Made by a program: the position numbers and the translations under genes
NCBI GenBank assembly: GCA_020160935.1
Contig: JAIUPL010000016.1
Location: 1 to 64,000 of the forward strand
From: Bacteroidota bacterium
GTDB taxonomy: Bacteria > Bacteroidota > Bacteroidia > Chitinophagales > Saprospiraceae
Direction of reading: 5' to 3'
Length of the DNA stretch: 64,000 nt
Part shown: in pieces, positions 1 to 64,000 of the stretch
Numbering within the stretch: the stretch's first letter is position 1
Layout: every line of letters begins with the position of its first letter
The notes under the pieces: model-generated
Databases searched by the model: none
Told to the model about the DNA's origin: nothing
What the model saw: the letters and a program-made list of their open reading frames with translations, nothing else

Positions 1-1
1 A

Positions 2-412
2 CTCATCTGCTATGAGTGGTATGGCCGTATCAGTGATGCCCAAATTCTGTTGCTGGCTATTCGAATCGACCTGAAAACACAATTTGAACTCGGACAATTC
101 GAGTCGGACTACATGCTTCGAACCCTGGATGCTGCCGAAAAACGGATCACCCGGCTGCTCGACATCAATAAGCAACTGCGCTCCATGACGCTGCATTTCC
201 TGCGCCTGATCAAACAAATTGGCCATGCAAGGGTTAAAGGCCGATCCTTTTATACCCAGGAAGACTGGAAAAACAAACTGGCCGACTGGGAAAAGTGGAT
301 GCAGGAAAAACCGATTGCAGAAAAAACCTGGCTGAAAAGTGTGCTCGATAAAATGAAAGCAGCCGGGGAAATGATTCAGAAAACAAACGACGATCTATCC
401 CCCAAGACATGA
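2..412 (+). CDS. Hypothetical protein, 3' part only
   Basis: The reading frame is open to the left edge of the window, so the true start lies upstream and only the last ~136 residues are visible. The visible part is rich in charged and leucine residues and looks helical. I see no signal peptide, membrane segment or recognisable motif. Its stop overlaps the start of the next gene in an ATGA arrangement (409-412), which suggests translational coupling with the DUF2490 gene. The function is not recognised. Confidence 0.6.
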   Translation, partial: LICYEWYGRISDAQILLLAIRIDLKTQFELGQFESDYMLRTLDAAEKRITRLLDINKQLRSMTLHFLRLIKQIGHARVKGRSFYTQEDWKNKLADWEKWMQEKPIAEKTWLKSVLDKMKAAGEMIQKTNDDLSPKT

Positions 413-1095
413 CACAAAAACATATTACACTGATTATCAAACTCTTGTACTTATGCGTTTATACTTCATCTGCCCAAAACTTCGACCTTGGCAGTTGGAA
501 TATTTTGAACATAAAATATACGCTCGACAAGAAATGGAGTGTATTCGGCGAAGCACAATTGCGCTCTTTAAAGTTTTACGATGATTTCCACTACCATGAA
601 TACAAGGGAGGTTTTCATTACAAGGTGGATAAAAATTTGATGTTGTCGTTGGGCGCTGGCAGTTACCAGACGTACAAGGAAGGAGGCGACTTTGTATTGC
701 CCAAGAATAATGACGAGTTCCGGCTTTGGCCTCAGTTGCTCTTATCTCAAACAATTGGCAAGTTCAAAATAGAGCAACGTTACAGGACAGAGTTCCGGTT
801 TACCAGCAATGGTTATCGAAACAGGTTCCGGTACAGAATCGGCTTGTCGCTTCCGTGGGGGAAAGAAAAAAACGGGTACCAGCCATTTCAAATAACGGTC
901 AACAACGAAATCTTTTTCACCGACCGGGAGCCTTACTTCGAACGAAACCGGTGGTCGGCAGCATTCCATTACAAAACCTCTCAAACAACCACCTTACAAG
1001 CCGGCTACTTGCATCAATTCGACTATAGAATCAATGATGAAACAGGGCGTGACTTTCTGGTAGCAGGTTTTTACTTTGAGTTTTCGCGGCGCTGA
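409..1095 (+). CDS. DUF2490 family outer-membrane beta-barrel protein
   Basis: 228 residues. An N-terminal hydrophobic stretch ends near 'SSAQN' (about residue 23), a typical Bacteroidota signal peptide. The mature part alternates polar and aromatic residues in short beta-strands (for example 'GSWNILNIKYTLDKKWSVFG', then several 'RYR' and 'RFRY' strands) and ends with 'FYFEFSRR', an aromatic terminal strand as in outer-membrane barrels. This matches the DUF2490 family, whose substrate is unknown. It overlaps the upstream gene by four bases, so the two are probably co-transcribed. The 3' end faces the VWA gene on the other strand, only 15 bases away. Confidence 0.75.
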   Translation: MTQKHITLIIKLLYLCVYTSSAQNFDLGSWNILNIKYTLDKKWSVFGEAQLRSLKFYDDFHYHEYKGGFHYKVDKNLMLSLGAGSYQTYKEGGDFVLPKNNDEFRLWPQLLLSQTIGKFKIEQRYRTEFRFTSNGYRNRFRYRIGLSLPWGKEKNGYQPFQITVNNEIFFTDREPYFERNRWSAAFHYKTSQTTTLQAGYLHQFDYRINDETGRDFLVAGFYFEFSRR

Positions 1096-1110
1096 TGCCT
1101 CTCCTCTCCT

Positions 1111-3777
1111 CTACTTCTGCGCCTCTTTGATCATAAAAATCTCCGCATTTTCCGGGGTAATACTGATCAAATTGCCGTGGCCATTATCGGAAATGGCTTT
1201 CAGGTTCTGGCCAGGTTTGCTGCCGAATTTGAACACAGAAAGCGAAATACCTGCTTCTGCATGTTGGCGAATTTGCTCCAACATGGCTTCCGGCAAGGTA
1301 AAATCGCCATCAGTGGCCAAAACGATGCGGTTATTCCCATCCGTTTTGAAATTCTGCCGGGCCGTTTGAAAGGCCATTTTCAAACCTTCTTCAATATTGG
1401 TCGTGCCTTCCGGCTTCAGACCTTCGATGGTGGTCAGGATACGCTCTTTTTTCTTGCCGGAAGTGGGCTGGAGCAGCACCTTCCCTTTCCCGGAAAAACT
1501 CACCACCGCAATATCGTCTTGCTCACGCAGCAAGCGCACCAATTGCCCGATGGACGATTGCAACAGGTTCAGGCGGTTTTCGGCTTTCATGGAGCCCGAC
1601 ACATCCAAAAGAAAAACGAGGTTGTTGGCCGGAAAGCCCTCCAAAGAGTAGAATTTTTCACCCACTGTGGGCGGTTTTTCCAGGTAAATGGTATCACGGA
1701 TGTAGATGGTGTCGCGCAGGTTTCCAGCGGTTTGTAGATCGGGTTTTGGCGGCGGTGTTTCTTCCACAACAGGTTTGGAGGCCACCACGGGTGCTGTTTG
1801 AGGGCGCGTTGCAGGCGGCGGCTCGGGTAAAAACAAATCCATCTGGCGGGTATTTTTCAAAAAAGGCTGGCCCGACAACTCCACAAAACGGTTGTAATAC
1901 TCCACCGTTTCATTATACAGGTAAGTGAAATCGGTCGGTTTTTTGCGTTCGGGCGTTCGGGCATATTCAACCAGTCGCCGGGAGTAAATGCCGATGTCTT
2001 CATAGGGTGTGTACGGACACAGACCATTGTAACGCCCCAGTTTTTCGATGCCTTTCATATTCAAAAACTCGTCTTGAATGGCTTTTACCGCCGCATTTTC
2101 GACGGTTTCATGGGTCAAAATGATGGGTTGGATGTTTTGCACCCATTGCACCTGTGCCGACGAGCAAAGCGCTTTGTCGGCCTGTATCACCTGGGTAAGG
2201 GCTTCGTAACTGCGCTGCCAGGAGGCTGTATTGGCCGCAGTATTTTTGGGATAGGAAGTATAGATTTGAGCAATGTTGGCATAGAACTGCTCCTTTTTCA
2301 GGTCAAAAAGCCCGAACAAAGCCACATATCGATCGCGCGTGCGCTCAACAGGTGCAAAGCCTTCCTGTTTCCAGCGTTTTTCCTTTGAAAAATCCACCAA
2401 TTGCTGGCGCAGGCCATCCATTTCCACTGAAATATCCATCAGTTGGCGCGCCTGTAGCAATATGGGCTGCCGATACGCTTCGGGAATATGGCGCGCCTGC
2501 CGTTCCAGTTCTGTCAGCAGGCTCCAGGGCAGCGTATGTGTCTCGTAATTAAAATACAGGCCGCTCTTGTCAGGAAAAGGGCGATACTGGATGCCGTTGT
2601 TGTGCAGCACCATCAGCAGGTAATTGTTTTTGCGGGCGCATTCGTTGATAAATTGCACACAGGAATTCAGCGCGGCAGCCGTGTTCGCAGAGAGGGGTTT
2701 TGACTGCGGTGTAACGGCCAGGGCTGGCACGGCCGCCTCCTGAAAGGTTTTGACCGTTTTATCGGGAAGCAAGGCCTCGGTTTTATAGGAAAATACGGGT
2801 ACCATGCGTGCCAGATGCATCGCCACAAACCCATCCGACGCGGCTGCATCGGTGAACTGGTTGTAAAACGACACCATGCAGTCGTTGTAGAAGTGGAGGC
2901 ACTGGCGGTAGTAGTCGTTGGCATGTTTGTCCGTTTCCTGCGCCTGCACGTTGTAGTCATCGGCGTAGTCGCGCTGGCTTTCCAGAAAATCGCGGGCACA
3001 AGACAGGCAGGGTTGGTAATATGCGGAGGCAGGGTAATTGAGTTTGGGCGCGTGTAGGGCGATGTCCTCCAGTGCGTCCTCCATCCGGGTGATATGCGCC
3101 AGTACCTCTTGCTGCGGCCAGCCTGTGTGTATTGGCTCGTTGAAATTGTACTGCAAACTCGCCATCATATCGCGGTGCAGGGCCATCACACGGCGCAATT
3201 GGCCTTCCGCAATGGTATAAGAGCCATTATTGCTTTTTACCGTACCCGATTGTGCTACTTTGGCTTCATAAGCCTGTTTTTTTTGAGAAAAAGCGGCCAC
3301 GCGCGCAGGCATTTCCTGCATCAACGCCAGTGCACCTGCATAATGGTCGGTTTTATAGGTTTCCAGTTTAAAATAGGTGTCCAGGGCCTGGCATTGTTGC
3401 ACAATCGACTCCAAAGATGCCTGGAATGCCTCGGATACTGGCAGCAGTTGCTGTCCCGTGGCGCCACTTTTGGTTTGTGCCTGCGTGCGGTAGTATGGCT
3501 CGTCATTGTACGGGCAGCGGTAGTTAATCCAGTTGCTGCCCTTGCCTTGTGTGGCCTGCAGCACTTTTGGGTACACATCGCCGATGCTTTCCAGCATACT
3601 TTCCACTTGTTTGCTTTCCGCCTGGATGTAAACGATCTGGTTGTTCAGGGCCGCTCGGTTGTTCGCTTGAGCCTGGATGCTGGCAGTAGTCAGAGAAAGG
3701 AGCAACAGCAGAAAAAGGAGCCGTAGGGTTTGTACACGTGGGTATGGGCAGGATGAAAAGGCCAGAGATGTTTTCAT
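1111..3777 (-). CDS. Secreted von Willebrand factor A domain protein
   Basis: 888 residues from the ATG at 3777. A longer frame begins at 3855, but the 3777 start gives a proper signal peptide ('LLFLLLLLSLTTASIQAQ') and lies just downstream of a -7 promoter element. Residues ~40-650 are a long, mainly helical region with no family I recognise. A proline-rich linker (~650-690) precedes a C-terminal VWA domain (~710-880). The metal-site motif DVSGSM begins at D725, followed by 'GTTNIEEGL' and 'LATDGDF', so the MIDAS looks intact. It is probably periplasmic or surface-located and binds a protein partner through the metal site. The role is unknown. Confidence 0.8.
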   Translation of the reverse strand: MKTSLAFSSCPYPRVQTLRLLFLLLLLSLTTASIQAQANNRAALNNQIVYIQAESKQVESMLESIGDVYPKVLQATQGKGSNWINYRCPYNDEPYYRTQAQTKSGATGQQLLPVSEAFQASLESIVQQCQALDTYFKLETYKTDHYAGALALMQEMPARVAAFSQKKQAYEAKVAQSGTVKSNNGSYTIAEGQLRRVMALHRDMMASLQYNFNEPIHTGWPQQEVLAHITRMEDALEDIALHAPKLNYPASAYYQPCLSCARDFLESQRDYADDYNVQAQETDKHANDYYRQCLHFYNDCMVSFYNQFTDAAASDGFVAMHLARMVPVFSYKTEALLPDKTVKTFQEAAVPALAVTPQSKPLSANTAAALNSCVQFINECARKNNYLLMVLHNNGIQYRPFPDKSGLYFNYETHTLPWSLLTELERQARHIPEAYRQPILLQARQLMDISVEMDGLRQQLVDFSKEKRWKQEGFAPVERTRDRYVALFGLFDLKKEQFYANIAQIYTSYPKNTAANTASWQRSYEALTQVIQADKALCSSAQVQWVQNIQPIILTHETVENAAVKAIQDEFLNMKGIEKLGRYNGLCPYTPYEDIGIYSRRLVEYARTPERKKPTDFTYLYNETVEYYNRFVELSGQPFLKNTRQMDLFLPEPPPATRPQTAPVVASKPVVEETPPPKPDLQTAGNLRDTIYIRDTIYLEKPPTVGEKFYSLEGFPANNLVFLLDVSGSMKAENRLNLLQSSIGQLVRLLREQDDIAVVSFSGKGKVLLQPTSGKKKERILTTIEGLKPEGTTNIEEGLKMAFQTARQNFKTDGNNRIVLATDGDFTLPEAMLEQIRQHAEAGISLSVFKFGSKPGQNLKAISDNGHGNLISITPENAEIFMIKEAQK

Positions 3778-3782
3778 GAGAA

Positions 3783-3790
3783 CAAATGTA
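3783..3790 (-). promoter_or_regulatory. Bacteroidota -7 element for the VWA gene
   Basis: On the minus strand the sequence reads TACATTTG, an exact match to TAnnTTTG. It ends only five bases before the ATG at 3777, which predicts a very short or absent 5' leader. No clear -33 TTTG is visible at the usual distance. Confidence 0.55.
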
Positions 3791-3863
3791 CAGGTCAGGC
3801 TTCGAAAAACCACCCTGGCCGGAAATGTCCTATCCCTGTCCGGCCGCTGGCACAAAACCCCGA

Positions 3864-3871
3864 TAGTTTTG
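3864..3871 (+). promoter_or_regulatory. Bacteroidota -7 element for the M1-like gene
   Basis: TAGTTTTG matches TAnnTTTG and lies 26 bases before the preferred ATG at 3898. A good -33 element is not seen. Confidence 0.4.
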
Positions 3872-3897
3872 TGGGTTCATCCAACGTCCTGTTTACC

Positions 3898-6450
3898 ATG
3901 CCTGCAACATCTCGTTTTCTGTTATTCCTCTGCCTGGGTTTTGTATGGCGGATTTCCGCTCAAACGACATTTGATTCAGGCGTTCAAGTCGACATCCTGC
4001 ACACCAGCATTGCCTTGCAGTTCGACTGGAAAAACCAGCAAGCCAGTGGCAAAGCAGCCATCACCCTGCGCCTGAGCATGCCTGCCCACTCATTTTCACT
4101 TGCTGCCAGCGAACTGGATATAAAAGGTGTACAAACAGTTGACGGACAGGGCCTTACATACGACTACAAGCCACACAGCGCCCTAATCGGCATACAACTG
4201 GACCGTGAATACGCCGCAGCCGAAACCCTCTCGGTTGTTATTGCCTACAACACCCTGCACCACAACGGCTCGGACCCGAATGCACCGGGCGGCAGTTTCG
4301 GGAAAGGCCTGCGCTTTTTCTCCCCCACAGCCGTGAATCCGGTGAAGCGCAAACAGGTTTGGTCGCAAGGCGAATTGCAGAACAATTCCTACTGGTTTCC
4401 CTGCTCTCCTCACATCAGCGACCTGCACACTTCCGAGTTTGTCGCCACCGTGGATTCGGGCCTGACAGTTGTTTCCAATGGTAAACTGGTAGATGTGAGC
4501 GTCGCGGCCGGCGGTAAACGCACCTTTCATTACCGCTCCGATCAGCCCTATCCTATTTATCTAACGGCCTTTGCAGCAGGCGTTTACACTGATCTGGTAC
4601 AATATGTCGACGGCGTTCCGATGCACACATTCTGTTACCCGGATGAAAAAGAGGCGGCAGTTGCTACCACCGAGCGGCTGCCTGCCATGCTGCGTTTTCT
4701 CAGCGAAAAAACCGGTATAAAATATCCATTTCCCGCTTATTCGCAGGTAATGGTACAGGATTATCCATTTCCAAGCCTCAACAGCCCGCAGGCATTCAGC
4801 CTTATTTCCGACAACATGATCGACGATTACGGCACACATCGCGATTTTTTATACCTCTGGGATGGGGTGGAGTTCAATGCACTGGCGGGGCAGTGGTTTG
4901 GCCATGTGCTCCTGCCTAAAAACGTGGAAGACATCTGGATTGCCAAATCTTTCTGTCAGTATTTCGAAGGACTTTTTACCGCCGAACAAAACGGGCAGGA
5001 GGAATACCTGCTCTGGTACCTGCCCTGGGAAACTGGCAGCGTGTGGGGCGATTGGGTTGCCGGAAATCGCCACTCGATTGTGACGCGGGACTATGCCGAT
5101 GCGGAAATTTTTGCGGCAGATAGTTATGCCAAATACCGCGGCGCGCTGGTGCTGAGGATGTTGCGCAAGGAACTGGGCGACGAACATTTCTTTGCGGCCA
5201 TTCGGCATTTTCTGCAAACCCATGCTTTCCAGCCTGCCACCACGCTGGATTTTCAGGCATCCATCAAGGCCGTTTCCGGCACGGATTTGCAGTGGTTTTT
5301 TGACCAGTGGATATACAAGACCGGGCATCCGGTGTTTCAGATAAACGACGGCTATGATACCCAAAAACAAGAGTATCACTTAATAATCAGGCAAGTACAA
5401 CAACCCGACACGGCGTCTTCCTACCCCCGGACGCCGTTTTTCCAGGGCAGGATGGAAGTGGAAATAGACGAGCGCATCGAGGTGGTTCAATTAGCGCCGC
5501 AGGAAACAAATGAGTTTACTTTTTCATTTCCCAAACGCCCCAAACTGATAAACGCCGATGTTGAAAACATCTGGATTTGCGAGAAACAGGTACTAAAAAC
5601 ATGGCCGGAATGGCTGTATCAATTCGAGCACAGCCGCGACGCACAGGCAAGGAATGCAGCCATGCTGGAACTGGCCGCCGTAACGCAATCCGAAACCACC
5701 ACAAATTCCGACAAAAAGCAAATGTACGCAGCATTCAGGCGCGTCATTCAGGGCCCCTCCTACTGGCGCCTGCGTTTTAATGCGATCGGGCAACTTCGGA
5801 CCATCGAGCCGCCGCCATACAGCAAGGCGACTTTAAAAATGCTGCAATCGCTCATTCTTCAGGAAAAATCGTGGGTAAAAGCCGCCGCCATCACAAGCCT
5901 GGGCATGAGCAACAATCCGAAATTCGCCGATCTCTACATCTCATGCATTTCCGACTCCAGCGACCGCGTCGTGAATGCTGCTGCCCTTGCGCTTGGTAAA
6001 ACCAAAAGTCCGAAAGCATACAAGGCGTTGGTTCAACTCATTCAGCGCCCTTCCTGGAAAAACCAGAGCCTGATGCATGCCCTCGGCGGACTGGCCCAAT
6101 TGAACGACCCCAGGGCGGAGGCCATCGCAGTAGCGGCCATTGCCGACAACCGTTCGCCACGCTGGTTCCTGGGCAATGGCTGGGATTATCCGTTCGTCGC
6201 AGCACAAACACTGGCAGCGCTGGGCAAGCCGGAACGGGCATTTCCAATCGTGCGGGAACGCATCGAAATGGCTATGCAGGAAAACTGTTTAGATGATGTA
6301 TTTCACCAGGCATTGCTGATTGCCACACTGGCCGATCCCAGGGGGCAGGCGGTTTTTGATGCGTTGAAAATGAAGTATAAAGGCCAGGAAAATACCATGA
6401 ATGCGGTGAATATGCTGGAAGAGCAATTCAGGGCTACTTTGAGAAAGTAG
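3898..6450 (+). CDS. Catalytically dead M1 aminopeptidase homologue with HEAT-like C-terminus
   Basis: 850 residues from the ATG at 3898; an in-frame upstream start at 3871 would spoil the signal peptide ('FLLFLCLGFVWRISAQ'). The overall order is that of M1 aminopeptidases: an N-terminal beta domain (~20-220), a catalytic-like domain (~225-480) and helical HEAT-type repeats (~560-840). The key motifs are lost. The HExxH region reads 'FNALAGQWFG', with N327, A328 and G331 in place of H, E and H. The third zinc ligand motif 'NEGF' reads 'AKSF' (A349, K350). The GAMEN exopeptidase motif reads 'PSLNS'. The surrounding scaffold ('QWFG', 'DIWI', 'YFEGLF', 'QWIYKTGHPVF') is well kept, so this is a pseudoenzyme rather than decay. 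It is probably a periplasmic binding or chaperone-like protein. Confidence 0.8.
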   Translation: MPATSRFLLFLCLGFVWRISAQTTFDSGVQVDILHTSIALQFDWKNQQASGKAAITLRLSMPAHSFSLAASELDIKGVQTVDGQGLTYDYKPHSALIGIQLDREYAAAETLSVVIAYNTLHHNGSDPNAPGGSFGKGLRFFSPTAVNPVKRKQVWSQGELQNNSYWFPCSPHISDLHTSEFVATVDSGLTVVSNGKLVDVSVAAGGKRTFHYRSDQPYPIYLTAFAAGVYTDLVQYVDGVPMHTFCYPDEKEAAVATTERLPAMLRFLSEKTGIKYPFPAYSQVMVQDYPFPSLNSPQAFSLISDNMIDDYGTHRDFLYLWDGVEFNALAGQWFGHVLLPKNVEDIWIAKSFCQYFEGLFTAEQNGQEEYLLWYLPWETGSVWGDWVAGNRHSIVTRDYADAEIFAADSYAKYRGALVLRMLRKELGDEHFFAAIRHFLQTHAFQPATTLDFQASIKAVSGTDLQWFFDQWIYKTGHPVFQINDGYDTQKQEYHLIIRQVQQPDTASSYPRTPFFQGRMEVEIDERIEVVQLAPQETNEFTFSFPKRPKLINADVENIWICEKQVLKTWPEWLYQFEHSRDAQARNAAMLELAAVTQSETTTNSDKKQMYAAFRRVIQGPSYWRLRFNAIGQLRTIEPPPYSKATLKMLQSLILQEKSWVKAAAITSLGMSNNPKFADLYISCISDSSDRVVNAAALALGKTKSPKAYKALVQLIQRPSWKNQSLMHALGGLAQLNDPRAEAIAVAAIADNRSPRWFLGNGWDYPFVAAQTLAALGKPERAFPIVRERIEMAMQENCLDDVFHQALLIATLADPRGQAVFDALKMKYKGQENTMNAVNMLEEQFRATLRK

Positions 6451-6642
6451 TGTACGTATGATCGACAAGGCAGGCCGAAAACCTGTTTCCTTCACCATAG
6501 GCATTGATATTCAAGTGGTTGAACAAATTTACATACCTGCCAGAGTCACCAAAATCTCCTATTTTTGGGGTGATCAGAATCAGCGCGTTACCTGAGAAAG
6601 GCAGTTATCCAACTTCCGGGATTGCTGCATTTTTGTGGCATC

Positions 6643-8106
6643 ATGGATGCATCTCTCGACTACCTCCGCGTTTCCATGGAGCGCATTTATCGCAATATGA
6701 AGGCAGCAGAACGGCGCGCTGCCAAAAACATTGCCGACGTACATCCCCAACAAAAACGAAGCGCCGTCAACCTCATTCATTACCTCGCACTGCGGCGGGA
6801 AGACCTGCGCGCCTTGCAGGACGAACTGCACGATGCAGGACTGTCGTCGCTGGCAAGTGCAGAAAGCCATGCCCTGCGTCAGGTGCAAGCGGTTTTGCAG
6901 CGCCTGGGAAAACCTTTCCCTGCAAAACAACTGTCGGACTGCAATTTTGAAGTCGGGAAGAAATTGCTTCAACAGCGTGCCGACGCCCTCTTCGGTTCAA
7001 AAAAACTGGCTGATATTCCCAATCTCATGGTGACGTTCGACACCCGTTTGGCCGAAGACTATGGCGCTGTGAAGGCCATGCTAAAAGCCGGGATGGATAT
7101 TGCCCGCATCAATTGCGCACACGACGGGCCCGAGGTGTGGGGCAAAATGATCGCCCATATTCGAAAAGCCGCACAGGCCACCCGGCGCCCCTGCAAAATT
7201 TATTTCGACCTGGCAGGCCCCAAAATTCGCACAAAATTGCTCGGAAAAGGCAGGTACAAAGACCGCATGAAACTCAAAGAACAGGAAATTTTTTACCTCG
7301 CCGATTCGGGCGCCCCGTTCGATAAAAAGGAAAAAGTGGTGGGTTGTACGCTACCCGATGTGGTAAAAGACTTGCGCAGCGGGGACCGGGTACTCTTTGA
7401 TGACGGGCTGATCGAGGCCGTGGTGGAAACGCCGGGCACACAAATCGCTACCTTGCGAATTGTTCGCATTTCGGCCGCGCGGCCTTGCCTGAAGCCTGAA
7501 AAAGGCATCAATTTCCCGGATTCCGAACTCAGCGTTCGTTGCCTGACCGATTTTGACAAATCCGTGTTGCCTTTTGTTCAGCAACACGCTGATCTACTGG
7601 GGTTTTCATTTGTGCGTTCGGCAGCAGATGTGGCAGAATTGCAGGCGTTGTTGCGCCAAAAACCCGGAAAAAAACTGCCCATCATTGTCAAAATTGAAAC
7701 CATCGAAGCCGTTCAGAACCTCCCGGCCTTGTTGTTTCAGGGCATGGCCGAACCCGCTTTCGGCGTGATGATCGCGCGCGGCGACCTGGCCGTTGAAATT
7801 GGTTTCGAGCGATTGAGCGAAATCCAGGAAGAAATCCTGTGGCTATGCGAAGCCGCTCACGTCCCGGTTATCTGGGCTACACAGGTACTCGAAACGCTGA
7901 ACAAAAAAGGCATTGCTACACGCTCCGAAGTAACGGATGCTGCGCGTGCTGCCCAGGCAGAATGCGTCATGCTCAACAAAGGAAAATACCTGCTTACGGT
8001 GCTGTCCACACTTCGCGATATACTGCAACGCAGCGGTGGGCACCATGTAAAAAAACGGTATGTTTTTCGGCCCTTGAAAATTGCCGAACGTTTTTTAGGC
8101 AGGTAA
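6643..8106 (+). CDS. Pyruvate-kinase-like protein with N-terminal extension and no C-terminal domain
   Basis: 487 residues from the ATG at 6643; a TTG at 6622 is a weaker option. The first ~125 residues are a charged helical extension not found in standard pyruvate kinase. The kinase A/B domains follow: 'GMDIARINCAHD', 'FDLAGPKIR', the B-domain beta barrel, 'IIVKIETIEA' with the expected catalytic lysine, 'MIARGDLAVEIG' and 'VIWATQVLETL'. The protein stops after the barrel, so the usual ~110-residue regulatory C-terminal domain is absent. The reaction would be PEP + ADP to pyruvate + ATP if active. Allosteric control must differ from the usual enzyme. A divergent paralogue with another substrate is possible. 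Confidence 0.75.
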   Translation: MDASLDYLRVSMERIYRNMKAAERRAAKNIADVHPQQKRSAVNLIHYLALRREDLRALQDELHDAGLSSLASAESHALRQVQAVLQRLGKPFPAKQLSDCNFEVGKKLLQQRADALFGSKKLADIPNLMVTFDTRLAEDYGAVKAMLKAGMDIARINCAHDGPEVWGKMIAHIRKAAQATRRPCKIYFDLAGPKIRTKLLGKGRYKDRMKLKEQEIFYLADSGAPFDKKEKVVGCTLPDVVKDLRSGDRVLFDDGLIEAVVETPGTQIATLRIVRISAARPCLKPEKGINFPDSELSVRCLTDFDKSVLPFVQQHADLLGFSFVRSAADVAELQALLRQKPGKKLPIIVKIETIEAVQNLPALLFQGMAEPAFGVMIARGDLAVEIGFERLSEIQEEILWLCEAAHVPVIWATQVLETLNKKGIATRSEVTDAARAAQAECVMLNKGKYLLTVLSTLRDILQRSGGHHVKKRYVFRPLKIAERFLGR

Positions 8107-8213
8107 ATGCCTGGGTGAAACAGGTTAGCGCCTCGCTTAGAGCATGTTTGGGATTTTTTCAACACCCAAGCGCAACATACAGCACGATGTCTCAAATCCT
8201 GCAATACCAATAG

Positions 8214-8381
8214 GCTTTATATGCTTCAGCGTCGACTACGCCCAATCCAACAGAAGCAGCCTTTGCTGCAGACCCGGATAGGAATGATCTATTCAAACTC
8301 GATCTGTATTACGACCGCCTGGAACCAAAATCTTTAATTTTCACCCACATCAGAGGGGCAGACGGGTTCTTAACATTTTAA
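8214..8381 (+). pseudogene. Possible gene fragment in a 358-base gap
   Basis: The gap 8107-8464 holds no full gene. From 8214 (just after a TAG) to the TAA at 8379-8381 one frame gives a protein-like stretch that includes 'NDLFKLDLYYDRLEPKSLIF', with no start codon and no recognisable family. It may be the tail of a lost gene. Upstream, at about 8138-8170, is a single arm (GCATGTTTGGGATTTTTT) similar to one arm of the hairpin at 9965-10013, but without a partner arm. Confidence 0.25.
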
Positions 8382-8464
8382 CAATGTTCCATTTTATAAT
8401 TCTGAACAGGGCATTTGCGATATGATGGCTGTTTTGCGCCATATTTTCTAAAACACATACCGCA

Positions 8465-9952
8465 ATGGACATGAAAAAACAAACTATCATTTGCCTTTTG
8501 GCAATCCTGTTGGCTGCAAATGTATTTTCCCAAAAAAGCCTCTTGCCGCCTCCTTCTTTGGCGTTTTCCCAAAAGTTAGGGGAGGCGCCACATATATTTG
8601 CCACAACCACCTCTGATGCGTCTTTATCTGAAGTGCTCGACGCCACCTTCGACAGCATCACGGCGCTAACGCCTATCAAAGGTTTCAATGCTGCCATGAT
8701 GCTGCCCGATGGCACTTTCTGGAAACGCTCTAAAGGAGTTGCAAGAGAACTGCCGGCCACTGAATTACTCACCACCGATCACCTGATGGCGATGGGGAGT
8801 ATTAGCAAAACCTTTGTAGCAACTACCCTGCTGCTGCTTGTAGAAGAAGGTTACCTGGCGCTCGACGACAGCATCGGGCAGTATATCGGCCCCTATCCCA
8901 ATGTAGCTGGATGTATCACCATCCGCCAACTGCTGAGCCATCGCTCCGGCCTGAATGACTACCTCAACGAGAATCCGGCATCCGGAGAAGCCTTGGGCAA
9001 TGACCCTGCCCATATTTGGACGTTCGACGAGATATTGAACGGGTATGTACTGGCGCCCAATTTTAGCCCTGGCGCATCCTGGTCGTACTCCAATACCAAT
9101 TATGTACTTGCCGGGGTACTGATAGAAGCGTTAACCGGGCAGGCATGGTATCAGGTCGTTAGGCAAAAAGTCATCGAGCCGCTGGAGCTGGCGCATACTT
9201 TTATTTATCCGTTTGAAACGCCTGGTGGCCAGCCATTTGCACATGTGTTTGCCGATCTGCAGGGGAATGGCACTGTGATCGATGTGCAGGGCATCGGATT
9301 TCCTGACTCAGGGATTTTCAGCCTTGCCGCCAGTGCAGGCTGCTTCATTACCACACCGGCAGACCTGACAATATTCATGGAACGTATTTTTGGCGGGCAC
9401 CTGCTTCAGGCATCTACACTTTCCGAAATGCAGACAGATTATATTCAAAACGGAAGCGGGTTGATGTACGGCCTTGGGGCGGCTTCGTTTCCTGCTCCTC
9501 AAAACCTTGAAAACTGGGGGCACGATGGCGATCTGTTGTATAAATCTGTGGCATTATTTTTCCCTACAGAAAACATGGCACTCGCCGTACAACAGAATGA
9601 CGATAGAAGCCATGCCCCAGAGAACCCGAACTCTGTAGATTATGATAATAACGATGTTTTTCTGGCTCTTTTGATCGCATACATGAATTACATGCCCGTC
9701 ACAGGGGTCGACGAAATATCGGCAGACAATTCGATGTTGTTATATCCCAATCCGGCCAATGAGCAGGTGGTGGTAGCATGTAAGGCTGGTAAAAGTGCAA
9801 CTTCTGCAACCCTTTTCAATTTGCAAGGCCAACTCATGATGTCACAAAAAATTGAGAATCAGAACATTGTAAGAATCGACCTGTCTTCATTGCCTTCAGG
9901 CATATACGAGGTGCGCATCGGGGAACAATCCGAATTACTGCTAAAACGATAG
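8465..9952 (+). CDS. Secreted serine hydrolase (beta-lactamase / class C PBP type) with T9SS sorting domain
   Basis: 495 residues from 8465; a second ATG two codons on (8471) is equally good. After a signal peptide ('ICLLAILLAANVFSQ') comes a beta-lactamase-fold domain (~50-410). It has the nucleophile motif SISK (S-x-x-K), 'YSNTNY' (Y-x-N) and 'WGHDGD' (H-x-G-like). The last ~75 residues begin 'LLYPNPANEQ' and form a type A T9SS C-terminal domain, so the protein is exported across the outer membrane and probably surface-anchored. It probably acts as a D-amino-acid peptidase or esterase. The next gene, a membrane AraC regulator on the same strand, is separated by a strong hairpin. Confidence 0.85.
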   Translation: MDMKKQTIICLLAILLAANVFSQKSLLPPPSLAFSQKLGEAPHIFATTTSDASLSEVLDATFDSITALTPIKGFNAAMMLPDGTFWKRSKGVARELPATELLTTDHLMAMGSISKTFVATTLLLLVEEGYLALDDSIGQYIGPYPNVAGCITIRQLLSHRSGLNDYLNENPASGEALGNDPAHIWTFDEILNGYVLAPNFSPGASWSYSNTNYVLAGVLIEALTGQAWYQVVRQKVIEPLELAHTFIYPFETPGGQPFAHVFADLQGNGTVIDVQGIGFPDSGIFSLAASAGCFITTPADLTIFMERIFGGHLLQASTLSEMQTDYIQNGSGLMYGLGAASFPAPQNLENWGHDGDLLYKSVALFFPTENMALAVQQNDDRSHAPENPNSVDYDNNDVFLALLIAYMNYMPVTGVDEISADNSMLLYPNPANEQVVVACKAGKSATSATLFNLQGQLMMSQKIENQNIVRIDLSSLPSGIYEVRIGEQSELLLKR

Positions 9953-9964
9953 TCCTATATCTTT

Positions 9965-10013
9965 GAGCGTGTTCGGGATTTTCAGCCACCGGCAAAAAAT
10001 CCCGAACACGCTC
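9965..10013. terminator. 18-bp perfect hairpin downstream of the serine hydrolase
   Basis: Arms at 9965-9982 (GAGCGTGTTCGGGATTTT) and 9996-10013 are perfect complements around a 13-base loop. The hairpin starts 12 bases after the stop codon, and the A/T tracts at the stem top suit a terminator on either strand. A diverged single arm occurs at ~8138. Confidence 0.7.
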
Positions 10014-10095
10014 TAATTCAGTCGTTCGTAAAGGAAAAACAAAATAATTGCCTGACGATTTGATTCAGGTGGGATATTTGTGATACCGCACACAT

Positions 10096-11247
10096 ATGCT
10101 AAATTTACTCAACGCTATTGCCGGTGGTTCCGCGATTTTTCTTGCTTTTCTTGCCCTCACGGTGCGGCAAGATGTGAACAAGGCTGCCAACCGCTTGCTA
10201 GGCGTGTTTTTGTTTCTGGTAGGCTTGTTCATGATGGACGATAGTCTTCTGATTTCAGGCGTTTACAGGCAATATCCTCAGACATTCGGTTGGATAAATT
10301 TAATTCTTTTTGCCCTGGCGCCCCTGCTATATCTAACCGTTTTAAGGTTTGTTGTTCCCAACAGAGGGTTTACTAAACAGGATTTGTGGCATTTCCTGCC
10401 AGCGTCCTTGTTTTTGCTGATTAGCCTGCCTTTTTTGCTTTCTCCCGACGATATGAAATTACAGGCGCTGGATGCCGTAGATGATGTTTCGGACGCCACC
10501 TCCAACAATGTGTTGCTCATTTTATTGATGGTTCAGATGGTGGCATATCTTTTGGCTGCCTTCCGAAAATTGCATATTTTCAGGCAAAACCTGGAGCAGG
10601 TAACCGCGTCGCCTGAAGAAGTGAAATTAGATTGGCTGTTGTACTTCCTATGGTGCCTGGGAATCATGGTATCAATCTGGCTCGTAGAATTGTTCATTTT
10701 TCCTACCTCCCCGTATGACATTGGTTGGTATCCGATCGCATACCTTGCAGGAATATATGTATTGGGATTTTTTGCCCTGCGCCAAAAAGAGGTTTTTCCT
10801 TATCCGAAAGAGCAGGCACATGCCATTGCTGAAATTCTGGAAGGCAGCACTGCTCCCGTTGCCAAACGGCGGCAACGCCTGGATGATTCGCGATTTATTG
10901 AATTAAAATCTGCCCTCCTGCAAAAGATGGAAACCGAAAAACCATACCTCAATCCCGAACTGAATCTCCCATTGCTCGCCAGTTTGATGGGCCTGACAAT
11001 ACATGAAATGTCGGAACTTATCAACACGGGTTTTAGTGAGAATTTTGCTCAGTTCGTCAACCGCTACCGGGTGGAAGAAAGCAGACGGCTTTTACTTTCC
11101 GAAAAACACCTTCACCTGAATATGATCGGTATTGCCTTCGAAGCCGGATTCAACTCAAAAACGGCATTCAATATGGCATTCAAAAAAATAGTTGGATATT
11201 CTCCTACTGAATTCAGGGAAAACAGGCTTAAACACACGCCTGGATAA
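10096..11247 (+). CDS. Membrane-bound AraC-family regulator (7TM + HTH)
   Basis: 383 residues. The first ~235 residues contain about seven hydrophobic helices, starting 'LNAIAGGSAIFLAFLALTV'. A cytoplasmic linker (~236-280) leads to a C-terminal AraC helix-turn-helix pair (~285-380) including 'LASLMGLTIHEMSELIN' and 'IGIAFEAGFNSKTAFNMAF' and ending with 'GYSPTEFRE'. This architecture is common in Bacteroidota and is thought to sense an envelope or external signal. Its neighbour upstream is the T9SS-exported serine hydrolase, a possible target, but no operator can be assigned. Confidence 0.85.
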   Translation: MLNLLNAIAGGSAIFLAFLALTVRQDVNKAANRLLGVFLFLVGLFMMDDSLLISGVYRQYPQTFGWINLILFALAPLLYLTVLRFVVPNRGFTKQDLWHFLPASLFLLISLPFLLSPDDMKLQALDAVDDVSDATSNNVLLILLMVQMVAYLLAAFRKLHIFRQNLEQVTASPEEVKLDWLLYFLWCLGIMVSIWLVELFIFPTSPYDIGWYPIAYLAGIYVLGFFALRQKEVFPYPKEQAHAIAEILEGSTAPVAKRRQRLDDSRFIELKSALLQKMETEKPYLNPELNLPLLASLMGLTIHEMSELINTGFSENFAQFVNRYRVEESRRLLLSEKHLHLNMIGIAFEAGFNSKTAFNMAFKKIVGYSPTEFRENRLKHTPG

Positions 11248-11417
11248 TCAACGGGGCCGAGGTGTGGAGCAAGGCGTTGTTGCACCAAAAACCCGGAAAA
11301 ACAGGTTAATACAAATTAGCCCTCTCTATTTTTTACTTCTGTTCAATTTTCCCCTAACTTTCAGCATCTTTTTTAGAGCGCGACACCTATTTTAAAACAA
11401 ACACACCCATAACACCC

Positions 11418-14153
11418 ATGCGCCACCAACTTTTTCTCTTGTCAGTCATACTGACAACCACTCTCCATTCCCTGTCGGCACAATGCGACCTCGAACTCAC
11501 GATGACCGTTTCGAACAGCACCCCGGCCATTTTCCAAAATGTTGATTACGTACTTACCCTGCACAACAACGGCCCGCAAGCCGCTACGGGCATTGTAGTA
11601 AAAGTCCCGCAGAGCCAACTCATCAGCGCCAACGGGCTGGTGTTTACCGGCAGCAGCGCCACCACGGGTAGTTACGACAATATCAATCAAACCTGGAACG
11701 TTGCGACGCTGGCAGCAGGCGGTACCACCACGCTCACGCTTACATTATTCACCATGCAAACAGGACTGCCTCCCGTGTATGCGCAGGTAGCGGCGGCATC
11801 ACCCGCAGATGTGGATTCGCACCCCAACAATGGCAATCAACCTACCCCGGCCGAAGACGATGAAGCGCTGGTGGTCATCAGCAGTACACAACCTTGTGAC
11901 CTCAACCTCACGTTTGTCGATGTGCAATGCGTACCTGCTTCTCCCAATGGTCCGCCAGAAGATTATTTTCAGTACAAAATCCTGGCTACCACTTCTGACC
12001 CGGATGTGCAGTTTATCGAAATTTCCCAAAATCCCAATTTCATCGGAAAATACATTATCGAGCCCGGTGTTCCGTTTGCGCCTCCTTTTTCAAGCGGATT
12101 TTACAACCAGGCTTCCATCCGCGTACCGTATTGGGCGCGTGCAGCCAATAACCCTGCATGTGTGGTAAGCGACACAGCCGCTGCGCCGCAAGGGTGTGGC
12201 ATGCCCGTTTCTCCAGACCCTTGCAATTATTATTTTTATTTCAACGATGTATTTTGCCATGAAGGCGGTTATGGTTTTTCCATTATTGCCCAAAGTTTTG
12301 GCGGGGCGCTGAATGGTACTTACTCCTTGTATGTCAACAATGTATTGCAGGGCGCCCATTACATTTTTGGCCAGCAATATGAACTGGGTTTATTCGGGCC
12401 ACTGATCTTGCCGGCGCCGGGCGTGGGCGATACGATACGCGTGGTGTCCAATCAAAATCCTTCCTGTAGTCTAGAAAGCCTTCTTTTTCCCGAAACCTAC
12501 TGCAATCAGCCCTCCAGCCCGTATTGCTTCCAACGCGCCGTATTTCCCTGGCATGAATGGATCAGCCGTGTGCAGTTTGGCGGCATCGATCAGGAAAGCG
12601 GCAAATCAGGCGCTTCCGATTTTCGGGTAAACGCCTACCCGCCAGGATCAAGCGCAGGCTATGCGGTGGTGCATGCCGGGCAGCCCGAATCGCTGTCTGT
12701 AACAGCCAGTTTCAGTTTTCAGGCCTATGCAGAAAGCGTTCGGGTGTGGCTGGATAAAAACCACGACAACGCATTCGACGATGCGACAGAAATTTTGTTT
12801 GAAGGGCAAATTCCTGTGCCCTTAAGCGGCCCGAATACCTCTGCCGCCCTGCAAGCACAAGTAAACATACCTGCCGATGTCCTCTCCGGGCCCACTTCCA
12901 TGAAAATAGCCATGCAGCGCGGCAGTTACGCCACGGGCTGCAATGCCATTCCGTTTGGCGAAGTGGAGTATTATTCGGTAAACATCCTCGATGGACTGCC
13001 ATCGGGCGCACCTTGCGACGCAGCAACGCTGACGGTACTGGGTACTTCCTGTTATGACCCTGGTACGCCGGAAGGCCCTGGCGATGATTATTATTTCATC
13101 CGGTACAGGGTGGATTTGCCTGGGCAAGAAGGCCTCACGGTGCAGGCTTCCGGCAGTTGGATCGATGAACAGGGTAATTATTTGTTTCCGCAGCAAAATA
13201 TTCAACCCTTTTATTTCCAGGGTGTGGTGGGGCAAGACACGGTGTTTGGTCCGATTGCCATCAATGAATTCCCGAAACTGTATTTCCGGGCATCGGTATA
13301 TGACCCGCTGGGTTCTTTTTCCTGCTACAACATAGCGCCTGTAACCGTTACCGCGCCTGCGCCATGTTCTGACGGGATTGTGCCGGCATCGACGCCCAAT
13401 TGCAGTGCTTCATCGAGTTTTCCATGGGAAGACTGGATTTCCCATGTACAAATTGGCGCGTATGAAAACACCAGCGGCAAGAATTACTACTCCAGTTTCA
13501 CGACGAATGCGATTCCGCTGTCTCAGGGCGCCACTGTACCCATAGCCCTCACTGCCAGTTTCAGTTATTTCACGTACGACGAGTACTGGCGCTTATGGAT
13601 CGATTACAACCACGACGGTATTTTTCAAACGCCAGCAGAAGTGGCGTACGAAGGCATTGCGCAACGCCCGCAGGACGCAACACCCTATCAGGTTCTACAC
13701 GGCAACATACACATACCTGCTTCCGCCCTCCCGGGCCCTGCGAATGCCCGTATTTCCATGCGCCGCAATGCCTTCGGGCAACCCTGTGGTATACAGCCTA
13801 ATGGCGAAGTGGAAGACTATGCCGTGAATATCTCGCAAAACCTGCAAACGGATATTCTTCAGCGAAATAACACGATGCTGCAGGCGGAACAGTCAGAATA
13901 CACCCTTTCCCCCAACCCGGCCGGTTCATCGGTTTTTGTAAAAATGCCGACCTCGATTTCGCCTGTTCACCTGCGGCTTTTCAACCAGATGGGTGGGCTG
14001 GAAAAGGAATTTGCTATTGCTGCCACTGGATCCGAAGAAGAAAGTCGGATGATTGAACTCGACCTGTCAGGCATTCTTAACGGCGTTCATTTTCTCAAAA
14101 TTGAAACGCCGGACAAAAAGCAGGTAACGAAGAAACTGGTGGTGAACAGGTAA
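11418..14153 (+). CDS. Large secreted protein with DUF11-like and two GEVED domains, T9SS sorting domain
   Basis: 911 residues. Signal peptide ends near 'LHSLSAQ'. Residues ~22-150 are a DUF11/CARDB-like beta domain ('YVLTLHNNGPQAATGIVVKV'). Two ~150-residue GEVED-type repeats follow, each beginning 'FPWxxWIS' (around 380 and 675) and ending in the signature 'GEVEYYSVNI' or 'GEVEDYAVNI'. Between them is an unassigned beta domain. The C-terminal ~80 residues ('YTLSPNPAGSSVFVKM') are a type A T9SS sorting signal. It is probably a surface adhesin or matrix protein; no catalytic motif is seen. A short gap (~170 bases) separates it from the AraC gene. Confidence 0.8.
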   Translation: MRHQLFLLSVILTTTLHSLSAQCDLELTMTVSNSTPAIFQNVDYVLTLHNNGPQAATGIVVKVPQSQLISANGLVFTGSSATTGSYDNINQTWNVATLAAGGTTTLTLTLFTMQTGLPPVYAQVAAASPADVDSHPNNGNQPTPAEDDEALVVISSTQPCDLNLTFVDVQCVPASPNGPPEDYFQYKILATTSDPDVQFIEISQNPNFIGKYIIEPGVPFAPPFSSGFYNQASIRVPYWARAANNPACVVSDTAAAPQGCGMPVSPDPCNYYFYFNDVFCHEGGYGFSIIAQSFGGALNGTYSLYVNNVLQGAHYIFGQQYELGLFGPLILPAPGVGDTIRVVSNQNPSCSLESLLFPETYCNQPSSPYCFQRAVFPWHEWISRVQFGGIDQESGKSGASDFRVNAYPPGSSAGYAVVHAGQPESLSVTASFSFQAYAESVRVWLDKNHDNAFDDATEILFEGQIPVPLSGPNTSAALQAQVNIPADVLSGPTSMKIAMQRGSYATGCNAIPFGEVEYYSVNILDGLPSGAPCDAATLTVLGTSCYDPGTPEGPGDDYYFIRYRVDLPGQEGLTVQASGSWIDEQGNYLFPQQNIQPFYFQGVVGQDTVFGPIAINEFPKLYFRASVYDPLGSFSCYNIAPVTVTAPAPCSDGIVPASTPNCSASSSFPWEDWISHVQIGAYENTSGKNYYSSFTTNAIPLSQGATVPIALTASFSYFTYDEYWRLWIDYNHDGIFQTPAEVAYEGIAQRPQDATPYQVLHGNIHIPASALPGPANARISMRRNAFGQPCGIQPNGEVEDYAVNISQNLQTDILQRNNTMLQAEQSEYTLSPNPAGSSVFVKMPTSISPVHLRLFNQMGGLEKEFAIAATGSEEESRMIELDLSGILNGVHFLKIETPDKKQVTKKLVVNR

Positions 14154-14235
14154 TTTCATAGCATCGAAACACAGGCGTGCAGCGTTTGGGAATGGATCAC
14201 GATAACAATCCTTTTTCAAACGCCCATTCCATTTT

Positions 14236-14697
14236 ATGAAAAGAACACTGTACGCCTGTTTTGTTTTGCTGTTGCTAACGGCAGGAGGTTCAAACGCATC
14301 TGCCCAAAAACCTGACTTCAGCGGAACCTGGGTACTCAACCTGGAAAAAAGCAACCTCGAACACCAAAAAGAAGGCTTCACCGGCAGCACCTTTATCATC
14401 CAACAGCAGGGCGACCGAATCCACCTGACGCGGTTTCACCATTTCGGGAAAAAGAAAAACAGGTTGCGTTTCAAAATGACAGCAGACGGAAAAACCCGGA
14501 AAGTCAAGTTGCTTTTCAGGGGCAAACTGGCATGGGAAGGCAATGAGTTGCTTTCCACCCTGTGGAGGAAAAACTTTTTGAACGTGGTGCGATACAAATT
14601 CGGAGTCGATTCCAACGAGTTCATAGCCGATGAAGTGTTTACCGGCTACCCACAGGATCATCACAATATCTGGGTGTTCGACAGGGTGTCAGAATAA
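14236..14697 (+). CDS. Small secreted lipocalin-like protein
   Basis: 153 residues with a signal peptide ending near 'NASAQ'. The mature part starts with 'PDFSGTWVLNLEKS', a pattern found in small lipocalin-like or periplasmic beta proteins of Bacteroidota that begin with 'F-S-G-T-W'. It is basic (many K and R) and predicted beta-rich. No catalytic residue can be named. It stands alone, 82 bases after the GEVED protein and convergent with the next minus-strand gene. Confidence 0.65.
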   Translation: MKRTLYACFVLLLLTAGGSNASAQKPDFSGTWVLNLEKSNLEHQKEGFTGSTFIIQQQGDRIHLTRFHHFGKKKNRLRFKMTADGKTRKVKLLFRGKLAWEGNELLSTLWRKNFLNVVRYKFGVDSNEFIADEVFTGYPQDHHNIWVFDRVSE

Positions 14698-14753
14698 GCA
14701 GAAATGGTGTGGTCCTGCGGGTGTTTAATTTAATCCTGTTGCGGCGGCTGTAC

Positions 14754-16595
14754 CTACCTGTTTAGTATAAATTTCACGGTGCGTGTACCATGCTTTGCAG
14801 CAATACGTGCGAAGTAGACACCTGATGGGAGGTGGTCAAGTGAATAATTCAAGGTCTCTTGCAGAATTGATGACCGGTTTTCCATGTGTACAAGGTGGCC
14901 ATTTACATCGGCTATGGAAATGGTAATATCCGTCGGCTGTTCAAATATTACTTTCAGGTGAATGACATCGGAAACAGGGTTGGGCCACGCCTCGAGTGCA
15001 GCATTTGCCAAAGGTTTTTCATCTGTTAGTACAGCCAAATCGAGGTGCATACGAAGCGCTGCGTTGTAGCGAGAGAAATCTATACCATTGATATCCCATT
15101 GGCCATTGACAAACTTGAGGGTGGAAACGCCTTCGATGTTTTTATTGGTACCATATGAATGAGCAATTTGGCCATTCTCAACATTGTGGTACCACATAGC
15201 AAGGACATAACGGCCATTTGCTTCAAGCGGAACGCCTTCTGCTCCGGTGACAACATCATGCAAGGTTACGGAGTCGAGTTGCAGGAACTGGATGGTTCCT
15301 ACTGTATCTTTCAATGCGTAGGGTGCAGAACCGATCAATTCCATGCTGGAACCATCCGGAGCAAAATTGGAAAAGTCTTCCAGCACCTCGTTTTTGACTT
15401 TGTACAGGTTTGCTTCCGCGGTCGTTCCCGGTATCAATGTGCCTGATACTGACATGGCAAATACGGCTTTTGTTGCTTGAAACTGATCCAGAACATTTGC
15501 GCCCATCTTGTAATAATTCCCAACAGCCCAGTCACCCGAGGAGGCCAGGCCGAATGCCGTTAATGGGCGGGGTTCTTTTGAGAACACCAAGCCGGAAACT
15601 TCAAAAAAATCGCCATCATGATTATCAGGTAAATACACATCGACTGAATCGGAAAGCACCTCATACCAAACCTGATAGGTTCCGGGGGCTAAATCAGTTG
15701 GGACAAACGTTTGGCTGAAGACCACTGCACTGTCAACCACACCGGGTGCAAGTACAGGTAAGGTGAGACTGTCGGCAAAGAATAGGTTGATTTGCTCGCC
15801 CTGGTCGATCCATTCTCGTACATAGGCATACACTTTTACATTGGTTTGTGGAGCCGTCCCCTTGTTGGTTACATATGCTTTGAAATGAAAGGTATCTGCT
15901 GCAATCTGGGATTCAGGTGTAGCGTAATTGCGCGAAGGAAAGTTAAAATTGGAGAGGAAGAGGTTGTTGGGCAGGTTTTCTGTCAGGCGGATATTATCCA
16001 GTATCCACCAATATTCGCGGTTACCTTGCCATTCCCAACGCAAATAAACCTTGGGGCGGTTGGCAGCCCTTCCAGAAATATCCATACTGACAACCTGGGG
16101 CCCCTGCTCAAAATTAGCAATGATATACTCGTTACTTACCGATTCAAAAAGAAAAAACGGGAGCCAGGCAATGCTGTCATAACTTACATAGAGAAACGGT
16201 ATACCACCATCGTCTGCGAAGTCACGTACCCCAATCTGTTGATCAAAAACCACATACACCACATCTTTCCCGGAACAATCGATCGCAGGGCTGGTGAGCC
16301 GGCTGTAGTGGCCATATGGAGGCAGGACGCCCGCTCCATCCGAGTCGAGAATCATAAATCCATTGGCTTTGTCGCTTCCTTCAAAAAGGGGAAAACCCAG
16401 GTCGGCATGGCAGTCAGTTTGTATATCTGTGCAACGCTGCCAAAGAATATTATGACCTGATTCGTCACTGGTAGACCACCCTGCAGGCAGCCCCGGCGCA
16501 TCAAATCGCTGCTGAAAAAAAATCTGTGCATTGATTTTGGTACATGAAAGAACGAGCACCATGGTAAAAAAGAATGTAACTGGAATGAGTTTCAT
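14754..16595 (-). CDS. Secreted MAM/jelly-roll-like protein with T9SS sorting domain
   Basis: 613 residues. The signal peptide ends near 'INAQ'. The N-terminal ~180 residues ('FDAPGLPAGWSTSDESGHN') resemble the choice-of-anchor or MAM-like jelly-roll domains that often precede T9SS signals. Then come a CARDB-like region (~215-330) and an unassigned beta region. The last ~75 residues ('LEAWPNPVSDVIHLKVIFEQ' to the terminal 'KFILNR') are a type A sorting domain. It is likely exported to the cell surface; ligand unknown. Gaps on both sides suggest a single-gene unit. Confidence 0.75.
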   Translation of the reverse strand: MKLIPVTFFFTMVLVLSCTKINAQIFFQQRFDAPGLPAGWSTSDESGHNILWQRCTDIQTDCHADLGFPLFEGSDKANGFMILDSDGAGVLPPYGHYSRLTSPAIDCSGKDVVYVVFDQQIGVRDFADDGGIPFLYVSYDSIAWLPFFLFESVSNEYIIANFEQGPQVVSMDISGRAANRPKVYLRWEWQGNREYWWILDNIRLTENLPNNLFLSNFNFPSRNYATPESQIAADTFHFKAYVTNKGTAPQTNVKVYAYVREWIDQGEQINLFFADSLTLPVLAPGVVDSAVVFSQTFVPTDLAPGTYQVWYEVLSDSVDVYLPDNHDGDFFEVSGLVFSKEPRPLTAFGLASSGDWAVGNYYKMGANVLDQFQATKAVFAMSVSGTLIPGTTAEANLYKVKNEVLEDFSNFAPDGSSMELIGSAPYALKDTVGTIQFLQLDSVTLHDVVTGAEGVPLEANGRYVLAMWYHNVENGQIAHSYGTNKNIEGVSTLKFVNGQWDINGIDFSRYNAALRMHLDLAVLTDEKPLANAALEAWPNPVSDVIHLKVIFEQPTDITISIADVNGHLVHMENRSSILQETLNYSLDHLPSGVYFARIAAKHGTRTVKFILNR

Positions 16596-16795
16596 AGTTT
16601 GTTCGTATTAATAATTGTTAAATCTATTTAGTCCGTACTTAACGCTCTGAATACATTATTATTCAAAACTTTCTACACAAACAGGATAAACAGATAGTCA
16701 TATTGGCTATTTCGGCACAATCCTGACAAAAAAAGCATCAAATATTGTCTGGAGATACAAATCGACTGACATTGCATTTTATTTAACTTGTCAGC

Positions 16796-18641
16796 ATGCG
16801 CCCGTATTTCCTTCTCTGTTCCTCTCTGCTGTTTCTCTGTGCGGCATATCTTCCTGCACAACCCCTGAACTGGCCTAATAAAATCGACCCGACCTTGCGC
16901 ACACGTATACAAGCGGAGGGGCCCAGCGAGTTTTTAGTCGTCCTGAGTGCCCAGGCCGATGTGAGCGATGCCAACAAACTGACCAACAAGGAAGAAAAAG
17001 GCAGGTACGTGTATGAAACACTGCTTCAACTAGCCGAATCCACACAGGGTTCCGTAAGAAAGGTACTGAACGATGCCCAGGCGCCCATGCAATCGTTCTG
17101 GGTCATCAATGCCCTGTGGTCCAAAGGCGATATAAACCTGGTAGAACGCCTGGCACAGATGCCCGAAGTGGAGCGCGTGGAAAACAACCCGGTGCTGCAC
17201 CTCTGCCGACCACAACTACAATTTTCACGATGCTATACACAGCCTCGTCAACGGAGGCGCCAACTCCTGTGGTATCAACCTCACAGCGCCTTGCGACGAC
17301 AACGGCCACGGCACCCACACCATGGGCACCATGTGCGGGGGATTAAACGATGGCCCCGGTTCTACCTACGGTGTAGCGCCCGATGCCAGATGGATCGGCT
17401 GCCGCAACATGGAAGAAGGGGATGGCACACCGGCCACTTACATTGAATGTTTCCAGTGGTTTATCGCCCCGACCAACGCCGCTAACAGCGCTCCGGATGC
17501 CAGCAAAGCACCGCATGTGATCAATAATTCCTGGGGATGCCCTACTTCTGAAGGTTGTAATTCTACCAATTACGCTACTATGAATACGACGATCAACAAC
17601 GTACGCGCTGCCGGCATACTCGTCGTAGTATCTGCCGGGAATAGTGGGCCGAGTTGCAGCACCGTAACCTCTCCGCCAGCCATTTTTACCGGCTCGTTTG
17701 CTGTAGGCGCCACCAACAGCAGCGATGTAATATCCGGATTCAGCAGCCGTGGCCCTGTAACGGTGTATGGTTCGGCCATGAAACCGGATATCAGTGCTCC
17801 GGGAGAGACCATCCTTTCCTGCATCGGTACCGATAACAATGCATTGGGCTATACATACACCAACCTGCAAGGCACCAGCATGGCCGGGCCTCATGTAGCA
17901 GGTGTGGCAGCCCTGATGATGAGCGCGCGCCCCGAACTCAAAGGCAATGTTTCACTTCTGGAAACTATATTGAAAAATACGGCCGTCCCACTGTATTCCT
18001 CCCAGGGATGTGGCGGAATCGACGGCACTACCAGCCCCAATAATGTGTACGGCTATGGACGCGTAGATGCACTGGCTGCTACACTGCAAGCGATTTCTAC
18101 ATCCCTTCCCGTGGAATGGGCTACTTTTGAAGTCCGCCCAGTAGGCGGCACAGCCTTGCTGGAATGGGTCACGGCTTCCGAACTCGACTGCCGGCATTTT
18201 GATATTCAGCGCAGCAGCGATGGCATCCAATGGACTGAAATCGGCCGGGAAGAATGCCGCGGAACAGGCGGAAACACTTCCTATCAATTCACAGACAAAA
18301 GCCCGCTGGGCGGCATCAACTACTACCGCCTGAGACAAACGGACCTGAACGGGAGCCTTTGGTACAGCCCTGCCAAAGCGCTCAGTTTCAGCGCCTCCGG
18401 CATTGGCCTGCGCATTGTACCGGAACAAAGTGTACATTCCGCATTTGTTGACATTGCCGGAGGCCCCGATGGAGCCGCCTACACGCTGGAATTGTATGCA
18501 CTGGATGGCCGATTGCTGCAACAGGCCCAGGTGTACCGCAACAGTGTGGTGGCTTTGCCGGCTTTGGCAAGCGGCTTGTATGTGGCCGCACTGAAGGAAG
18601 AAAGCGGTCGTGTGGTAGCAACCGAGAAGATGTTGTGGTAG
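16796..18641 (+). pseudogene. Subtilisin-like (S8) T9SS protease broken by internal deletion and frameshift
   Basis: The 5' part (frame of 16796) encodes a signal peptide and an I9-type propeptide up to 'VERVENNPVLHL' (~17203), then runs out of frame to a stop at 17446. The catalytic part continues in another frame from ~17205 ('ADHNYNFHDAIH') with 'DDNGHGTHTMG' (catalytic His), 'INNSWG' (oxyanion Asn) and 'GTSMAGPHVAG' (catalytic Ser), then a fibronectin-like region and a T9SS type A domain to 18641. The segment that should carry the catalytic Asp (normally ~50 residues between propeptide and 'DHNYN') is missing at the junction. So it is a deletion with a frame change, not a simple indel. 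An assembly error is the main alternative. Confidence 0.8.
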
Positions 18642-18648
18642 GAATGGG

Positions 18649-19368
18649 TCAAACACTCCCTTTTTTTACTGTGTACTGATACGGATTACTCCCCGGCGTT
18701 TCCTGCTGCCGTTTGGGCAATCGCTCGAACAGGCCTGTCGACAACATTTTTTTCTGAAAACGGCTCCGATCGAGCCTGGTTTCCAGTATCGCTTCGTGCA
18801 ACTGGTGCAGTTCCGGCATGGTGAATTGTTCTGGCAGCAGTCTGTAGGTCAATTCTTCGTGTTTCAAATCGTTCTTCAGGTGGTTTCTGGCCTTGGTTAC
18901 AATGTCTGCGTGATCCATCCACATGTCCGGCAATGCGTCAAAATCAAACCATCCAAAATCCTCGTCCAAACTTTGCACCACGGGAAAAGTATTCCGGATA
19001 TCGACCAGCGAGTAATACGCCAGCGATACAAATCGCGCATTCAACCAGGTGTCCGGATTCCAGCCAATGCCGATTTTTTCCCAGTATTTCATAAATTCCT
19101 CGGTAAATCGGCGATTTCGCTCGCCCATAACTGCCAAAAATTGCAGGTGCGGGTTTTCCAGTCCGGTGCGCTCTTGCAGTACCCGTTCTGCAGCATGCTC
19201 TACCGACTCGTCTTTTCCAATATACCCGCCCGGCAACAACCACCTGTCCGCCATCTTGAGCAGGAGGCATTTGAGCGCCTGCCCGTCGTAACCAACAATC
19301 ACCAGATCGACCGACAAATTGGGCAGAAAGTGCTCCGAACCGTGTTCCAGAAAGAATTTTAAATTCAT
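18649..19368 (-). CDS. NUDIX-type transcriptional regulator (NrtR/AraR-like)
   Basis: 239 residues from the ATG at 19368, chosen over 19404 because the -7 element and operator lie between them. Residues ~20-150 form a NUDIX domain whose box reads 'GYIGKDESVEHAAERVLQER' then 'TGL'. Two expected glutamates (R-E and E-E) are replaced (R-V, E-R), so it is probably a ligand-sensing, non-hydrolytic domain. Residues ~155-235 form a winged helix ('YRLLPEQFTMPELHQLHEAI'), as in NrtR-family repressors. In Bacteroidota, members of this family control sugar genes (AraR of Bacteroides). It diverges from a GH3 glycosidase, with two shared operators between them. Confidence 0.85.
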   Translation of the reverse strand: MNLKFFLEHGSEHFLPNLSVDLVIVGYDGQALKCLLLKMADRWLLPGGYIGKDESVEHAAERVLQERTGLENPHLQFLAVMGERNRRFTEEFMKYWEKIGIGWNPDTWLNARFVSLAYYSLVDIRNTFPVVQSLDEDFGWFDFDALPDMWMDHADIVTKARNHLKNDLKHEELTYRLLPEQFTMPELHQLHEAILETRLDRSRFQKKMLSTGLFERLPKRQQETPGSNPYQYTVKKGSV

Positions 19369-19372
19369 GGGG

Positions 19373-19380
19373 CAAAAATA
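19373..19380 (-). promoter_or_regulatory. -7 element of the NUDIX regulator gene
   Basis: Minus-strand TATTTTTG matches TAnnTTTG and ends four bases before the ATG. A TTG lies 21 bases upstream within operator copy 1. This predicts an almost leaderless, autoregulated transcript. Confidence 0.55.
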
Positions 19381-19384
19381 ATTG

Positions 19385-19405
19385 TTTGTGACATTTTGCC
19401 ACAAT
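19385..19405. promoter_or_regulatory. Operator copy 1 for the NUDIX regulator
   Basis: Imperfect 21-base palindrome of the form TTTGTG-N9-CACAAT. It overlaps the likely -33 region of the regulator gene and lies exactly 40 bases before copy 2. Confidence 0.7.
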
Positions 19406-19420
19406 CAATTTTTTTCCTTT

Positions 19421-19428
19421 TACATTTG
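19421..19428 (+). promoter_or_regulatory. -7 element of the GH3 gene
   Basis: TACATTTG matches TAnnTTTG. A TTTG occurs 22 bases upstream (19395-19398). The last four bases of the element belong to operator copy 2, so a bound regulator would block RNA polymerase. Confidence 0.6.
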
Positions 19429-19445
19429 TGGCACATTGTCACAAA
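19425..19445. promoter_or_regulatory. Operator copy 2 for the NUDIX regulator
   Basis: 21-base palindrome TTTGTG-N9-CACAAA, with inner bases GCACATTGT also partly symmetrical. It shares its arms and most central bases with copy 1 and covers the -7 element of the GH3 gene. Confidence 0.75.
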
Positions 19446-19456
19446 TACCGCTCACC

Positions 19457-21874
19457 ATGAAAAAATTTCTCAGATTCACCCTGCTATCTCTACTTGTACT
19501 CATCGTCGTTCTGGCGATCGCCGGTTTCGGGGGCTGGATGTACGTCAAATCCACTTTCCTGACATTTGAAAAGGATTATCCTGAAAACCAGAACCTACAG
19601 GAACTTACTGTGGATGGATATACTTTTCTGGATAGAAACGGAAACGGAAAACTCGACATTTACGAAGACGATCGAAAATCAATCGACGAGCGCGCCGAAG
19701 ACATTTTGTCGCAGATGAACCTGGAAGAAAAAATCCACTTGCTCAAAGGCTCGGGTATGGCGTCCGGCATGGGCATGGTGGAACCCGGACAAGGTATTGC
19801 CGGTGCTGTTGGCACCATCGTTCCTACTCCCCGGCTGGGTATCCCTACCATTTATCTGTCAGACGGTCCGGCCGGACTAAGAATTGAACCAAACCGGAAA
19901 GGCGAAGACCGCACTTATTACTGCACGGCCTTCCCGATTGGCACCTTGCTGTCTTCCACCTGGAATGCTGATTTGGTGCAGGAAGTGGGTAAAGCAATGG
20001 GCAACGAAGCGCTGGAGTACGGCATAGACGTGATTCTGGGCCCAGGCGTCAATATCATGCGCCACCCGTTTTGCGGTAGAAATTTTGAATACTACTCGGA
20101 AGATCCGGTGCTGACGGGCAATATCGGTGCGGCCATGGTAAATGGCATCGAATCGAATGGCGTGGGCACTTCTGTGAAGCACTTTGCTGCCAATAACCAG
20201 GAAACCAATCGTTCGTTCAACGACGCCATTATTTCAGAACGCGCCTTGCGGGAAATCTACCTCCGGGGTTTTGAAATCATCGTGAAAAAATCACAACCCT
20301 GGACGATCATGTCCTCCTACAACAAAATTAATGGCACCTATGCGACTGAGAGCCGCCCATTACTGACAGATATACTGCGCACGGACTGGGGATTTCAGGG
20401 CCTGGTGATGTCCGACTGGTTTGGAGGGCAGGACGCGGTTGCACAAGTACGCGCCGGCAATGACCTGCTCGAACCGGGCACCAATCGGCAATGGAAAGCC
20501 CTGACGAAAGGGCAAAAAAGCGGCGAATTGTCTATGGAAATCATCGACACCTCCGTGAAGCGTATCCTGAAACTGATTCTGGGAAGCAAAAAAATGCAGC
20601 GCTACCAGTTCAGCAACAACCCCGATCTGAAGGCCCACGCGGCCATCACACGCCAGTCGGCCTCGGAAGGCATGGTGCTGTTGAAAAATGAAAACAATGC
20701 GCTCCCTATCCCCGCCGGAAAAAATGTGGCCCTGTTCGGCGTTACCTCCTACGATTTCATCACGGGCGGTACCGGCTCGGGCGACGTGAACGAAGCCTAC
20801 GTGGTATCGCTGGAAGAAGGCCTGAAAAATGCCGGATTCAATATCAACGACAAAGCGAAAAGCGCGTTCGAACAACACAAGGCGGCCAACCAAAAAGCAT
20901 TCGTACGCCCCCAGGGCCTGGATGCCATGACGCACCCATATAATCCGCCGCAAATGACCTATTCCGCCGATCAGATCAAAGAAATCGTCGGCAGTTCGGA
21001 TATAGGCATCATCACCATCGGCAGAAACAGCGGCGAAGGCGGCGACCGGGTTGAAAAAGGCGATTTTCTGCTCACACAACAGGAAATCGATATGATGCAC
21101 ATGGTATGCCAGGCTTACCACCAGGCTGGAAAAAAAGTGACCGTCGTACTCAATATCGGCGGCGTGATTGAAACAGCCTCCTGGAAAGGACAGCCCGATG
21201 CCATTCTTTGTGCCTGGCAGGGCGGGCAGGAAGGCGGCAATTCCGTAGCAGATATTCTCGGCGGCAAAACCAACCCCAGCGGCAAACTGCCCATGACTTT
21301 TCCTATTCACCTGAATGATCATGCTTCCAATGCCAACTTCCCGCAGGATGGAGCGCCATTCAGTATTATGGACCAGTTTTTCAGCGGCGAAAAAGCGGAA
21401 AAAGACAAAATTCGGAACAAGGATTACACACGCTACGAGGAAGGAATTTACGTAGGCTACCGGCATTTCGACAAAGCCAACCTGCAAGTGTCCTATCCTT
21501 TTGGGTTCGGACTCTCGTATACCGGATTCGAATTCGGTAACACAGAGGTAGAACTGAAAAACGACACGCTGCATGTAGCCGTTTCCGTAAAAAACATTGG
21601 AACGCTGCCGGGAAAAGAAGTAGCACAGATATACGTGTCTAAACCCAATTCAGGTATCGATCGGGCTGCACAAGAGTTGAAGGCATTCGGGAAAACACAG
21701 GTACTGGCGCCGGGCGAATCGCAGCGTCTGACGTTCGATATTCCAGTGGCAGATTTGCGCTACTGGGATGAAAAGGCTGCCCGCTGGAAACTGGAAGAGG
21801 GTGTGTACAACATCAAGGCCGGTTCGTCATCGAGGGATATCAAGTCTTCCCGAGAAGTGGAAATCGGGAAGTAA
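19457..21874 (+). CDS. Glycoside hydrolase family 3 (beta-glucosidase/xylosidase type), membrane-anchored
   Basis: 805 residues from the ATG at 19457; an upstream in-frame start at 19382 would run through both operators. One N-terminal hydrophobic helix ('LLSLLVLIVVLAIAGFGGWM') lacks an obvious cleavage site, so it may be a membrane anchor. Residues ~55-70 contain an EF-hand-like loop ('DRNGNGKLDIYED'). The GH3 N-terminal barrel follows, with 'KHFAANNQE' and the nucleophile D320 in 'GLVMSDWFGG'. Then come the C-terminal sandwich and a fibronectin-III-like domain (~700-800). It cleaves terminal beta-glycosides in the periplasm; the exact sugar cannot be read from sequence. Regulation by the divergent NUDIX regulator is strongly suggested. 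Confidence 0.9.
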   Translation: MKKFLRFTLLSLLVLIVVLAIAGFGGWMYVKSTFLTFEKDYPENQNLQELTVDGYTFLDRNGNGKLDIYEDDRKSIDERAEDILSQMNLEEKIHLLKGSGMASGMGMVEPGQGIAGAVGTIVPTPRLGIPTIYLSDGPAGLRIEPNRKGEDRTYYCTAFPIGTLLSSTWNADLVQEVGKAMGNEALEYGIDVILGPGVNIMRHPFCGRNFEYYSEDPVLTGNIGAAMVNGIESNGVGTSVKHFAANNQETNRSFNDAIISERALREIYLRGFEIIVKKSQPWTIMSSYNKINGTYATESRPLLTDILRTDWGFQGLVMSDWFGGQDAVAQVRAGNDLLEPGTNRQWKALTKGQKSGELSMEIIDTSVKRILKLILGSKKMQRYQFSNNPDLKAHAAITRQSASEGMVLLKNENNALPIPAGKNVALFGVTSYDFITGGTGSGDVNEAYVVSLEEGLKNAGFNINDKAKSAFEQHKAANQKAFVRPQGLDAMTHPYNPPQMTYSADQIKEIVGSSDIGIITIGRNSGEGGDRVEKGDFLLTQQEIDMMHMVCQAYHQAGKKVTVVLNIGGVIETASWKGQPDAILCAWQGGQEGGNSVADILGGKTNPSGKLPMTFPIHLNDHASNANFPQDGAPFSIMDQFFSGEKAEKDKIRNKDYTRYEEGIYVGYRHFDKANLQVSYPFGFGLSYTGFEFGNTEVELKNDTLHVAVSVKNIGTLPGKEVAQIYVSKPNSGIDRAAQELKAFGKTQVLAPGESQRLTFDIPVADLRYWDEKAARWKLEEGVYNIKAGSSSRDIKSSREVEIGK

Positions 21875-21886
21875 TACGGGCTTTTT

Positions 21887-21919
21887 AACGTCGGTAGCGC
21901 TTGAAGCGCTACCGACGTT
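21887..21919. terminator. Hairpin between GH3 and a convergent small gene
   Basis: Perfect 14-bp stem (AACGTCGGTAGCGC, 21887-21900, with 21906-21919) and a 5-base loop TTGAA. It is followed by TTTTC and lies between two convergent genes, so it can serve as a bidirectional terminator. Confidence 0.8.
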
Positions 21920-21920
21920 T

Positions 21921-22172
21921 TCAAAACCCCAGTATATCAGCCATGCTTTTCGTAATGCAAATCAGTCCGGCCGAGGTCAGCAGGTACATCGAAATGGTGA
22001 ACGATGTTTGCGTATGAAACAACAGGAAGTTGACGGCAAAACTCATTCCCATGAGCACAACGCCAACAGCCAGCCACCGCATGCCGCGTTTAAAAGCAGC
22101 ACGGTGTTGTTCTTTGCTTAAACTGTTTTCAGCAGGTGTAAAATCCTGATTCGAGTGCGGCGTGGGTTCCAT
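21921..22172 (-). CDS. Small two-helix membrane protein
   Basis: 83 residues, with two hydrophobic helices (~30-52 'MRWLAVGVVLMGMSFAVNFL' and ~60-80). The N-terminus is polar and acidic, and no motif is recognised. Similar small two-TM proteins are common in Bacteroidota. The frame ends one base from the terminator hairpin and is convergent with GH3, which supports a real gene, although the coding evidence is only the composition. Confidence 0.55.
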   Translation of the reverse strand: MEPTPHSNQDFTPAENSLSKEQHRAAFKRGMRWLAVGVVLMGMSFAVNFLLFHTQTSFTISMYLLTSAGLICITKSMADILGF

Positions 22173-22339
22173 TTTTTAAAATGTTATGTTATTCGGAAGA
22201 AAAGTGTAATCACCCAATTACAATTTGTAATACCAACGCAAGATTGCACTTAATTCCGAAAACACCAAGCCACTTGCACAAAAATTATTTTCCGGTGGCA
22301 CAAACGCCGAATTTTATATATTTCCCGTAGAGTAGTTTC

Positions 22340-22433
22340 CCGCAGATCGCGCAGAATTACCCGCAGATCGCGCAGAACGTAGCGTGTACATTCGGTTTGG
22401 AATAAGTAGGAACACTCTACGTTCTGCGCGATC
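22340..22433. repeat. Direct repeats and a 22-bp hairpin after the type-B CTD gene
   Basis: Two direct copies of CCGCAGATCGCGCAGAA (from 22340 and 22362). The second copy is the left arm of a hairpin (22366-22387 with 22412-22433; one mismatch, 24-base loop). The right arm ends one base before the stop codon of the minus-strand gene. The core CGTAGCGTGTACA resembles cores in the hairpins at 51.9, 52.5 and 56.7 kb. The rest of the gap (22173-22339) shows nothing I can name. Confidence 0.7.
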
Positions 22434-22434
22434 C

Positions 22435-24753
22435 TTACCTCACCAACAGCACATTACCATCCACCTGCCGCCATTCAACTGGCTGATCATCGTCCTGAAG
22501 TTGCAGCAAGGCATGATACGTGTACACGCCCGGGGGCATGAGTTGGCCTTTATAACGCCCATCCCAACCTGCATTCAAATCCGAACTTTGAAACAGCAGG
22601 CTGCCCCAGCGATCGTAAATTTCCAGTCGGGAGGCCAGTACGACACAGCCCGCAGCAAAACGGAATTCATTGCCGCCATGCATGCTTTCCGGTGTAAATA
22701 CATTGGGTGCAAACACCTGGCACTTGCCGCAATTGGCGCTACTTACCACTATTGTATCCGTAAAATAGCAGTCTTCGGCAATCAATTCCGCGATGTACGT
22801 CCCTGGTGAGGTAACATCGATAAAAGTGCCGGTTTCGCCCGTGCTCCATGTCAGGGGCACAGATTGAGTGGACATCGAGGCTTTTAACCTGGTAGAGGCG
22901 TTTTCGCAAACGATGTCGTCAGGGCCGAGGTCTACATCTTTTTGCGACAAAACCCGAACGTTCACAGCATCCTGTGCCACACAGCCTCCGGGCACTGTCA
23001 CGGTAACGGTGTAGGTGCCGGTTTCAGTCACCTGCAGGCTCGACGAGGTACTTCCTGTATTCCATTTGTATGTGAGACCGGGTATCGTACTTGCTATCAA
23101 TTGCAGCCCGGCAGCGTTGCACACCGTGGTGTCAGGGCCCAGGTTTAAAGGGAACGACCCCAGTACGGTCACCGTCAGATATGCCGTATCGCGGCAACCA
23201 GCCACGGTATAAATGTGCCGGATGGAATAAGAGCCTGGCTGGTTAAAACGCACATTCTGTACGATAGGCGTGGTAGCAGCAGGGATACTTCCACCTTCAA
23301 ACAACCAGTTGGAACTGCCGAAAACGGGCTCGAAGGCGCCTGAATTCCTTCGAAAATTGATGGTTCCGCCTGCGCAAATGGTGGTATCGCTCATTCGGAA
23401 TGTGGCATCCACAATACCCACATCGACGCAATGATCGCTATAGGAAACAGGCAGGTTGTCGGCGGCGGCTGACTCGTCCTGCAGGCAATCTGTAGTGGAA
23501 ATTTGAGGCGTAACCGCCTGTGGCGTCAATGTGGCATCTTCCAGTATCAGTACGCAGGGATTGGGAAAAAAGCAGTTGGCAAACACCTCTCCGTCGTCAA
23601 AAGAACGGGTAAGTGTAAACGAGGTAGTTCGAGCGCCGGAGGCTCTCACGTAACCCCGGCCGGGCGCTGCTGCTGCCGTCTGGGTGAGCGTATTGGTCGC
23701 ATATAGTTCTTCCTGTATCAGGTTGCCATTCACATCGAAGGCCAGGGCTGATTTTTCACCGCCCTGCGTGTAAAATATCCCGGTTATCTGCGTTTGATCC
23801 TCAGAAACGGCCAGTTCCTGACCCGAAATATTGGGCAACAAAGGCGTCAGGTTGTAGCGGGCTTTTTTGAACCAGTTGAAGTTGAACTGGTTGCTCATCA
23901 GGCCCATACCCGTCCAGGAATTATCGGCTGCACTGCATCGAAACGCAATCCGTCCATCGTTGAGGGGCGCCAGTGCAGCAATACGCGCTGCCGGAAATAA
24001 CGCGGATTGCTGAACGGCGCCGGCGCCATCGATGCGAAGCAGAATGGTCTGAATTTGTCCCTGCGAACTCCCTGAATTCGGTATGGTCGACAACCCCAGC
24101 ACCACTTCGTTGTTGACGGTAGGTACCAATGCCTCTACGGTATAGTTGTCGGTATTTCCAGCATCTATCCATTGCTGCCACAGTACCTGACCTGAATTGC
24201 TCAATTTTGCCAGGAATACTTTCCCATTGCTTTTGCCTTCCGCAGCGTAGTAAATGCTGTTATCACTTGCGCAAACCTCGCTGGTACCGGCAAGACAACT
24301 GCCCAGTTTGGCCCAGGATACATTTCCGGAAGAATTGGTTTTTACCAGTACGCCACCCGATTCGACCACGCCGGCCAGTTTTTGTATCGTTAATACCGCG
24401 CCATTATCGGAAGTTTGGGTAACGGCTTCTCCTGTGATATAGGAAAAATTGGCGCCCACCGGGGTTATCATTTTTGTCCAGGCAGGTACGCCGTTCAGGT
24501 CGGTTTTCATCACGAAAGTCTGCGGTCGACTTATTTGTATGGCGCCTGTGATGAAAAAGCCCTGGCTGGTATTGGAATAAAGGTCGTAGGCAAGAAAAAA
24601 TGCGCTGTCGGGGTTGGTGTATATTTTTTGAAACGCCTGTGCGCGGGCATTAAAAACAACGAGCAAACAAGCAATTGCAGGAGGCAAAAACCGCAGCAGT
24701 CGTTGTAAAAAAATGTGCGACAAGGAAGAATAGAGAACAAGAGTAGTATTCAT
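22435..24753 (-). CDS. Large secreted protein with PKD-like domains and gliding-motility-type (type B) C-terminal domain
   Basis: 772 residues from the ATG at 24753; an upstream in-frame start at 24873 adds only a spurious hydrophobic stretch. Signal peptide ends near 'VFNARAQ'. Residues ~30-400 look like a repetitive beta-propeller-type region ('MKTDLNGVPAWTKMI', 'LVKTNSSGNVSWAK', 'LAKLSNSGQVLWQQW'). PKD/Ig-like repeats follow (~480-680) with 'LGPDTTVC' and 'LGPDDIVCENAS'. The C-terminal ~90 residues ('VFAPNVFTPESMHGGNEFRF', 'LEIYDRWGSLLFQ', 'MPPGVYTYH') are the type B T9SS sorting domain. It is probably secreted and surface-exposed. Confidence 0.85.
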   Translation of the reverse strand: MNTTLVLYSSLSHIFLQRLLRFLPPAIACLLVVFNARAQAFQKIYTNPDSAFFLAYDLYSNTSQGFFITGAIQISRPQTFVMKTDLNGVPAWTKMITPVGANFSYITGEAVTQTSDNGAVLTIQKLAGVVESGGVLVKTNSSGNVSWAKLGSCLAGTSEVCASDNSIYYAAEGKSNGKVFLAKLSNSGQVLWQQWIDAGNTDNYTVEALVPTVNNEVVLGLSTIPNSGSSQGQIQTILLRIDGAGAVQQSALFPAARIAALAPLNDGRIAFRCSAADNSWTGMGLMSNQFNFNWFKKARYNLTPLLPNISGQELAVSEDQTQITGIFYTQGGEKSALAFDVNGNLIQEELYATNTLTQTAAAAPGRGYVRASGARTTSFTLTRSFDDGEVFANCFFPNPCVLILEDATLTPQAVTPQISTTDCLQDESAAADNLPVSYSDHCVDVGIVDATFRMSDTTICAGGTINFRRNSGAFEPVFGSSNWLFEGGSIPAATTPIVQNVRFNQPGSYSIRHIYTVAGCRDTAYLTVTVLGSFPLNLGPDTTVCNAAGLQLIASTIPGLTYKWNTGSTSSSLQVTETGTYTVTVTVPGGCVAQDAVNVRVLSQKDVDLGPDDIVCENASTRLKASMSTQSVPLTWSTGETGTFIDVTSPGTYIAELIAEDCYFTDTIVVSSANCGKCQVFAPNVFTPESMHGGNEFRFAAGCVVLASRLEIYDRWGSLLFQSSDLNAGWDGRYKGQLMPPGVYTYHALLQLQDDDQPVEWRQVDGNVLLVR

Positions 24754-25003
24754 GTTTTTGTTTTCGAAACTCGAAATTAGGCAGATCACAAGCAAAATTC
24801 GCAAAATCACCCCTGCAGTTATGCCAAAATAGACAAAAACAATAAAAACGGCCGTGATTAATACAGCAAACAAGATTATTCCTAGAACACGCCTTTAAAA
24901 TAAAATAATCGGGCCGAAATGAATTGTTGGTATCATTACCCCTATCTTTACTATCAATAGTTATACCCAAAAGTTTAAAAGTAGATTATAAGCATACAAC
25001 CAT

Positions 25004-25945
25004 ATGTCTAGGCACTATATTAATACATTAATTGTCGACGGCAAGTATTCAGAAGCAATAGACAGTTTGCGCAATATTCTGACCGAAAGCCACTGGCAGA
25101 CACAAATAACGATGCTGGAAGGACAATATAGAAGCCTCCGGCGCAACTTGCGCGAAGGGATTGTTCCTTCTTCCGAGCGAGTAATTCAGGAAAATTTATT
25201 GCGTAAAAACCTACTTGAACTGGTGCAGGAAGCCATCGACCAATCGCTTCTCTCAGACACCCCACATTCTGGCCTTGCTACATTACACAATTCGGAAGAA
25301 AGTGGTCAAAGAACATTGCCTAAAAAGGCCATTTGGATGGCGGCCATATTGGCGCTGTGCGGCGTACTGATCTATTTTATGTGGTTTTATCTTACACAAA
25401 AGGAACAACCGCAAACTCTGATCAAGCAAGTATCACAGCAAGAAAGTCAGGAAGCACAGGAGTCTAAACCCTTACAAACGCATGCTCCTGTCTCTAACCC
25501 CAAACGCGCAGCGCCTGTCTCCTCTTCCCCATCGGCGCGAGTGCCTGTGCAGGCCAATATCCTGAAAGTATCGTCCAATATACCCGAGCATGAAGCATTC
25601 CTAGAATCAGCCGCTGGAGCCATGCTCCGCAGTGCCGGTATTTCTGTTCAATCAGGCACTACAGGTATTGGCCAACGCTTGCACTTCAATTTTGATCTAA
25701 AAAAAAGCAGAACCCAGTCAGGTTTCAGGGATGCACTAAAATGTACCCTGCATCTCGTTGTTGAAGTATCTGCACCCAATGGATCGGTTTGCAAGCCTAT
25801 CAGTCAGTATGCTTCCAAAACACTCATTGCTTTTCCGGAGGATAGCCCTCAAGATATTTTGGAAAAGGTTATCATGCCTGGTATGGAAGAAATAAAAAAG
25901 GCATTTGACTACAGCCCAGTGCAACTATGCCCCATTACAAATTAG
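25004..25945 (+). CDS. Membrane protein with N-terminal EAD11-like domain and periplasmic domain
   Basis: 313 residues. Residues 1-80 ('YINTLIVDGKYSEAIDSLRN', 'QYRSLRRNLREGIV', 'LLRKNLLELVQEA') match my memory of Effector-Associated Domain 11: an L-I-x-x-G-K-x-x-x-A-I-x-x-L opening, a middle R-x-L-R-R-x-x-R-x-G-I and a closing L-L-x-L-V. One transmembrane helix (~109-131, 'AIWMAAILALCGVLIYFMWF') is followed by a Q/S/P-rich linker (~135-185) and a C-terminal alpha/beta domain (~186-310) of unknown family. Topology puts EAD11 in the cytoplasm. EADs are homotypic coupling domains of conflict and signalling systems. It heads a co-directional cassette with two secreted proteins 32 and 7 bases apart. 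Confidence 0.65.
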   Translation: MSRHYINTLIVDGKYSEAIDSLRNILTESHWQTQITMLEGQYRSLRRNLREGIVPSSERVIQENLLRKNLLELVQEAIDQSLLSDTPHSGLATLHNSEESGQRTLPKKAIWMAAILALCGVLIYFMWFYLTQKEQPQTLIKQVSQQESQEAQESKPLQTHAPVSNPKRAAPVSSSPSARVPVQANILKVSSNIPEHEAFLESAAGAMLRSAGISVQSGTTGIGQRLHFNFDLKKSRTQSGFRDALKCTLHLVVEVSAPNGSVCKPISQYASKTLIAFPEDSPQDILEKVIMPGMEEIKKAFDYSPVQLCPITN

Positions 25946-25977
25946 TACACATTATTTTCATTATATATTTTTCTACT

Positions 25978-26844
25978 ATGAAACAAACTGTTACAGTTGT
26001 TCTTTTACTGTTATTGACAGTCAGTACTCAGGCTCAGGATGCCAAACAAAAATTAGGTTTTATTCCATACGCTGATCCAGGTATCGCAAAATCTACACAT
26101 CGCGAAATGGCATACAAAACCATGTATGAAGCCGCTACACGTATTTTTATCAACACACAAAGATTTGATGTACTCGATCGGGGTAAATTCAATATCCTGA
26201 AAATTGAACAAACGATCCAGAAAAAGCCTGAATTGATCAACTCAGAAATCATTCGCCAGGGCAGGGTACTGGCCGCACAGGTGCTGGTTGTGGCAGAGAT
26301 CACTGCCTTTTCCGTAACTCCTTCGGCTGACAAAAAAGGTTGGTCTGCCTTTTTGGTTACAGAAATCAAGCAACTGGATGTTGAATCCTCAAAAGCGCTT
26401 GCTGCTGTACAACTCAAAGGCGAATATAAAGATTTGCAGGGAAGCCCAGACGTCTTTCGGGCGGGTTCTGCAGACCAGGCGGTTAGCAAAGTAGTGGATA
26501 AACTTGAAAAGGATCTGGAGAAGTGGATACACAGCTCTTTTCCAATTCAGATGCAGATTCTTACTGAAAGTTGGGAGAAAAACAATACGCAGCATGTTAT
26601 TTATGCCCGTGGTGGAAAAAACATGGGCCTGACGCCACGCAACAAAATGTGCTTGCGTCGTGTACGTAAATTGTCCAGCGGAGATATTGTTGTTGAAACC
26701 ATCGCCGAATTGAAACTTACTATTGACGGTATCGGAGAAACGACGACCAAATATGAACTAAAAGCCAAAAAAGATTGGCCGGCTGTAGAACGTGCACAAA
26801 GAGAATTTCAGTCAGAATTATTTGTAATGGAATGTTCAAACTAA
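25978..26844 (+). CDS. CsgG-like secreted protein
   Basis: 288 residues from the ATG at 25978, which gives a clean signal peptide ('VVLLLLLTVSTQAQ'). No lipobox cysteine is seen, unlike true CsgG. Residues ~22-190 resemble the CsgG/TolB-N type fold: 'KLGFIPYADPG', then 'INTQRFDVLDRGKFN' (the 'rFxVldR' pattern) and 'LVVAEITAF'. A lysine-rich C-terminal region (~190-288) has no match that I know. CsgG proteins secrete curli, but no CsgE, F, A or B partners are nearby, so curli export is unlikely. It is the middle gene of the cassette, 32 bases after the EAD11 gene. Confidence 0.6.
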   Translation: MKQTVTVVLLLLLTVSTQAQDAKQKLGFIPYADPGIAKSTHREMAYKTMYEAATRIFINTQRFDVLDRGKFNILKIEQTIQKKPELINSEIIRQGRVLAAQVLVVAEITAFSVTPSADKKGWSAFLVTEIKQLDVESSKALAAVQLKGEYKDLQGSPDVFRAGSADQAVSKVVDKLEKDLEKWIHSSFPIQMQILTESWEKNNTQHVIYARGGKNMGLTPRNKMCLRRVRKLSSGDIVVETIAELKLTIDGIGETTTKYELKAKKDWPAVERAQREFQSELFVMECSN

Positions 26845-26851
26845 AAATAAT

Positions 26852-27745
26852 ATGAAAAACATTCCAATTTTTCTATTGTTGCTGTGCTTCTCGTATTCAT
26901 TCATTCAGGCACAATCGCTCAAAAATACGGACCGTTCCTTGCTCACTATTCTAGTCATACCCTACACAGGAAGCAACAACAATGTTTCGAATGCGATAGA
27001 AAACGGTACGGGTTTCAGAGACATCATAAGCCAAATCAATCAGGCATTTGAAGATAGAGGCTACCGAACCAAAGATTACATGGCACTACTTAATCTGGAT
27101 GCTGTCGCACCCAGCAAAGTTGACCTGGAACGGGATGTACTCAAACAAGCCATCAAAAATGCCAAGGTAGATATCGTCATATATATGGAAGTCGACTGGA
27201 ACTCGTCTGCCGATGGAGACCGCCAACTCCATCTGCGCCTGCAAGCGATTGACAAGTACACTGCCGAGAATTATGCCAACAATGCCTCTATTGAATCCAA
27301 TCGACGTTATTATCAGAAGATATCCGAGGCGCTTAATGATCATCAACTTAAGGCACAACTGGAAGGGTTTGTCAATCAGATGGATCGAAAATTTATCGAT
27401 TTACTGACGAACGGGCGCACAATGACAGTCAAAATCCTCATAAAACCGGAATGCAAGTTCAATCTGGAAAGCCCTGTCGATAACAGTTCTTCATATTTAG
27501 GAGCGGCTATCGAACGTTGGGTTCAGGGACATGTAGCAAAAATATACCCTCCAAACTACGATGAAACGTACTGGGAGGCAGAATGTAAATTGCTACTGGT
27601 AGACGCTGAGGGTAAAAGACTCACGCCTTCTAATTTTCGATCAGAATTAAAATCCTATCTCTCCCAGTTAACGTGTAGTGGTATCCCGATAAAACCAGGT
27701 AGCGGCACAACGATCAATGCAGTAGTGGAACTTATCCTTGAATAA
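26852..27745 (+). CDS. DUF6175-like secreted protein
   Basis: 297 residues with a signal peptide ending near 'YSFIQAQ'. The N-terminal half ('LLTILVIPYTGSNNN', 'INQAFEDRGYRTKDY', 'NAKVDIVIYMEVDW') has the alpha/beta pattern of DUF6175, a Bacteroidota family without a known role. It is distantly similar in layout to the CsgG-like neighbour: a beta-strand ending in 'IPY', then a helix. The gene follows its neighbour by seven bases, so it is very likely co-translated. Base composition is more A/T-rich than in flanking genes, as in the other two members of the cassette. Confidence 0.6.
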   Translation: MKNIPIFLLLLCFSYSFIQAQSLKNTDRSLLTILVIPYTGSNNNVSNAIENGTGFRDIISQINQAFEDRGYRTKDYMALLNLDAVAPSKVDLERDVLKQAIKNAKVDIVIYMEVDWNSSADGDRQLHLRLQAIDKYTAENYANNASIESNRRYYQKISEALNDHQLKAQLEGFVNQMDRKFIDLLTNGRTMTVKILIKPECKFNLESPVDNSSSYLGAAIERWVQGHVAKIYPPNYDETYWEAECKLLLVDAEGKRLTPSNFRSELKSYLSQLTCSGIPIKPGSGTTINAVVELILE

Positions 27746-27760
27746 ACTCATGTAACACGA

Positions 27761-29137
27761 TCACACCTCCTCAAAGCGCGCCGTAAAGTGCCGCAGAAAC
27801 GGTGGTTCCCAGGTAATTCTGTACCCTGTGGTTTTGTCCCTCTTTTTTGCCAGTTCTGCAAAGGCCTCGATGACATAGTCAATATGGCTTTGTGTGTACA
27901 CCCGGCGCGGAATGGCCAGTCGCACCAGGTCCATCGGCGCCGGAATCAATTGACCGTTTGCGTCGTATTTGCCAAACATCACCGACCCGATTTCACAGCA
28001 ACGAATGCCACCGATCCGGTACAAATCGCACACCACTGCCTGCCCGGGGTACTGATCGAGCGGAATGGACGGATAAAATTTTCGGGCATCGATATACACG
28101 GCATGGCCGCCGGCAGGTCGCATGACCGGAATGCCCAGGGCGTGCAGGTTTTCGCAGAGGTATTCGGTGCTTTTGATGCGATAATGCAGGTAATCGGGTT
28201 CAAAAATCTCTCCGAGGCCAATCGCGATGGCTTCCATGTCGCGCCCCGAAAGCCCGCCATAGGTAGAATATCCTTCTGTTATAATCAGCACCGTACGGCA
28301 CTGAAGCGCCAGGTCGAGGTGGCGCAAAGCCAGAAAACCACCCATATTAACGAGGGCGTCTTTTTTGGCGCTCATCACGCAGCCATCGGCCAGCGCACAC
28401 ATGTCGCGGGCAATATCGCGGTATGACTTTTGTTCAAATCCCGGCTCCCGGTGTTTGATAAACCAGGCGTTTTCGGCGATACGGCAGGCGTCGAGGATGA
28501 GCAGAATGCCGTGCTGTTTGCAGATGTCGGCGGTTTCACGCGCATTGGCCATACTGACGGGTTGACCGCCGCCCGAATTATTGGTGACCGTGAGGATGAC
28601 AGCCGCGATGTTTTGTGCCCCCAGTTCGGCTATTTTTTCCTGCAACAGCCGGGTGTCCAGATTGCCCTTAAAAGGATGAATCAGCGCCGGGTCGCGGTTT
28701 TCTGCGATGGGAATATCGATGGCTGTAGCGCCCGAAAACTCGATGTTGGCGCGGGTGGTATCGAAGTGGGTATTGCTGATAAAGTATTTGCCCGGGCCGC
28801 CGATTCTGCTGTACAACAAGTGCTCCGCCGCGCGGCCCTGGTGCGTCGGCATCACGTAGGGGCAGCCGGTGAGGTCCTGCACGGCTTTTTCCATGCGCAG
28901 CCAACTGGAGGCGCCTGCATAACTTTCATCGCCGCGCATAATGCCGGCCCATTGTTCGGACGACATGGCCGAAGTACCGCTATCCGTCAGCAAATCGATA
29001 ATTACTTCGCTGGAATGCAGCAAAAACGGGTTGAAATGGGCGGCCTGCAAAAAACCTTCGCGTTCTTCCGGAGTAGTCATCCGGATTTTTTCGACCGTTT
29101 TGATGCGAAAAGGCTCGATGATTGTTTTAAAAATCAT
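27761..29137 (-). CDS. tnaA: Tryptophanase
   Basis: 458 residues. It degrades L-tryptophan to indole, pyruvate and ammonia with PLP. The family motifs are present: 'TDSGTSAMS', 'PTHQGRAAEHLL', 'TNNSGGGQPVS', and the PLP lysine K259 in 'MSAKKDALVNMGG'. Two residues separate tryptophanase from tyrosine phenol-lyase. Here the first reads 'HFDTTR' (Asp as in tryptophanase, Thr in the lyase). The C-terminus reads 'RHFTARFEEV' (His as in tryptophanase, Phe in the lyase). Both favour tryptophanase. The gene is minus-strand, 143 bases downstream of the icd stop, so it has its own leader (see findings). It is convergent with the EAD11 cassette (15-base gap). Confidence 0.9.
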   Translation of the reverse strand: MIFKTIIEPFRIKTVEKIRMTTPEEREGFLQAAHFNPFLLHSSEVIIDLLTDSGTSAMSSEQWAGIMRGDESYAGASSWLRMEKAVQDLTGCPYVMPTHQGRAAEHLLYSRIGGPGKYFISNTHFDTTRANIEFSGATAIDIPIAENRDPALIHPFKGNLDTRLLQEKIAELGAQNIAAVILTVTNNSGGGQPVSMANARETADICKQHGILLILDACRIAENAWFIKHREPGFEQKSYRDIARDMCALADGCVMSAKKDALVNMGGFLALRHLDLALQCRTVLIITEGYSTYGGLSGRDMEAIAIGLGEIFEPDYLHYRIKSTEYLCENLHALGIPVMRPAGGHAVYIDARKFYPSIPLDQYPGQAVVCDLYRIGGIRCCEIGSVMFGKYDANGQLIPAPMDLVRLAIPRRVYTQSHIDYVIEAFAELAKKRDKTTGYRITWEPPFLRHFTARFEEV

Positions 29138-29279
29138 GCGGGAAAATATTACGTTCTAAAAAACGCAAATGTCTGCCCGGCCTGAAAAGCAAAAGATGAC
29201 GGGACCAGTTCGATAAACTGATCCACGTCACCATAGTCCCGTGATTTCAACAAAGCGTGGACTTGTTCTTTTCAAAAAT

Positions 29280-30713
29280 TTACTGTCCCTGCCCCAGGGA
29301 GTAGCCTTTTACGCCATCAAATTCGTACAGGTTTTCTGTTTTGATCACGTCGATATTCTCCTGGAGGGCTTGCGAGAGCAATTGCGGAATGCTGCCCTTA
29401 TCAGCAGGGCTGCCATTGCTCACCTCGAAGCGGCAACGCCAGTGGTCGGTGCAGAATGTTTCTTCAAAGCCATTGGGCCACACCTTTACACCGCGGTTGG
29501 TAATCATGGTGAGGTGAATGTCGCTGTTGAGTTTAGCCAGCACCTTGGCCAGTTGATTGGCATCCTGGCCTTTCCAGTCGACAAAAACATCCACGCCTTT
29601 CAGCACCTTGCTCGATGCGAGTTTGCGCTGGTATTTGGGCAATTGCAGTTGCACACCTTTCTCGTAGTCGGCGACTTTCATGTGCTGGGGCTTGCGGCCG
29701 AGGCGCTCGATAACGGCATCTGCAAAAGCCTGCGTACCAACCAGTTGTGTGCTTTCGCCTTCTTTGTAAATATCAGCCGTATGGATGCCTTCCTCGATGG
29801 TGCAAGACCAGGCATTTTTGATGCGCTCGGCTACATCCTGCTGGCCGATGTGGTTGAGCATCATGATAGCCGACTGCAACAAACCGGAGGGGTTGGCCAT
29901 ATCTTTTCCGGCAATATCGGGCGCCGAGCCGTGTATGGCTTCAAACATGGCGCACAATTCGCCGATGTTGGCAGAACCCGCCAGGCCCACCGAGCCGGAA
30001 ATCTGGGCTGCAATATCGGACACCACATCGCCGTACAAATTGGGTGTTACAACCACTTCGAATATTTCGGGCGTGTCGGCCAGTCGGGCAGCAGCAATAT
30101 CAATGATCCAACTATCAGCCTGAATATCAGGGTATTCTGCGGCTATTTCCTTAAAAACCTGATGAAACAAGCCATCGGTGTGTTTCATGATATTGTCTTT
30201 CACGAAACAACTCACCTTTTTGCGCTTGTACAGGCGCGCATATTCAAATGCGTAGCGAATGATTTTTTCGCAGCCTGGCCGGGAAATGAGTTTCAGGCAT
30301 TGCACCACCTCATCGGTCTGGCGGTGTTCGATGCCTGCATACAGGTCTTCCTCGTTTTCGCGGATAATGACCACATCCATTTTAGGATGTTTGGTGGCAA
30401 TGAACGGGTAGTAACTTTTGCAAGGCCGGATATTGGCATACAGGCCCAGGGCCTTGCGCATGGTAACGTTCAGGCTTTTGTAGCCGCCGCCCTGGGGGGT
30501 AGTAATCGGCGCTTTCAGAAAAACCCTGTTGCTGCGGATGGAATCCCAGGCTTCTTTTCCAATGCCGCTGGTATTGCCGGAGAGATACACTTTCTCGCCG
30601 ATTTCAATTTCTTCAAAGTCGACCCGCGCTTCAGCGGCTTTCAGGATTTTCAGGGTTGCATCCATGATCTCTGGGCCGATACCGTCGCCCTTCGCAATGG
30701 TGATTTTCTGCAT
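29280..30713 (-). CDS. icd: Isocitrate dehydrogenase (long, Thermus-type)
   Basis: 477 residues. Oxidative decarboxylation of isocitrate to 2-oxoglutarate in the TCA cycle. The N-terminal ~330 residues have the beta-decarboxylating dehydrogenase fold: 'AKGDGIGPEIMDATL', 'RENEEDLYAGIEH', 'VVVTPNLYGDVVSDIAAQ' and 'EAIHGSAPDIAGKDMANPSG'. A ~140-residue C-terminal extension follows ('SDIHLTMITNRGVKVWPNGF'), as in the long Thermus-like enzymes found across Bacteroidota. Coenzyme choice (NADP likely for this type) cannot be settled by eye. A small gene starts 17 bases upstream on the same strand. Confidence 0.9.
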   Translation of the reverse strand: MQKITIAKGDGIGPEIMDATLKILKAAEARVDFEEIEIGEKVYLSGNTSGIGKEAWDSIRSNRVFLKAPITTPQGGGYKSLNVTMRKALGLYANIRPCKSYYPFIATKHPKMDVVIIRENEEDLYAGIEHRQTDEVVQCLKLISRPGCEKIIRYAFEYARLYKRKKVSCFVKDNIMKHTDGLFHQVFKEIAAEYPDIQADSWIIDIAAARLADTPEIFEVVVTPNLYGDVVSDIAAQISGSVGLAGSANIGELCAMFEAIHGSAPDIAGKDMANPSGLLQSAIMMLNHIGQQDVAERIKNAWSCTIEEGIHTADIYKEGESTQLVGTQAFADAVIERLGRKPQHMKVADYEKGVQLQLPKYQRKLASSKVLKGVDVFVDWKGQDANQLAKVLAKLNSDIHLTMITNRGVKVWPNGFEETFCTDHWRCRFEVSNGSPADKGSIPQLLSQALQENIDVIKTENLYEFDGVKGYSLGQGQ

Positions 30714-30729
30714 GTCAGTGGTATTTAAG

Positions 30730-31053
30730 TTAATTTGAAGAGATGTCCGAAATTGTTTGTCCTTTGTCTACTACGCTGATTTGTATGCGTATTTCAGGAG
30801 ACTGGCTGTTGCCTTGTAAGTAGGCCTGAGAAATAAGCGAGAGGGCCTGGTTGCGTTGTGTCTCCAGGTCGACTATTCTTTGTTCCAGGGATTTTGAACC
30901 TGATTCGTTGTTGCATTCCCAATGGCGCCACATCTGCATACTGTTCGCCCGAATGCTGTTTTCAAAAATATTGTCTATCACATGAATGGCTTCCGGCAGT
31001 GGCAGGTGCTGGGTGTAGAGGCTTTCATTGTTTACTAATTTCTGGTCAGGCAT
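30730..31053 (-). CDS. Small hypothetical protein upstream of icd
   Basis: 107 residues from the ATG at 31053. It is polar and helical, with a segment 'SLEQRIVDLETQRNQALSLI' that suggests a short coiled coil. No signal peptide or membrane helix. It sits 17 bases before icd on the same strand, so it may be co-transcribed. The family is not recognised. Confidence 0.5.
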   Translation of the reverse strand: MPDQKLVNNESLYTQHLPLPEAIHVIDNIFENSIRANSMQMWRHWECNNESGSKSLEQRIVDLETQRNQALSLISQAYLQGNSQSPEIRIQISVVDKGQTISDISSN

Positions 31054-31103
31054 AGTTTGTTGTTCATTTTACGGGTGAAAAAAGGAGGTCAAACGGCATC
31101 CGA

Positions 31104-31379
31104 TTAATTGGGGCGAGCATTGTTATGCAGCGTTTTTCGGGGAGCATTTTTGTGCCCTTGCATGATCTGGGCGGCAATAAGAATCACCCCGCAAGTGACG
31201 ATTTCCTTGAAAAAAAGAAATTGATCCAGTATGGAAAACAGGAGCGCAAAACCGATGAATGCCCACCAGCACAGGTACGACCGGGACAGGTGTATGTGTA
31301 TGGTTTTCACCGGTGCTTCTGTATTTTTCGGCAGCGGGTTTCTTGTTTCTGTATTGGGTTGATCGAGCAGTGTGAACAT
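31104..31379 (-). CDS. Small membrane protein
   Basis: 91 residues from the ATG at 31379; the frame extends to 31460, but that would overlap the LysR promoter. A hydrophobic region (~35-75, 'CWWAFIGFALLFSILDQFLF') can form two membrane helices with a short loop, and the C-terminus is basic. It is divergent from the LysR-type regulator, which could make it a target, though nothing in the sequence proves it. Confidence 0.5.
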   Translation of the reverse strand: MFTLLDQPNTETRNPLPKNTEAPVKTIHIHLSRSYLCWWAFIGFALLFSILDQFLFFKEIVTCGVILIAAQIMQGHKNAPRKTLHNNARPN

Positions 31380-31429
31380 TTGCTTTTTTTTGTTGCAAAG
31401 ATGTAGGCAGCAGAAAATAAATAATATTT

Positions 31430-31437
31430 TATATTTG
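31430..31437 (+). promoter_or_regulatory. -7 element of the LysR-type gene
   Basis: TATATTTG matches TAnnTTTG and lies 24 bases before the ATG at 31462, inside an A/T-rich divergent region. Confidence 0.5.
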
Positions 31438-31461
31438 CAATGAAACCCATAAGCAAACATT

Positions 31462-32385
31462 ATGGATTATACTTTACACCAACTCAAAATATTTTTAAAA
31501 GTCGCTCATTATCAAAGCATTACAAAGGCTTCGGAGGCACTTTACCTAACGCAGCCGGCCGTGTCTATACAGTTAAAAAAATTTCAGGAACAGTTCGAAA
31601 TACCCCTTACGGAGGTGGTGGGGAGGAAATTATATATCACTGATTTCGGGCGCGAAATCGCAGAATCGGCGCGCAGAATTCTCGATGAAATTGAGGCGGT
31701 GAACTACAAAACCAGGTCGTTCAGGGGCCAACTGGCCGGGCGGCTTACCATTTCCACCGCATCGACCGGGAAATATGTAATGCCCTATTTCTTGTCTGAT
31801 TTTTTGCGCATCCATCCGGCGGTCGACCTGGTGATGGATGTCACCAACAAAACGCAGGTGGTAAAAAACCTGGAACAAAACGAAGTGGATTTTTCGCTGG
31901 TATCGGTCGTGCCCGAGCACCTTCGCCTGCAAACGGTGGAGTTGTTGCAAAACAAGTTGTACCTCGTAGGAGGCACGCGCCTAAAGCGTAGTGCGCGCAC
32001 ATCGGTGCGTTCCCTGCTGGAAAAGCACCCCTTACTGTACAGGGAGTTTGGTTCGGCCACACGCAATGCTATGGAAACATTCATGGAACAGGAAGGCTGG
32101 CCGGTGCATAAAAAAATCGAATTGACCTCCAATGAAGCCCTCAAACAAGCGCTGATTGCCGGGCTGGGGTACTCCATCATGCCACTGATCGGTATCAAAA
32201 ATGAACTGAAAAACAACGACCTCGAAATCATACCTTACAAAGGCCTGCCCATTATTACCAACTGGCACCTGGTGTGGTTGTCGGCCAAGCGGCTGTCGCC
32301 CACTGCCGAGGCTTTTCTTGCTTTTATTCAACAGGAAAAAAACCGAATCGTACAGGAAACGTTTGCCTGGTATGAGGCGTATTAA
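31462..32385 (+). CDS. LysR-family transcriptional regulator
   Basis: 307 residues. The N-terminal winged helix (~1-62) reads 'LHQLKIFLKVAHYQSITKAS', 'LTQPAVSIQLKKFQEQF', then the standard linker helix. The effector-binding domain (~90-295) is of the periplasmic-binding fold with 'GRLTISTASTGKYVMPYFL'. It is divergent from a small membrane protein gene and 15 bases upstream of a Crp-type regulator on the same strand. The ligand cannot be read from the sequence. Confidence 0.9.
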   Translation: MDYTLHQLKIFLKVAHYQSITKASEALYLTQPAVSIQLKKFQEQFEIPLTEVVGRKLYITDFGREIAESARRILDEIEAVNYKTRSFRGQLAGRLTISTASTGKYVMPYFLSDFLRIHPAVDLVMDVTNKTQVVKNLEQNEVDFSLVSVVPEHLRLQTVELLQNKLYLVGGTRLKRSARTSVRSLLEKHPLLYREFGSATRNAMETFMEQEGWPVHKKIELTSNEALKQALIAGLGYSIMPLIGIKNELKNNDLEIIPYKGLPIITNWHLVWLSAKRLSPTAEAFLAFIQQEKNRIVQETFAWYEAY

Positions 32386-32400
32386 GCGCATCTTTTCATC

Positions 32401-32973
32401 ATGACCGAACTCGAACAACAAATCAAAACCTATTTCGGTGTGCTGCGGCCCGAAGAGTTGCAAAACATCGGAGCCCTTTTCAAGCCTTCTATGCTCAAAA
32501 AAGGCGATTTCCTGCTGCAAGAAGGCCGCAGGTGCGACAAGATGTCGTTCATCCAGTCGGGGCTGCTGCGCATTTATGCCCTCGCCGATGGCAAGGAAAT
32601 TACCCAGTGGATTTCCACGCCGGGTTATTTCGTAACGGACCTGGCCGGATTCATGCTGGAAAGTCCTTCGCGCTGGACGGTTCAGGCATTGACCGACGCG
32701 GAAGTTTTTACCATTTCACGCGACAATTACAAGACGCTGACCGAACTCGTACCGCGCTGGAACGAACTGGAAAAACTGTTCCTCGTCAAGTGTTTTACCA
32801 TCATGGAGGACCGTATTTTCAGCCACCTCTCAAAAACGGCGGAGGAGCGCTACCAGTTCTTTTTTGACCACCACCGGGAGTTTTTCAATCAGGTTCCCCT
32901 GCAATACATCGCCTCCATGCTCGGCATGACGGCAGAAACTTTCAGCCGTGTGAGAAAAAAACAACTTCCGTGA
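32401..32973 (+). CDS. Crp/Fnr-type cyclic-nucleotide-binding regulator
   Basis: 190 residues. A cNMP-binding beta roll (~25-120, 'LKKGDFLLQEGRRCDKMSFI', 'DGKEITQWISTPGYFVTDLA') is joined to a short C-terminal helix-turn-helix ('YIASMLGMTAETFSRVRKK'). The Fnr cysteine cluster is absent. This short Crp-like type is very common in Bacteroidota and often lies by small detoxification genes. It follows the LysR gene by 15 bases and precedes the SRPBCC and VOC genes, which may be its operon mates. Confidence 0.85.
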   Translation: MTELEQQIKTYFGVLRPEELQNIGALFKPSMLKKGDFLLQEGRRCDKMSFIQSGLLRIYALADGKEITQWISTPGYFVTDLAGFMLESPSRWTVQALTDAEVFTISRDNYKTLTELVPRWNELEKLFLVKCFTIMEDRIFSHLSKTAEERYQFFFDHHREFFNQVPLQYIASMLGMTAETFSRVRKKQLP

Positions 32974-33068
32974 TTTCTTGATATTTGTCAAGAGCGGGGC
33001 GCGGGCAGGCCCTGACCTTTGTGCTATCAAAAACAAAGCAATTCAGTCACCTGCTCAACAACGCAACC

Positions 33069-33497
33069 ATGTCTAAAGAAATAAAAACGGACATCACCAT
33101 CCAGGCCAGCCCCGAAAAAGTATGGGCTATTCTCACCAATTTTGAACAATACCCCCACTGGAATCCCTTCATCAAATCCATCACCGGAGAAGCAAAAGTC
33201 GGCCAGCGCATTAGCGCCGTGATCCAGCCGCCACAATCAAAGGCTATGACCTTTAAACCCAAAGTGCTGGCTTTCGAGCCCCATCGGGAGTTTCGCTGGC
33301 TTGGGAATTTGCTGTTTCCCGGCATTTTTGACGGCGAACACCGATTTGTGCTGGTCGATAATGCGAACGGGACCACCACCTTGCAGCACAGCGAACGTTT
33401 CAGCGGGCTGCTTATTGGGCTGTTGAATATGGAAAATACCAGAAATGGTTTTGAAGCCATGAACCGCAAACTGAAGGAACTGGCGGAACAGTCATAA
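33069..33497 (+). CDS. SRPBCC (START-like) domain protein
   Basis: 142 residues from the ATG at 33069; the longer frame from 32985 lacks conserved sequence. Typical START-like opening 'DITIQASPEKVWAILTNFEQ' with 'YPHWNPFIKSITGEA', and later 'GIFDGEHRFVLVDN' and 'FSGLLIGLL'. These small cavity proteins bind hydrophobic ligands in the cytoplasm. It lies 96 bases after the Crp-type gene and 20 bases before the VOC gene. Confidence 0.85.
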   Translation: MSKEIKTDITIQASPEKVWAILTNFEQYPHWNPFIKSITGEAKVGQRISAVIQPPQSKAMTFKPKVLAFEPHREFRWLGNLLFPGIFDGEHRFVLVDNANGTTTLQHSERFSGLLIGLLNMENTRNGFEAMNRKLKELAEQS

Positions 33498-33516
33498 CCC
33501 ATTCATTTACAAGCAC

Positions 33517-33909
33517 ATGAACCTGAATCAAATAACAGTACCATCACTAGACCTGTCAAAGTCGATCCCCTTTTACCAGGAGTTGGGCCTGAAACTGATT
33601 GTACAATTACAGCCGCATTATGCGCGCTTCGAGTGCCCGGTGGGCCAGGCCACTTTTTCGCTGCAACAGGTTGAAAAACGCCCCGAAGGCGATGGCATCC
33701 ATGTATATTTTGAGTGCGAACACCTGGATGCATACGTCGACCAACTGATCAGCAAAGGTTTTCAGTTCGAGGAACTCCCCACCGACAAACCCTGGCTGTG
33801 GAGAGAAGCAAGGCTCAAAGATCCGGACGGGAACCAACTCATTCTGTACTACGCCGGCCACAACAGGCTGAACCCGCCATGGAGACTTTCAGATAGCGAG
33901 ACTATTTAA
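33517..33909 (+). CDS. VOC (glyoxalase/bleomycin-resistance fold) protein
   Basis: 130 residues. Paired beta-alpha-beta-beta-beta units: 'ITVPSLDLSKSIPFYQELGL' at the start, and the usual ending 'RLKDPDGNQLILYYAG'. Possible metal ligands are the His in 'GDGIHVYFEC' and the Glu in 'VYFECEH'; a zinc or iron site is plausible. The enzyme substrate is unknown. Its 3' end overlaps the convergent gene at 33902 by eight bases. Confidence 0.85.
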   Translation: MNLNQITVPSLDLSKSIPFYQELGLKLIVQLQPHYARFECPVGQATFSLQQVEKRPEGDGIHVYFECEHLDAYVDQLISKGFQFEELPTDKPWLWREARLKDPDGNQLILYYAGHNRLNPPWRLSDSETI

Positions 33910-34144
33910 CCTCCTCGAAATCAATCTCTTGAGAGACTTTTTCTTGTTGCATAGTGCGTTGTTGCGGCACCGCACAACCTGCTGCTCCGCAACAGCCGAT
34001 GTCGAAAATAGCCTGCAAGGCAAATATGCCGCCCAGCATCAGAATCAGCGCATCGTGCGTGCGGTTGAATTCAAAAACGGACCACACTGCGATGGCAGCC
34101 CGAAAAATGCGCATAAAATGCCAGTTGGAAAATAAAGTCGTCAT
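33902..34144 (-). CDS. Small membrane protein with CCG-GC motif (DUF2892/YgaP-like)
   Basis: 80 residues from the ATG at 34144, chosen because a -7 element lies just upstream. It has two hydrophobic stretches (~8-30 and ~38-55), then 'IFDIGCCGAAGCAVPQQ'. The CCG-x-x-GC cysteine group after a membrane hairpin is typical of small Bacteroidota proteins related to the membrane part of rhodanese YgaP. A role in sulfur or metal handling is only an inference. A second DUF2892-like protein, without this cysteine cluster, is encoded at 37520. Confidence 0.65.
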   Translation of the reverse strand: MTTLFSNWHFMRIFRAAIAVWSVFEFNRTHDALILMLGGIFALQAIFDIGCCGAAGCAVPQQRTMQQEKVSQEIDFEEVK

Positions 34145-34162
34145 CTCAATTAAAGTGTGAAG

Positions 34163-34170
34163 CAAATGTA
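34163..34170 (-). promoter_or_regulatory. -7 element of the small CCG protein gene
   Basis: Minus-strand TACATTTG matches TAnnTTTG, 18 bases before the ATG at 34144. Confidence 0.5.
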
Positions 34171-34297
34171 AGGCCCTGCGGTTCCCGCCTTGTGTGACAA
34201 ATATCACAGGGGCGGGAATTGTGTTTTTCACGGCTATGCAATCCCTGGATGAATTGTTTGTCTGTGTATTTTCATTTCACCAATTCAAACTTGAATC

Positions 34298-34717
34298 ATG
34301 ACCAAACACCTGTTGCTTTCTGCGCTTTTTTGTCTCACATTCGTTGGTTTGCAGGCACAAACCGATGAAAAGGCCCAAATCGAAACCCTCATCAAAGATT
34401 TTTATTTCGAAGGCTGGATGACGGGCGACACCGCCAAGGTGGGCAAAGCCATGCATGCCTCCTGCAAATTGAAATATTACCGAGATAATACTTTCACGGA
34501 GGTCAGCCGGGCAGATTACCTCTCCCGATTCAAACCCCGCGCCAAGGAGGCCGGCACCGAAGGCCGCATTATTTCACTGGATATTACGGGCAATATCGCG
34601 TCGGCCAAATGCGAACTGGAAACGCCCAAGGCAGTTTTTACCGATTATTTCAACTTGATCAAAACCGGTGATGGCTGGTCAATTGTCGACAAGGTGTCGA
34701 CACGCAGGGATAAGTGA
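34298..34717 (+). CDS. Secreted NTF2-like (lumazine-binding-like) protein
   Basis: 139 residues with a signal peptide ending 'FVGLQAQ'. The mature part is NTF2-like: 'KAQIETLIKDFYFEGWMTGD' (first helix), 'AMHASCKLKYYRDNTFTEVS', 'ASAKCELETPKAVFTDYFNL' and a final strand 'GWSIVDKVSTRRDK'. It matches the Bacteroidota lumazine-binding-like type, which usually acts as a binding or accessory protein. A promoter is not clearly seen. The alpha/beta hydrolase pseudogene follows after ~110 bases. Confidence 0.8.
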   Translation: MTKHLLLSALFCLTFVGLQAQTDEKAQIETLIKDFYFEGWMTGDTAKVGKAMHASCKLKYYRDNTFTEVSRADYLSRFKPRAKEAGTEGRIISLDITGNIASAKCELETPKAVFTDYFNLIKTGDGWSIVDKVSTRRDK

Positions 34718-34827
34718 TTGCGGAGAATAGCATTGAATTCAGCAAAGTGTTCCAAATTATATTGTTATGGGAAAATTACAGATCAAAAAACTTATTTTTG
34801 TATCCGTAACTTTTCAACACAGACAAA

Positions 34828-35676
34828 ATGAAAACACTTTTCCCTTCTTTGCTCCTGCTTTGCTGGTTGCTGTCCCCATGCCTGGGAAATGCACAAACAA
34901 AACCTGCCCCGACTTACGGCAACAACGCCAAAACAGGTCGTTACTTCGCCACGAATGGAATCAAATTGTATTATGAAATCTACGGCCAGGGCCAACCACT
35001 GCTGCTGATTCACGGCAATGGTGGCTCTATCCGTGATTATCGGTACCAGATTCCTTACTTTTCAAAATACTACAAGGTAATTGCCGTCGACAGTCGCTCG
35101 CAAGGCAAATCGGTGGATACCAGCAGTGTGCTCAACTATGAAATGATGGCCGACGATTTTGCGGCCTTGCTGTCTCACCTCAAAATCGACTCTGCTTATG
35201 TGATCGGCTGGAGCGACGGTGGCATCAACGGCCTGTTGTTGGCGATCCGTCATCCAGAGAAAGTGAAAAAACTGGCTGTCACCGGGGCCAATCTGCACCC
35301 CGATACGTCCGTGATTTCACCGGACGGCACAGGTATGATTACGACAGAACTGGCTCGTCTGAAAGCCGGGCCGCAGGATGCCGCCACGCGCAATACCATC
35401 AAATTGCTGCATATGATGGAAGTGGAGCCGCATATTTCACACAGCGATTTGCACAGCATCCACTGCCCGGTTTTAGTGATGGGCGGTGATTTTGACGTCA
35501 TCAGGCCCTCGCATACGCTGGAAATTTTTGAAAATATCCAGTAGGCATACCTGTGGATTTTTCCATCTGCCGGGCATGGTACGCCGCACCACTACAAAGA
35601 AGAATTCAACAAAAAAGTGCGGAATTTCTTCCGGCAACCTTATAAAAAGCCATCGTGGGTGGACTGGGATCCTTGA
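34828..35676 (+). pseudogene. Secreted alpha/beta hydrolase interrupted by an in-frame TAG
   Basis: The frame opens with a signal peptide ('LLLCWLLSPCLGNAQ') and a typical hydrolase: oxyanion region 'LLLIHGNGGSIRDY', nucleophile elbow 'GWSDGG' and the acid in 'GGDFDVIRP'. It stops at a TAG (35542-35544). In the same frame translation would continue for 43 codons, 'AYLWIFPSAGHGTP' and 'FNKKVRNFFRQPYKK', to a TGA at 35674. The downstream part holds the catalytic His ('GHG') and is just what the family ends with. So a single-base nonsense change, a sequencing error or readthrough separates the triad. Homologues usually have Pro, Gln or Lys at this point. The stop alone leaves 238 residues without the His. 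Confidence 0.8.
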
Positions 35677-35814
35677 GAGGTATTCATTTCAGGTAACTAT
35701 ACCTAAGTACCAAGACCTAATTTCATTTTTCTTCAAAAATCAACAGTCCCTGTTCACAGGAAGACCGTTTTTAACATTTGAAAGTGCCCGAAAAATCAGA
35801 GTAGGGCTGCCAAG

Positions 35815-37389
35815 ATGATTTTCAACCAATCCAAATCGAATATGCCACTTTCCATGACCAAATCCTTGTTCCTGATCATTGCTTTGGGCCTAAGCCTTTC
35901 ATCTTACAACCTGCAGGCTCAGTGTACCATTTCTGTCAATGCAAACGTCAATGTTTCCCTTCCGCCCACTTGTTTGTACACCTTACCGGCTAGCGCCTTG
36001 TTGCACTCCGTCAATTGCCCTGGCGGAAATCTGGTAGCAGAAATTCTGCAGGGCGGCGTCTGGGTGCCCGCCAACCTCAATGCCTCGCATATCAATCAGA
36101 GCATCACGGCCCGCGTACGCGATACGAACAGCGGCACATACGCCGTGTGTACCATTCTGGTGCAAGACAAAACAGCGCCAGTTATCACGGGTTGTGCCAA
36201 TATCACCGTCAATTGTGAAGATGCTTGCCAGCCTATTCTGGCGCCGACCATCAGTGATTGCAGTTCGGTGACCTCAACCCTGACTTCCTCCACAGAAAAT
36301 CTGACTTGCGCATCGACGTACAGCCGGCGCATTACCCAGACGTATGTTGCAACGGATTTGTACAACAATTCATCTTCGTGTACGCGTACCATTCAATACG
36401 TGCGCCGCGCACCTACCACCGTCGTGTATCCTTCTAACATTACGCTGCAGGTAAGCGGTACCAATTGCGCCCCCTGGTGCAACAACGGTTCGGGACGCCC
36501 CTCTCCTACCCCTGCCAGCACCGGAACCGGGCAATTCGGCTCTCCGACGATTGATGGCAGCAGCATTTTCCCGGCCGTAAAAACACCCAGCACCTGCACT
36601 TCGCCCTGTGTGAGCGACGCCTGTCAGTTGACCGTCACCTATGCTGACGCAGTGGTCAATTTGTGCGGCACGAATCGCCGCATCGACCGCACCTGGCAGG
36701 TTTCGGCGGCTTGCGGAGCGCCGGCTGTCGCCAATTACTTGCAGCGGATCTGGATTTATACGGATGGCAACACAACCTGTGGCGCGGCTTGCGGCGTACC
36801 GTACAACCTGTCGCAAATGTATTCACCGCTGACAGGCACAACCACCTTTTTATGGTCGGTGCCAACCACCACCTGTGTCGTCAGATACGATATTCAGTAT
36901 CGCCTGAAAGTGGGCGGTGTTTGGCAACCCTGGGTAACAGCCAGCCCGGGCACCAATTCCTACACGGCCACCCTCACAACTGGTTTGCAAGGCGAATGGA
37001 CGGTCAGAACGCGTTGTAACGGCGTGAACTCGGCCTATGCGGCAGTAAAAACATTTACGACCGGCATTTCGAGCCTGGTTGCGGGCCCCGCCATCGACAC
37101 GGAAGAAGACAATACCTTTCAAGGGGATTTTACGGACACGCCGGTTCTGTCGGTCTTTCCCAACCCGAGTCAGGGTTCCATGACCTTTGGTTTTAAAGAG
37201 CCTGTGGGTGAGGGCAGCACGTTCCAAATCACAGACCTGTACGGCCGCCTTGTGTATCAAACGCCATTGATGGAAGGTACCTTGTCCATGGACCTGGAAA
37301 TGGGCAGCCAGCCGGCGGGTACATATATCGCCATGTGGAGCGCGCCCGGAGGTGAAAAAACAGTGACGCGGTTTGTTATTGCCCGGTAA
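35815..37389 (+). CDS. Cysteine-rich secreted protein with T9SS sorting domain
   Basis: 524 residues from 35815, or about 511-515 from the internal ATGs at 35842 and 35854. Signal peptide ends near 'YNLQAQ'. The mature part has many cysteines and HYR-like segments ('DKTAPVITGCANITVNCEDA', 'YPSNITLQVSG'), then a fibronectin-like stretch (~345-415, 'WVTASPGTNSYTATL'). The final ~80 residues ('SVFPNPSQGSMTFGF') are a type A T9SS domain. It is likely surface-exported and disulphide-stabilised, with no enzymatic motif. It follows the hydrolase pseudogene by ~140 bases. Confidence 0.8.
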   Translation: MIFNQSKSNMPLSMTKSLFLIIALGLSLSSYNLQAQCTISVNANVNVSLPPTCLYTLPASALLHSVNCPGGNLVAEILQGGVWVPANLNASHINQSITARVRDTNSGTYAVCTILVQDKTAPVITGCANITVNCEDACQPILAPTISDCSSVTSTLTSSTENLTCASTYSRRITQTYVATDLYNNSSSCTRTIQYVRRAPTTVVYPSNITLQVSGTNCAPWCNNGSGRPSPTPASTGTGQFGSPTIDGSSIFPAVKTPSTCTSPCVSDACQLTVTYADAVVNLCGTNRRIDRTWQVSAACGAPAVANYLQRIWIYTDGNTTCGAACGVPYNLSQMYSPLTGTTTFLWSVPTTTCVVRYDIQYRLKVGGVWQPWVTASPGTNSYTATLTTGLQGEWTVRTRCNGVNSAYAAVKTFTTGISSLVAGPAIDTEEDNTFQGDFTDTPVLSVFPNPSQGSMTFGFKEPVGEGSTFQITDLYGRLVYQTPLMEGTLSMDLEMGSQPAGTYIAMWSAPGGEKTVTRFVIAR

Positions 37390-37519
37390 TTCCTCGCTCG
37401 CCTAAACTTACCCCGCAGGGTTACTCAGATCACCCTGCCCCATGACGACAATCATAATTTTGGGAAATAATGGCGATGCACTTTTGTGTCATCGATCACT
37501 TCCTAATGTATTGCTAGTC

Positions 37520-37753
37520 ATGAAATTTGAATTCAATTTATCCATCAGCGAAATCGTGGTAACCTATGTCGTGATGATGGTTGTTATTTTTATTGCAGGA
37601 TTCTCCGGCCACTGGGGACTGGCCATTGTGGGCCTGCCACTTTTCCTGCGCGGACTGATGGGCTGGTGCCCGATCAAAACCCTGCTGAACAGTCGGAAAG
37701 AAGCCTCCAACGTACAATCGATGGAGCAAACTTCGCACCGGGCAGCAGCGTGA
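37520..37753 (+). CDS. DUF2892-like small membrane protein
   Basis: 77 residues from the ATG at 37520, preferred over 37442 because conserved sequence starts here. Two membrane helices are separated by a short loop: 'VVTYVVMMVVIFIAGFSG' and 'WGLAIVGLPLFLRGLMGWCP', ending 'IKTLLN'. The 'GWCP' motif and layout match DUF2892/YgaP-like inner-membrane proteins. Its stop TGA is the start of the repeat-armed hairpin that follows. Confidence 0.7.
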   Translation: MKFEFNLSISEIVVTYVVMMVVIFIAGFSGHWGLAIVGLPLFLRGLMGWCPIKTLLNSRKEASNVQSMEQTSHRAAA

Positions 37754-37905
37754 GTGTTTTGGTGTTTTTGTGTTTTTGTGTTTTTGGGGTGCTTCGCTTT
37801 GGGCTTTTAAGTTTGGAAAACCATGCATGCTAATTATTTGCATGAAAAAAACGAATGCCAAAAGCAAAGCACCCCAAAAACACTAAAACCCTAAAACACA
37901 AAAAC
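37752..37905. repeat. Repeat-armed inverted repeat between convergent genes
   Basis: Left arm is built of GTGTTTTT units from the stop codon of the DUF2892-like gene. It ends in a core at 37778-37800 (GTGTTTTTGGGGTGCTT...) that pairs with 37861-37883 (one G-A type mismatch at the C in GCTTCGC). The right arm continues as CTAAAAC/CACAAAAAC units to the stop of the next gene. The loop of ~60 bases holds CATGCATG. Confidence 0.75.
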
Positions 37906-37906
37906 C

Positions 37907-38503
37907 CTAACTCCCCCGTCCATACGCTTCATAATCCTCCATCGTATCCACATCCATTGCGCCTTCTGGAAAGGACACCGTAGCCAGGTCGTCCAGGTGG
38001 GCGGAGAGTATTTTTTTGGCGCCTGCGTCGCCACTCAATTGCAGGAGTTTTTCCCGGTATTTCCCGGTAAAAAGAACGGGCGTACCCAGCGTATCGGCGT
38101 AGGCCGCCGCCACGATATTTTTGCCGCTTTTCTGCTGTGTTTCATACAGCGATTGAAAAAGTGCGGCCGTGACATACGGCTGGTCGCAAACGGCAATGAT
38201 AATATGCTCTATTTCAGGGAAATGCGCGCCGAGGTACCGAACGCCGGCCATGATGCCCGTTCCTTTTCCATCTTCCCATAGTTCATTGTACACAATCTGT
38301 ATGGCCCGGTCCTGGATGGATGCGGACACTTCTGCAGCATAGGCCCCGGTTACTACGACCACTTGTGAGGGCTGGGCCTCCAGCGCAACGTCGGTGATAT
38401 GCTGGATAAATGTTTTGTTGCCAAATAGGAGTAGTTGCTTGATACCACTACCCAGTCGGGCCGAACGTCCAGCCGCCAGAATTACGATGCCTGTATTTTC
38501 CAT
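37907..38503 (-). CDS. MobA/MocA-like nucleotidyltransferase
   Basis: 198 residues from the ATG at 38503 (the 38512 start is a TTG). N-terminal nucleotide-binding signature 'IVILAAGRSARLGSGIKQLL', then 'GTGIMAGVRYL' and 'AVCDQPYVTAALFQSLYE' (Asp binds metal), and 'DVDTMEDYEAY' near the end. This is the layout of MocA-type cytidylyl- or guanylyltransferases for molybdopterin and similar small transferases. No other molybdenum-cofactor gene is nearby, so the acceptor is uncertain. Confidence 0.8.
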   Translation of the reverse strand: MENTGIVILAAGRSARLGSGIKQLLLFGNKTFIQHITDVALEAQPSQVVVVTGAYAAEVSASIQDRAIQIVYNELWEDGKGTGIMAGVRYLGAHFPEIEHIIIAVCDQPYVTAALFQSLYETQQKSGKNIVAAAYADTLGTPVLFTGKYREKLLQLSGDAGAKKILSAHLDDLATVSFPEGAMDVDTMEDYEAYGRGS

Positions 38504-38601
38504 GTTGAACAAAAAATGCAGGCAATGATAGGGACGAAAAAAAGCAGCGAGGGAAACTTTTTTGAAAATTCACCTTGTTTTGCACGCAAACAAATCGAAA
38601 T

Positions 38602-39066
38602 ATGACCATTTCTCAACACCTGGCTAAAAACCTCCGCGATGTGTACTTCGGGGGCAACTGGACGGCGTCAGACCTGAAAACCCAACTCAACGATGTGACC
38701 TGGCAACAGGCTACTACGCAGGTATTTGGGCTGAACACCATCGCCACACTCGTTTTTCACCTGAATTATTACGTCAAAGAGGTAACAAAAGTGCTTCAGG
38801 GACAGCCACTTACTGCCAGCGACAAGTTTGCGTTCACATATCCGCCTATTCAGAACAGGGAAGACTGGGAACGCCAACGCGACAGTATTTGGGCGGATGC
38901 CGAGGCTTTTGCCCAATTGATCGAACAACTGCCCGATGAAAAACTGTTGCAGGATTTTGCCGACCCAAAGTACGGGACGTATTATCGAAACCTCGCGGGT
39001 ATTATCGAGCACATTCACTACCACCTGGGACAGATTGCGGTGGTGAAGAAGATTGTGAATACTTGA
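38602..39066 (+). CDS. DinB-family protein
   Basis: 154 residues from the ATG at 38602. Four-helix bundle with metal-binding histidines as in DinB/YfiT: 'TLVFHLNYYVKEV' (first His) and 'GIIEHIHYHLGQIAVVK' (the second and third, H-x-x-x-H). Members act as metal-dependent thiol transferases or in stress responses; the substrate is unknown. It is convergent with the lipoprotein gene 3 bases away. Confidence 0.85.
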   Translation: MTISQHLAKNLRDVYFGGNWTASDLKTQLNDVTWQQATTQVFGLNTIATLVFHLNYYVKEVTKVLQGQPLTASDKFAFTYPPIQNREDWERQRDSIWADAEAFAQLIEQLPDEKLLQDFADPKYGTYYRNLAGIIEHIHYHLGQIAVVKKIVNT

Positions 39067-39069
39067 GTT

Positions 39070-39585
39070 TTAATGCTCCTGCACTACAGCCTTTCCAAAA
39101 AACAATGCCTCTGGCGCCGGGCGCGGAGTACCCAATGTCGTACCATCAGCATCGGTCACGGTCACGGTCAGCCTGTATTTTTCATAATTGCCATAGTCGG
39201 CGCAATCAATCGTGCGGGTTTCCTGAATACTGATTTTTGCCTTCCCTACAACAGCCGAACTCGGTGCGTTTTGAGGGTTTCCAGGTGGCTGCAAAACGAC
39301 GCGGCTCTCCTGATCGGCCGTTTTTACTTTCAAGGTATATTGCACTGAACCGGCCCATACGCAGTCTACGTCGCAGGGACAACGGTATTCATTGGCATCT
39401 GCAAAGCATACCGACATATCGTACTGTGGATATTCGGCGCAGTCTTGCCAGGAGAGAATCGTCTCGCGGGCAGTCGTGGTATTGTCAGCGGCTTTTTCGG
39501 AAGCAGCGAAAGAATCGTCTTTGGTGCATGCATTGAGCGCAAATACACTGGCGAAAAGCGGGAACATTAATCGGAAGTTTTTCAT
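39070..39585 (-). CDS. Lipoprotein with CxCxxxC motif
   Basis: 171 residues. The signal sequence ends in a lipobox ('FALNAC'), so it is a periplasmic or outer-membrane lipoprotein. A cysteine-rich segment reads 'RCPCDVDCVWAGSVQYTLKV', a pattern shared by many small Bacteroidota lipoproteins ('RCP...CVWAG'). More cysteines occur at 'QDCAEYP' and 'TIDCADYG'. Role unknown. Confidence 0.7.
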   Translation of the reverse strand: MKNFRLMFPLFASVFALNACTKDDSFAASEKAADNTTTARETILSWQDCAEYPQYDMSVCFADANEYRCPCDVDCVWAGSVQYTLKVKTADQESRVVLQPPGNPQNAPSSAVVGKAKISIQETRTIDCADYGNYEKYRLTVTVTDADGTTLGTPRPAPEALFFGKAVVQEH

Positions 39586-39737
39586 GGCGTTTCAATATTT
39601 ATCGGTGGATAATTCATTTTTGAAAATGTGACTGCATTCCACGAAAAAACACTGTTCCAGATCGCCTCCAAAACAAAATTGGGGTCATTTTCAGCCAAAA
39701 CTGGCGAGAAAATGCCCCAATAAAAAAACGATACCTT

Positions 39738-39918
39738 GTTGAGGGGTTGAGGGGTTGAGAGGTTGAGAGGTTGAGAGGTTGAGGGGTTGAGAGGTTGAGG
39801 GTTGAGGGGTTGAGGGTTGAGAGGCTTCTCCTTGGTCTCATAGTCATGACCAAGAGAAAGCCCCTCAACCTCTCAACCTCTCAACCCTCAACCTCTCAAC
39901 CCCTCAACCCCTCAACCT
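39738..39918. repeat. Long inverted repeat with GTTGAGG/GTTGAGA arms
   Basis: The gap 39586-39920 is mostly this element. About a dozen 7-8 base GTTGAG(G/A) units run from 39738, then an apical stem CTTCTCCTTGGTC (39824-39836) pairs with GACCAAGAGAAAG (39848-39860). The complementary CTCAACC units then run up to 39918. The right end touches the stop codon of the minus-strand gene at 39921 (on that strand, TGA followed by GGAGGTTGAGG). The first ~150 bases of the gap (39586-39737) show nothing notable. Confidence 0.85.
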
Positions 39919-39920
39919 CC

Positions 39921-40382
39921 TCACTGCGCCTGCGCCTGTTTCGAATTATTCGACATATTCACGTCGGGGTTGACTACGCCTGCGTTTTTAGATTCCACCA
40001 CCAATTTAAAGGTGGGCGGTTTTTGTTTGCCCTTGATATAGGTAGTGTAATAATTCATCGAAGTTTCCGCGCCGGAAACCATAATATTGAGCGACCGGGA
40101 GTCTACTTCCTGCCAGCCATTGCCATTTTTCAGGTACAGGCGCACCTTGAGCGGCGAGTTTCCGGGCATGTAAGGCAAGGTGCCGATATTTTTCGCCGTG
40201 GCCTTGATGGCTACGCCGATTTGCACATCTCCATTTGGAAAAACGAGGGCATCGGCAGGAAGAAACTGGATCGGGAGCGCAGCAGGATCGGCGCCCTCGG
40301 GCACATTTGATTTTATGATCTGTGCAAAAGAAGCAGCCGAAGCCACAAAAGTAAAAACGAAGAACAAGAGTACTTTTTTCAT
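39921..40382 (-). CDS. Secreted CARDB-like protein
   Basis: 153 residues from the ATG at 40382. Signal peptide 'VLLFFVFTFVASAASFAQ'. A single Ig-like beta domain follows ('DVQIGVAIKATAKNIGTLPY', 'VRLYLKNGNGWQEVDSRSL') of the CARDB type, ending in a polar Q/A tail. Probably periplasmic or exported. Its stop codon abuts the GTTGAGG hairpin. Confidence 0.65.
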   Translation of the reverse strand: MKKVLLFFVFTFVASAASFAQIIKSNVPEGADPAALPIQFLPADALVFPNGDVQIGVAIKATAKNIGTLPYMPGNSPLKVRLYLKNGNGWQEVDSRSLNIMVSGAETSMNYYTTYIKGKQKPPTFKLVVESKNAGVVNPDVNMSNNSKQAQAQ

Positions 40383-40534
40383 GTGTTGTGTAAATTGGAG
40401 GTGAATAATGGATGTTCCTACCTGTGTCGCACATCGAAAAAATGTACCCGGCAAACCGGATTTTTTTTCAAGAAGTCATTCATAATCAGGTTTCTGTATG
40501 CATTTTCATGAGCCAGAAATAATGAGAATCAAAA

Positions 40535-40557
40535 AAAACTAAACAAACGTTTGATTT
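40535..40557. promoter_or_regulatory. TetR operator upstream of tetR
   Basis: 23 bases identical to 41297-41319. It has the perfect palindromic core CAAACGTTTG (40544-40553), flanked by ACTAAA on the left and ATTT on the right. It overlaps the -33 TTTG of the promoter at 40550-40553. Confidence 0.8.
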
Positions 40558-40574
40558 TTTCTTCCCACCTACCC

Positions 40575-40582
40575 TACCTTTG
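40575..40582 (+). promoter_or_regulatory. -7 element of the tetR gene
   Basis: TACCTTTG matches TAnnTTTG. A TTTG lies 21 bases upstream, inside the operator. The ATG follows after eight bases, so the transcript is almost leaderless and probably self-repressed. Confidence 0.65.
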
Positions 40583-40590
40583 CATCGCTT

Positions 40591-41238
40591 ATGCAGGAAC
40601 AGGTAATACATACAGAAAAGCAGGATAAACGCCAGCACTTGCTGGAAGTAGCCGAGCGGCTTTTTGCAGAGCAGGGTTACGAAGCCGTGTCGATTCGCCA
40701 CCTGGCCAAGGAGGCCGATGTGAACATTGCGATGGTGAGTTATTACTTTGAATCGAAAGAAAAACTGTTTCGCACACTGCTGGAAAGCAAAATGCCCAAG
40801 ACCCGAGCCATCCTGGAAGAATTGCTGGCTTCGGATATACCCTCCTGGGAAAAAATGTCGAAAGTGATCGATATGTACATCGACAAGTTTTTTGTAAACA
40901 GGGCATTTCATCGCATTATTATGCGGGAAATGTCGCTACAACAACGCCCGGAGCATGTTCAGTTGATTGCCGACAACTTTGCTCGCAATATGAAAATTAT
41001 CCGGGGCATCATTGAAGAAGGCCAGGAAAAAGGGCAGTTCAGGTATGTTGATGCAGAACTTACCATCGCCAGTATGTTCGGTACCATTTCGACGGCTATC
41101 TACAACCACAAGTTGATGTGTATGCTGACGCAACAACCCGATTCCGAACTGGTGTATGGAGATGAATACCGCGAGCGATTTAAAAGACACATGAAATCTA
41201 TGTTGCAGGCACACCTGCTGCTAAAAGCGGGCGGGTGA
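40591..41238 (+). CDS. TetR-family regulator of the efflux operon
   Basis: 215 residues. N-terminal helix-turn-helix (~10-55): 'LLEVAERLFAEQGYEAVSI', 'HLAKEADVNIAMVSYYFES', 'KEKLF'. The C-terminal helical ligand domain (~60-210) is typical of the family. The operator with core CAAACGTTTG occurs once at its own promoter and once before tolC, in the same orientation. It therefore most likely represses both units and is released by a substrate of the pump. Confidence 0.9.
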   Translation: MQEQVIHTEKQDKRQHLLEVAERLFAEQGYEAVSIRHLAKEADVNIAMVSYYFESKEKLFRTLLESKMPKTRAILEELLASDIPSWEKMSKVIDMYIDKFFVNRAFHRIIMREMSLQQRPEHVQLIADNFARNMKIIRGIIEEGQEKGQFRYVDAELTIASMFGTISTAIYNHKLMCMLTQQPDSELVYGDEYRERFKRHMKSMLQAHLLLKAGG

Positions 41239-41269
41239 TTTCTGTAGAAGAGAATATTGGTTGGGAACA

Positions 41270-41290
41270 GCGCCGTCGGGCGTTTTTTTT
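41270..41290 (+). terminator. Short hairpin with T tract after tetR
   Basis: Stem CGCC (41271-41274) with GGCG (41279-41282) and loop GTCG, followed by eight T. The 4-5 bp stem is weak but the layout is that of an intrinsic terminator, just before the tolC operator. Confidence 0.6.
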
Positions 41291-41296
41291 GACCTA

Positions 41297-41319
41297 AAAA
41301 CTAAACAAACGTTTGATTT
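41297..41319. promoter_or_regulatory. TetR operator upstream of the efflux genes
   Basis: Second 23-base copy with core CAAACGTTTG (41306-41315), ending 17 bases before the tolC ATG. The next bases are T/A-rich; a clear -7 element is not visible. Confidence 0.8.
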
Positions 41320-41336
41320 AAATATTTTTTTTGAAA

Positions 41337-42659
41337 ATGACAAACCTTCTTGCCAAGACAACCCGCTTCAGTGTTGTGTTTGTGCTGTTGATGCTGTCTT
41401 CCGGCGTACAAGCACAGTCGGGCGAAGAGCGAACACTTACCCTGGATGAAGTGGTGCAACTCGGGCTTGCAAATAGCAAGCAGGTGCAAATTGCCAGCAC
41501 TCGTGCTGACATCGCACAAACGAAAACCCGCCAGGCATTGGCTTCCACGGTACCGTCTCTGACCTATTCAGGTTCGTACTATCGTCTGAGCGACAACATC
41601 ACTCCCTTCGAAACACCGCTGTTTACAATGCCGGTGTTGCTCAACCAGACCCTCAATCGTGTAAGCATCAGTGAGCCGGTGTTTACCGGATTGCGGGCAC
41701 TGAACACCATCCGTGCCACTGAATTTCTGGAAAATGCCGCTCGTTTTGACCTGGAGCGCGACAAAAAAGAAGTGCAACTCAATGTGATTAGCGCCGCTAT
41801 ACAGGTGTACAAACTGGAAGAGGCGCTCAAAGTGGTACAGAGCAGCCTGCTGACCGCGCAAAACCGACTCAAAGACACACGCGCGCTGCAACAGCAGGGC
41901 ATGGCGCTCGACAACGACGTGTTGAAAGCCGACTTTTCGCTGACGCAAATGGAAACGGCCCAGATCGAGACGACCAACAACCTCGCAGCAAGCCGCTTCG
42001 CCCTGAATACACTGCTGGGGCTTCCTGTCAATACCGTCGTACACATCGAGGCTGCCTCCATCGGCGCCGGCGCTGGCGCTGAAACACTGGAGTCGCTGCT
42101 CAATAACACTACCCAACGCGCTGATTATCAGGCGTCTACACAGCGGCTGCTTGCTTCCGAAAAACAACTCAAGGTAAGCAAGGGCGCCTACTTGCCACTG
42201 GTTAGCATTGGCGCAAATCTGTACACCAACAACCCCAATCAGCGCCAGTTCCCACTCGAAAACCGCTTCATCACTACCTGGGATGCGGGCATTCAGGTGT
42301 CATGGAACATTGGCAACCTCTACACCGGCCGGCACAACGTGCAGGAAGCCCGCCTCAATCTGACGCAATCTACCGTCCAGCGCGACCAGTTGCTCGATGC
42401 TGCCAATACTGATGTCAGCAACAATTACTTCGCCTGGCAAACAGCCCTGCAAAAAATTGCACAGTCGGAAAAATCTCTCACGCAGGCTACTGAAAATCAG
42501 CGCATTGTGCAACTCAGAAACAGCCAGCAATTGTCGACATTGACCGATCTGCTCGACGCCGACGCCCTGCTGCTGCAAGCCCGAATCAATCAGGTAAGCG
42601 CCAAAGCCGACGCTTCGCTGAGCCGGTTCAGGTTGCTGAGAAGCGCAGCGAGGCTTTAG
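41337..42659 (+). CDS. TolC-type outer-membrane efflux channel
   Basis: 440 residues from the ATG at 41337; the frame's earlier start at 41331 is TTG. Signal peptide ends 'GVQAQ'. Two copies of the outer-membrane efflux fold, each opening with a long helix ('LDEVVQLGLANSKQVQIAST' and later 'LASEKQLKVSKGAYLPLVSI') and containing 'WQTALQKIAQSEKSLTQAT'. It forms the trimeric channel for the adaptor and transporter encoded next (74 and 61 base gaps). It is preceded by the TetR operator. Confidence 0.9.
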   Translation: MTNLLAKTTRFSVVFVLLMLSSGVQAQSGEERTLTLDEVVQLGLANSKQVQIASTRADIAQTKTRQALASTVPSLTYSGSYYRLSDNITPFETPLFTMPVLLNQTLNRVSISEPVFTGLRALNTIRATEFLENAARFDLERDKKEVQLNVISAAIQVYKLEEALKVVQSSLLTAQNRLKDTRALQQQGMALDNDVLKADFSLTQMETAQIETTNNLAASRFALNTLLGLPVNTVVHIEAASIGAGAGAETLESLLNNTTQRADYQASTQRLLASEKQLKVSKGAYLPLVSIGANLYTNNPNQRQFPLENRFITTWDAGIQVSWNIGNLYTGRHNVQEARLNLTQSTVQRDQLLDAANTDVSNNYFAWQTALQKIAQSEKSLTQATENQRIVQLRNSQQLSTLTDLLDADALLLQARINQVSAKADASLSRFRLLRSAARL

Positions 42660-42696
42660 AGGTGAGAGATGATAGATGATAGATGAGAGATGAGAA
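42660..42696. repeat. One-armed tandem repeat after tolC
   Basis: AGGTGAGAGATGATAGATGA-type 7-base units (GATGATA/GATGAGA) start directly after the TAG stop. No complementary arm is found nearby. Similar one-armed arrays occur at 45543 and 52307. Confidence 0.65.
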
Positions 42697-42733
42697 TAAG
42701 AACAACTTTCCAAAATAAAAAAACGGTCGCACC

Positions 42734-43897
42734 ATGGAAGCGCAACAAACAAAGAAAAACAGATTTTTACCATTTATACTGGGTGGCGTCCTGTTGGTAG
42801 CAGGGTACTACGGCTTCACAAAGGTTCGCTATATGCTGACCCATGAAGACACTGAAAACGCCTATCTGGAAGCCGACATCCTTTCGGTTTCGCCCAAAGT
42901 GCAGGGCTACATTTCCAAAGTGTATGTCAATGAAAACCAGTATGTTAAAGCAGGCGACACATTGTTTGTGCTCGACAACCGCGATTTTGTGCTGAAAGTA
43001 GCACAGGCGGAAGCCGCCCTGCACCAGTCGGAAGCGAATGTAGGTTTTGTAGCCGCCAATGCTTCCACTGCCGGCGCCAATGTAGGTACGGCGGAAGCCA
43101 ACTATCGTGCATCCACGGCCGGCGTTGAAACCAGCGCCAGTTCGGTGCAGACTGCCCAGGCCAACGTGGAAGCCGCTCAGGCCAAAGCGTGGCAAATGAA
43201 CCAGGATTTTCAGCGCTACGCTGCCCTATTGCCACAAAAAGCCGTTACCCAGCAACAATACGACGCCGCCAAGGCTGCCAAGGAAAATGCCGATGCCGCG
43301 CTCGCCGCTGCGCAAGGCCAACTGGAAACGACCAAACGCCAACTCGAAGTAAGCCGTCGCCAGTCGGAAGCCGGTAAAAGCCAGACGTCTTCCTACCAGA
43401 CCCAGGCTGCTGCTGCCAACCGCAACATCAGCGTGGCACGCACCCTTGCCGAACAACGCCGACTGGATCTGGAGCAGGCGCAACTCAACCTTTCCTACAC
43501 GGTCATCACTGCGCCTGTCAGCGGATTTATTGCCAAAAAAACGGCGCAAGTAGGCCAACTCGCCAATATAGGCAGTCCGCTTTGTAGCCTGGTGAGCGAT
43601 AAAAACATCTGGATTACAGCCAATTTCAAGGAAACACAGGTAGGTAAAATGCAAGCCGGACAGCCTGTTCAGGTAAAAGTCGACGCATATGAAGGCGCAA
43701 CTTTTAATGGCAAAATCGAGGGCATTTCGCCTGCTACCGGCGCCAAATTCAGCCTGTTGCCGCCCGACAATGCCAGCGGCAACTTCGTGAAGGTTGTACA
43801 ACGCATTCCGGTGCGGGTAGTGCTGACCGATGCACCCGACCCCGCGCGCCCTTTGCGTGCAGGTATGAGTGTGAAAGTGATTGTTCCGGAAAACTGA
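42734..43897 (+). CDS. HlyD-family periplasmic adaptor (EmrA-like)
   Basis: 387 residues. One N-terminal membrane helix (~12-30, 'FILGGVLLVAGYYGFT'). Then a barrel-sandwich half ('ADILSVSPKVQGYISKVYVN', 'KAGDTLFVLDNRDF'), a long alpha-hairpin (~95-225, Ala/Gln rich), the second half ('YTVITAPVSGFIAKKTAQVG') and a beta-barrel domain. It links the inner-membrane MFS pump with the TolC-type channel. It lies between their genes in the operon. Confidence 0.9.
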   Translation: MEAQQTKKNRFLPFILGGVLLVAGYYGFTKVRYMLTHEDTENAYLEADILSVSPKVQGYISKVYVNENQYVKAGDTLFVLDNRDFVLKVAQAEAALHQSEANVGFVAANASTAGANVGTAEANYRASTAGVETSASSVQTAQANVEAAQAKAWQMNQDFQRYAALLPQKAVTQQQYDAAKAAKENADAALAAAQGQLETTKRQLEVSRRQSEAGKSQTSSYQTQAAAANRNISVARTLAEQRRLDLEQAQLNLSYTVITAPVSGFIAKKTAQVGQLANIGSPLCSLVSDKNIWITANFKETQVGKMQAGQPVQVKVDAYEGATFNGKIEGISPATGAKFSLLPPDNASGNFVKVVQRIPVRVVLTDAPDPARPLRAGMSVKVIVPEN

Positions 43898-43907
43898 TTT
43901 CAAAACG

Positions 43908-43930
43908 GGGTGTCTTTGCACACCCTCTTT
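43908..43930 (+). terminator. Intra-operon hairpin between adaptor and pump genes
   Basis: Stem GGGTGT (43908-43913) with ACACCC (43920-43925), loop CTTTGC, followed by TCTTTTT. It resembles a weak terminator that could lower expression of the downstream pump gene. Confidence 0.5.
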
Positions 43931-43958
43931 TTGAAGTCTGATATAAAAACCCACTTAC

Positions 43959-45542
43959 ATGGCTACCGTTTCACGTTTTGCCCGTTTTTTCATTGTTCTC
44001 ACCACTGTTTCCGCAGCAGTGATGGAACTGGTAGATACCTCTATCGTCAATGTAGCGCTGTCGCAAATGGCGGGTAGCCTGGGCGTCACGATCGAAGACG
44101 TTTCCTGGGTTATCACCTCCTATGCGATTGCCAATGTGATCATCATCCCGATGACCGGCTTTTTAGGCGCTTATTTTGGTCGCAAGAACTACTATGTCTT
44201 TTCCATGGTACTGTTTACTGTTGCCTCCTGGATGTGCGGCAATTCGACAGGATTATGGGAACTGGTTTTCTGGCGTTTTATACAGGGAATCGGCGGTGGC
44301 GCCCTGCTTTCCACCTCGCAAAGCATCCTTTTTGACGCTTTTGAACCCAAAGACCGCCCCATGGCCAGTGGTCTGTTTGGCATGGGTGTGGTACTCGGCC
44401 CTACGCTGGGCCCTACCATCGGCGGATATATCCTCGACAATGCCGAATGGCCGCTCATTTTTACCGTGAATATCCCGATTGGTATTGTAGCGACCTTTCT
44501 TTCCGTCTTGTTCGTAGAGAAAAAGCCCGGGGAAGGCGAGCAAAAAAAGGGATTTGTTATCGATTATACAGGAATTGCTCTTCTAGCCGTTGGTATCGGC
44601 TCGCTTCAATACGTACTGGAACGCGGCGAATCGGAAGACTGGTTTGCCAGTGAAGCCATCCGTGTTTTGTCGGTCACCGCACTGATCGGTGTAGTAGGGT
44701 TCATCTGGCGACAACTGACGACGCCACACCCGGTTGTCAACCTCAAGGTGATGGGCAATCGAACACTTGCGCTGACCACTGTTTTCACCTTCGTGATCGG
44801 GATCGGGCTTTTCACGTCCGTTTTTGTGTATCCGATTCTGGCACAACGTGTACTGGGGCTTACCCCGCTTGAAACAGGCCTCTCTTTGCTTCCGGCCACT
44901 GCCATCGGCGTGGTGATGATGCCCTTGATCGGCCGAAGAATGGCCTCGGGTGCTTCGCCTATTCCTTTTGTCATCATCGGTTTCTGTATCTTCATTGCAT
45001 TCGGATGGATGGCGGCAGGGGTAAATGCGCAGGCTGGAAAATGGGATTTCTTCTGGCCCCTGGCTTTGCGCGCCGTTGGTATCAGTATGGTGCAATTACC
45101 ACTCATCAACCAGGCTGTAGCGGGCTTGAAACCGCATGAATATCCTTCCGGTATTGCCCTGAACAACATGATTCGGCAGTTGGGCGGCGCATTCGGTATC
45201 GCCATTTCCAACAACTACATGGCCCGGCAATTTGCCCAGCACAAAGCCGATCTGGTCTCCAACGCCGTTCCGGGAAATCCGGCATTCGACGAACGCCTCA
45301 ACATCATGGTGCAGGGCATGGTGAGCCGCACCGGCGCTGCCCTAAGCGATGCTACGGCCATGGCCTACAAACAACTCAACTTTGCCATCGAACGGCAGGC
45401 ATATCTGCTTACCTACCTCGACACCTTCCGGCTGGTTTCCCTGTTTTTCGTAGTGGTTTTTCCACTCATTTTCTTCATCAAGATCAAAAAACAGGGCCCG
45501 CCAACGGAAGCCGCGAAGGCGGCAATGGAGGACGCTCATTAG
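43959..45542 (+). CDS. DHA2-type MFS drug exporter (EmrB/QacA-like)
   Basis: 527 residues and about 14 membrane helices, the size and count of the DHA2 group. Motifs: 'ELVDTSIVNVALSQMAG' in helix 1 (motif D1 with its Asp), 'GFLGAYFGRKNYYVF' (motif A region), 'RFIQGIGGGALLSTSQSILF' (motif B with its Arg), and 'GMGVVLGPTLGPTIGGYI' (motif C). It exports drugs or other hydrophobic compounds by proton antiport and works with the adaptor and channel encoded upstream. Its stop TAG is followed at once by a GTGAGAGA repeat. Confidence 0.9.
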   Translation: MATVSRFARFFIVLTTVSAAVMELVDTSIVNVALSQMAGSLGVTIEDVSWVITSYAIANVIIIPMTGFLGAYFGRKNYYVFSMVLFTVASWMCGNSTGLWELVFWRFIQGIGGGALLSTSQSILFDAFEPKDRPMASGLFGMGVVLGPTLGPTIGGYILDNAEWPLIFTVNIPIGIVATFLSVLFVEKKPGEGEQKKGFVIDYTGIALLAVGIGSLQYVLERGESEDWFASEAIRVLSVTALIGVVGFIWRQLTTPHPVVNLKVMGNRTLALTTVFTFVIGIGLFTSVFVYPILAQRVLGLTPLETGLSLLPATAIGVVMMPLIGRRMASGASPIPFVIIGFCIFIAFGWMAAGVNAQAGKWDFFWPLALRAVGISMVQLPLINQAVAGLKPHEYPSGIALNNMIRQLGGAFGIAISNNYMARQFAQHKADLVSNAVPGNPAFDERLNIMVQGMVSRTGAALSDATAMAYKQLNFAIERQAYLLTYLDTFRLVSLFFVVVFPLIFFIKIKKQGPPTEAAKAAMEDAH

Positions 45543-45594
45543 AGAGGGTGAGAGAGTGAGAGAGTGAGAAGGTGAGAGAGTGAGAAGGTGAAAG
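45543..45594. repeat. One-armed GTGAGAGA tandem repeat
   Basis: Seven or so 8-base units (GTGAGAGA/GTGAGAAG) begin directly after the stop codon of the pump gene. No complementary arm follows. Confidence 0.65.
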
Positions 45595-45610
45595 GGGCCG
45601 CTCATTACCA

Positions 45611-45690
45611 CCCCCAATAGCCCTGAAAGGGCGTACACAATAGCCCAGGGCAACGCCCTGGGAATATGGAATATGGAATATGGAATATAC
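45611..45690. repeat. REP-like palindromes plus ATGGAAT repeat
   Basis: Two small hairpins in tandem, each preceded by CAATA: GCCCTGAAAGGGC (45620-45632) and CCCAGGGCAACGCCCTGGG (45644-45662). Four copies of a 7-base ATGGAAT/ATATGGA unit follow. Palindromes of this look occur scattered in Bacteroidota genomes, some of which carry REP-type (RAYT) transposases. No transposase is in this window. Confidence 0.6.
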
Positions 45691-45700
45691 GCCACCGCCC

Positions 45701-47833
45701 TCAAGGCACAACAATACGAACCGTGTCGCGCCTTCCACCACCCTCGATTGAAACAAAATACACCCCTGAAGGCCGGTTTTGCACCTGAAATGAATGCCGA
45801 AGGGTGGTAGGAGGCAGTTTTTGTTCTTCCAGCACCTGGCCAAAAATATCAGACATCCGAAGCACAACGGGAACCGGTGCTCCGGCATGCGTCCACTGGA
45901 CGTCAACCGTCTGGATAGCCAGGGTAGGCGATACCTGAAGACCGAATGCATGGTCAGGTTCTTGCGTTCCGACCAGGCAAATATTGTCAAAAACCAGTGT
46001 AGTATCATTGAGGAGCCAGAGGTACTGAACATCTTCACCGCCATTTTCGCATGCAACGCTCACCTTGTAATAGCCCTTGAAGCCCCGTACGAAATGTTCA
46101 CCGTTGGCATCGGAAAAACCGGACTCGTTGGTCCACCACTCATCAAAAACCTGGGAAATAAATGCCTCGCCACTGGGCTTTAGCGACCAGTCTTCCCGAA
46201 AAATGGGTGCATTCGCCGTCCAATGCGCGCCATCCCAGAACCCCCACATCAGAAAACCCTTCATACTGGGATGGGCAAATGTGATGGTTAGAATATCGCG
46301 CATATACGCGGCCTGGGTCTGGGCAGGTACCAGTTTATCGATGTCGTACTCCGTCACTTTGGCTTCCAGACCATACGCATTCCAGAACTCGTCATAAATC
46401 TCCTTCACACGCGGAATACCCGTTGGAGACGCAGAAAAATGGCCCTGAAAACCCAGCCCGTCTATGGGAGCGCCCGCTGCCAGCAATTCATCTATCCGGC
46501 TGCGCCAGGTAGCAATACCGTTGGACGGCGAGTCGCCCTGCTCGATGGCGACATAATCATTGAGGTACCATTTGGGGGCGGTGGCCAGTGAATCGGCCTG
46601 TTTGAATATTTCCGGATACAATTCGCGGCCGGTAATGTAGCCGGGCGTGCCTGCAAAGTGATTGGCGTAGTCGTTGTTGGTGGTAATTTCATTCAGCACG
46701 TCCCAGTCGGTCATTTCATTGCCGATACCCGGGTAGGTCAAGATATCTTCGATATGCGCCCGCATGCGGTTTTTGATATAAGCGGGAGTGGCGCCGGCAT
46801 TGATATCGGGCGGTGAGTAGTTCCAGCCGGGCCATACCAGGTTGTGGCCGCGCACACTGATACCGTGGTCGTGCAGCCATTGTACATCATCGGCAATTTC
46901 GGGCTGACTGCTGTACCAGTGTTGTTCCCAGCCAGGCCATTTCAGGTCGTTTTCAAACACGACCTCGTTGAAACCGTGGCCTTGTCCATCCAGGTCGAGC
47001 AGTTTTTGTTCGTACACAGGGTCATAACCATCGCCGCCATTGAATTTGCTGCTGATAACGGCTGTACCGAATTTGAAGTCATGCTGCAGCATTTCCACCT
47101 TCACCACAGTATTCGGGGCAGGCTGGCCGTTGGTTTTTTTCACTTCAACTGTCAGATTTGCCTTTCTGATTTGATCGATACTGGCAGCCGCCTCGGCGCG
47201 CCAGGGCGCATCTGATTCCATCCCTGGATATGAATCATTTTGCAGAAATACGGGCAACTGGCTGAAAAACACCGTGTTTTTGTAATTGAGGCAAGCAGCA
47301 CCACCCACTTCAATGGTTTGGTTGTTGAATGCCAGGTGCAGGCCGATATTGAGCGCACCGGCAGCGTAGGCAGCCTGCGACTGAAATGGTACGGCAAACA
47401 GACGCCATTCTTGTTTGACATTCACTGTTGCAAATGCCTCTTTGAAATAAGTGACGTTGTTTTCTGCAAAAATATTCACTTTCCCCTCGGCGCCTTCACT
47501 GCGCAACCAGATCATAATCAAACACTTATCACCCGAAGCGATATTCGTCGAACTGATATACAAATGCCCGGCATCCCAGGGATTGGCCTGCTGTGTGACC
47601 ACCCGTCGGCGCGCCTGTGTGAAAGGTTGGCCCACAACGGTGATATTGCTGGTAGAGCCACCATAGTTGATAGCCCCTGACAGCGTTGCCGTTTCGGTAT
47701 TGGGCAACACCCATTGCTGGGGAGCAGGCAGGCTGTAGTTGTTTTGCAGAAATGTATCGAGGTAAGTATGGTATGCATCTTGCGCCTGAAGCAGGTGAAC
47801 AGATACCAGAAATGTAAACAGGAGGTATTTCAT
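45701..47833 (-). CDS. Secreted GH10 endo-1,4-beta-xylanase with CBM and T9SS domain
   Basis: 710 residues. Signal peptide 'LLFTFLVSVHLLQAQ'. Residues ~45-190 form a carbohydrate-binding-like jelly roll ('ATLSGAINYGGSTSNITVVG', 'EWRLFAVPFQSQ'). The GH10 barrel spans ~225-580: 'FKFGTAVISSKFNGG', 'RGHNLVWPGW', acid/base E382 in 'WDVLNEITTN' and nucleophile E495 in 'KVTEYDID'. A short beta domain and a type A T9SS domain follow ('EQKLPPTTLRHSFQVQNRPS'). It cleaves xylan outside the cell. Context: minus strand, isolated, with no other xylan gene beside it; the GH3 gene at 19.5 kb may be functionally related. Confidence 0.9.
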   Translation of the reverse strand: MKYLLFTFLVSVHLLQAQDAYHTYLDTFLQNNYSLPAPQQWVLPNTETATLSGAINYGGSTSNITVVGQPFTQARRRVVTQQANPWDAGHLYISSTNIASGDKCLIMIWLRSEGAEGKVNIFAENNVTYFKEAFATVNVKQEWRLFAVPFQSQAAYAAGALNIGLHLAFNNQTIEVGGAACLNYKNTVFFSQLPVFLQNDSYPGMESDAPWRAEAAASIDQIRKANLTVEVKKTNGQPAPNTVVKVEMLQHDFKFGTAVISSKFNGGDGYDPVYEQKLLDLDGQGHGFNEVVFENDLKWPGWEQHWYSSQPEIADDVQWLHDHGISVRGHNLVWPGWNYSPPDINAGATPAYIKNRMRAHIEDILTYPGIGNEMTDWDVLNEITTNNDYANHFAGTPGYITGRELYPEIFKQADSLATAPKWYLNDYVAIEQGDSPSNGIATWRSRIDELLAAGAPIDGLGFQGHFSASPTGIPRVKEIYDEFWNAYGLEAKVTEYDIDKLVPAQTQAAYMRDILTITFAHPSMKGFLMWGFWDGAHWTANAPIFREDWSLKPSGEAFISQVFDEWWTNESGFSDANGEHFVRGFKGYYKVSVACENGGEDVQYLWLLNDTTLVFDNICLVGTQEPDHAFGLQVSPTLAIQTVDVQWTHAGAPVPVVLRMSDIFGQVLEEQKLPPTTLRHSFQVQNRPSGVYFVSIEGGGRRDTVRIVVP

Positions 47834-47880
47834 ATCGGGACAGGGATTTTTTTAGGAAACGAAATACAGGTGAAAGCACA

Positions 47881-48465
47881 TTATTTCAGTCGCAGGATAT
47901 TCCCCTGGTGGTAGCATGAACGGCACCGCGGCTCGTACTGTTCTTTTTCACCCAGCAGCACGACGGAATCGCCTTCAGCCAGTCGGTAGGAATGTGTGGC
48001 CAGGTTGCCGCAATGTACACAAATAGCGTGTACTTTGGTTACGTACTCGGCGGTAGCAAGCAAGGCAGGCATTGGGCCGAAGGGTACCCCTCTGTAATCC
48101 ATGTCAAGTCCGGCAGCAATAACGCGCACCCCGCGGAGCGCCAGTTGCTGGCACACTTCAGGCAGTTCATCATCAAAAAACTGGGCCTCATCAATGCCCA
48201 CCACCGTCACGTCTTCACTGATTTTGAGGAGTTTGGAGGAATGATCCACAGGAATGGCCAGCACGGAAGTGGTGTCGTGCGAAACAATCGACACTTCATC
48301 GTAGCGGGTATCGATGCGGGGTTTGAAAACTTCTACCCGCATTTCAGCAATTTTCGCCCGTTTCAGGCGTCGGATGAGTTCTTCGGTTTTACCGGAAAAC
48401 ATGCAGCCGCAAACAACTTCTATCCAGCCGCTGCGCTGGCCTTTAAAATGTGGTTCGAGAAACAT
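47881..48465 (-). CDS. tdk: Thymidine kinase
   Basis: 194 residues, the usual length for the type II enzyme. Walker A '[15 protein letters not shown]' and Walker B-like '[20 protein letters not shown]'. Catalytic Glu is in 'IDEAQFF'. A zinc lasso is formed by 'CVHCG' and 'CRSCYH' near the C-terminus. It phosphorylates deoxythymidine to dTMP in the salvage pathway. The stop TAA at 47881 is 48 bases from the xylanase start, so a shared transcript is possible but functionally odd. Confidence 0.9.
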
Positions 48466-48622
48466 GGCAAACGTGCATTTTGGCGCTGCCTAATTTTATT
48501 TTGCATTTTAAACAACTGATTATCAGTGCCTTAAAATAAAAAACAAAATAAGAACAGGGATTTATGGCAGTAATTCTTGAAATTCGCCGGTGAAAATAGA
48601 CAGAACTACCCTCCTCTGACAA

Positions 48623-49360
48623 ATGGATTTACATAAAACGAAAATTTACCTGGACAAACTGAGTCGCGAATACGCTCGCATGAGCAAAGACCCGGACAAC
48701 ATTGCCCGCATTGATGTCGATATTATGGCATCTTATGTGCGTGAATTGTACGATGCTGTTCTGACCGATGCGGTGACAGCGCCGCCCAAAACGGAGCCGG
48801 CGCCGGTTCGCAAACCCGTTGTGTCCAAACCTGCCGTCATCGACGAACCGCCTGTGCCCACACCGGCCCAGCCGGTTGTACAGGCGCCGCCACCGCCGCC
48901 ACCTCCTCCTCCGCCGCCGCCGGTTTTCGAGCAGGCTGCGCCACCGCCACCGCCCGTGGTGGAGGAAACGCCAGCGCCTGCAGCGCCGCCTGTCGTGGTG
49001 GAGCCACAACCACAACCCGTCGTGTCATCGCAAAGCACCGAACCGGTTCCGGCAGGTATGGAAGTGCTGTTTGAAGAACGTCAGGCCAAGGAACTGTCGG
49101 ACAAACTGTCGGAACTGCCGATTGCTGATCTGAAAAAAGCCATTGCTCTGAACGACCGCCTGTTGCTGACGCGCGAATTGTTTGCAGGCGACGGACAAGC
49201 GTTTGAGGCGGCCATTGCTACCCTCAATGGATTTACCCATTTCCCGGAGGCAAAAAACTACCTGATCGACAACTGCGTGATTCGCTACGGCTGGCTCGAT
49301 AAAAAACGACTGGAAGAAGCCAAACACTTTGTGCGGCTGATTCGGAGAAGATATAAGTGA
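48623..49360 (+). CDS. Protein with proline-rich middle and conserved C-terminal helical domain
   Basis: 245 residues. N-terminal helical segment (~1-50, 'KIYLDKLSREYARMSKDP'). A long Pro/Val/Ala-rich middle (~52-155) has a run of about ten consecutive prolines near residue 95. A C-terminal domain (~160-245) contains 'ELPIADLKKAIALNDRLLLT' and 'HFPEAKNYLIDN'. The C-terminal part resembles a domain repeated in Bacteroidota proteins that often sits near replication or gliding genes, but I cannot name it. No signal peptide. Probably cytoplasmic with a flexible linker. Confidence 0.75.
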   Translation: MDLHKTKIYLDKLSREYARMSKDPDNIARIDVDIMASYVRELYDAVLTDAVTAPPKTEPAPVRKPVVSKPAVIDEPPVPTPAQPVVQAPPPPPPPPPPPPVFEQAAPPPPPVVEETPAPAAPPVVVEPQPQPVVSSQSTEPVPAGMEVLFEERQAKELSDKLSELPIADLKKAIALNDRLLLTRELFAGDGQAFEAAIATLNGFTHFPEAKNYLIDNCVIRYGWLDKKRLEEAKHFVRLIRRRYK

Positions 49361-49370
49361 GTTTTTTTGG

Positions 49371-49631
49371 GGTTGATAGGGTTGATGAGGTTGATAAGTG
49401 TTGATGAGGGTTGATGAGGGTTGATGAGGGTTGATATTTAGCCGCTCTATGAGGTAAAAATTATTCCTGCCCGAGCGGCTAAATATCAACCCTCATCAAC
49501 CTTTATCAACACTTATCAACCTCATCAACCCTATCAACCTCATCAACCCTATCAACCTCATCAACCCTATCAACCTCATCAACCCTATCAACCCTCATCA
49601 ACACTTATCAACCCTCATCAACCCTATCAAC
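49371..49631. repeat. Long inverted repeat with GTTGATGA arms before enolase
   Basis: The gap 49361-49670 holds this element. Left arm is GGGTTGATGA units (49371-49427) with apical stem GGGTTGATATTTAGCCGCTC (49428-49447), a perfect match with 49473-49492 (25-base loop). The right arm, longer, is CTCATCAACC units to 49631. It ends 39 bases before the enolase ATG; the rest is A/T-rich with no clear -7 element. Confidence 0.85.
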
Positions 49632-49658
49632 CTTCAACATCGATTTTTCTAAAAATAA

Positions 49659-50957
<1,299 letters not shown>

Positions 50958-50977
50958 TTCTTTTTTGTGTGTTTTGA

Positions 50978-51102
50978 AGGCCTCACCCCCCGGCCCCCTC
51001 TCCAACGGAGAGGGGGAGCGAGTACCCTTGGCTTTTTCAACAGTGAAGCCAAGCGGGAAGTCACCCCCTCTCCGTTGGAGAGGGGGCCGGGGGGTGAGGC
51101 CT
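50978..51102. terminator. 39-bp perfect hairpin between eno and paaC
   Basis: Arms 50978-51016 and 51064-51102 are perfect complements. They are extremely GC-rich (AGGCCTCACCCCCCGG...), with an inner short stem CTTGGCTT / AAGCCAAG inside the 47-base loop. The element lies between convergent genes. GC-rich palindromes of this look are seen in several unrelated bacteria, from memory, so it may be a mobile miniature element acting as a terminator. Confidence 0.85.
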
Positions 51103-51118
51103 CTAAAACCCCATAAAT

Positions 51119-51871
51119 TCACCATTCATTCCCCGGATACGTCCTTTGCAAATGCTGCATTTCTGCCAGCATATACCCCAGGTATTCTGTGTGGACGCCG
51201 GTTTTCCCGCCTTTTTGCATCCAGCCTTCGGCCGGCATTTTGAGCGTTGCTTCTTCCAGCACTTCGGCCACCTTTTTTTGCCACAAGGGTTTGATTGTGA
51301 GCAAGTTGTATCCTACGCCGGATTCTGCTGCCCACAGGTCGGCTTCTGATGGAGTAGTCAGTTCGCCTGTAAAAGGCCAGAGTTCATCCACCGCCTTTTG
51401 AATTTTTTGTCGGCTCAGTTCGGTACCATCCCCCAGGCGCATCATCCATTCGGATGAAAAACGCAGGTGATAAGTCACTTCCTTGAGCGATTTTTCGGCA
51501 ATGGCCGCCAGTTGCGGGTCCTTGCTTTGGAGCAAGGCCTGATAATGGTAATAGTGCCAGGTATCAAAAAAGAATTGCCGGGCCATGGTAAATGCCCAGT
51601 CGGTATTGGGCTGTTCTACCAGCAGCACATTCCGGTATTGCTGTTCCGAGCGGAAATAGGCCAGCGCGTCTTCGCCACGTCCTTCGCCTTCCACTTCGCC
51701 TGCATGGGTCAGCAACATACGCGCCTGCCCGAGCAGATCAAGCGCGATATTGGTCAGGGCAATGTCCTGTTCGAGTACGGGGCCGTGCCCGCACCATTCG
51801 CCCAGGCGCTGGGAAAGTACCAGGGCGTTGTCGCCCAGTTGCAAGAGATATTGAAAATGTGGAGTGTTCAT
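51119..51871 (-). CDS. paaC: Phenylacetyl-CoA 1,2-epoxidase subunit PaaC
   Basis: 250 residues from the ATG at 51871; the frame extends to 51955 only through repeat DNA. A helical bundle of the ferritin-like type: 'FQYLLQLGDNALVLSQRLGE', 'EQDIALTNIALDLLGQARML', 'TWHYYHYQAL' and 'EVTYHLRFSSEWMMRLGDGT'. PaaC is the structural partner of the catalytic PaaA in the di-iron epoxidase of phenylacetate breakdown. Here it follows paaB, but paaA, paaD and paaE are absent from the vicinity. The 156-base gap from paaB is filled by a hairpin. Confidence 0.9.
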   Translation of the reverse strand: MNTPHFQYLLQLGDNALVLSQRLGEWCGHGPVLEQDIALTNIALDLLGQARMLLTHAGEVEGEGRGEDALAYFRSEQQYRNVLLVEQPNTDWAFTMARQFFFDTWHYYHYQALLQSKDPQLAAIAEKSLKEVTYHLRFSSEWMMRLGDGTELSRQKIQKAVDELWPFTGELTTPSEADLWAAESGVGYNLLTIKPLWQKKVAEVLEEATLKMPAEGWMQKGGKTGVHTEYLGYMLAEMQHLQRTYPGNEW

Positions 51872-51880
51872 GATAATAAG

Positions 51881-52027
51881 AGTCCTGAGTACTAGTCCTA
51901 AGTCCTGAGTCCTAAGTCCTAAGTCCGTAGCGTACACCTGATTACTCTTTAGCATTCATTTATCTAAATATAAAGGGTAATCAGGTGTACACTACGGACT
52001 TAGGACTCAGGACTTAAGACTCAGGAC
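51881..52027. repeat. Hairpin with GTCCTGA/TAAGTCC arms between paaB and paaC
   Basis: Tandem GTCCTGA and GTCCTAA units form the left arm. The inner stem 51921-51951 pairs with 51971-52001 (29 of 31 bases; core GTAGCGTACACCTGATTAC). The right arm ends at the paaB stop codon (52028-52030). Shares its core with the hairpin at 56699. Confidence 0.85.
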
Positions 52028-52306
52028 TCACATATGTTTTACCGCATCCGGCAGGTCATAAAAAGTAGGGTGCCGATACACCTTGTCATTAGCAGGGTCG
52101 AAAAATGCCTCGGCATCTTCGGTCGAAGCGTGGATATGTGCCGACTCGACGACCCAAATACTGACGCCTTCATTGCGGCGGGTGTACACATCGCGGGCAT
52201 TTTCAATGGCCATTTGCGCATCGGCTGCATGCAGGCTGCCAACGTGCTTATGGCTAAGACCTTGTTTGGAACGGATAAATACTTCCCATAGCGGCCATTC
52301 GTTCAT
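52028..52306 (-). CDS. paaB: Phenylacetyl-CoA epoxidase subunit PaaB
   Basis: 92 residues, the usual length. Signature layout 'WPLWEVFIRSKQGLSHKHVG', then 'DAQMAIENARDVYTRRNEGV' and 'SIWVVES'. PaaB is the small bridging subunit of the PaaABC(E) complex. It starts the transcript here: upstream there is only repeat DNA and a divergent gene, so the paaA that should precede it is missing. Its stop codon adjoins the intergenic hairpin. Confidence 0.9.
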   Translation of the reverse strand: MNEWPLWEVFIRSKQGLSHKHVGSLHAADAQMAIENARDVYTRRNEGVSIWVVESAHIHASTEDAEAFFDPANDKVYRHPTFYDLPDAVKHM

Positions 52307-52345
52307 AGAGGTGAGAGGTGAGAGGTGAGAGAGGTGAGAGAGGAC
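52307..52345. repeat. GAGGTGA tandem repeat adjoining the paaB start codon
   Basis: Five or so GAGGTGA/GAGAGGTGA units start immediately upstream of the paaB ATG (on the minus strand the ATG is preceded by CTCTCACCTCT). There is no complementary arm close by, so it is a one-armed array. Confidence 0.6.
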
Positions 52346-52433
52346 CAGGTGGTGAAGCAGGCCGATCTCCGGTTTATTTAGTTGTGCATTATGAATAAAA
52401 CCGACATTTCAGCGGGCAGCAAAATGACGAGTT

Positions 52434-52676
52434 GTACGTTGAAACACGGATTGAAACACAGATTGAAACACGGATTACACAGATAGAAGTGCGGATTACA
52501 CGGATTTTGCGTAGAGTACACAGATTGCAACCTGAATCGAGGGCAAAATTACATCCATATTTGTGCAATCCACATCTATCTGATAAAATCCGTACACTCT
52601 ACGCAAAATCTGTGTAATCCGCACTTGTATCCGTGTAATCTGTGTTTCAATCTGTGTAATCCGTGTTTCAATGTAC
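52434..52676. repeat. Giant inverted repeat with ACACGGATT/ACACAGATT units
   Basis: This element fills most of the gap 52307-52721. It starts and ends with GTAC (52434-52437, 52673-52676), with arms of ~100 bases made of 8-12 base ACACGGATTG/ACACAGATT units. A near-perfect inner stem pairs 52489-52516 with 52597-52624 (core TTTTGCGTAGAGT). Unlike the others, it lies between divergent genes. The remaining 52346-52433 shows nothing notable. Confidence 0.85.
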
Positions 52677-52681
52677 TTTTG
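52674..52681 (+). promoter_or_regulatory. -7 element at the edge of the giant inverted repeat
   Basis: TACTTTTG matches TAnnTTTG; its first three bases are the last of the inverted repeat. It is 40 bases before the ATG at 52722, so the promoter's upstream part lies inside the hairpin arm. Confidence 0.5.
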
Positions 52682-52721
52682 CACCCATCTTTGATCTACC
52701 ATTATACACAAAACCTTGACT

Positions 52722-53600
52722 ATGAAATTAAAATGCGTTTTTACCCTGTTCCTGGCGTTTGCTTCCCTGACCATGCAGGCGCAATTGCGCTACGGCTTTA
52801 AAACAGGTCTGAATTTCGCGACGATAAAAGGCGATTCCGAACTGGGTCCGAATGGCAACAGTCTTGAAACCTGGAACAATGCAACCGGATTCCAGATTGG
52901 TATCACGCTGGGCTATCCGATAACGGACCATTTTGGCGTGCGTGGCGAACTGATGTATTCCAAAAAGGGCGCGAAATACATCTTTGATGGCCCTTCTTAC
53001 AAGTTTTTCCGCAACAGTACCACTACCAAATTTACCACCGGAAATGCAAAATACCTGATCAACATCACCAATTCGTACCTCGATATCCCGATCATGGCTT
53101 ACGGCCGTTTGGGCGATTTCGAATTTTCAGGCGGTGTATACGGCGCCCTGCTGCTGCAATCCACCGGCGAAGGCGCGCTTACCTATTCCAATGCCATTTC
53201 TGTTGTTCCGCCCAACAATCCGGTAGCCGAACTGAAAGTAAATCTCTCCCACAACTACCGACGCGATGATCCGGGCGAGGGCGAGGGCACCGAAATCGTG
53301 AGCGTGCAGGTAGATGCTGCCAAAATCGATGTAGCCAAAACCCAGGGCGCCTATTACGACTACACGGAAGACCGCGGCAGTCTGTACAACTCCTTCGACT
53401 ACGGACTCGTGGGTGGCGTGTCGTACTACCTCGGCAAAGCACTGTACCTCAGTGCGCGGGTGCAGTACGGACTGGCCGACCTGACGAACAACAAGGCAGA
53501 CCTGTCGAAAGCATCGGTGAACGACGACCTGACCTTCAAATACCGCGATGACAAAGACCACAATTTTGTCATTCAGGCTTCCGTTGGCTTTAGTTTTTGA
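52722..53600 (+). CDS. Outer-membrane beta-barrel protein (PorT/OmpA-barrel-like)
   Basis: 292 residues from the ATG at 52722. Signal peptide ends 'TMQAQ'. Opening strand 'LRYGFKTGLNFATIKGDSEL' and repeated barrel strands ('YLDIPIMAYGRLGDFEFSGG', 'YLSARVQYGLADLT'), closing with 'FVIQASVGFSF', whose terminal aromatic residue is typical of barrel proteins. It resembles the PorT-like outer-membrane family widespread in Bacteroidota. The partner is unknown. Confidence 0.8.
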   Translation: MKLKCVFTLFLAFASLTMQAQLRYGFKTGLNFATIKGDSELGPNGNSLETWNNATGFQIGITLGYPITDHFGVRGELMYSKKGAKYIFDGPSYKFFRNSTTTKFTTGNAKYLINITNSYLDIPIMAYGRLGDFEFSGGVYGALLLQSTGEGALTYSNAISVVPPNNPVAELKVNLSHNYRRDDPGEGEGTEIVSVQVDAAKIDVAKTQGAYYDYTEDRGSLYNSFDYGLVGGVSYYLGKALYLSARVQYGLADLTNNKADLSKASVNDDLTFKYRDDKDHNFVIQASVGFSF

Positions 53601-53727
53601 TGTATACGGCCAGGTGGCATAGTTTTTTTGCCGCAAATGGAAAATTCGCACCATAATGCTCCATAAACTGTTATCAAACATGCTTCCTTCAATCAGGCCC
53701 TTTTCATAACGTTTTACCCTTTCTCAA

Positions 53728-55302
53728 ATGCAACGCAAAACCGTTTTCCGACTGCTGCTGCTCCTGCTTGTGACGGCAAATATCTGGTCGGCCTGCAAAA
53801 AATCCGATTTCGACAACCTGGATCTGGCAGATCACAACGCTGAATTTGCCTTTCCGCTTTTCACCACTACCCTGACGCTGGACGACCTGCTGTTCAAGGT
53901 GCTGAACGACACCCTGTCGGGCGATACGCTGTTTATTAATCCCGACAACACCATGACGCTGTATTACTCGGGAGATGTGTCGGAAAAACCGGCTACCGAC
54001 ATCTTTGCCACTTTCCCAAGTGGTCCGGCGCCGATCCCGGATACGGTGTACCAGTACCCCTTCAATTCGCCCGATGGCGTAACGATTCGGGATGCCCTGT
54101 TTAAAACCGGCACCACCAACCTGGTTATTTTTAACAACACCGGACAGACACTGACGGGCAAGTTTTATGTCGATCAGATTACCAAAAACGGTCAGAAAAT
54201 GACCATCCCGCTTACGGTACCCCACAATCCTACTTTCCCGTATTCCTCTCCGCTGTTCGACATGAGCGGCTGGCGGGCCGAGTCCGACAACAACGAACTG
54301 ACCTTCCACTACGAACTGTACACACCCAGCGGCGAACGGGTGAAAATTCCGGAAGTGGCTCCTGGCATCTCTGGCGTACTGGTCGTGTTCCAAAACCTGA
54401 CCCTCTCGTACCTGGAAGGCTACTGGGGTTATTCCACCTATCCGCTCACCCGCGACACCATCGAAATCGACATCAACCAGACCAGTCTCGACGGCGGCGT
54501 AACGGTTAAAAATCCGAAAGTGACTATGGTGGTATCTAATTCATGGGGTTTCCCGACGCGTGGATACGTCAAATACCTGAGTTTTATCGGGCAGAACGGG
54601 CAGGAAATACCGCTTGAAACTACAGCATTTAACAACGACAGCATCGATTTTGCGTACCCGACCTATCCCAATGAAATCGGTCAGACCAAGGTAACAAAGG
54701 TGGTGCTGGATGAAAACAACTCCAACATTGCCAGCATTTTCAATGCACAACCGACTCGCCTGATTTACGAGGTGGAAGGTATCAGCAATGCCCAGCATGA
54801 TCCCTCGATCATTGGTTTCCTGACCGACACCAGCACGATCAAACTCGGCGTGCAGGTGGAACTGCTGCTGGAAGGTACAGCCAAAAATTTTGGTGCGGAA
54901 CAGGAAATGGATCTCCAGTTTGGCGATTATGGCACCCTCGACACCTCCAAAATCGAATCGGTGGAATTCAAACTGGTGACAGAAAACGGCACGCCGATTT
55001 CAGCCGACATGCAGATTGTTTTCCTGGATGAAGCCGGGCAGGCGATCGACTCTCTGTTTACCGACGGCGCGCGGGCTATTATGCAGTCGGCGCCTGTGGC
55101 AAATGGCATCGCTACCGGCAGCACGCGGCAGGAGAACTTCATCCAGATGGGCGCCACTCGCTTCGACCGCATTCGCCAGACCAAAAAAGCCATTCTGAAA
55201 ACATCCTTTACTACTGCGGAAAATGGCACCGTGCCGGTAAAATTGCTGGCCACCAATGCAGCCGTCGTAAAAATGGGCATTAAAGTGAAAACGAGGTATT
55301 AA
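53728..55302 (+). CDS. Large lipoprotein of unknown function
   Basis: 524 residues with a lipoprotein signal ending 'NIWSAC'. The mature part is beta-rich, repetitive and acidic, with no family I recognise ('FNSPDGVTIRDALFKTGTTN', 'SYLEGYWGYSTYPLTRDTIE'). It ends without a T9SS domain, so it is probably outer-membrane anchored. The next gene, an outer-membrane barrel, starts 33 bases later and may be its partner in one operon. Confidence 0.7.
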   Translation: MQRKTVFRLLLLLLVTANIWSACKKSDFDNLDLADHNAEFAFPLFTTTLTLDDLLFKVLNDTLSGDTLFINPDNTMTLYYSGDVSEKPATDIFATFPSGPAPIPDTVYQYPFNSPDGVTIRDALFKTGTTNLVIFNNTGQTLTGKFYVDQITKNGQKMTIPLTVPHNPTFPYSSPLFDMSGWRAESDNNELTFHYELYTPSGERVKIPEVAPGISGVLVVFQNLTLSYLEGYWGYSTYPLTRDTIEIDINQTSLDGGVTVKNPKVTMVVSNSWGFPTRGYVKYLSFIGQNGQEIPLETTAFNNDSIDFAYPTYPNEIGQTKVTKVVLDENNSNIASIFNAQPTRLIYEVEGISNAQHDPSIIGFLTDTSTIKLGVQVELLLEGTAKNFGAEQEMDLQFGDYGTLDTSKIESVEFKLVTENGTPISADMQIVFLDEAGQAIDSLFTDGARAIMQSAPVANGIATGSTRQENFIQMGATRFDRIRQTKKAILKTSFTTAENGTVPVKLLATNAAVVKMGIKVKTRY

Positions 55303-55335
55303 TTCCCCATCCACCGCTCAAAAAATAGAAAAACA

Positions 55336-56685
55336 ATGAACCTGAAACATATTGCTGCCGCCTTGCTGCTCACCCTGCCAGCGGCGGCCACCTTCGCACA
55401 ACAGGAGATGATGCTGAACGCCGTGCCCAATCTCTGGCATAGCAACACCTCCACCAATCCGGCATTTTTCCCGGAAAAAAAGCATGTAGTCATCGGCCTG
55501 CCGGCATTCGGCATCGATGCAGCACATTCCGGCGACGTTACCTATAAGGATATTTTTAGAAAAGACGGCGACCGCACGGTTGTTGATTTTGGGAATGCCA
55601 TCAGCAAACTAGACCCTGAAAATGACCTGGAATTCGACCAGCGCATCGAAACGGTGTCATTCGGATTCCGCTCGCCCAACGACAAATGGGGCTTTCAGGT
55701 AGGCCACGCCATTGCTTTTTCCGGCGTCATCACCTACCCCAAGGCCTTGCCCGAATTGCTCTGGAACGGCAATGCTTCCTACATCGGCCAAACGGTGGAG
55801 ATCGGCGTACAAGCCGATGTGGCCGACTGGCATGAGTGGAGCGTGGGCGCTATGCGTCAGTTTGGCCCACTCAACGTAGGCGCACGGGTGAAACTTCTGA
55901 CTGGCATCAGCGCCCTGCGCACCGACGATAACCGGCACAGCATGTCGATTTATACCGACCCCGATATTTACCAGTTGACGCTGAAAACGGATTATGCGTT
56001 TTACTCGTCTTCCATCATTTCGGCCATCGACACGGCCGATCTCGGGTTTGATATTACGCTGGATGCCCTGGGCAACAAACTGCGCTCCAAAAACAACGGC
56101 CTGGCATTCGACCTGGGCGGTGTACTGGAACTCGGCGACCGCCTGACCCTGAATGCCAGCGTGATCAACCTCGGTGGCGCCATTCATTTCAAAAACAACG
56201 CGCGCTATTTCCAAAGCAAGGCCGAATACCAGTACACCGGCAGCGTGATCCCGGGTGAAGACATCATCAACGGCTCCGACGACATCGATTTCGATACAAA
56301 ACTGGATACGCTGAACGATATTTTCCGCTTTACCCAGACGCCTTCCGAGGCGCTGGAAGCACAAGCCCCCCTGCGCATTTATGCCGGTGGCGCTTTCGAA
56401 CTGACCAAACACTGGTCGGTAGGGCTCACCGTTTTTCACCAGAAAAAAGACCGTAAAAGCAACACCGCCGTCGGCGCCAATGTGCGCTGGCTGCCCCTGC
56501 GCTGGCTGTCACTGGGCGCCATGTACAGCGTCAACGACCGCTCGGCCGCCAACCTGGGTTTCCATCTGGCTGTCACGCCCGGGCCTGTACAGTTCTACTT
56601 CCTGTCTGATAACCTGCTGAATGCTTTTACCCTGAAAAGTTCGTCGGCCGCCAATTTGCGGGCGGGACTGGCGATGGCTTTTTGA
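55336..56685 (+). CDS. DUF5723-like outer-membrane protein
   Basis: 449 residues with a signal peptide ending 'AATFAQ'. A conserved start 'NTSTNPAFFPEKKHVVIGLP' is followed by many barrel strands, up to a closing 'NLRAGLAMAF'. The pattern matches DUF5723 barrels of Bacteroidota. It follows the large lipoprotein by 33 bases, so both are probably co-transcribed. Its TGA begins the GAGTCCTGA repeat arm of the next hairpin. Confidence 0.75.
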   Translation: MNLKHIAAALLLTLPAAATFAQQEMMLNAVPNLWHSNTSTNPAFFPEKKHVVIGLPAFGIDAAHSGDVTYKDIFRKDGDRTVVDFGNAISKLDPENDLEFDQRIETVSFGFRSPNDKWGFQVGHAIAFSGVITYPKALPELLWNGNASYIGQTVEIGVQADVADWHEWSVGAMRQFGPLNVGARVKLLTGISALRTDDNRHSMSIYTDPDIYQLTLKTDYAFYSSSIISAIDTADLGFDITLDALGNKLRSKNNGLAFDLGGVLELGDRLTLNASVINLGGAIHFKNNARYFQSKAEYQYTGSVIPGEDIINGSDDIDFDTKLDTLNDIFRFTQTPSEALEAQAPLRIYAGGAFELTKHWSVGLTVFHQKKDRKSNTAVGANVRWLPLRWLSLGAMYSVNDRSAANLGFHLAVTPGPVQFYFLSDNLLNAFTLKSSSAANLRAGLAMAF

Positions 56686-56698
56686 GTCCTGACTCTAT

Positions 56699-56832
56699 AG
56701 TCCTGAGTCCACAGTCCTAAGTCCTGAGTCTGTAGAGTACACCTGATTACCCTTGGTTTTTCCAATAACTACAGCCAAGTATAATCAGGCGTACTCTACA
56801 GACTCAGGACTCAGGACTGTGGACTCAGGACT
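56699..56832. repeat. Hairpin with AGTCCTGAGTCC arms before tilS
   Basis: Left arm 56699-56755 (AGTCCTGAGTCC and AGTCCTAAG units, then GTAGAGTACACCTGATTA and CCTTGG) pairs imperfectly with 56775-56832. Repeat units start at the stop of the preceding gene. The apical stem CCTTGG/CCAAG and core GTAGAGTACACC recall other hairpins here. It ends 15 bases before the tilS ATG. Confidence 0.85.
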
Positions 56833-56847
56833 TTATACTTACAACAC

Positions 56848-58164
56848 ATGACGCTGGACGCATTCAAATCCCATCTCCCCCATTCGGCCACACCGACGCT
56901 GCTGGCAGTGAGCGGAGGGCTGGATTCTGTGGTGATGGCGCACTTGTTTCATATGGCAGGACAGGCCTTTGCTGTGGCGCACTGTCAGTTTCAGTTGCGC
57001 GGAACGGAGTCGGAAGAAGATGCGGCATTTGTACAGCAGTTGGCGGAAGCATACGGCGTACCTTTTTTTGTCAGGCATTTTGAAACGAAGGAATACGCCA
57101 CACAGCAAGGCCTATCTACACAGGTGGCGGCTCGGGAACTGCGGTATGCGTGGTTTTCAGAATTGTGTGCTACACATGGATTCGAGTATATAGCCACGGC
57201 GCACCACCTCAACGACTCGGTAGAAACCATGCTCCTGCACCTGGCGCGGGGCACGGGCATCCGCGGGCTGCGGGGCATTCCGATTCGGAACGGACCGGTG
57301 ATTCGGCCGCTGTTGTTCACTACAAGGGCTGAAATACTGGCATTTGCACAGGAACACGGTCTCCCCTGGCGGGAAGACAGCAGCAATGCCAGCGATGCTT
57401 ACACCCGCAATGTGATTCGCCACCGCCTCGTGCCGTTAATGGAAGAAATCAATCCCCGATTCATTCTATCTGCCGCAGAAACCATGGCGCGACTGGCAGA
57501 AACCGAACACATCCAGCAGGCGCTCCTGCAACAATGGTGGCAGGAAAAAAGCCGGACAGCGCAGGATGGTGTGCAACGCATTGGCAAACAAGAGGTGCTG
57601 CACATGCCCCACCCCGAGCATGTTTTGTTCCTGCTACTGGAAGAAAAAGGGTTTTCACCCGAACAATGCAGGCAACTGGCTGCGGGGCTGCACGGCGAGC
57701 CCGGACTTGAGGTAAAAACGGAAACCCACCAGGCACTGATCGACCGGAATGATCTGATTATCAGTCCTTTGCAAGCCGTCCTGCCGTCCCTGTATATTCA
57801 AGCCGACGATCTGATGCTGCGCCTGCCCGACGGTCGTACGCTGATGCTGATGCCCGGCGGCGCTACCCCACCCTACCCCGACGGGCAAACAGCCATTGTG
57901 GTGGATTCGGAAAAACTGGTGTTTCCTTTGCAGTTGCGTACCTGGACGCCCGGCGATGTGTTTCAGCCGTTTGGCATGGGCGGACAGGCGCAGAAGTTGC
58001 AAGATTTTTTTACCAACCGAAAACTGTCGCGCCTGGAGAAAGACCGTACCTGGCTACTACTGAACGGCGACGGCGCTATTATTTGGGTGGTCGGGTTTCG
58101 CTTGGATGAACGTTTTAAGGTCGTCCCCAGAACAGATAAAATATTGAAAATGAGCATTTTGTAA
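56848..58164 (+). CDS. tilS: tRNA(Ile)-lysidine synthase
   Basis: 438 residues, usual length. Modifies the C34 wobble base of tRNA-Ile to lysidine using ATP and lysine. N-terminal PP-loop 'LLAVSGGLDSVVMAHLFH' (~19-36), then 'HCQFQLRGTESEEDAAFVQQ', 'TAHHLNDSVETMLLHLARGT', 'WREDSSNASDAYTRNVIRHR' (signature), and a C-terminal TilS domain with 'PFGMGGQAQKLQDFFTNRKL'. An essential housekeeping gene whose flanks both carry hairpins. Confidence 0.9.
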   Translation: MTLDAFKSHLPHSATPTLLAVSGGLDSVVMAHLFHMAGQAFAVAHCQFQLRGTESEEDAAFVQQLAEAYGVPFFVRHFETKEYATQQGLSTQVAARELRYAWFSELCATHGFEYIATAHHLNDSVETMLLHLARGTGIRGLRGIPIRNGPVIRPLLFTTRAEILAFAQEHGLPWREDSSNASDAYTRNVIRHRLVPLMEEINPRFILSAAETMARLAETEHIQQALLQQWWQEKSRTAQDGVQRIGKQEVLHMPHPEHVLFLLLEEKGFSPEQCRQLAAGLHGEPGLEVKTETHQALIDRNDLIISPLQAVLPSLYIQADDLMLRLPDGRTLMLMPGGATPPYPDGQTAIVVDSEKLVFPLQLRTWTPGDVFQPFGMGGQAQKLQDFFTNRKLSRLEKDRTWLLLNGDGAIIWVVGFRLDERFKVVPRTDKILKMSIL

Positions 58165-58180
58165 CAAATGCAATTTGCTT

Positions 58181-58422
58181 GGAAATTTTCAGGATAAGGT
58201 GTTCGGCTTCGCCTCACAATTGGTTTTAGGTCTTGGATTTTGCGGATCAGGCGGATAATGCGGATTTTTTGATTTTTCCGCGATTGGCAGGATTTTATCC
58301 ATAAAAAATCAATAAAAGTGGCCGAAAGGCCACAAAAAATCAGCATTATCCGCCTAATCCGCAAAATCCAAGACCTAAAACCAATTGTGAGGCGAAGCCG
58401 AACACTTATCCTAAAAATTTCC
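58181..58422. repeat. Giant inverted repeat after tilS
   Basis: The gap 58165-58481 is mostly this element. Left arm 58181-58270 pairs with 58334-58422 with only a few mismatches over ~88 bases (for example TTCGGCTTCGCCTCACAATT). Near the loop are GCGGAT-type units and a small hairpin GTGGCC-GAAA-GGCCAC (58318-58331). The first ~60 bases of each arm are unique sequence, not tandem repeats, unlike most others. The last ~60 bases before the next gene hold nothing I can name. Confidence 0.85.
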
Positions 58423-58481
58423 AATCGAAGCCTAAACCCCTACCCCATCCCAAAAATAACGGAAAGACTCAAGACATATTC

Positions 58482-60389
58482 ATGAAGTCACTGCTTACAT
58501 TTCCCTTGCGGCTGGGCATTTTCTGGCTGCTTTTTTTTGCTGTTTTCCGACTGTGGTTCGTATTGTGGTTTCGGGCCGAATGGTCGCCGCAAGCCCCCTG
58601 GTCGGCATGGTCTTCCTTCTGGCATGCCCAGCCGCTCGACCTGAGTATGGCGGGATATCTGTTGCTTGTTCCAGTGGTGCTGTGGTTTTTGGGAATACTT
58701 GTTGGGAAAGCCGGCTATCGGTATTTCAACGCATTGATTTCGGGGTTTAATTTCCTGCTAATCGCTGTGCTCGTATTCATTTTTGGCGCCAATATTTTCA
58801 TCTACGAAGAATGGCACACCCTGCTCAACCACCGGGCGGTGGAGTACATTTCCACCCCGCGCGCGCTGCTCGATTCCATGTCGGGCGGGTTTAAACTACT
58901 GGCAATCGGGCTGTTCGTATTAGGGGTATGGTTGTTGTGGAAAGGATATAAATGGGTGGTTGGCAAGGATTTATACCCGGAAAACACCTCGCGCTGGGGC
59001 TTTCTGGCACTGCCTGTCTGGGTAGCCCTGATCGGCCTGGCTATCCGTGGCGGGCTCGGCGTAATGCCCATCAATGAAAGCGCGGTGTATTACTCGGTGC
59101 ATCCGTTCAACAACCACGCAGCCACCAATACCGCCTGGTACCTGGCGCACAGCCAACTGGAAACGCGCTCGACGCAGAACCATTACCGGTTTATGTCGAA
59201 TGAAGAAGCAACCCGGCATTTGCAGGAATTGTATCCTGAAGGCTGTTTTAAAGGCCCAATTACGCCCCTTTCTGCGGCCTCCGACAGTACCCGCCTGAAT
59301 GTCGTTTTTATCATCATGGAAAGTATGACGGCGCAGGTGGTGGAAGAACTGGGCGGTGAAAAAGGGGTATGCCCAACCTTGAGCGGACTCATTCGCGACG
59401 GCGTTCTGTTTGAAAATATCTATGGCAGCGGCTACCGCACCGACCAGGGAATTGTGTCGGTGCTGGGCGGCTACCCGGCACAGCCCGATCAGTCGATCGT
59501 GTTGCTGTCTGACAAAGCGGAGAAGATCAATTCCCTGCCCAAAATCCTGTACGAGCAAGGCTATTCCACGGCGTTTTTCTACGGCGGCGAACTCACTTTC
59601 GCCAATATCGGGGTGTGGCTGCGCAACCAGAAATTCGAAGTCATACGCTCCGAACCCGATTTCCCGGCATCCGACAAAACACAGCGCTGGGGCGTCGACG
59701 ACGATCGGCTTTTGCAACACAGTATTCAGGAAATCAATCAGTTAAAACCGCCGTTTCTGGCAACGGCCATGACGCTCAGCCTGCACCCGCCTTTCGATGT
59801 GCCGTATCACAGCCGCTGGGAAAACGGGCCGGAAGAGCGCGACAAATTCCTGCACAGCGCGGCGTTTGCTGATTATGCCATCGGCAAGTTTTTTGAGTCG
59901 GCACGCCAACAACCCTGGTACAACAATACGCTGTTTGTGCTGGTTGCCGACCACGGCGCTTCGCATCCGGGCGAAGTGGGTATGGACGACCCGAAATCGC
60001 GACATATTCCGCTGATTTTGTATGGCAAACCCATCAGTAAAGAATGGCAAGGAAAACGGTTTTCGGTGTTTGGTAACCACCACGATATTCCAGCCACGGT
60101 GCTGCCATGGCTGTCGAAACATCCAATAAATACCGCATTCCCCTGGAGTCGCAACCTGTTTTCGCAGGAAATGATGGTCAAAAATCCTGCCCCTGATCAA
60201 AAGTGTGCCGGTGATTTTGCCTATTACACCAATGAAAACGGCCTCGGCTGGGTCAATCGCCAGGGCGCGGGCTTCTACTATTTCAACAGCCAGGAATGGC
60301 GCTGGTGGCGGCCATCGCTCGATTCGAGCAGCCAGACACAGGCGAAAGCGTATTTGCAGATGCTGTATGAGGATTTTTTGAGCAAATGA
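58482..60389 (+). CDS. LTA synthase family sulfatase-like membrane protein
   Basis: 635 residues. Five N-terminal membrane helices (~1-165, for example 'LGIFWLLFFAVFRLWFVLWF'), then a periplasmic sulfatase-like domain (~275-600). Its metal and nucleophile motifs are 'NVVFIIMESMTAQVVEELGG' (Glu), 'GSGYRTDQGIVSVLGGYP' (Thr as nucleophile) and 'VLVADHGASHPGE' (Asp, His). This is the phosphoglycerol-transferase layout. In Gram-negatives such enzymes add phosphoethanolamine- or phosphoglycerol-type groups to envelope glycans or lipids. The substrate is unknown here. Confidence 0.85.
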   Translation: MKSLLTFPLRLGIFWLLFFAVFRLWFVLWFRAEWSPQAPWSAWSSFWHAQPLDLSMAGYLLLVPVVLWFLGILVGKAGYRYFNALISGFNFLLIAVLVFIFGANIFIYEEWHTLLNHRAVEYISTPRALLDSMSGGFKLLAIGLFVLGVWLLWKGYKWVVGKDLYPENTSRWGFLALPVWVALIGLAIRGGLGVMPINESAVYYSVHPFNNHAATNTAWYLAHSQLETRSTQNHYRFMSNEEATRHLQELYPEGCFKGPITPLSAASDSTRLNVVFIIMESMTAQVVEELGGEKGVCPTLSGLIRDGVLFENIYGSGYRTDQGIVSVLGGYPAQPDQSIVLLSDKAEKINSLPKILYEQGYSTAFFYGGELTFANIGVWLRNQKFEVIRSEPDFPASDKTQRWGVDDDRLLQHSIQEINQLKPPFLATAMTLSLHPPFDVPYHSRWENGPEERDKFLHSAAFADYAIGKFFESARQQPWYNNTLFVLVADHGASHPGEVGMDDPKSRHIPLILYGKPISKEWQGKRFSVFGNHHDIPATVLPWLSKHPINTAFPWSRNLFSQEMMVKNPAPDQKCAGDFAYYTNENGLGWVNRQGAGFYYFNSQEWRWWRPSLDSSSQTQAKAYLQMLYEDFLSK

Positions 60390-60395
60390 GTTTGG

Positions 60396-60502
60396 GAGTT
60401 ATGAGTTATGAGTTATGAGTTTTACTCACTTTGCTATCGGCTACTCTCGTTAAGAAGCCGATAGCAAAGTGAGTAAAACTCATAACTCATAACTCATAAC
60501 TC
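60396..60502. terminator. 47-bp perfect hairpin with ATGAGTT arms
   Basis: Arms 60396-60442 and 60456-60502 match perfectly around a 13-base loop. Three 7-base GAGTTAT units form the outer part, then the unique inner part ACTCACTTTGCTATCGGCT. The TGA stop of the upstream gene is followed within six bases by the repeat. Confidence 0.85.
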
Positions 60503-60516
60503 ATAACTCCATTCAC

Positions 60517-60524
60517 TACCTTTG
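60517..60524 (+). promoter_or_regulatory. -7 element of the esterase gene
   Basis: TACCTTTG matches TAnnTTTG and lies 50 bases before the ATG at 60575. No -33 element is visible; the upstream part is the hairpin arm. Confidence 0.5.
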
Positions 60525-60574
60525 CAAAAAACGTAACCATTAACGCTCCACATTCAATTCCTTTTTACAATCTG

Positions 60575-61306
60575 ATGAGACGAGAAATCCACAACTGGTA
60601 CAGCCCTCGGCTGAACAAAAACATGGAAATTGCCATGTACGGTCATTTCGGATTTAGCCTGTTGTTGCTGCCGACTGCTGCCGCCGATTACCTTGAATAT
60701 GAGCGTTTTCACCTCATTTCTGCTATTGAGCCGCTGATTGAAGCAGGCAAGGTTAAAGTGTTCAGTATCAACAGCATCAATTCCGAAGCCTGGCTGAACA
60801 ACCGCATGGACCCGCGCCACAAGGCCATCCGCCACCAGCAATTCAACGGCTATGTAGAAAACGAGGTAGTACCGTTTATCAAAATGCACACCAGCGATTC
60901 CACGCCAATCATTACCAGCGGCGCTTCACTGGGCGCACTGCACGCCGCCAACCTGTTTTTCCGCCGCCCCGACCTGTTTGCCGGCACCATTGCCATGTCG
61001 GGACTGTACGATCTGACGTCCTATACCAAAGGCTATTTCGACGAGGATGTGTATTTCAACTCTCCTTGCCACTACCTGCCGAATCTGACTGACCACGCAA
61101 CTCTGGAACGCCTGCGCGCCAGCGGCCACATCCATATCATGACCGGCTCGGGTGATTACGAAGACCCCGAAGGTTCGCGCCGCCTCGCAGGCATTCTGGC
61201 CGGCAAGGGCGTAGGCTGCGACCTCGATGTCTGGGGCCCTGATATGCGCCACGACTGGCCTACCTGGCGGGCAATGCTGCCGTATGTGCTGGATCAGAAG
61301 TTTTGA
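60575..61306 (+). CDS. Alpha/beta hydrolase, putative esterase (COG4947-like)
   Basis: 243 residues, no signal peptide. Nucleophile elbow 'GASLGALHAANLFFRRPDLF' (~115-135), 'GSGDYEDP' with a likely acid, and the His near 'WGPDMRHDWPTWRAMLPYVL'. The N-terminal part 'REIHNWYSPRLNKNMEIAMY' is typical of small cytoplasmic esterases in this group. It stands alone between two hairpin/repeat regions. Its stop TGA is part of the next GTTGAGG array. Confidence 0.8.
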   Translation: MRREIHNWYSPRLNKNMEIAMYGHFGFSLLLLPTAAADYLEYERFHLISAIEPLIEAGKVKVFSINSINSEAWLNNRMDPRHKAIRHQQFNGYVENEVVPFIKMHTSDSTPIITSGASLGALHAANLFFRRPDLFAGTIAMSGLYDLTSYTKGYFDEDVYFNSPCHYLPNLTDHATLERLRASGHIHIMTGSGDYEDPEGSRRLAGILAGKGVGCDLDVWGPDMRHDWPTWRAMLPYVLDQKF

Positions 61307-61307
61307 G

Positions 61308-61359
61308 GAGGTTGAGGAGTTGAGAGGTTGAGGAGTTGAGAGGTTGAGGAGTTGAGGGG
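61308..61359. repeat. GTTGAGGA array between the esterase and the four-helix-bundle gene
   Basis: Six or seven GTTGAG(GA/AG) units begin directly after the TGA stop of the esterase gene and end at the stop codon of the minus-strand gene. Complementary units lie at 61993-62219. Confidence 0.75.
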
Positions 61360-61752
61360 TTAAGGGGAGGATGTTTTTTTCTGTTTTTGATGTTTTTCCA
61401 ATTGAGAACGTCGAAGTGCATTTATTTTTTTGGAAACATCTTCAATAATAGGGCGAATCTGTTGCAATTCTATTTGATTAATATAGTGTAAGTCGACAGC
61501 CACAATGAGGAGATTTAACACCTCCATGAGGCTGCCGTATGCAATCTCAGAAAATCGCGCCTGTTCTTTACCTTTCATTCTGGCACTTCCTTCCGCAATG
61601 TTGTTGGTAACAGAAATGCTGGCCCGACGAATTTGTGACACAAGTCCAAATTTTTCATCGTCTGGCAGTCTTTTTGAAATGTTGTAAACATGTTTGTTTA
61701 ACGTCCGTCCGCATTGCCAGACATTCAATTTTTCAAATGGATAAGCGTGCAT
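61360..61752 (-). CDS. Four-helix-bundle protein (23S rRNA intervening-sequence type)
   Basis: 130 residues. Pattern 'PFEKLNVWQCGRTLNKHVYN', 'FGLVSQIRRASISVTNNIAE', 'GSARMKGKEQARFSEIAYGS' and 'SLMEVLNLLIVAVDLHYI' is characteristic of the bIVP/S23 family, also called avd-like four-helix bundle. In spirochaetes and Coxiella such proteins are encoded inside 23S rRNA intervening sequences. Elsewhere the role is unknown. There is no reverse transcriptase or variable repeat nearby, so a diversity-generating element is not supported. The gene is enclosed by repeat arrays of the GTTGAGG/CTCAACC type on both sides. Confidence 0.85.
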   Translation of the reverse strand: MHAYPFEKLNVWQCGRTLNKHVYNISKRLPDDEKFGLVSQIRRASISVTNNIAEGSARMKGKEQARFSEIAYGSLMEVLNLLIVAVDLHYINQIELQQIRPIIEDVSKKINALRRSQLEKHQKQKKTSSP

Positions 61753-61817
61753 GATCTTGATTGATTATTTTAATAATAAATCAAATATACATTGCTTTGT
61801 GCACTCGCAAGTATTAA

Positions 61818-62219
61818 GTTGAGAAGGCTGTGGGGTTGAGAGGGTTGAGATGGTTGAGGGGTTGAGATGGTTGAGGGGTTGAGAAGGCTGTGGGGTTGAG
61901 ATAGTTGAGGGGTTGAGATGGTTGAGGGGTTGAGATGGTTGAGAGGTTGAGATTCGGCCACACTAATCGGCCAAAGACACTTTTCCTTCTCTAAACCCTC
62001 TCAACTCTTCAACTCACTCAACTCCTCAACCCTCCCAACCCCTCAACTCCTCAACCTCTCAACCCTTCAACTCACTCAACTCCTCAACCCTCTCAACCCC
62101 TCAACCCTCTCAACCCTCTCAACTCCCTCAACCCTCTCAACCCCTCAACCCTCCCAACCCCTCAACCCCCTCAACCCTCTCAACCTCTCAACCCCTCAAC
62201 CTCTCAACCTCTCAACTCA
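61818..62219. repeat. Large GTTGAGG / CTCAACC inverted array
   Basis: Left part 61818-61951 is GTTGAG-type units of 7-15 bases, including two copies of GTTGAGAAGGCTGTGGGG (61818 and 61879). A ~40-base spacer with CGGCC-ACACTAAT-CGGCC follows. The right part 61993-62219 is CTCAACC/CTCAACT units. The right part is long enough to pair with both this left part and the array at 61308. The gap 61753-62225 otherwise holds only ~65 A/T-rich bases next to the four-helix-bundle start. Confidence 0.85.
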
Positions 62220-62225
62220 ACCACC

Positions 62226-63053
62226 TTGTCCAAGCATATCCTCCTCCCGCTCCTCATGTTCAGCGCAACCATCGGCGCCCATGCCGCTCAGGTAGATACC
62301 GTCGAAATTTTCAGCGCATCCATGCACAAGTCGATTCGCTGTATCGTGATTCGGCCCGACGATTATTGTTTTACCGGCGAGCGCTACCCGGTTTTGTACC
62401 TGCTACACGGATGGAGCGGCAATTACGGCGGCTGGCTCACCGAAGCGCCGCAACTGCGCCGGCATGCCGACCGCGAACAGATGCTGATCGTGTGCCCCGA
62501 CGGCGGCTACGACAGTTGGTATGTCGACAGTCCTGTCGATTCTACCGTGCGCTACGAAACGCATATCAGCAAGGAAGTGGTGCAGTTTGTCGACTACTAC
62601 TACTACACCCGACAGGAGCCGGGCGGACGCGCCATTGCCGGCCTGAGTATGGGTGGGCACGGCGCCATGTCGCTGGCCATCCGGCACCCGGAAGTGTTCG
62701 GGGCTGCCGGTAGTATGGCGGGCGGGCTCGACCTGCGCCCCTGGAAAAGCAACAACTGGGATTTGAAAGGCGTACTCGGCGACCCGGAATTGTTCTGGAG
62801 CAACTGGGAGCAATTTTCGGTAGTCAACCTGGTTTCGCGGCTCAAAAGCCTGAAAATGCCCCTGATCATCGATTGTGGCACAGGCGATTTTTTCATTGAA
62901 GGCAACCGCGAAATGCACCGCCGACTGCTGGAAGCCGCCTATCCGCATGAATACACAGAGCGCCCCGGCGAACACAATGGCGCATATTGGGGCAGCGCGG
63001 TAGATTTTCAGGTGCTGTTTTTTGCGAAGTTTTTTGAAAAAAGCAAGCGGTGA
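62226..63053 (+). CDS. Secreted alpha/beta hydrolase (esterase D-like), TTG start
   Basis: 275 residues if TTG (62226) is used. That start gives a good signal peptide ('ILLPLLMFSATIGAHA'); the first ATG (62256) would leave only ten residues before the cleavage site. No in-frame ATG exists upstream, because it is all repeat. Fold motifs: 'YPVLYLLHGWSGNYGGWLTE', nucleophile 'GLSMGGHGAMSLAIRHPEVF', 'IDCGTGDFF' and 'HEYTERPGEHNGAYWGSAVD' (His). Similar to secreted feruloyl esterase-like or S-formylglutathione hydrolase-like enzymes. The repeat array ends just six bases before the TTG. Confidence 0.8.
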   Translation: MSKHILLPLLMFSATIGAHAAQVDTVEIFSASMHKSIRCIVIRPDDYCFTGERYPVLYLLHGWSGNYGGWLTEAPQLRRHADREQMLIVCPDGGYDSWYVDSPVDSTVRYETHISKEVVQFVDYYYYTRQEPGGRAIAGLSMGGHGAMSLAIRHPEVFGAAGSMAGGLDLRPWKSNNWDLKGVLGDPELFWSNWEQFSVVNLVSRLKSLKMPLIIDCGTGDFFIEGNREMHRRLLEAAYPHEYTERPGEHNGAYWGSAVDFQVLFFAKFFEKSKR

Positions 63054-63056
63054 AAT

Positions 63057-63089
63057 ACGTTTACTAAACTTTGAAAGTTTAGTAAACGT
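63057..63089. terminator. Terminator hairpin between convergent genes
   Basis: ACGTTTACTAAACTTT (63057-63072) is complementary to 63074-63089 with a one-base centre (effective loop of 3 or more). It lies between convergent genes, 4 bases after the esterase stop. Confidence 0.75.
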
Positions 63090-63108
63090 GGTCAAAACCT
63101 CTTAAAAC

Positions 63109-63894
63109 TTACTTCCCAATCCTGCGCCAGAACGATTCCAGTTTTCCATACAATGCCTGCGCTTCCCGTTGGTAGGAATGCCCGTTGTCGTTGCGCAGCG
63201 CATCGAGTAACTGGCGGAAATCGGTGTTGTCCGTTTCTCCGGCGGCTACATAGGTCAGCAGGAGGTTCCACTGCGCTTTTTCACTGAATTTGACTTCATT
63301 TTGCCGGATACAGGTTTGAAAGGCATCTTTTGCCAGATCAAAATGCCCCAGTTGGAGCGCCGAATGACCGAGGTAATACTGCGCTTCGGCGTAACGTTCC
63401 TGGTCGGGTGAAACAGTTTTAAAGAAATTCTCGGCAGTCTGTAATTGTTTGTCTTCCAAGGCTTTAAACCCTGGTTCCAGTGGATTTTCAGCAGCCGTGG
63501 CCGAGCGCAAGGTGGAGGCTTCCGGCGTGGCATATTGCCCTGCGAACAAGGCTTTATCGCTGTAATGTTGGCCGGCCCATTGCACCGAGAACCAGCCCAG
63601 CACCAGCACCACGCTGGCCGCCGCGGCAAGTCGTATCCACATAGGGCGAAGGTTGATGCGAGAGGCAGTCATGACCGGAGCGGCCGTTTCGGTAGCCGCC
63701 CAGGCCTGCATTTTGCGGCGCAAATCCGCTTCTACGCCTTGTTCGATCACTTCCTGCCCGAGCCGGTACAGGTCGAGGGTGTCGCGCAGTTCGGTATTCG
63801 TCGCCAGTTCGGCTTCAAAAGCCGCACGTTCTGCCGGGGGCATTGTGCCGAGGGTGTATTGTTCCACCCGTTCCATGTAGCGTTCTACGTCCAT
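63109..63894 (-). CDS. Anti-sigma-like membrane protein with TPR-like C-terminus
   Basis: 261 residues. The N-terminal ~60 residues ('YTLGTMPPAERAAFEAELAT') resemble the zinc-less anti-sigma head seen in Bacteroidota. A single membrane helix follows (~86-106, 'IRLAAAASVVLVLGWFSVQW'). The periplasmic part (~140-255) has helical pairs like TPRs ('QYYLGHSALQLGHFDLAKDA'). It starts five bases after the stop of a sigma-70-like gene on the same strand, so it is likely the cognate regulator. An alternative is a TPR protein without regulatory role. Confidence 0.7.
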   Translation of the reverse strand: MDVERYMERVEQYTLGTMPPAERAAFEAELATNTELRDTLDLYRLGQEVIEQGVEADLRRKMQAWAATETAAPVMTASRINLRPMWIRLAAAASVVLVLGWFSVQWAGQHYSDKALFAGQYATPEASTLRSATAAENPLEPGFKALEDKQLQTAENFFKTVSPDQERYAEAQYYLGHSALQLGHFDLAKDAFQTCIRQNEVKFSEKAQWNLLLTYVAAGETDNTDFRQLLDALRNDNGHSYQREAQALYGKLESFWRRIGK

Positions 63895-63899
63895 AATTT

Positions 63900-64000
63900 T
63901 CAGCGAGATAACAATTGTTCAACATGAGGATTGTTGCGGATGATTTCGAGCAGCGACACATGGCAACGATACTTGGCTTTGCGGGCCATATCCGGGCTGG
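63900..64000 (-). CDS. Sigma-70 family factor, C-terminal end only
   Basis: Reading the minus strand from the window edge gives 'SPDMARKAKYRCHVSLLE' and ends with 'VEQLLSR' and a TGA (63900-63902). The 'ARKAKYRC' stretch is typical of the end of region 4 in short Bacteroidota sigma factors. Only ~33 residues are visible; the start lies beyond the window. The downstream anti-sigma-like gene supports the call. Confidence 0.55.
   Translation of the reverse strand, partial: SPDMARKAKYRCHVSLLEIIRNNPHVEQLLSR

Follow-up and report, generated by a model that had tools for sequence, protein, structure and literature searches.

Palindromes with tandem-repeat arms at gene ends of a Saprospiraceae genome: a probable class of dispersed foldback elements, some of which enclose S23/IVP genes

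Most of the long palindromes that lie between the genes of this Saprospiraceae genome (G000, 5.84 Mb) probably form a dispersed class of foldback elements, in which a minority of members enclose an S23/IVP gene and the majority are gene-free and MITE-like. The evidence comes from the window (the whole stretch of 64,000 nt that was analyzed), from a larger sample of the same genome, and from S23/IVP loci of related and distant bacteria.

Most of the inverted repeats belong to dispersed families

In a preliminary description of the window, ten sites were named as inverted repeats with arms mostly built of short units. An inverted repeat was present at all ten (10/10), with best arms of 46–73 nt that were 88%–100% complementary. 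Most of these sites are built of the units that had been named, but the palindromes at 50971 and 58199 show no clear tandem structure. With a score of at least 18, 12 inverted repeats were found in the window and 146 in 864 kb of G000, a sample made up of the window and 40 stretches of 20 kb. No inverted repeat was found when up to 200 kb of each of the four pieces was shuffled three times (first order), and a search of the window with Rfam gave nothing above the gathering score. The median length of the 146 elements was 136 nt, and 144 of them had less than half of their length inside genes, as called by a simple caller made for this analysis. The impression that few elements occur before 37 kb is correct for the window, where two small ones were found, but it does not extend to the genome, as elements were present in all three other sampled contigs. 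The features of the window are listed in Table 1.

Table 1. Palindromes, candidate foldback elements and the S23/IVP gene in the window (G028 is a related genome)
Feature	Position	Strand	Remarks
Gene-free foldback element, unit GTGTTTTT	37754..37911	.	Convergent gap; same-family orthologous element in G028
Gene-free foldback element, unit GTTGAGG(G)	39738..39919	.	Ends 1 nt short of stop of minus-strand gene 39921-40382; in G028 array absent, remnant only
Gene-free foldback element, unit GGGTTGATGA	49370..49634	.	Right array longer than left; upstream of gene 49671-50957
Palindrome CCTCACCCCCCGGCCCCCTCTCC, without clear tandem units	50971..51109	.	Convergent gap
Gene-free foldback element, unit AGTCCTGA, inner core GTAGCGTACACCTGATTAC	51881..52028	.	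Between PaaA/PaaC-family gene (51119-51955) and upstream neighbor (52028-52306)
Gene-free foldback element, ACACGGATT-type units	52439..52676	.	
Gene-free foldback element, AGTCC family	56683..56848	.	Starts in TGA of gene 55336-56685
Palindrome, arms 73 nt at 97%	58199..58405	.	
Gene-free foldback element, unit GAGTTAT	60396..60513	.	Arms 47 nt at 100%
GTTGAG array, downstream side of S23/IVP gene	61303..61367	.	Covers TGA of gene 60575-61306
S23/IVP gene, 130 aa	61360..61752	-	PF05635 E 1.8e-33; TIGR02436 four helix bundle protein
Inverted GTTGAG arrays, upstream side of S23/IVP gene	61817..62216	.	Itself a gene-free palindrome

Clearly tandem arms were found in 83/146 elements of G000. Their commonest period was 7 (29/83), which was also the commonest period in the flanks of S23 genes. 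The units had seemed peculiar to each site; instead, most inverted repeats fall into dispersed families, each with its own repeat unit, that are common to many sites and genomes. The unit of a family measures 6–10 nt, with 7 as the most frequent length, or a multiple of this, and is repeated in tandem in two arms of opposite orientation. The G-richer of these arms usually comes first on either strand (gene-free arms of G000: G>C in 107, C>G in 26). An assembly artefact is unlikely as the general cause because complete plasmid records contain the arrays too, as do genomes assembled into 7 and 9 contigs.

Elements favor stop codons and avoid starts

The elements favor gaps 3′ of genes and stop codons and avoid starts. 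Among gaps of at least 100 nt, an element was present in 43/67 convergent gaps, in 45/103 (++) and 29/93 (--) co-directional gaps, and in 13/105 divergent gaps. A preference for stop codons beyond random expectation, suspected from the window, was borne out by the 143 elements with both neighbors: 115 stop-side ends lay within 15 nt of the stop, compared to 91.0 on average when the elements were placed at random within their gaps, and none of 500 such placements reached 115. Within 5 nt, there were 92 such ends, compared to 65.0 expected. Overlaps were counted in this test, and the 18 elements longer than their gap were not moved. Where the gap exceeded the element by at least 60 nt, 23/75 stop sides lay within 15 nt (7.5 expected), whereas 0/75 start sides did so (6.6 expected). 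At five of the six ends that had been named as abutting a stop codon, the element abuts or overlaps it; the arm assigned to position 60389 starts 6 nt further on. Taken by gap preference and stop-codon excess, the description of the elements as one class of 3′-end elements holds for most members.

That elements are concentrated 3′ of genes and in convergent gaps, prefer stops and avoid starts would also be expected if the palindromes were functional 3′-end hairpins (terminators or RNA protectors) that are selected at fixed places. Slippage and template switching would then have built their arms on the spot, and S23 genes would be late passengers. Canonical terminators, i.e., a GC-rich stem followed by a T run, were few either way: 9/168 co-directional gaps without an element and 5/75 with one, and 3/25 convergent gaps without and 3/50 with one.

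Two further observations concern stop codons. The stop codon beside elements was TAG in 33/90 cases, compared to 118/553 elsewhere. When arms were read inward, stops occurred in all three frames in 62/130, compared to 22/130 for their reverse complements.

S23/IVP genes lie between inverted arrays

PF05635 gave 10 matches in G000, including the gene in the window, which is flanked by two esterase-family genes and does not lie inside a 23S rRNA gene. The region 61303-62219 is a composite of a one-sided array, the S23/IVP gene and a gene-free palindrome, in which 61817-62216 and 61303-61367 pair with each other over 35 nt (94%), with the gene between them. Across the genus, 73/77 S23/IVP genes examined lay between inverted arrays with a score of at least 14. 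This set excludes L182 (no arrays, Avd-like) and L201 (contig end, N run); with both, the count is 73/79. The S23 loci examined were the best-scoring ones and not a random draw. With the same flanks and score, 11/639 control genes of G000 had such arrays (6/223 among those of up to 700 bp), and 8/640 had them with 200-nt flanks. A tandem array with a score of at least 12 was found in a flank of 76/77 genus S23 loci, compared to 220/639 control genes. Of the ten S23 genes of G000 itself, six passed the strict cut, and by eye nine had an array on at least one side. S23 genes of plasmids, mostly cyanobacterial, lay between inverted arrays in 14/16 cases (16 fetched of 23 records with a match), and those of a Bacteroidota sample in 10/30, where the arrays were short and degenerate and 20/30 fell below the cut. 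The association of S23 genes with such arrays spans several phyla. No S23 match was found in phage records by tblastn.

The two arrays of a locus belong together. In the three S23 sets, matched flank pairs had median scores of 26, 11 and 21.5, compared to 8 for mismatched pairs in each set (p 1.6e-43, 6e-11 and 8e-9). The upstream arm (pairs of at least 11) had G>C polarity in 74, 17 and 14 loci and C>G in 1, 0 and 0, with two ties. Judged by sequence comparison, the S23 protein and its array also co-diverge across non-orthologous loci: the Spearman coefficient between protein and unit was 0.16, a value reached by 0/300 permutations (2866 pairs of 77 loci, after removal of 60 pairs with homologous outer flanks). 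Mean unit similarity was 0.25 at protein identities of at least 50% (165 pairs) and 0.017 below. The suggestion that the elements are linked to some machinery thus acquires a candidate, a co-diverging S23/IVP gene found with them.

The link does not extend to every family. Of 139 arms of G000 of at least 25 nt, 60 matched no examined S23 flank at the 0.4 cut, and this was true of the whole families ACACGGATT, CCTTGGTG, TTTCCCGCAGA, GGATTAGAAGG and TTTAGTCC. Gene-free arms gave 65 matches to nine S23 flanks of the same genome, compared to a mean of 30.6 and a maximum of 62 for the flanks of nine random small genes in a noisy control of 20 draws; the correspondence is weak. Palindromes are scarce in genomes G007 and G009 (6 in 200 kb each), although these carry 7 and 4 S23 genes. 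In the available text of open-licence papers, among the matches listed, S23/IVP genes tied to tandem arrays were not found.

The S23 fold matched structures 2gsc and 2rld first, followed by Avd (4dwl) and a retroelement complex (8ube), the latter two with probability 1.00, E of 0.07 and above, and TM of 0.66–0.76. Structure 2gsc is the S23 protein (XCC0516) of Xanthomonas campestris, the species whose heptamers are considered below. The NCBIfam Avd model matched the S23 protein at E 7.4e-4, far below the model cut-off. In diversity-generating retroelements, Avd is the protein that partners the reverse transcriptase. We know of no catalytic activity of the S23 protein, which may be a passenger. 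RVT_1 gave four matches in G000, and the sole one beside an IVP-like gene is the L182 locus, which lacks arrays.

Orthologous gaps reveal gain, loss and replacement

Orthologous gaps with both flanks conserved were compared among related species. Some had gained or lost an element, and in others a different family had taken its place. Gains were seen at 51.9 kb, where the gap in G016, G006 and G031 is 10–13 nt long and without an element, and at 58.2 kb. The palindrome at the latter site is probably a young gain because the gap is 0–22 nt long and without an element in G028, G016, G031 and G006. Another sequence occupies the same gap at 49.4, 51.0, 56.7 and 60.4 kb: other arrays in G006 and G016 upstream of gene 49671-50957 (presumably enolase), palindromes of three other sequences in G028, G006 and G016 at 51.0 kb, other sequences in G016 and G006 and none in G031 at 56.7 kb, and the GTGTTTGG family in G006 at 60.4 kb. 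As the 51.0- and 58.2-kb palindromes are not tandem, gap replacement does not count as proof specific to the tandem class. At one orthologous site, G009 has an S23 element where G007 has a gene-free palindrome with the same core. Neither movement of an element nor a junction or target-site duplication was resolved.

In six orthologous elements compared between G000 and G028, 19 columns had changed in a concerted manner, 35 singly and 6 otherwise, while 223 were unchanged. Of 215 arm mismatches in co-directional gaps, 64 were G·T and 69 A·C (one of the seven unit patterns had no member). These mismatches lacked RNA-strand asymmetry and gave no sign of RNA-level selection on the arms in such gaps. 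The earlier proposal of snap-back formation is compatible with the mirrored arm changes and with this lack of asymmetry, and the arms may have arisen in this way.

The same comparisons bear on the reading of the palindromes as functional 3′-end hairpins. It is favored by the 51.0-kb gap, which holds palindromes in four species despite their differing sequences. However, G·T pairs, which RNA tolerates, were not in excess of A·C, identical units recur at many sites and in several genomes, the 51.9-kb element sits between genes that have no such gap in three relatives, and unit and S23 protein co-diverge. We therefore consider selected hairpins unlikely.

REP-like elements and simple slippage explain less

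REP/BIME-like elements mobilized by Y1 (RAYT) transposases would occupy the same positions as the palindromes: according to the available part of the source, REPs lie downstream of genes and near both 3′ ends in convergent gaps, and supply stop codons (PMC3733652). Y1_Tnp genes were found in 33/41 genus genomes, with an inverted repeat across the Y1 gene at 15/30 loci, and some non-tandem palindromes (TTTAGTCC, GTAGAGACAAGGC) may be of the REP kind. In contrast, no clear end tag was found, with GTAG at 19/146 and CGTC at 0/146 outer ends, compared to 10 and 9 in windows 60 nt outside. The median element is far longer than the 20–40 bp given for REPs in the part of that paper available (PMC3733652). 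Strong tandem arrays occurred at 7/30 Y1 loci, compared to 23/29 genus S23 loci, and G000 has two Y1 matches, whereas the gene enclosed at 61360-61752 is S23/IVP. Such an origin is very unlikely for the elements as a whole, and RAYT is not favored as their machinery, as end tags, size and Y1 flanks differ.

It is even harder to believe that the arrays are ordinary slippage products without any machinery, with the S23 association due to a common preference for gene ends: short tandem units in general do expand by slippage, and flank arrays with a score of at least 12 occurred at 220/639 control genes of G000, but the specific pairing of two arrays across the S23 gene, their polarity and the co-divergence all speak against it.

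Discussion

If the palindromes are dispersed foldback elements, they would move, probably rarely. The S23 protein may recognize its own unit as a single strand and help to copy or disperse it, and fold-back template switching at the DNA level could keep the arms alike. In RNA, the arms would form a long stem that is cut by RNase III, as reported for a 23S rRNA intervening sequence. We propose that insertion 3′ of a stop codon or between co-transcribed genes would be tolerated because of this cut, and the element may incidentally end or protect the transcript.

Mirrored repeats enclose S23 genes in very dissimilar bacteria as well, which points to a kind of spreading DNA element that has so far been missed. 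The intervening sequences of rRNA and the heptamer repeats of cyanobacteria may be further members. S23/IVP proteins, rRNA intervening sequences and short tandemly repeated repetitive (STRR) heptamers have stood apart, unexplained; in the available text, the function and origin of the first two are called unclear (PMC4990558). If all are one kind of element, the S23 protein gains a candidate ligand, its own unit, and the repeats gain a candidate factor. S23 genes of cas loci, of which 18 are reported in the part of the source at hand (PMC3936711), could then be read as insertions. A bolder reading, which we regard as quite improbable, is that the palindromes at gene ends form one phylum-spanning foldback class with the STRRs of cyanobacteria, the heptamers of Xanthomonas and the intervening sequences of 23S rRNA. 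The only gene of this class would encode the Avd-like S23 protein, which would recognize the G-rich repeat of its family and have it copied via RNA by a trans-acting reverse transcriptase, somewhat as in the synthesis of telomeres.

Several known systems resemble the elements. Cyanobacterial STRRs are described in the available text as usually 7-nt units between genes, capable of forming hairpins and of a function not known (PMC2670836). The elements described here likewise lie between genes, have 7 nt as the commonest period of their tandem arms and can form hairpins, but they occur in another taxon. S23 genes of cyanobacterial plasmids lie between heptamer arrays that we call STRR-like by resemblance; a link between STRRs and S23 genes was not found in the searchable text of papers. 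Two strains of Xanthomonas have 70 and 75 convergent pairs of GGGAATC heptamers, and these heptamers often lie within 50 bp of stops, according to the accessible text (PMC4692102). They thus share the heptamer unit, the inverted pairing and the proximity to stops, and are described there as quadruplex-forming.

REP/BIME elements with RAYT are likewise palindromes scattered over the 3′ ends of genes and accompanied by a protein family, but they differ in protein fold, in their end tags and in their short, non-tandem palindromes. Avd of diversity-generating retroelements has the same four-helix-bundle fold as the S23 protein, but the reverse transcriptase and template repeat of these retroelements were not seen in the foldback elements here. 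The composite in the window also resembles the intervening sequences of 23S rRNA, in which, as far as the available text describes them, an S23/IVP ORF is enclosed by terminal inverted repeats that form a long stem (28 bp in Coxiella; PMC4990558). In contrast to these, the elements of G000 are intergenic and have arms made of tandem arrays, with units specific to each family, and copies without a gene greatly outnumber those with one.

Most inverted repeats of the genome belong to recurring families

Inverted repeats were scanned in the window and in 40 stretches of 20 kb from the genome that holds it (G000; 5.84 Mb in 51 contigs, with the window being part of contig 34). An enolase-like query had its closest matches, at 72–76% identity, in two Saprospiraceae-type MAGs and further Bacteroidota, so G000 is probably of this group. 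The scan yielded 146 inverted repeats in 864 kb, compared to none in shuffled sequence. The median length of these elements was 136 nt, and that of their arms 50 nt. By the chosen cut, 83 of the 146 had tandem arms (1 of 146 after shuffling), with a unit period of 7 most frequent and periods of 8 and 14 next. Most arms were not site-specific, as their units were found again at other sites. Among the recurring units were AGTCCTGA (inner core GTAGAGTACACCTGATTACCCTTGGC), GAGTTAT, GGTTGATGAG, GTGAGAG, ACACGGATT, GTGTTTT, and CCTTTGTGAAACCTTGGTG; a single ACACGGATT-type query gave 84 alignments within G000, both strands counted. In six families, mean arm-to-arm agreement was 0.92–0.97 within elements and 0.77–0.85 between elements, a gap that is partly due to the detection of elements via arm similarity.

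Elements favor stop codons and turn over between species

The elements were over-represented 3' of genes and in convergent gaps. The preliminary description had proposed that they begin at stop codons, and the counts bear this out: 115 ends lay within 15 nt of a stop codon, compared to a mean of 91.0 upon random placement in the same gaps (0 of 500 placements reached 115), with many gaps so short that contact of element and gene is unavoidable. Start codons were avoided (8, compared to 25.1 by random same-gap placement). In gaps exceeding their element by 60 nt or more, 23 of 75 stop sides lay within 15 nt (7.5 expected), as did 0 of 75 start sides (6.6 expected). A published account (PMC3733652) describes comparable locations for REPs. 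The elements may be processed by RNase III.

Orthologous gaps were compared between G000 and four genomes of the same genus (G028, G016, G006, and G031), and every state was represented (see table). The elements thus turn over, and they may also move. Comparison of six elements, orthologous and of the same family in G000 and G028, showed 19 columns with the same change in the two arms, 35 with a change in a single arm, 6 with other changes, and 223 without change. The mirrored changes would fit homogenization of the arms, or they could stem from the swap-in of another copy.

Gaps, genes, and repeats by location (window positions unless a contig is named)
Location	Feature	Observation
39.7 kb	Gap	Remnant in G028
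49.4, 56.7, 60.4 kb	Gaps	Arrays vary from species to species
51.0 kb	Gap	Palindrome in all three relatives having both flanks; sequence different in each
51.9 kb	Gap	Element in G000 and G028; only 10–13 nt separate the same gene pair in G016, G006, and G031
58.2 kb	Gap	Element only in G000 among the five genomes
42658-42695	Short tandem array, AGAGATG	Adjoins gene end; absent from long-inverted-repeat list
45542-45596	Short tandem array, GAGAGGGT	As preceding
52307-52331	Short tandem array, AGAGGTG	As preceding
61360-61752	ORF	PF05635
G000 C51:264868-265532	Non-tandem palindrome, GTAGAGACAAGGC	Looks like a separate REP- or MITE-like family
G000 C43:75580	Non-tandem palindrome, TTTAGTCCGTCGGGATAGCGCC	As preceding
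G000 C43:21326	Non-tandem palindrome, GATTTGACAACTTTT	As preceding
G000 C29:123656-124943	L182/L313	Reverse-transcriptase ORF, then diverged IVP-like gene without arrays
G007 C1:1333488	Small array-enclosed gene	PF05635 (genus search)

S23 genes lie between inverted arrays

Comparison of G007 and G009 (~95% alike; 9 and 7 contigs) showed that one array pair in G007 surrounds a small gene, which belongs to the S23 family. The two genomes differ at one orthologous site, which is occupied by an S23 element with GGTTTGAAGG arrays in G009 and by a small gene-free palindrome of identical core in G007; the two forms are thus interchangeable. Visual inspection of the ten PF05635 matches in G000 revealed arrays next to nine of them, on one or both sides, and the units of these arrays differed. 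Among the genus loci examined, an inverted repeat spanned the S23 gene in 73 of 77 (11 of 639 control G000 genes with the same flanks), and a tandem array was present in 76 of 77 (220 of 639 controls).

The upstream flank paired far better with its own downstream flank than with that of another locus in all three locus sets. Polarity was nearly uniform: at 108 loci with a pair score of at least 11, the upstream arm had G>C in 105, G<C in 1, and a tie in 2. Unit similarity climbed with S23 protein identity, pairs with homologous outer flanks being excluded. The arrays and the gene thus co-diverge, and the S23 protein may have a role in the elements.

The family was found in 38 of the 41 genus genomes searched (G000 counted), in 157 of 198 genomes of a Bacteroidota sample, and in 0 of 14 control genomes. 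Some genomes have S23 genes yet few palindromes, and some element families have no known S23 gene. Several S23 genes lie no more than a few hundred bases from contig ends (G014, G006, G032, and G017), as expected if arrays break short-read assemblies.

Relation to known systems

S23 matches occurred in 23 plasmid records, mainly from Nostoc, Calothrix, and other cyanobacteria, and inverted arrays in 14 of the 16 examined. At three cyanobacterial plasmid loci (L316, L319, and L321), array-flanked S23 elements lie between cas genes (cas6/cas4; cas10/cmr3-family gene). A published survey lists 18 S23 genes located within cas loci (PMC3936711).

Four RVT_1 matches are present in G000, including one that adjoins L182; the L182/L313 locus is perhaps a diversity-generating retroelement with Avd.

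A single-sequence model of the window S23 protein (mean pLDDT 75) best matched the S23-family structures 2gsc and 2rld. The former is said, in the title of Lin et al. 2006, to form five four-helix bundles. Next came Avd and a retroelement ribonucleoprotein, with weak E-values and close superposition, and the NCBIfam Avd model matched the protein weakly. This kinship of S23 to reverse-transcriptase partners is the sole hint at a copying mechanism.
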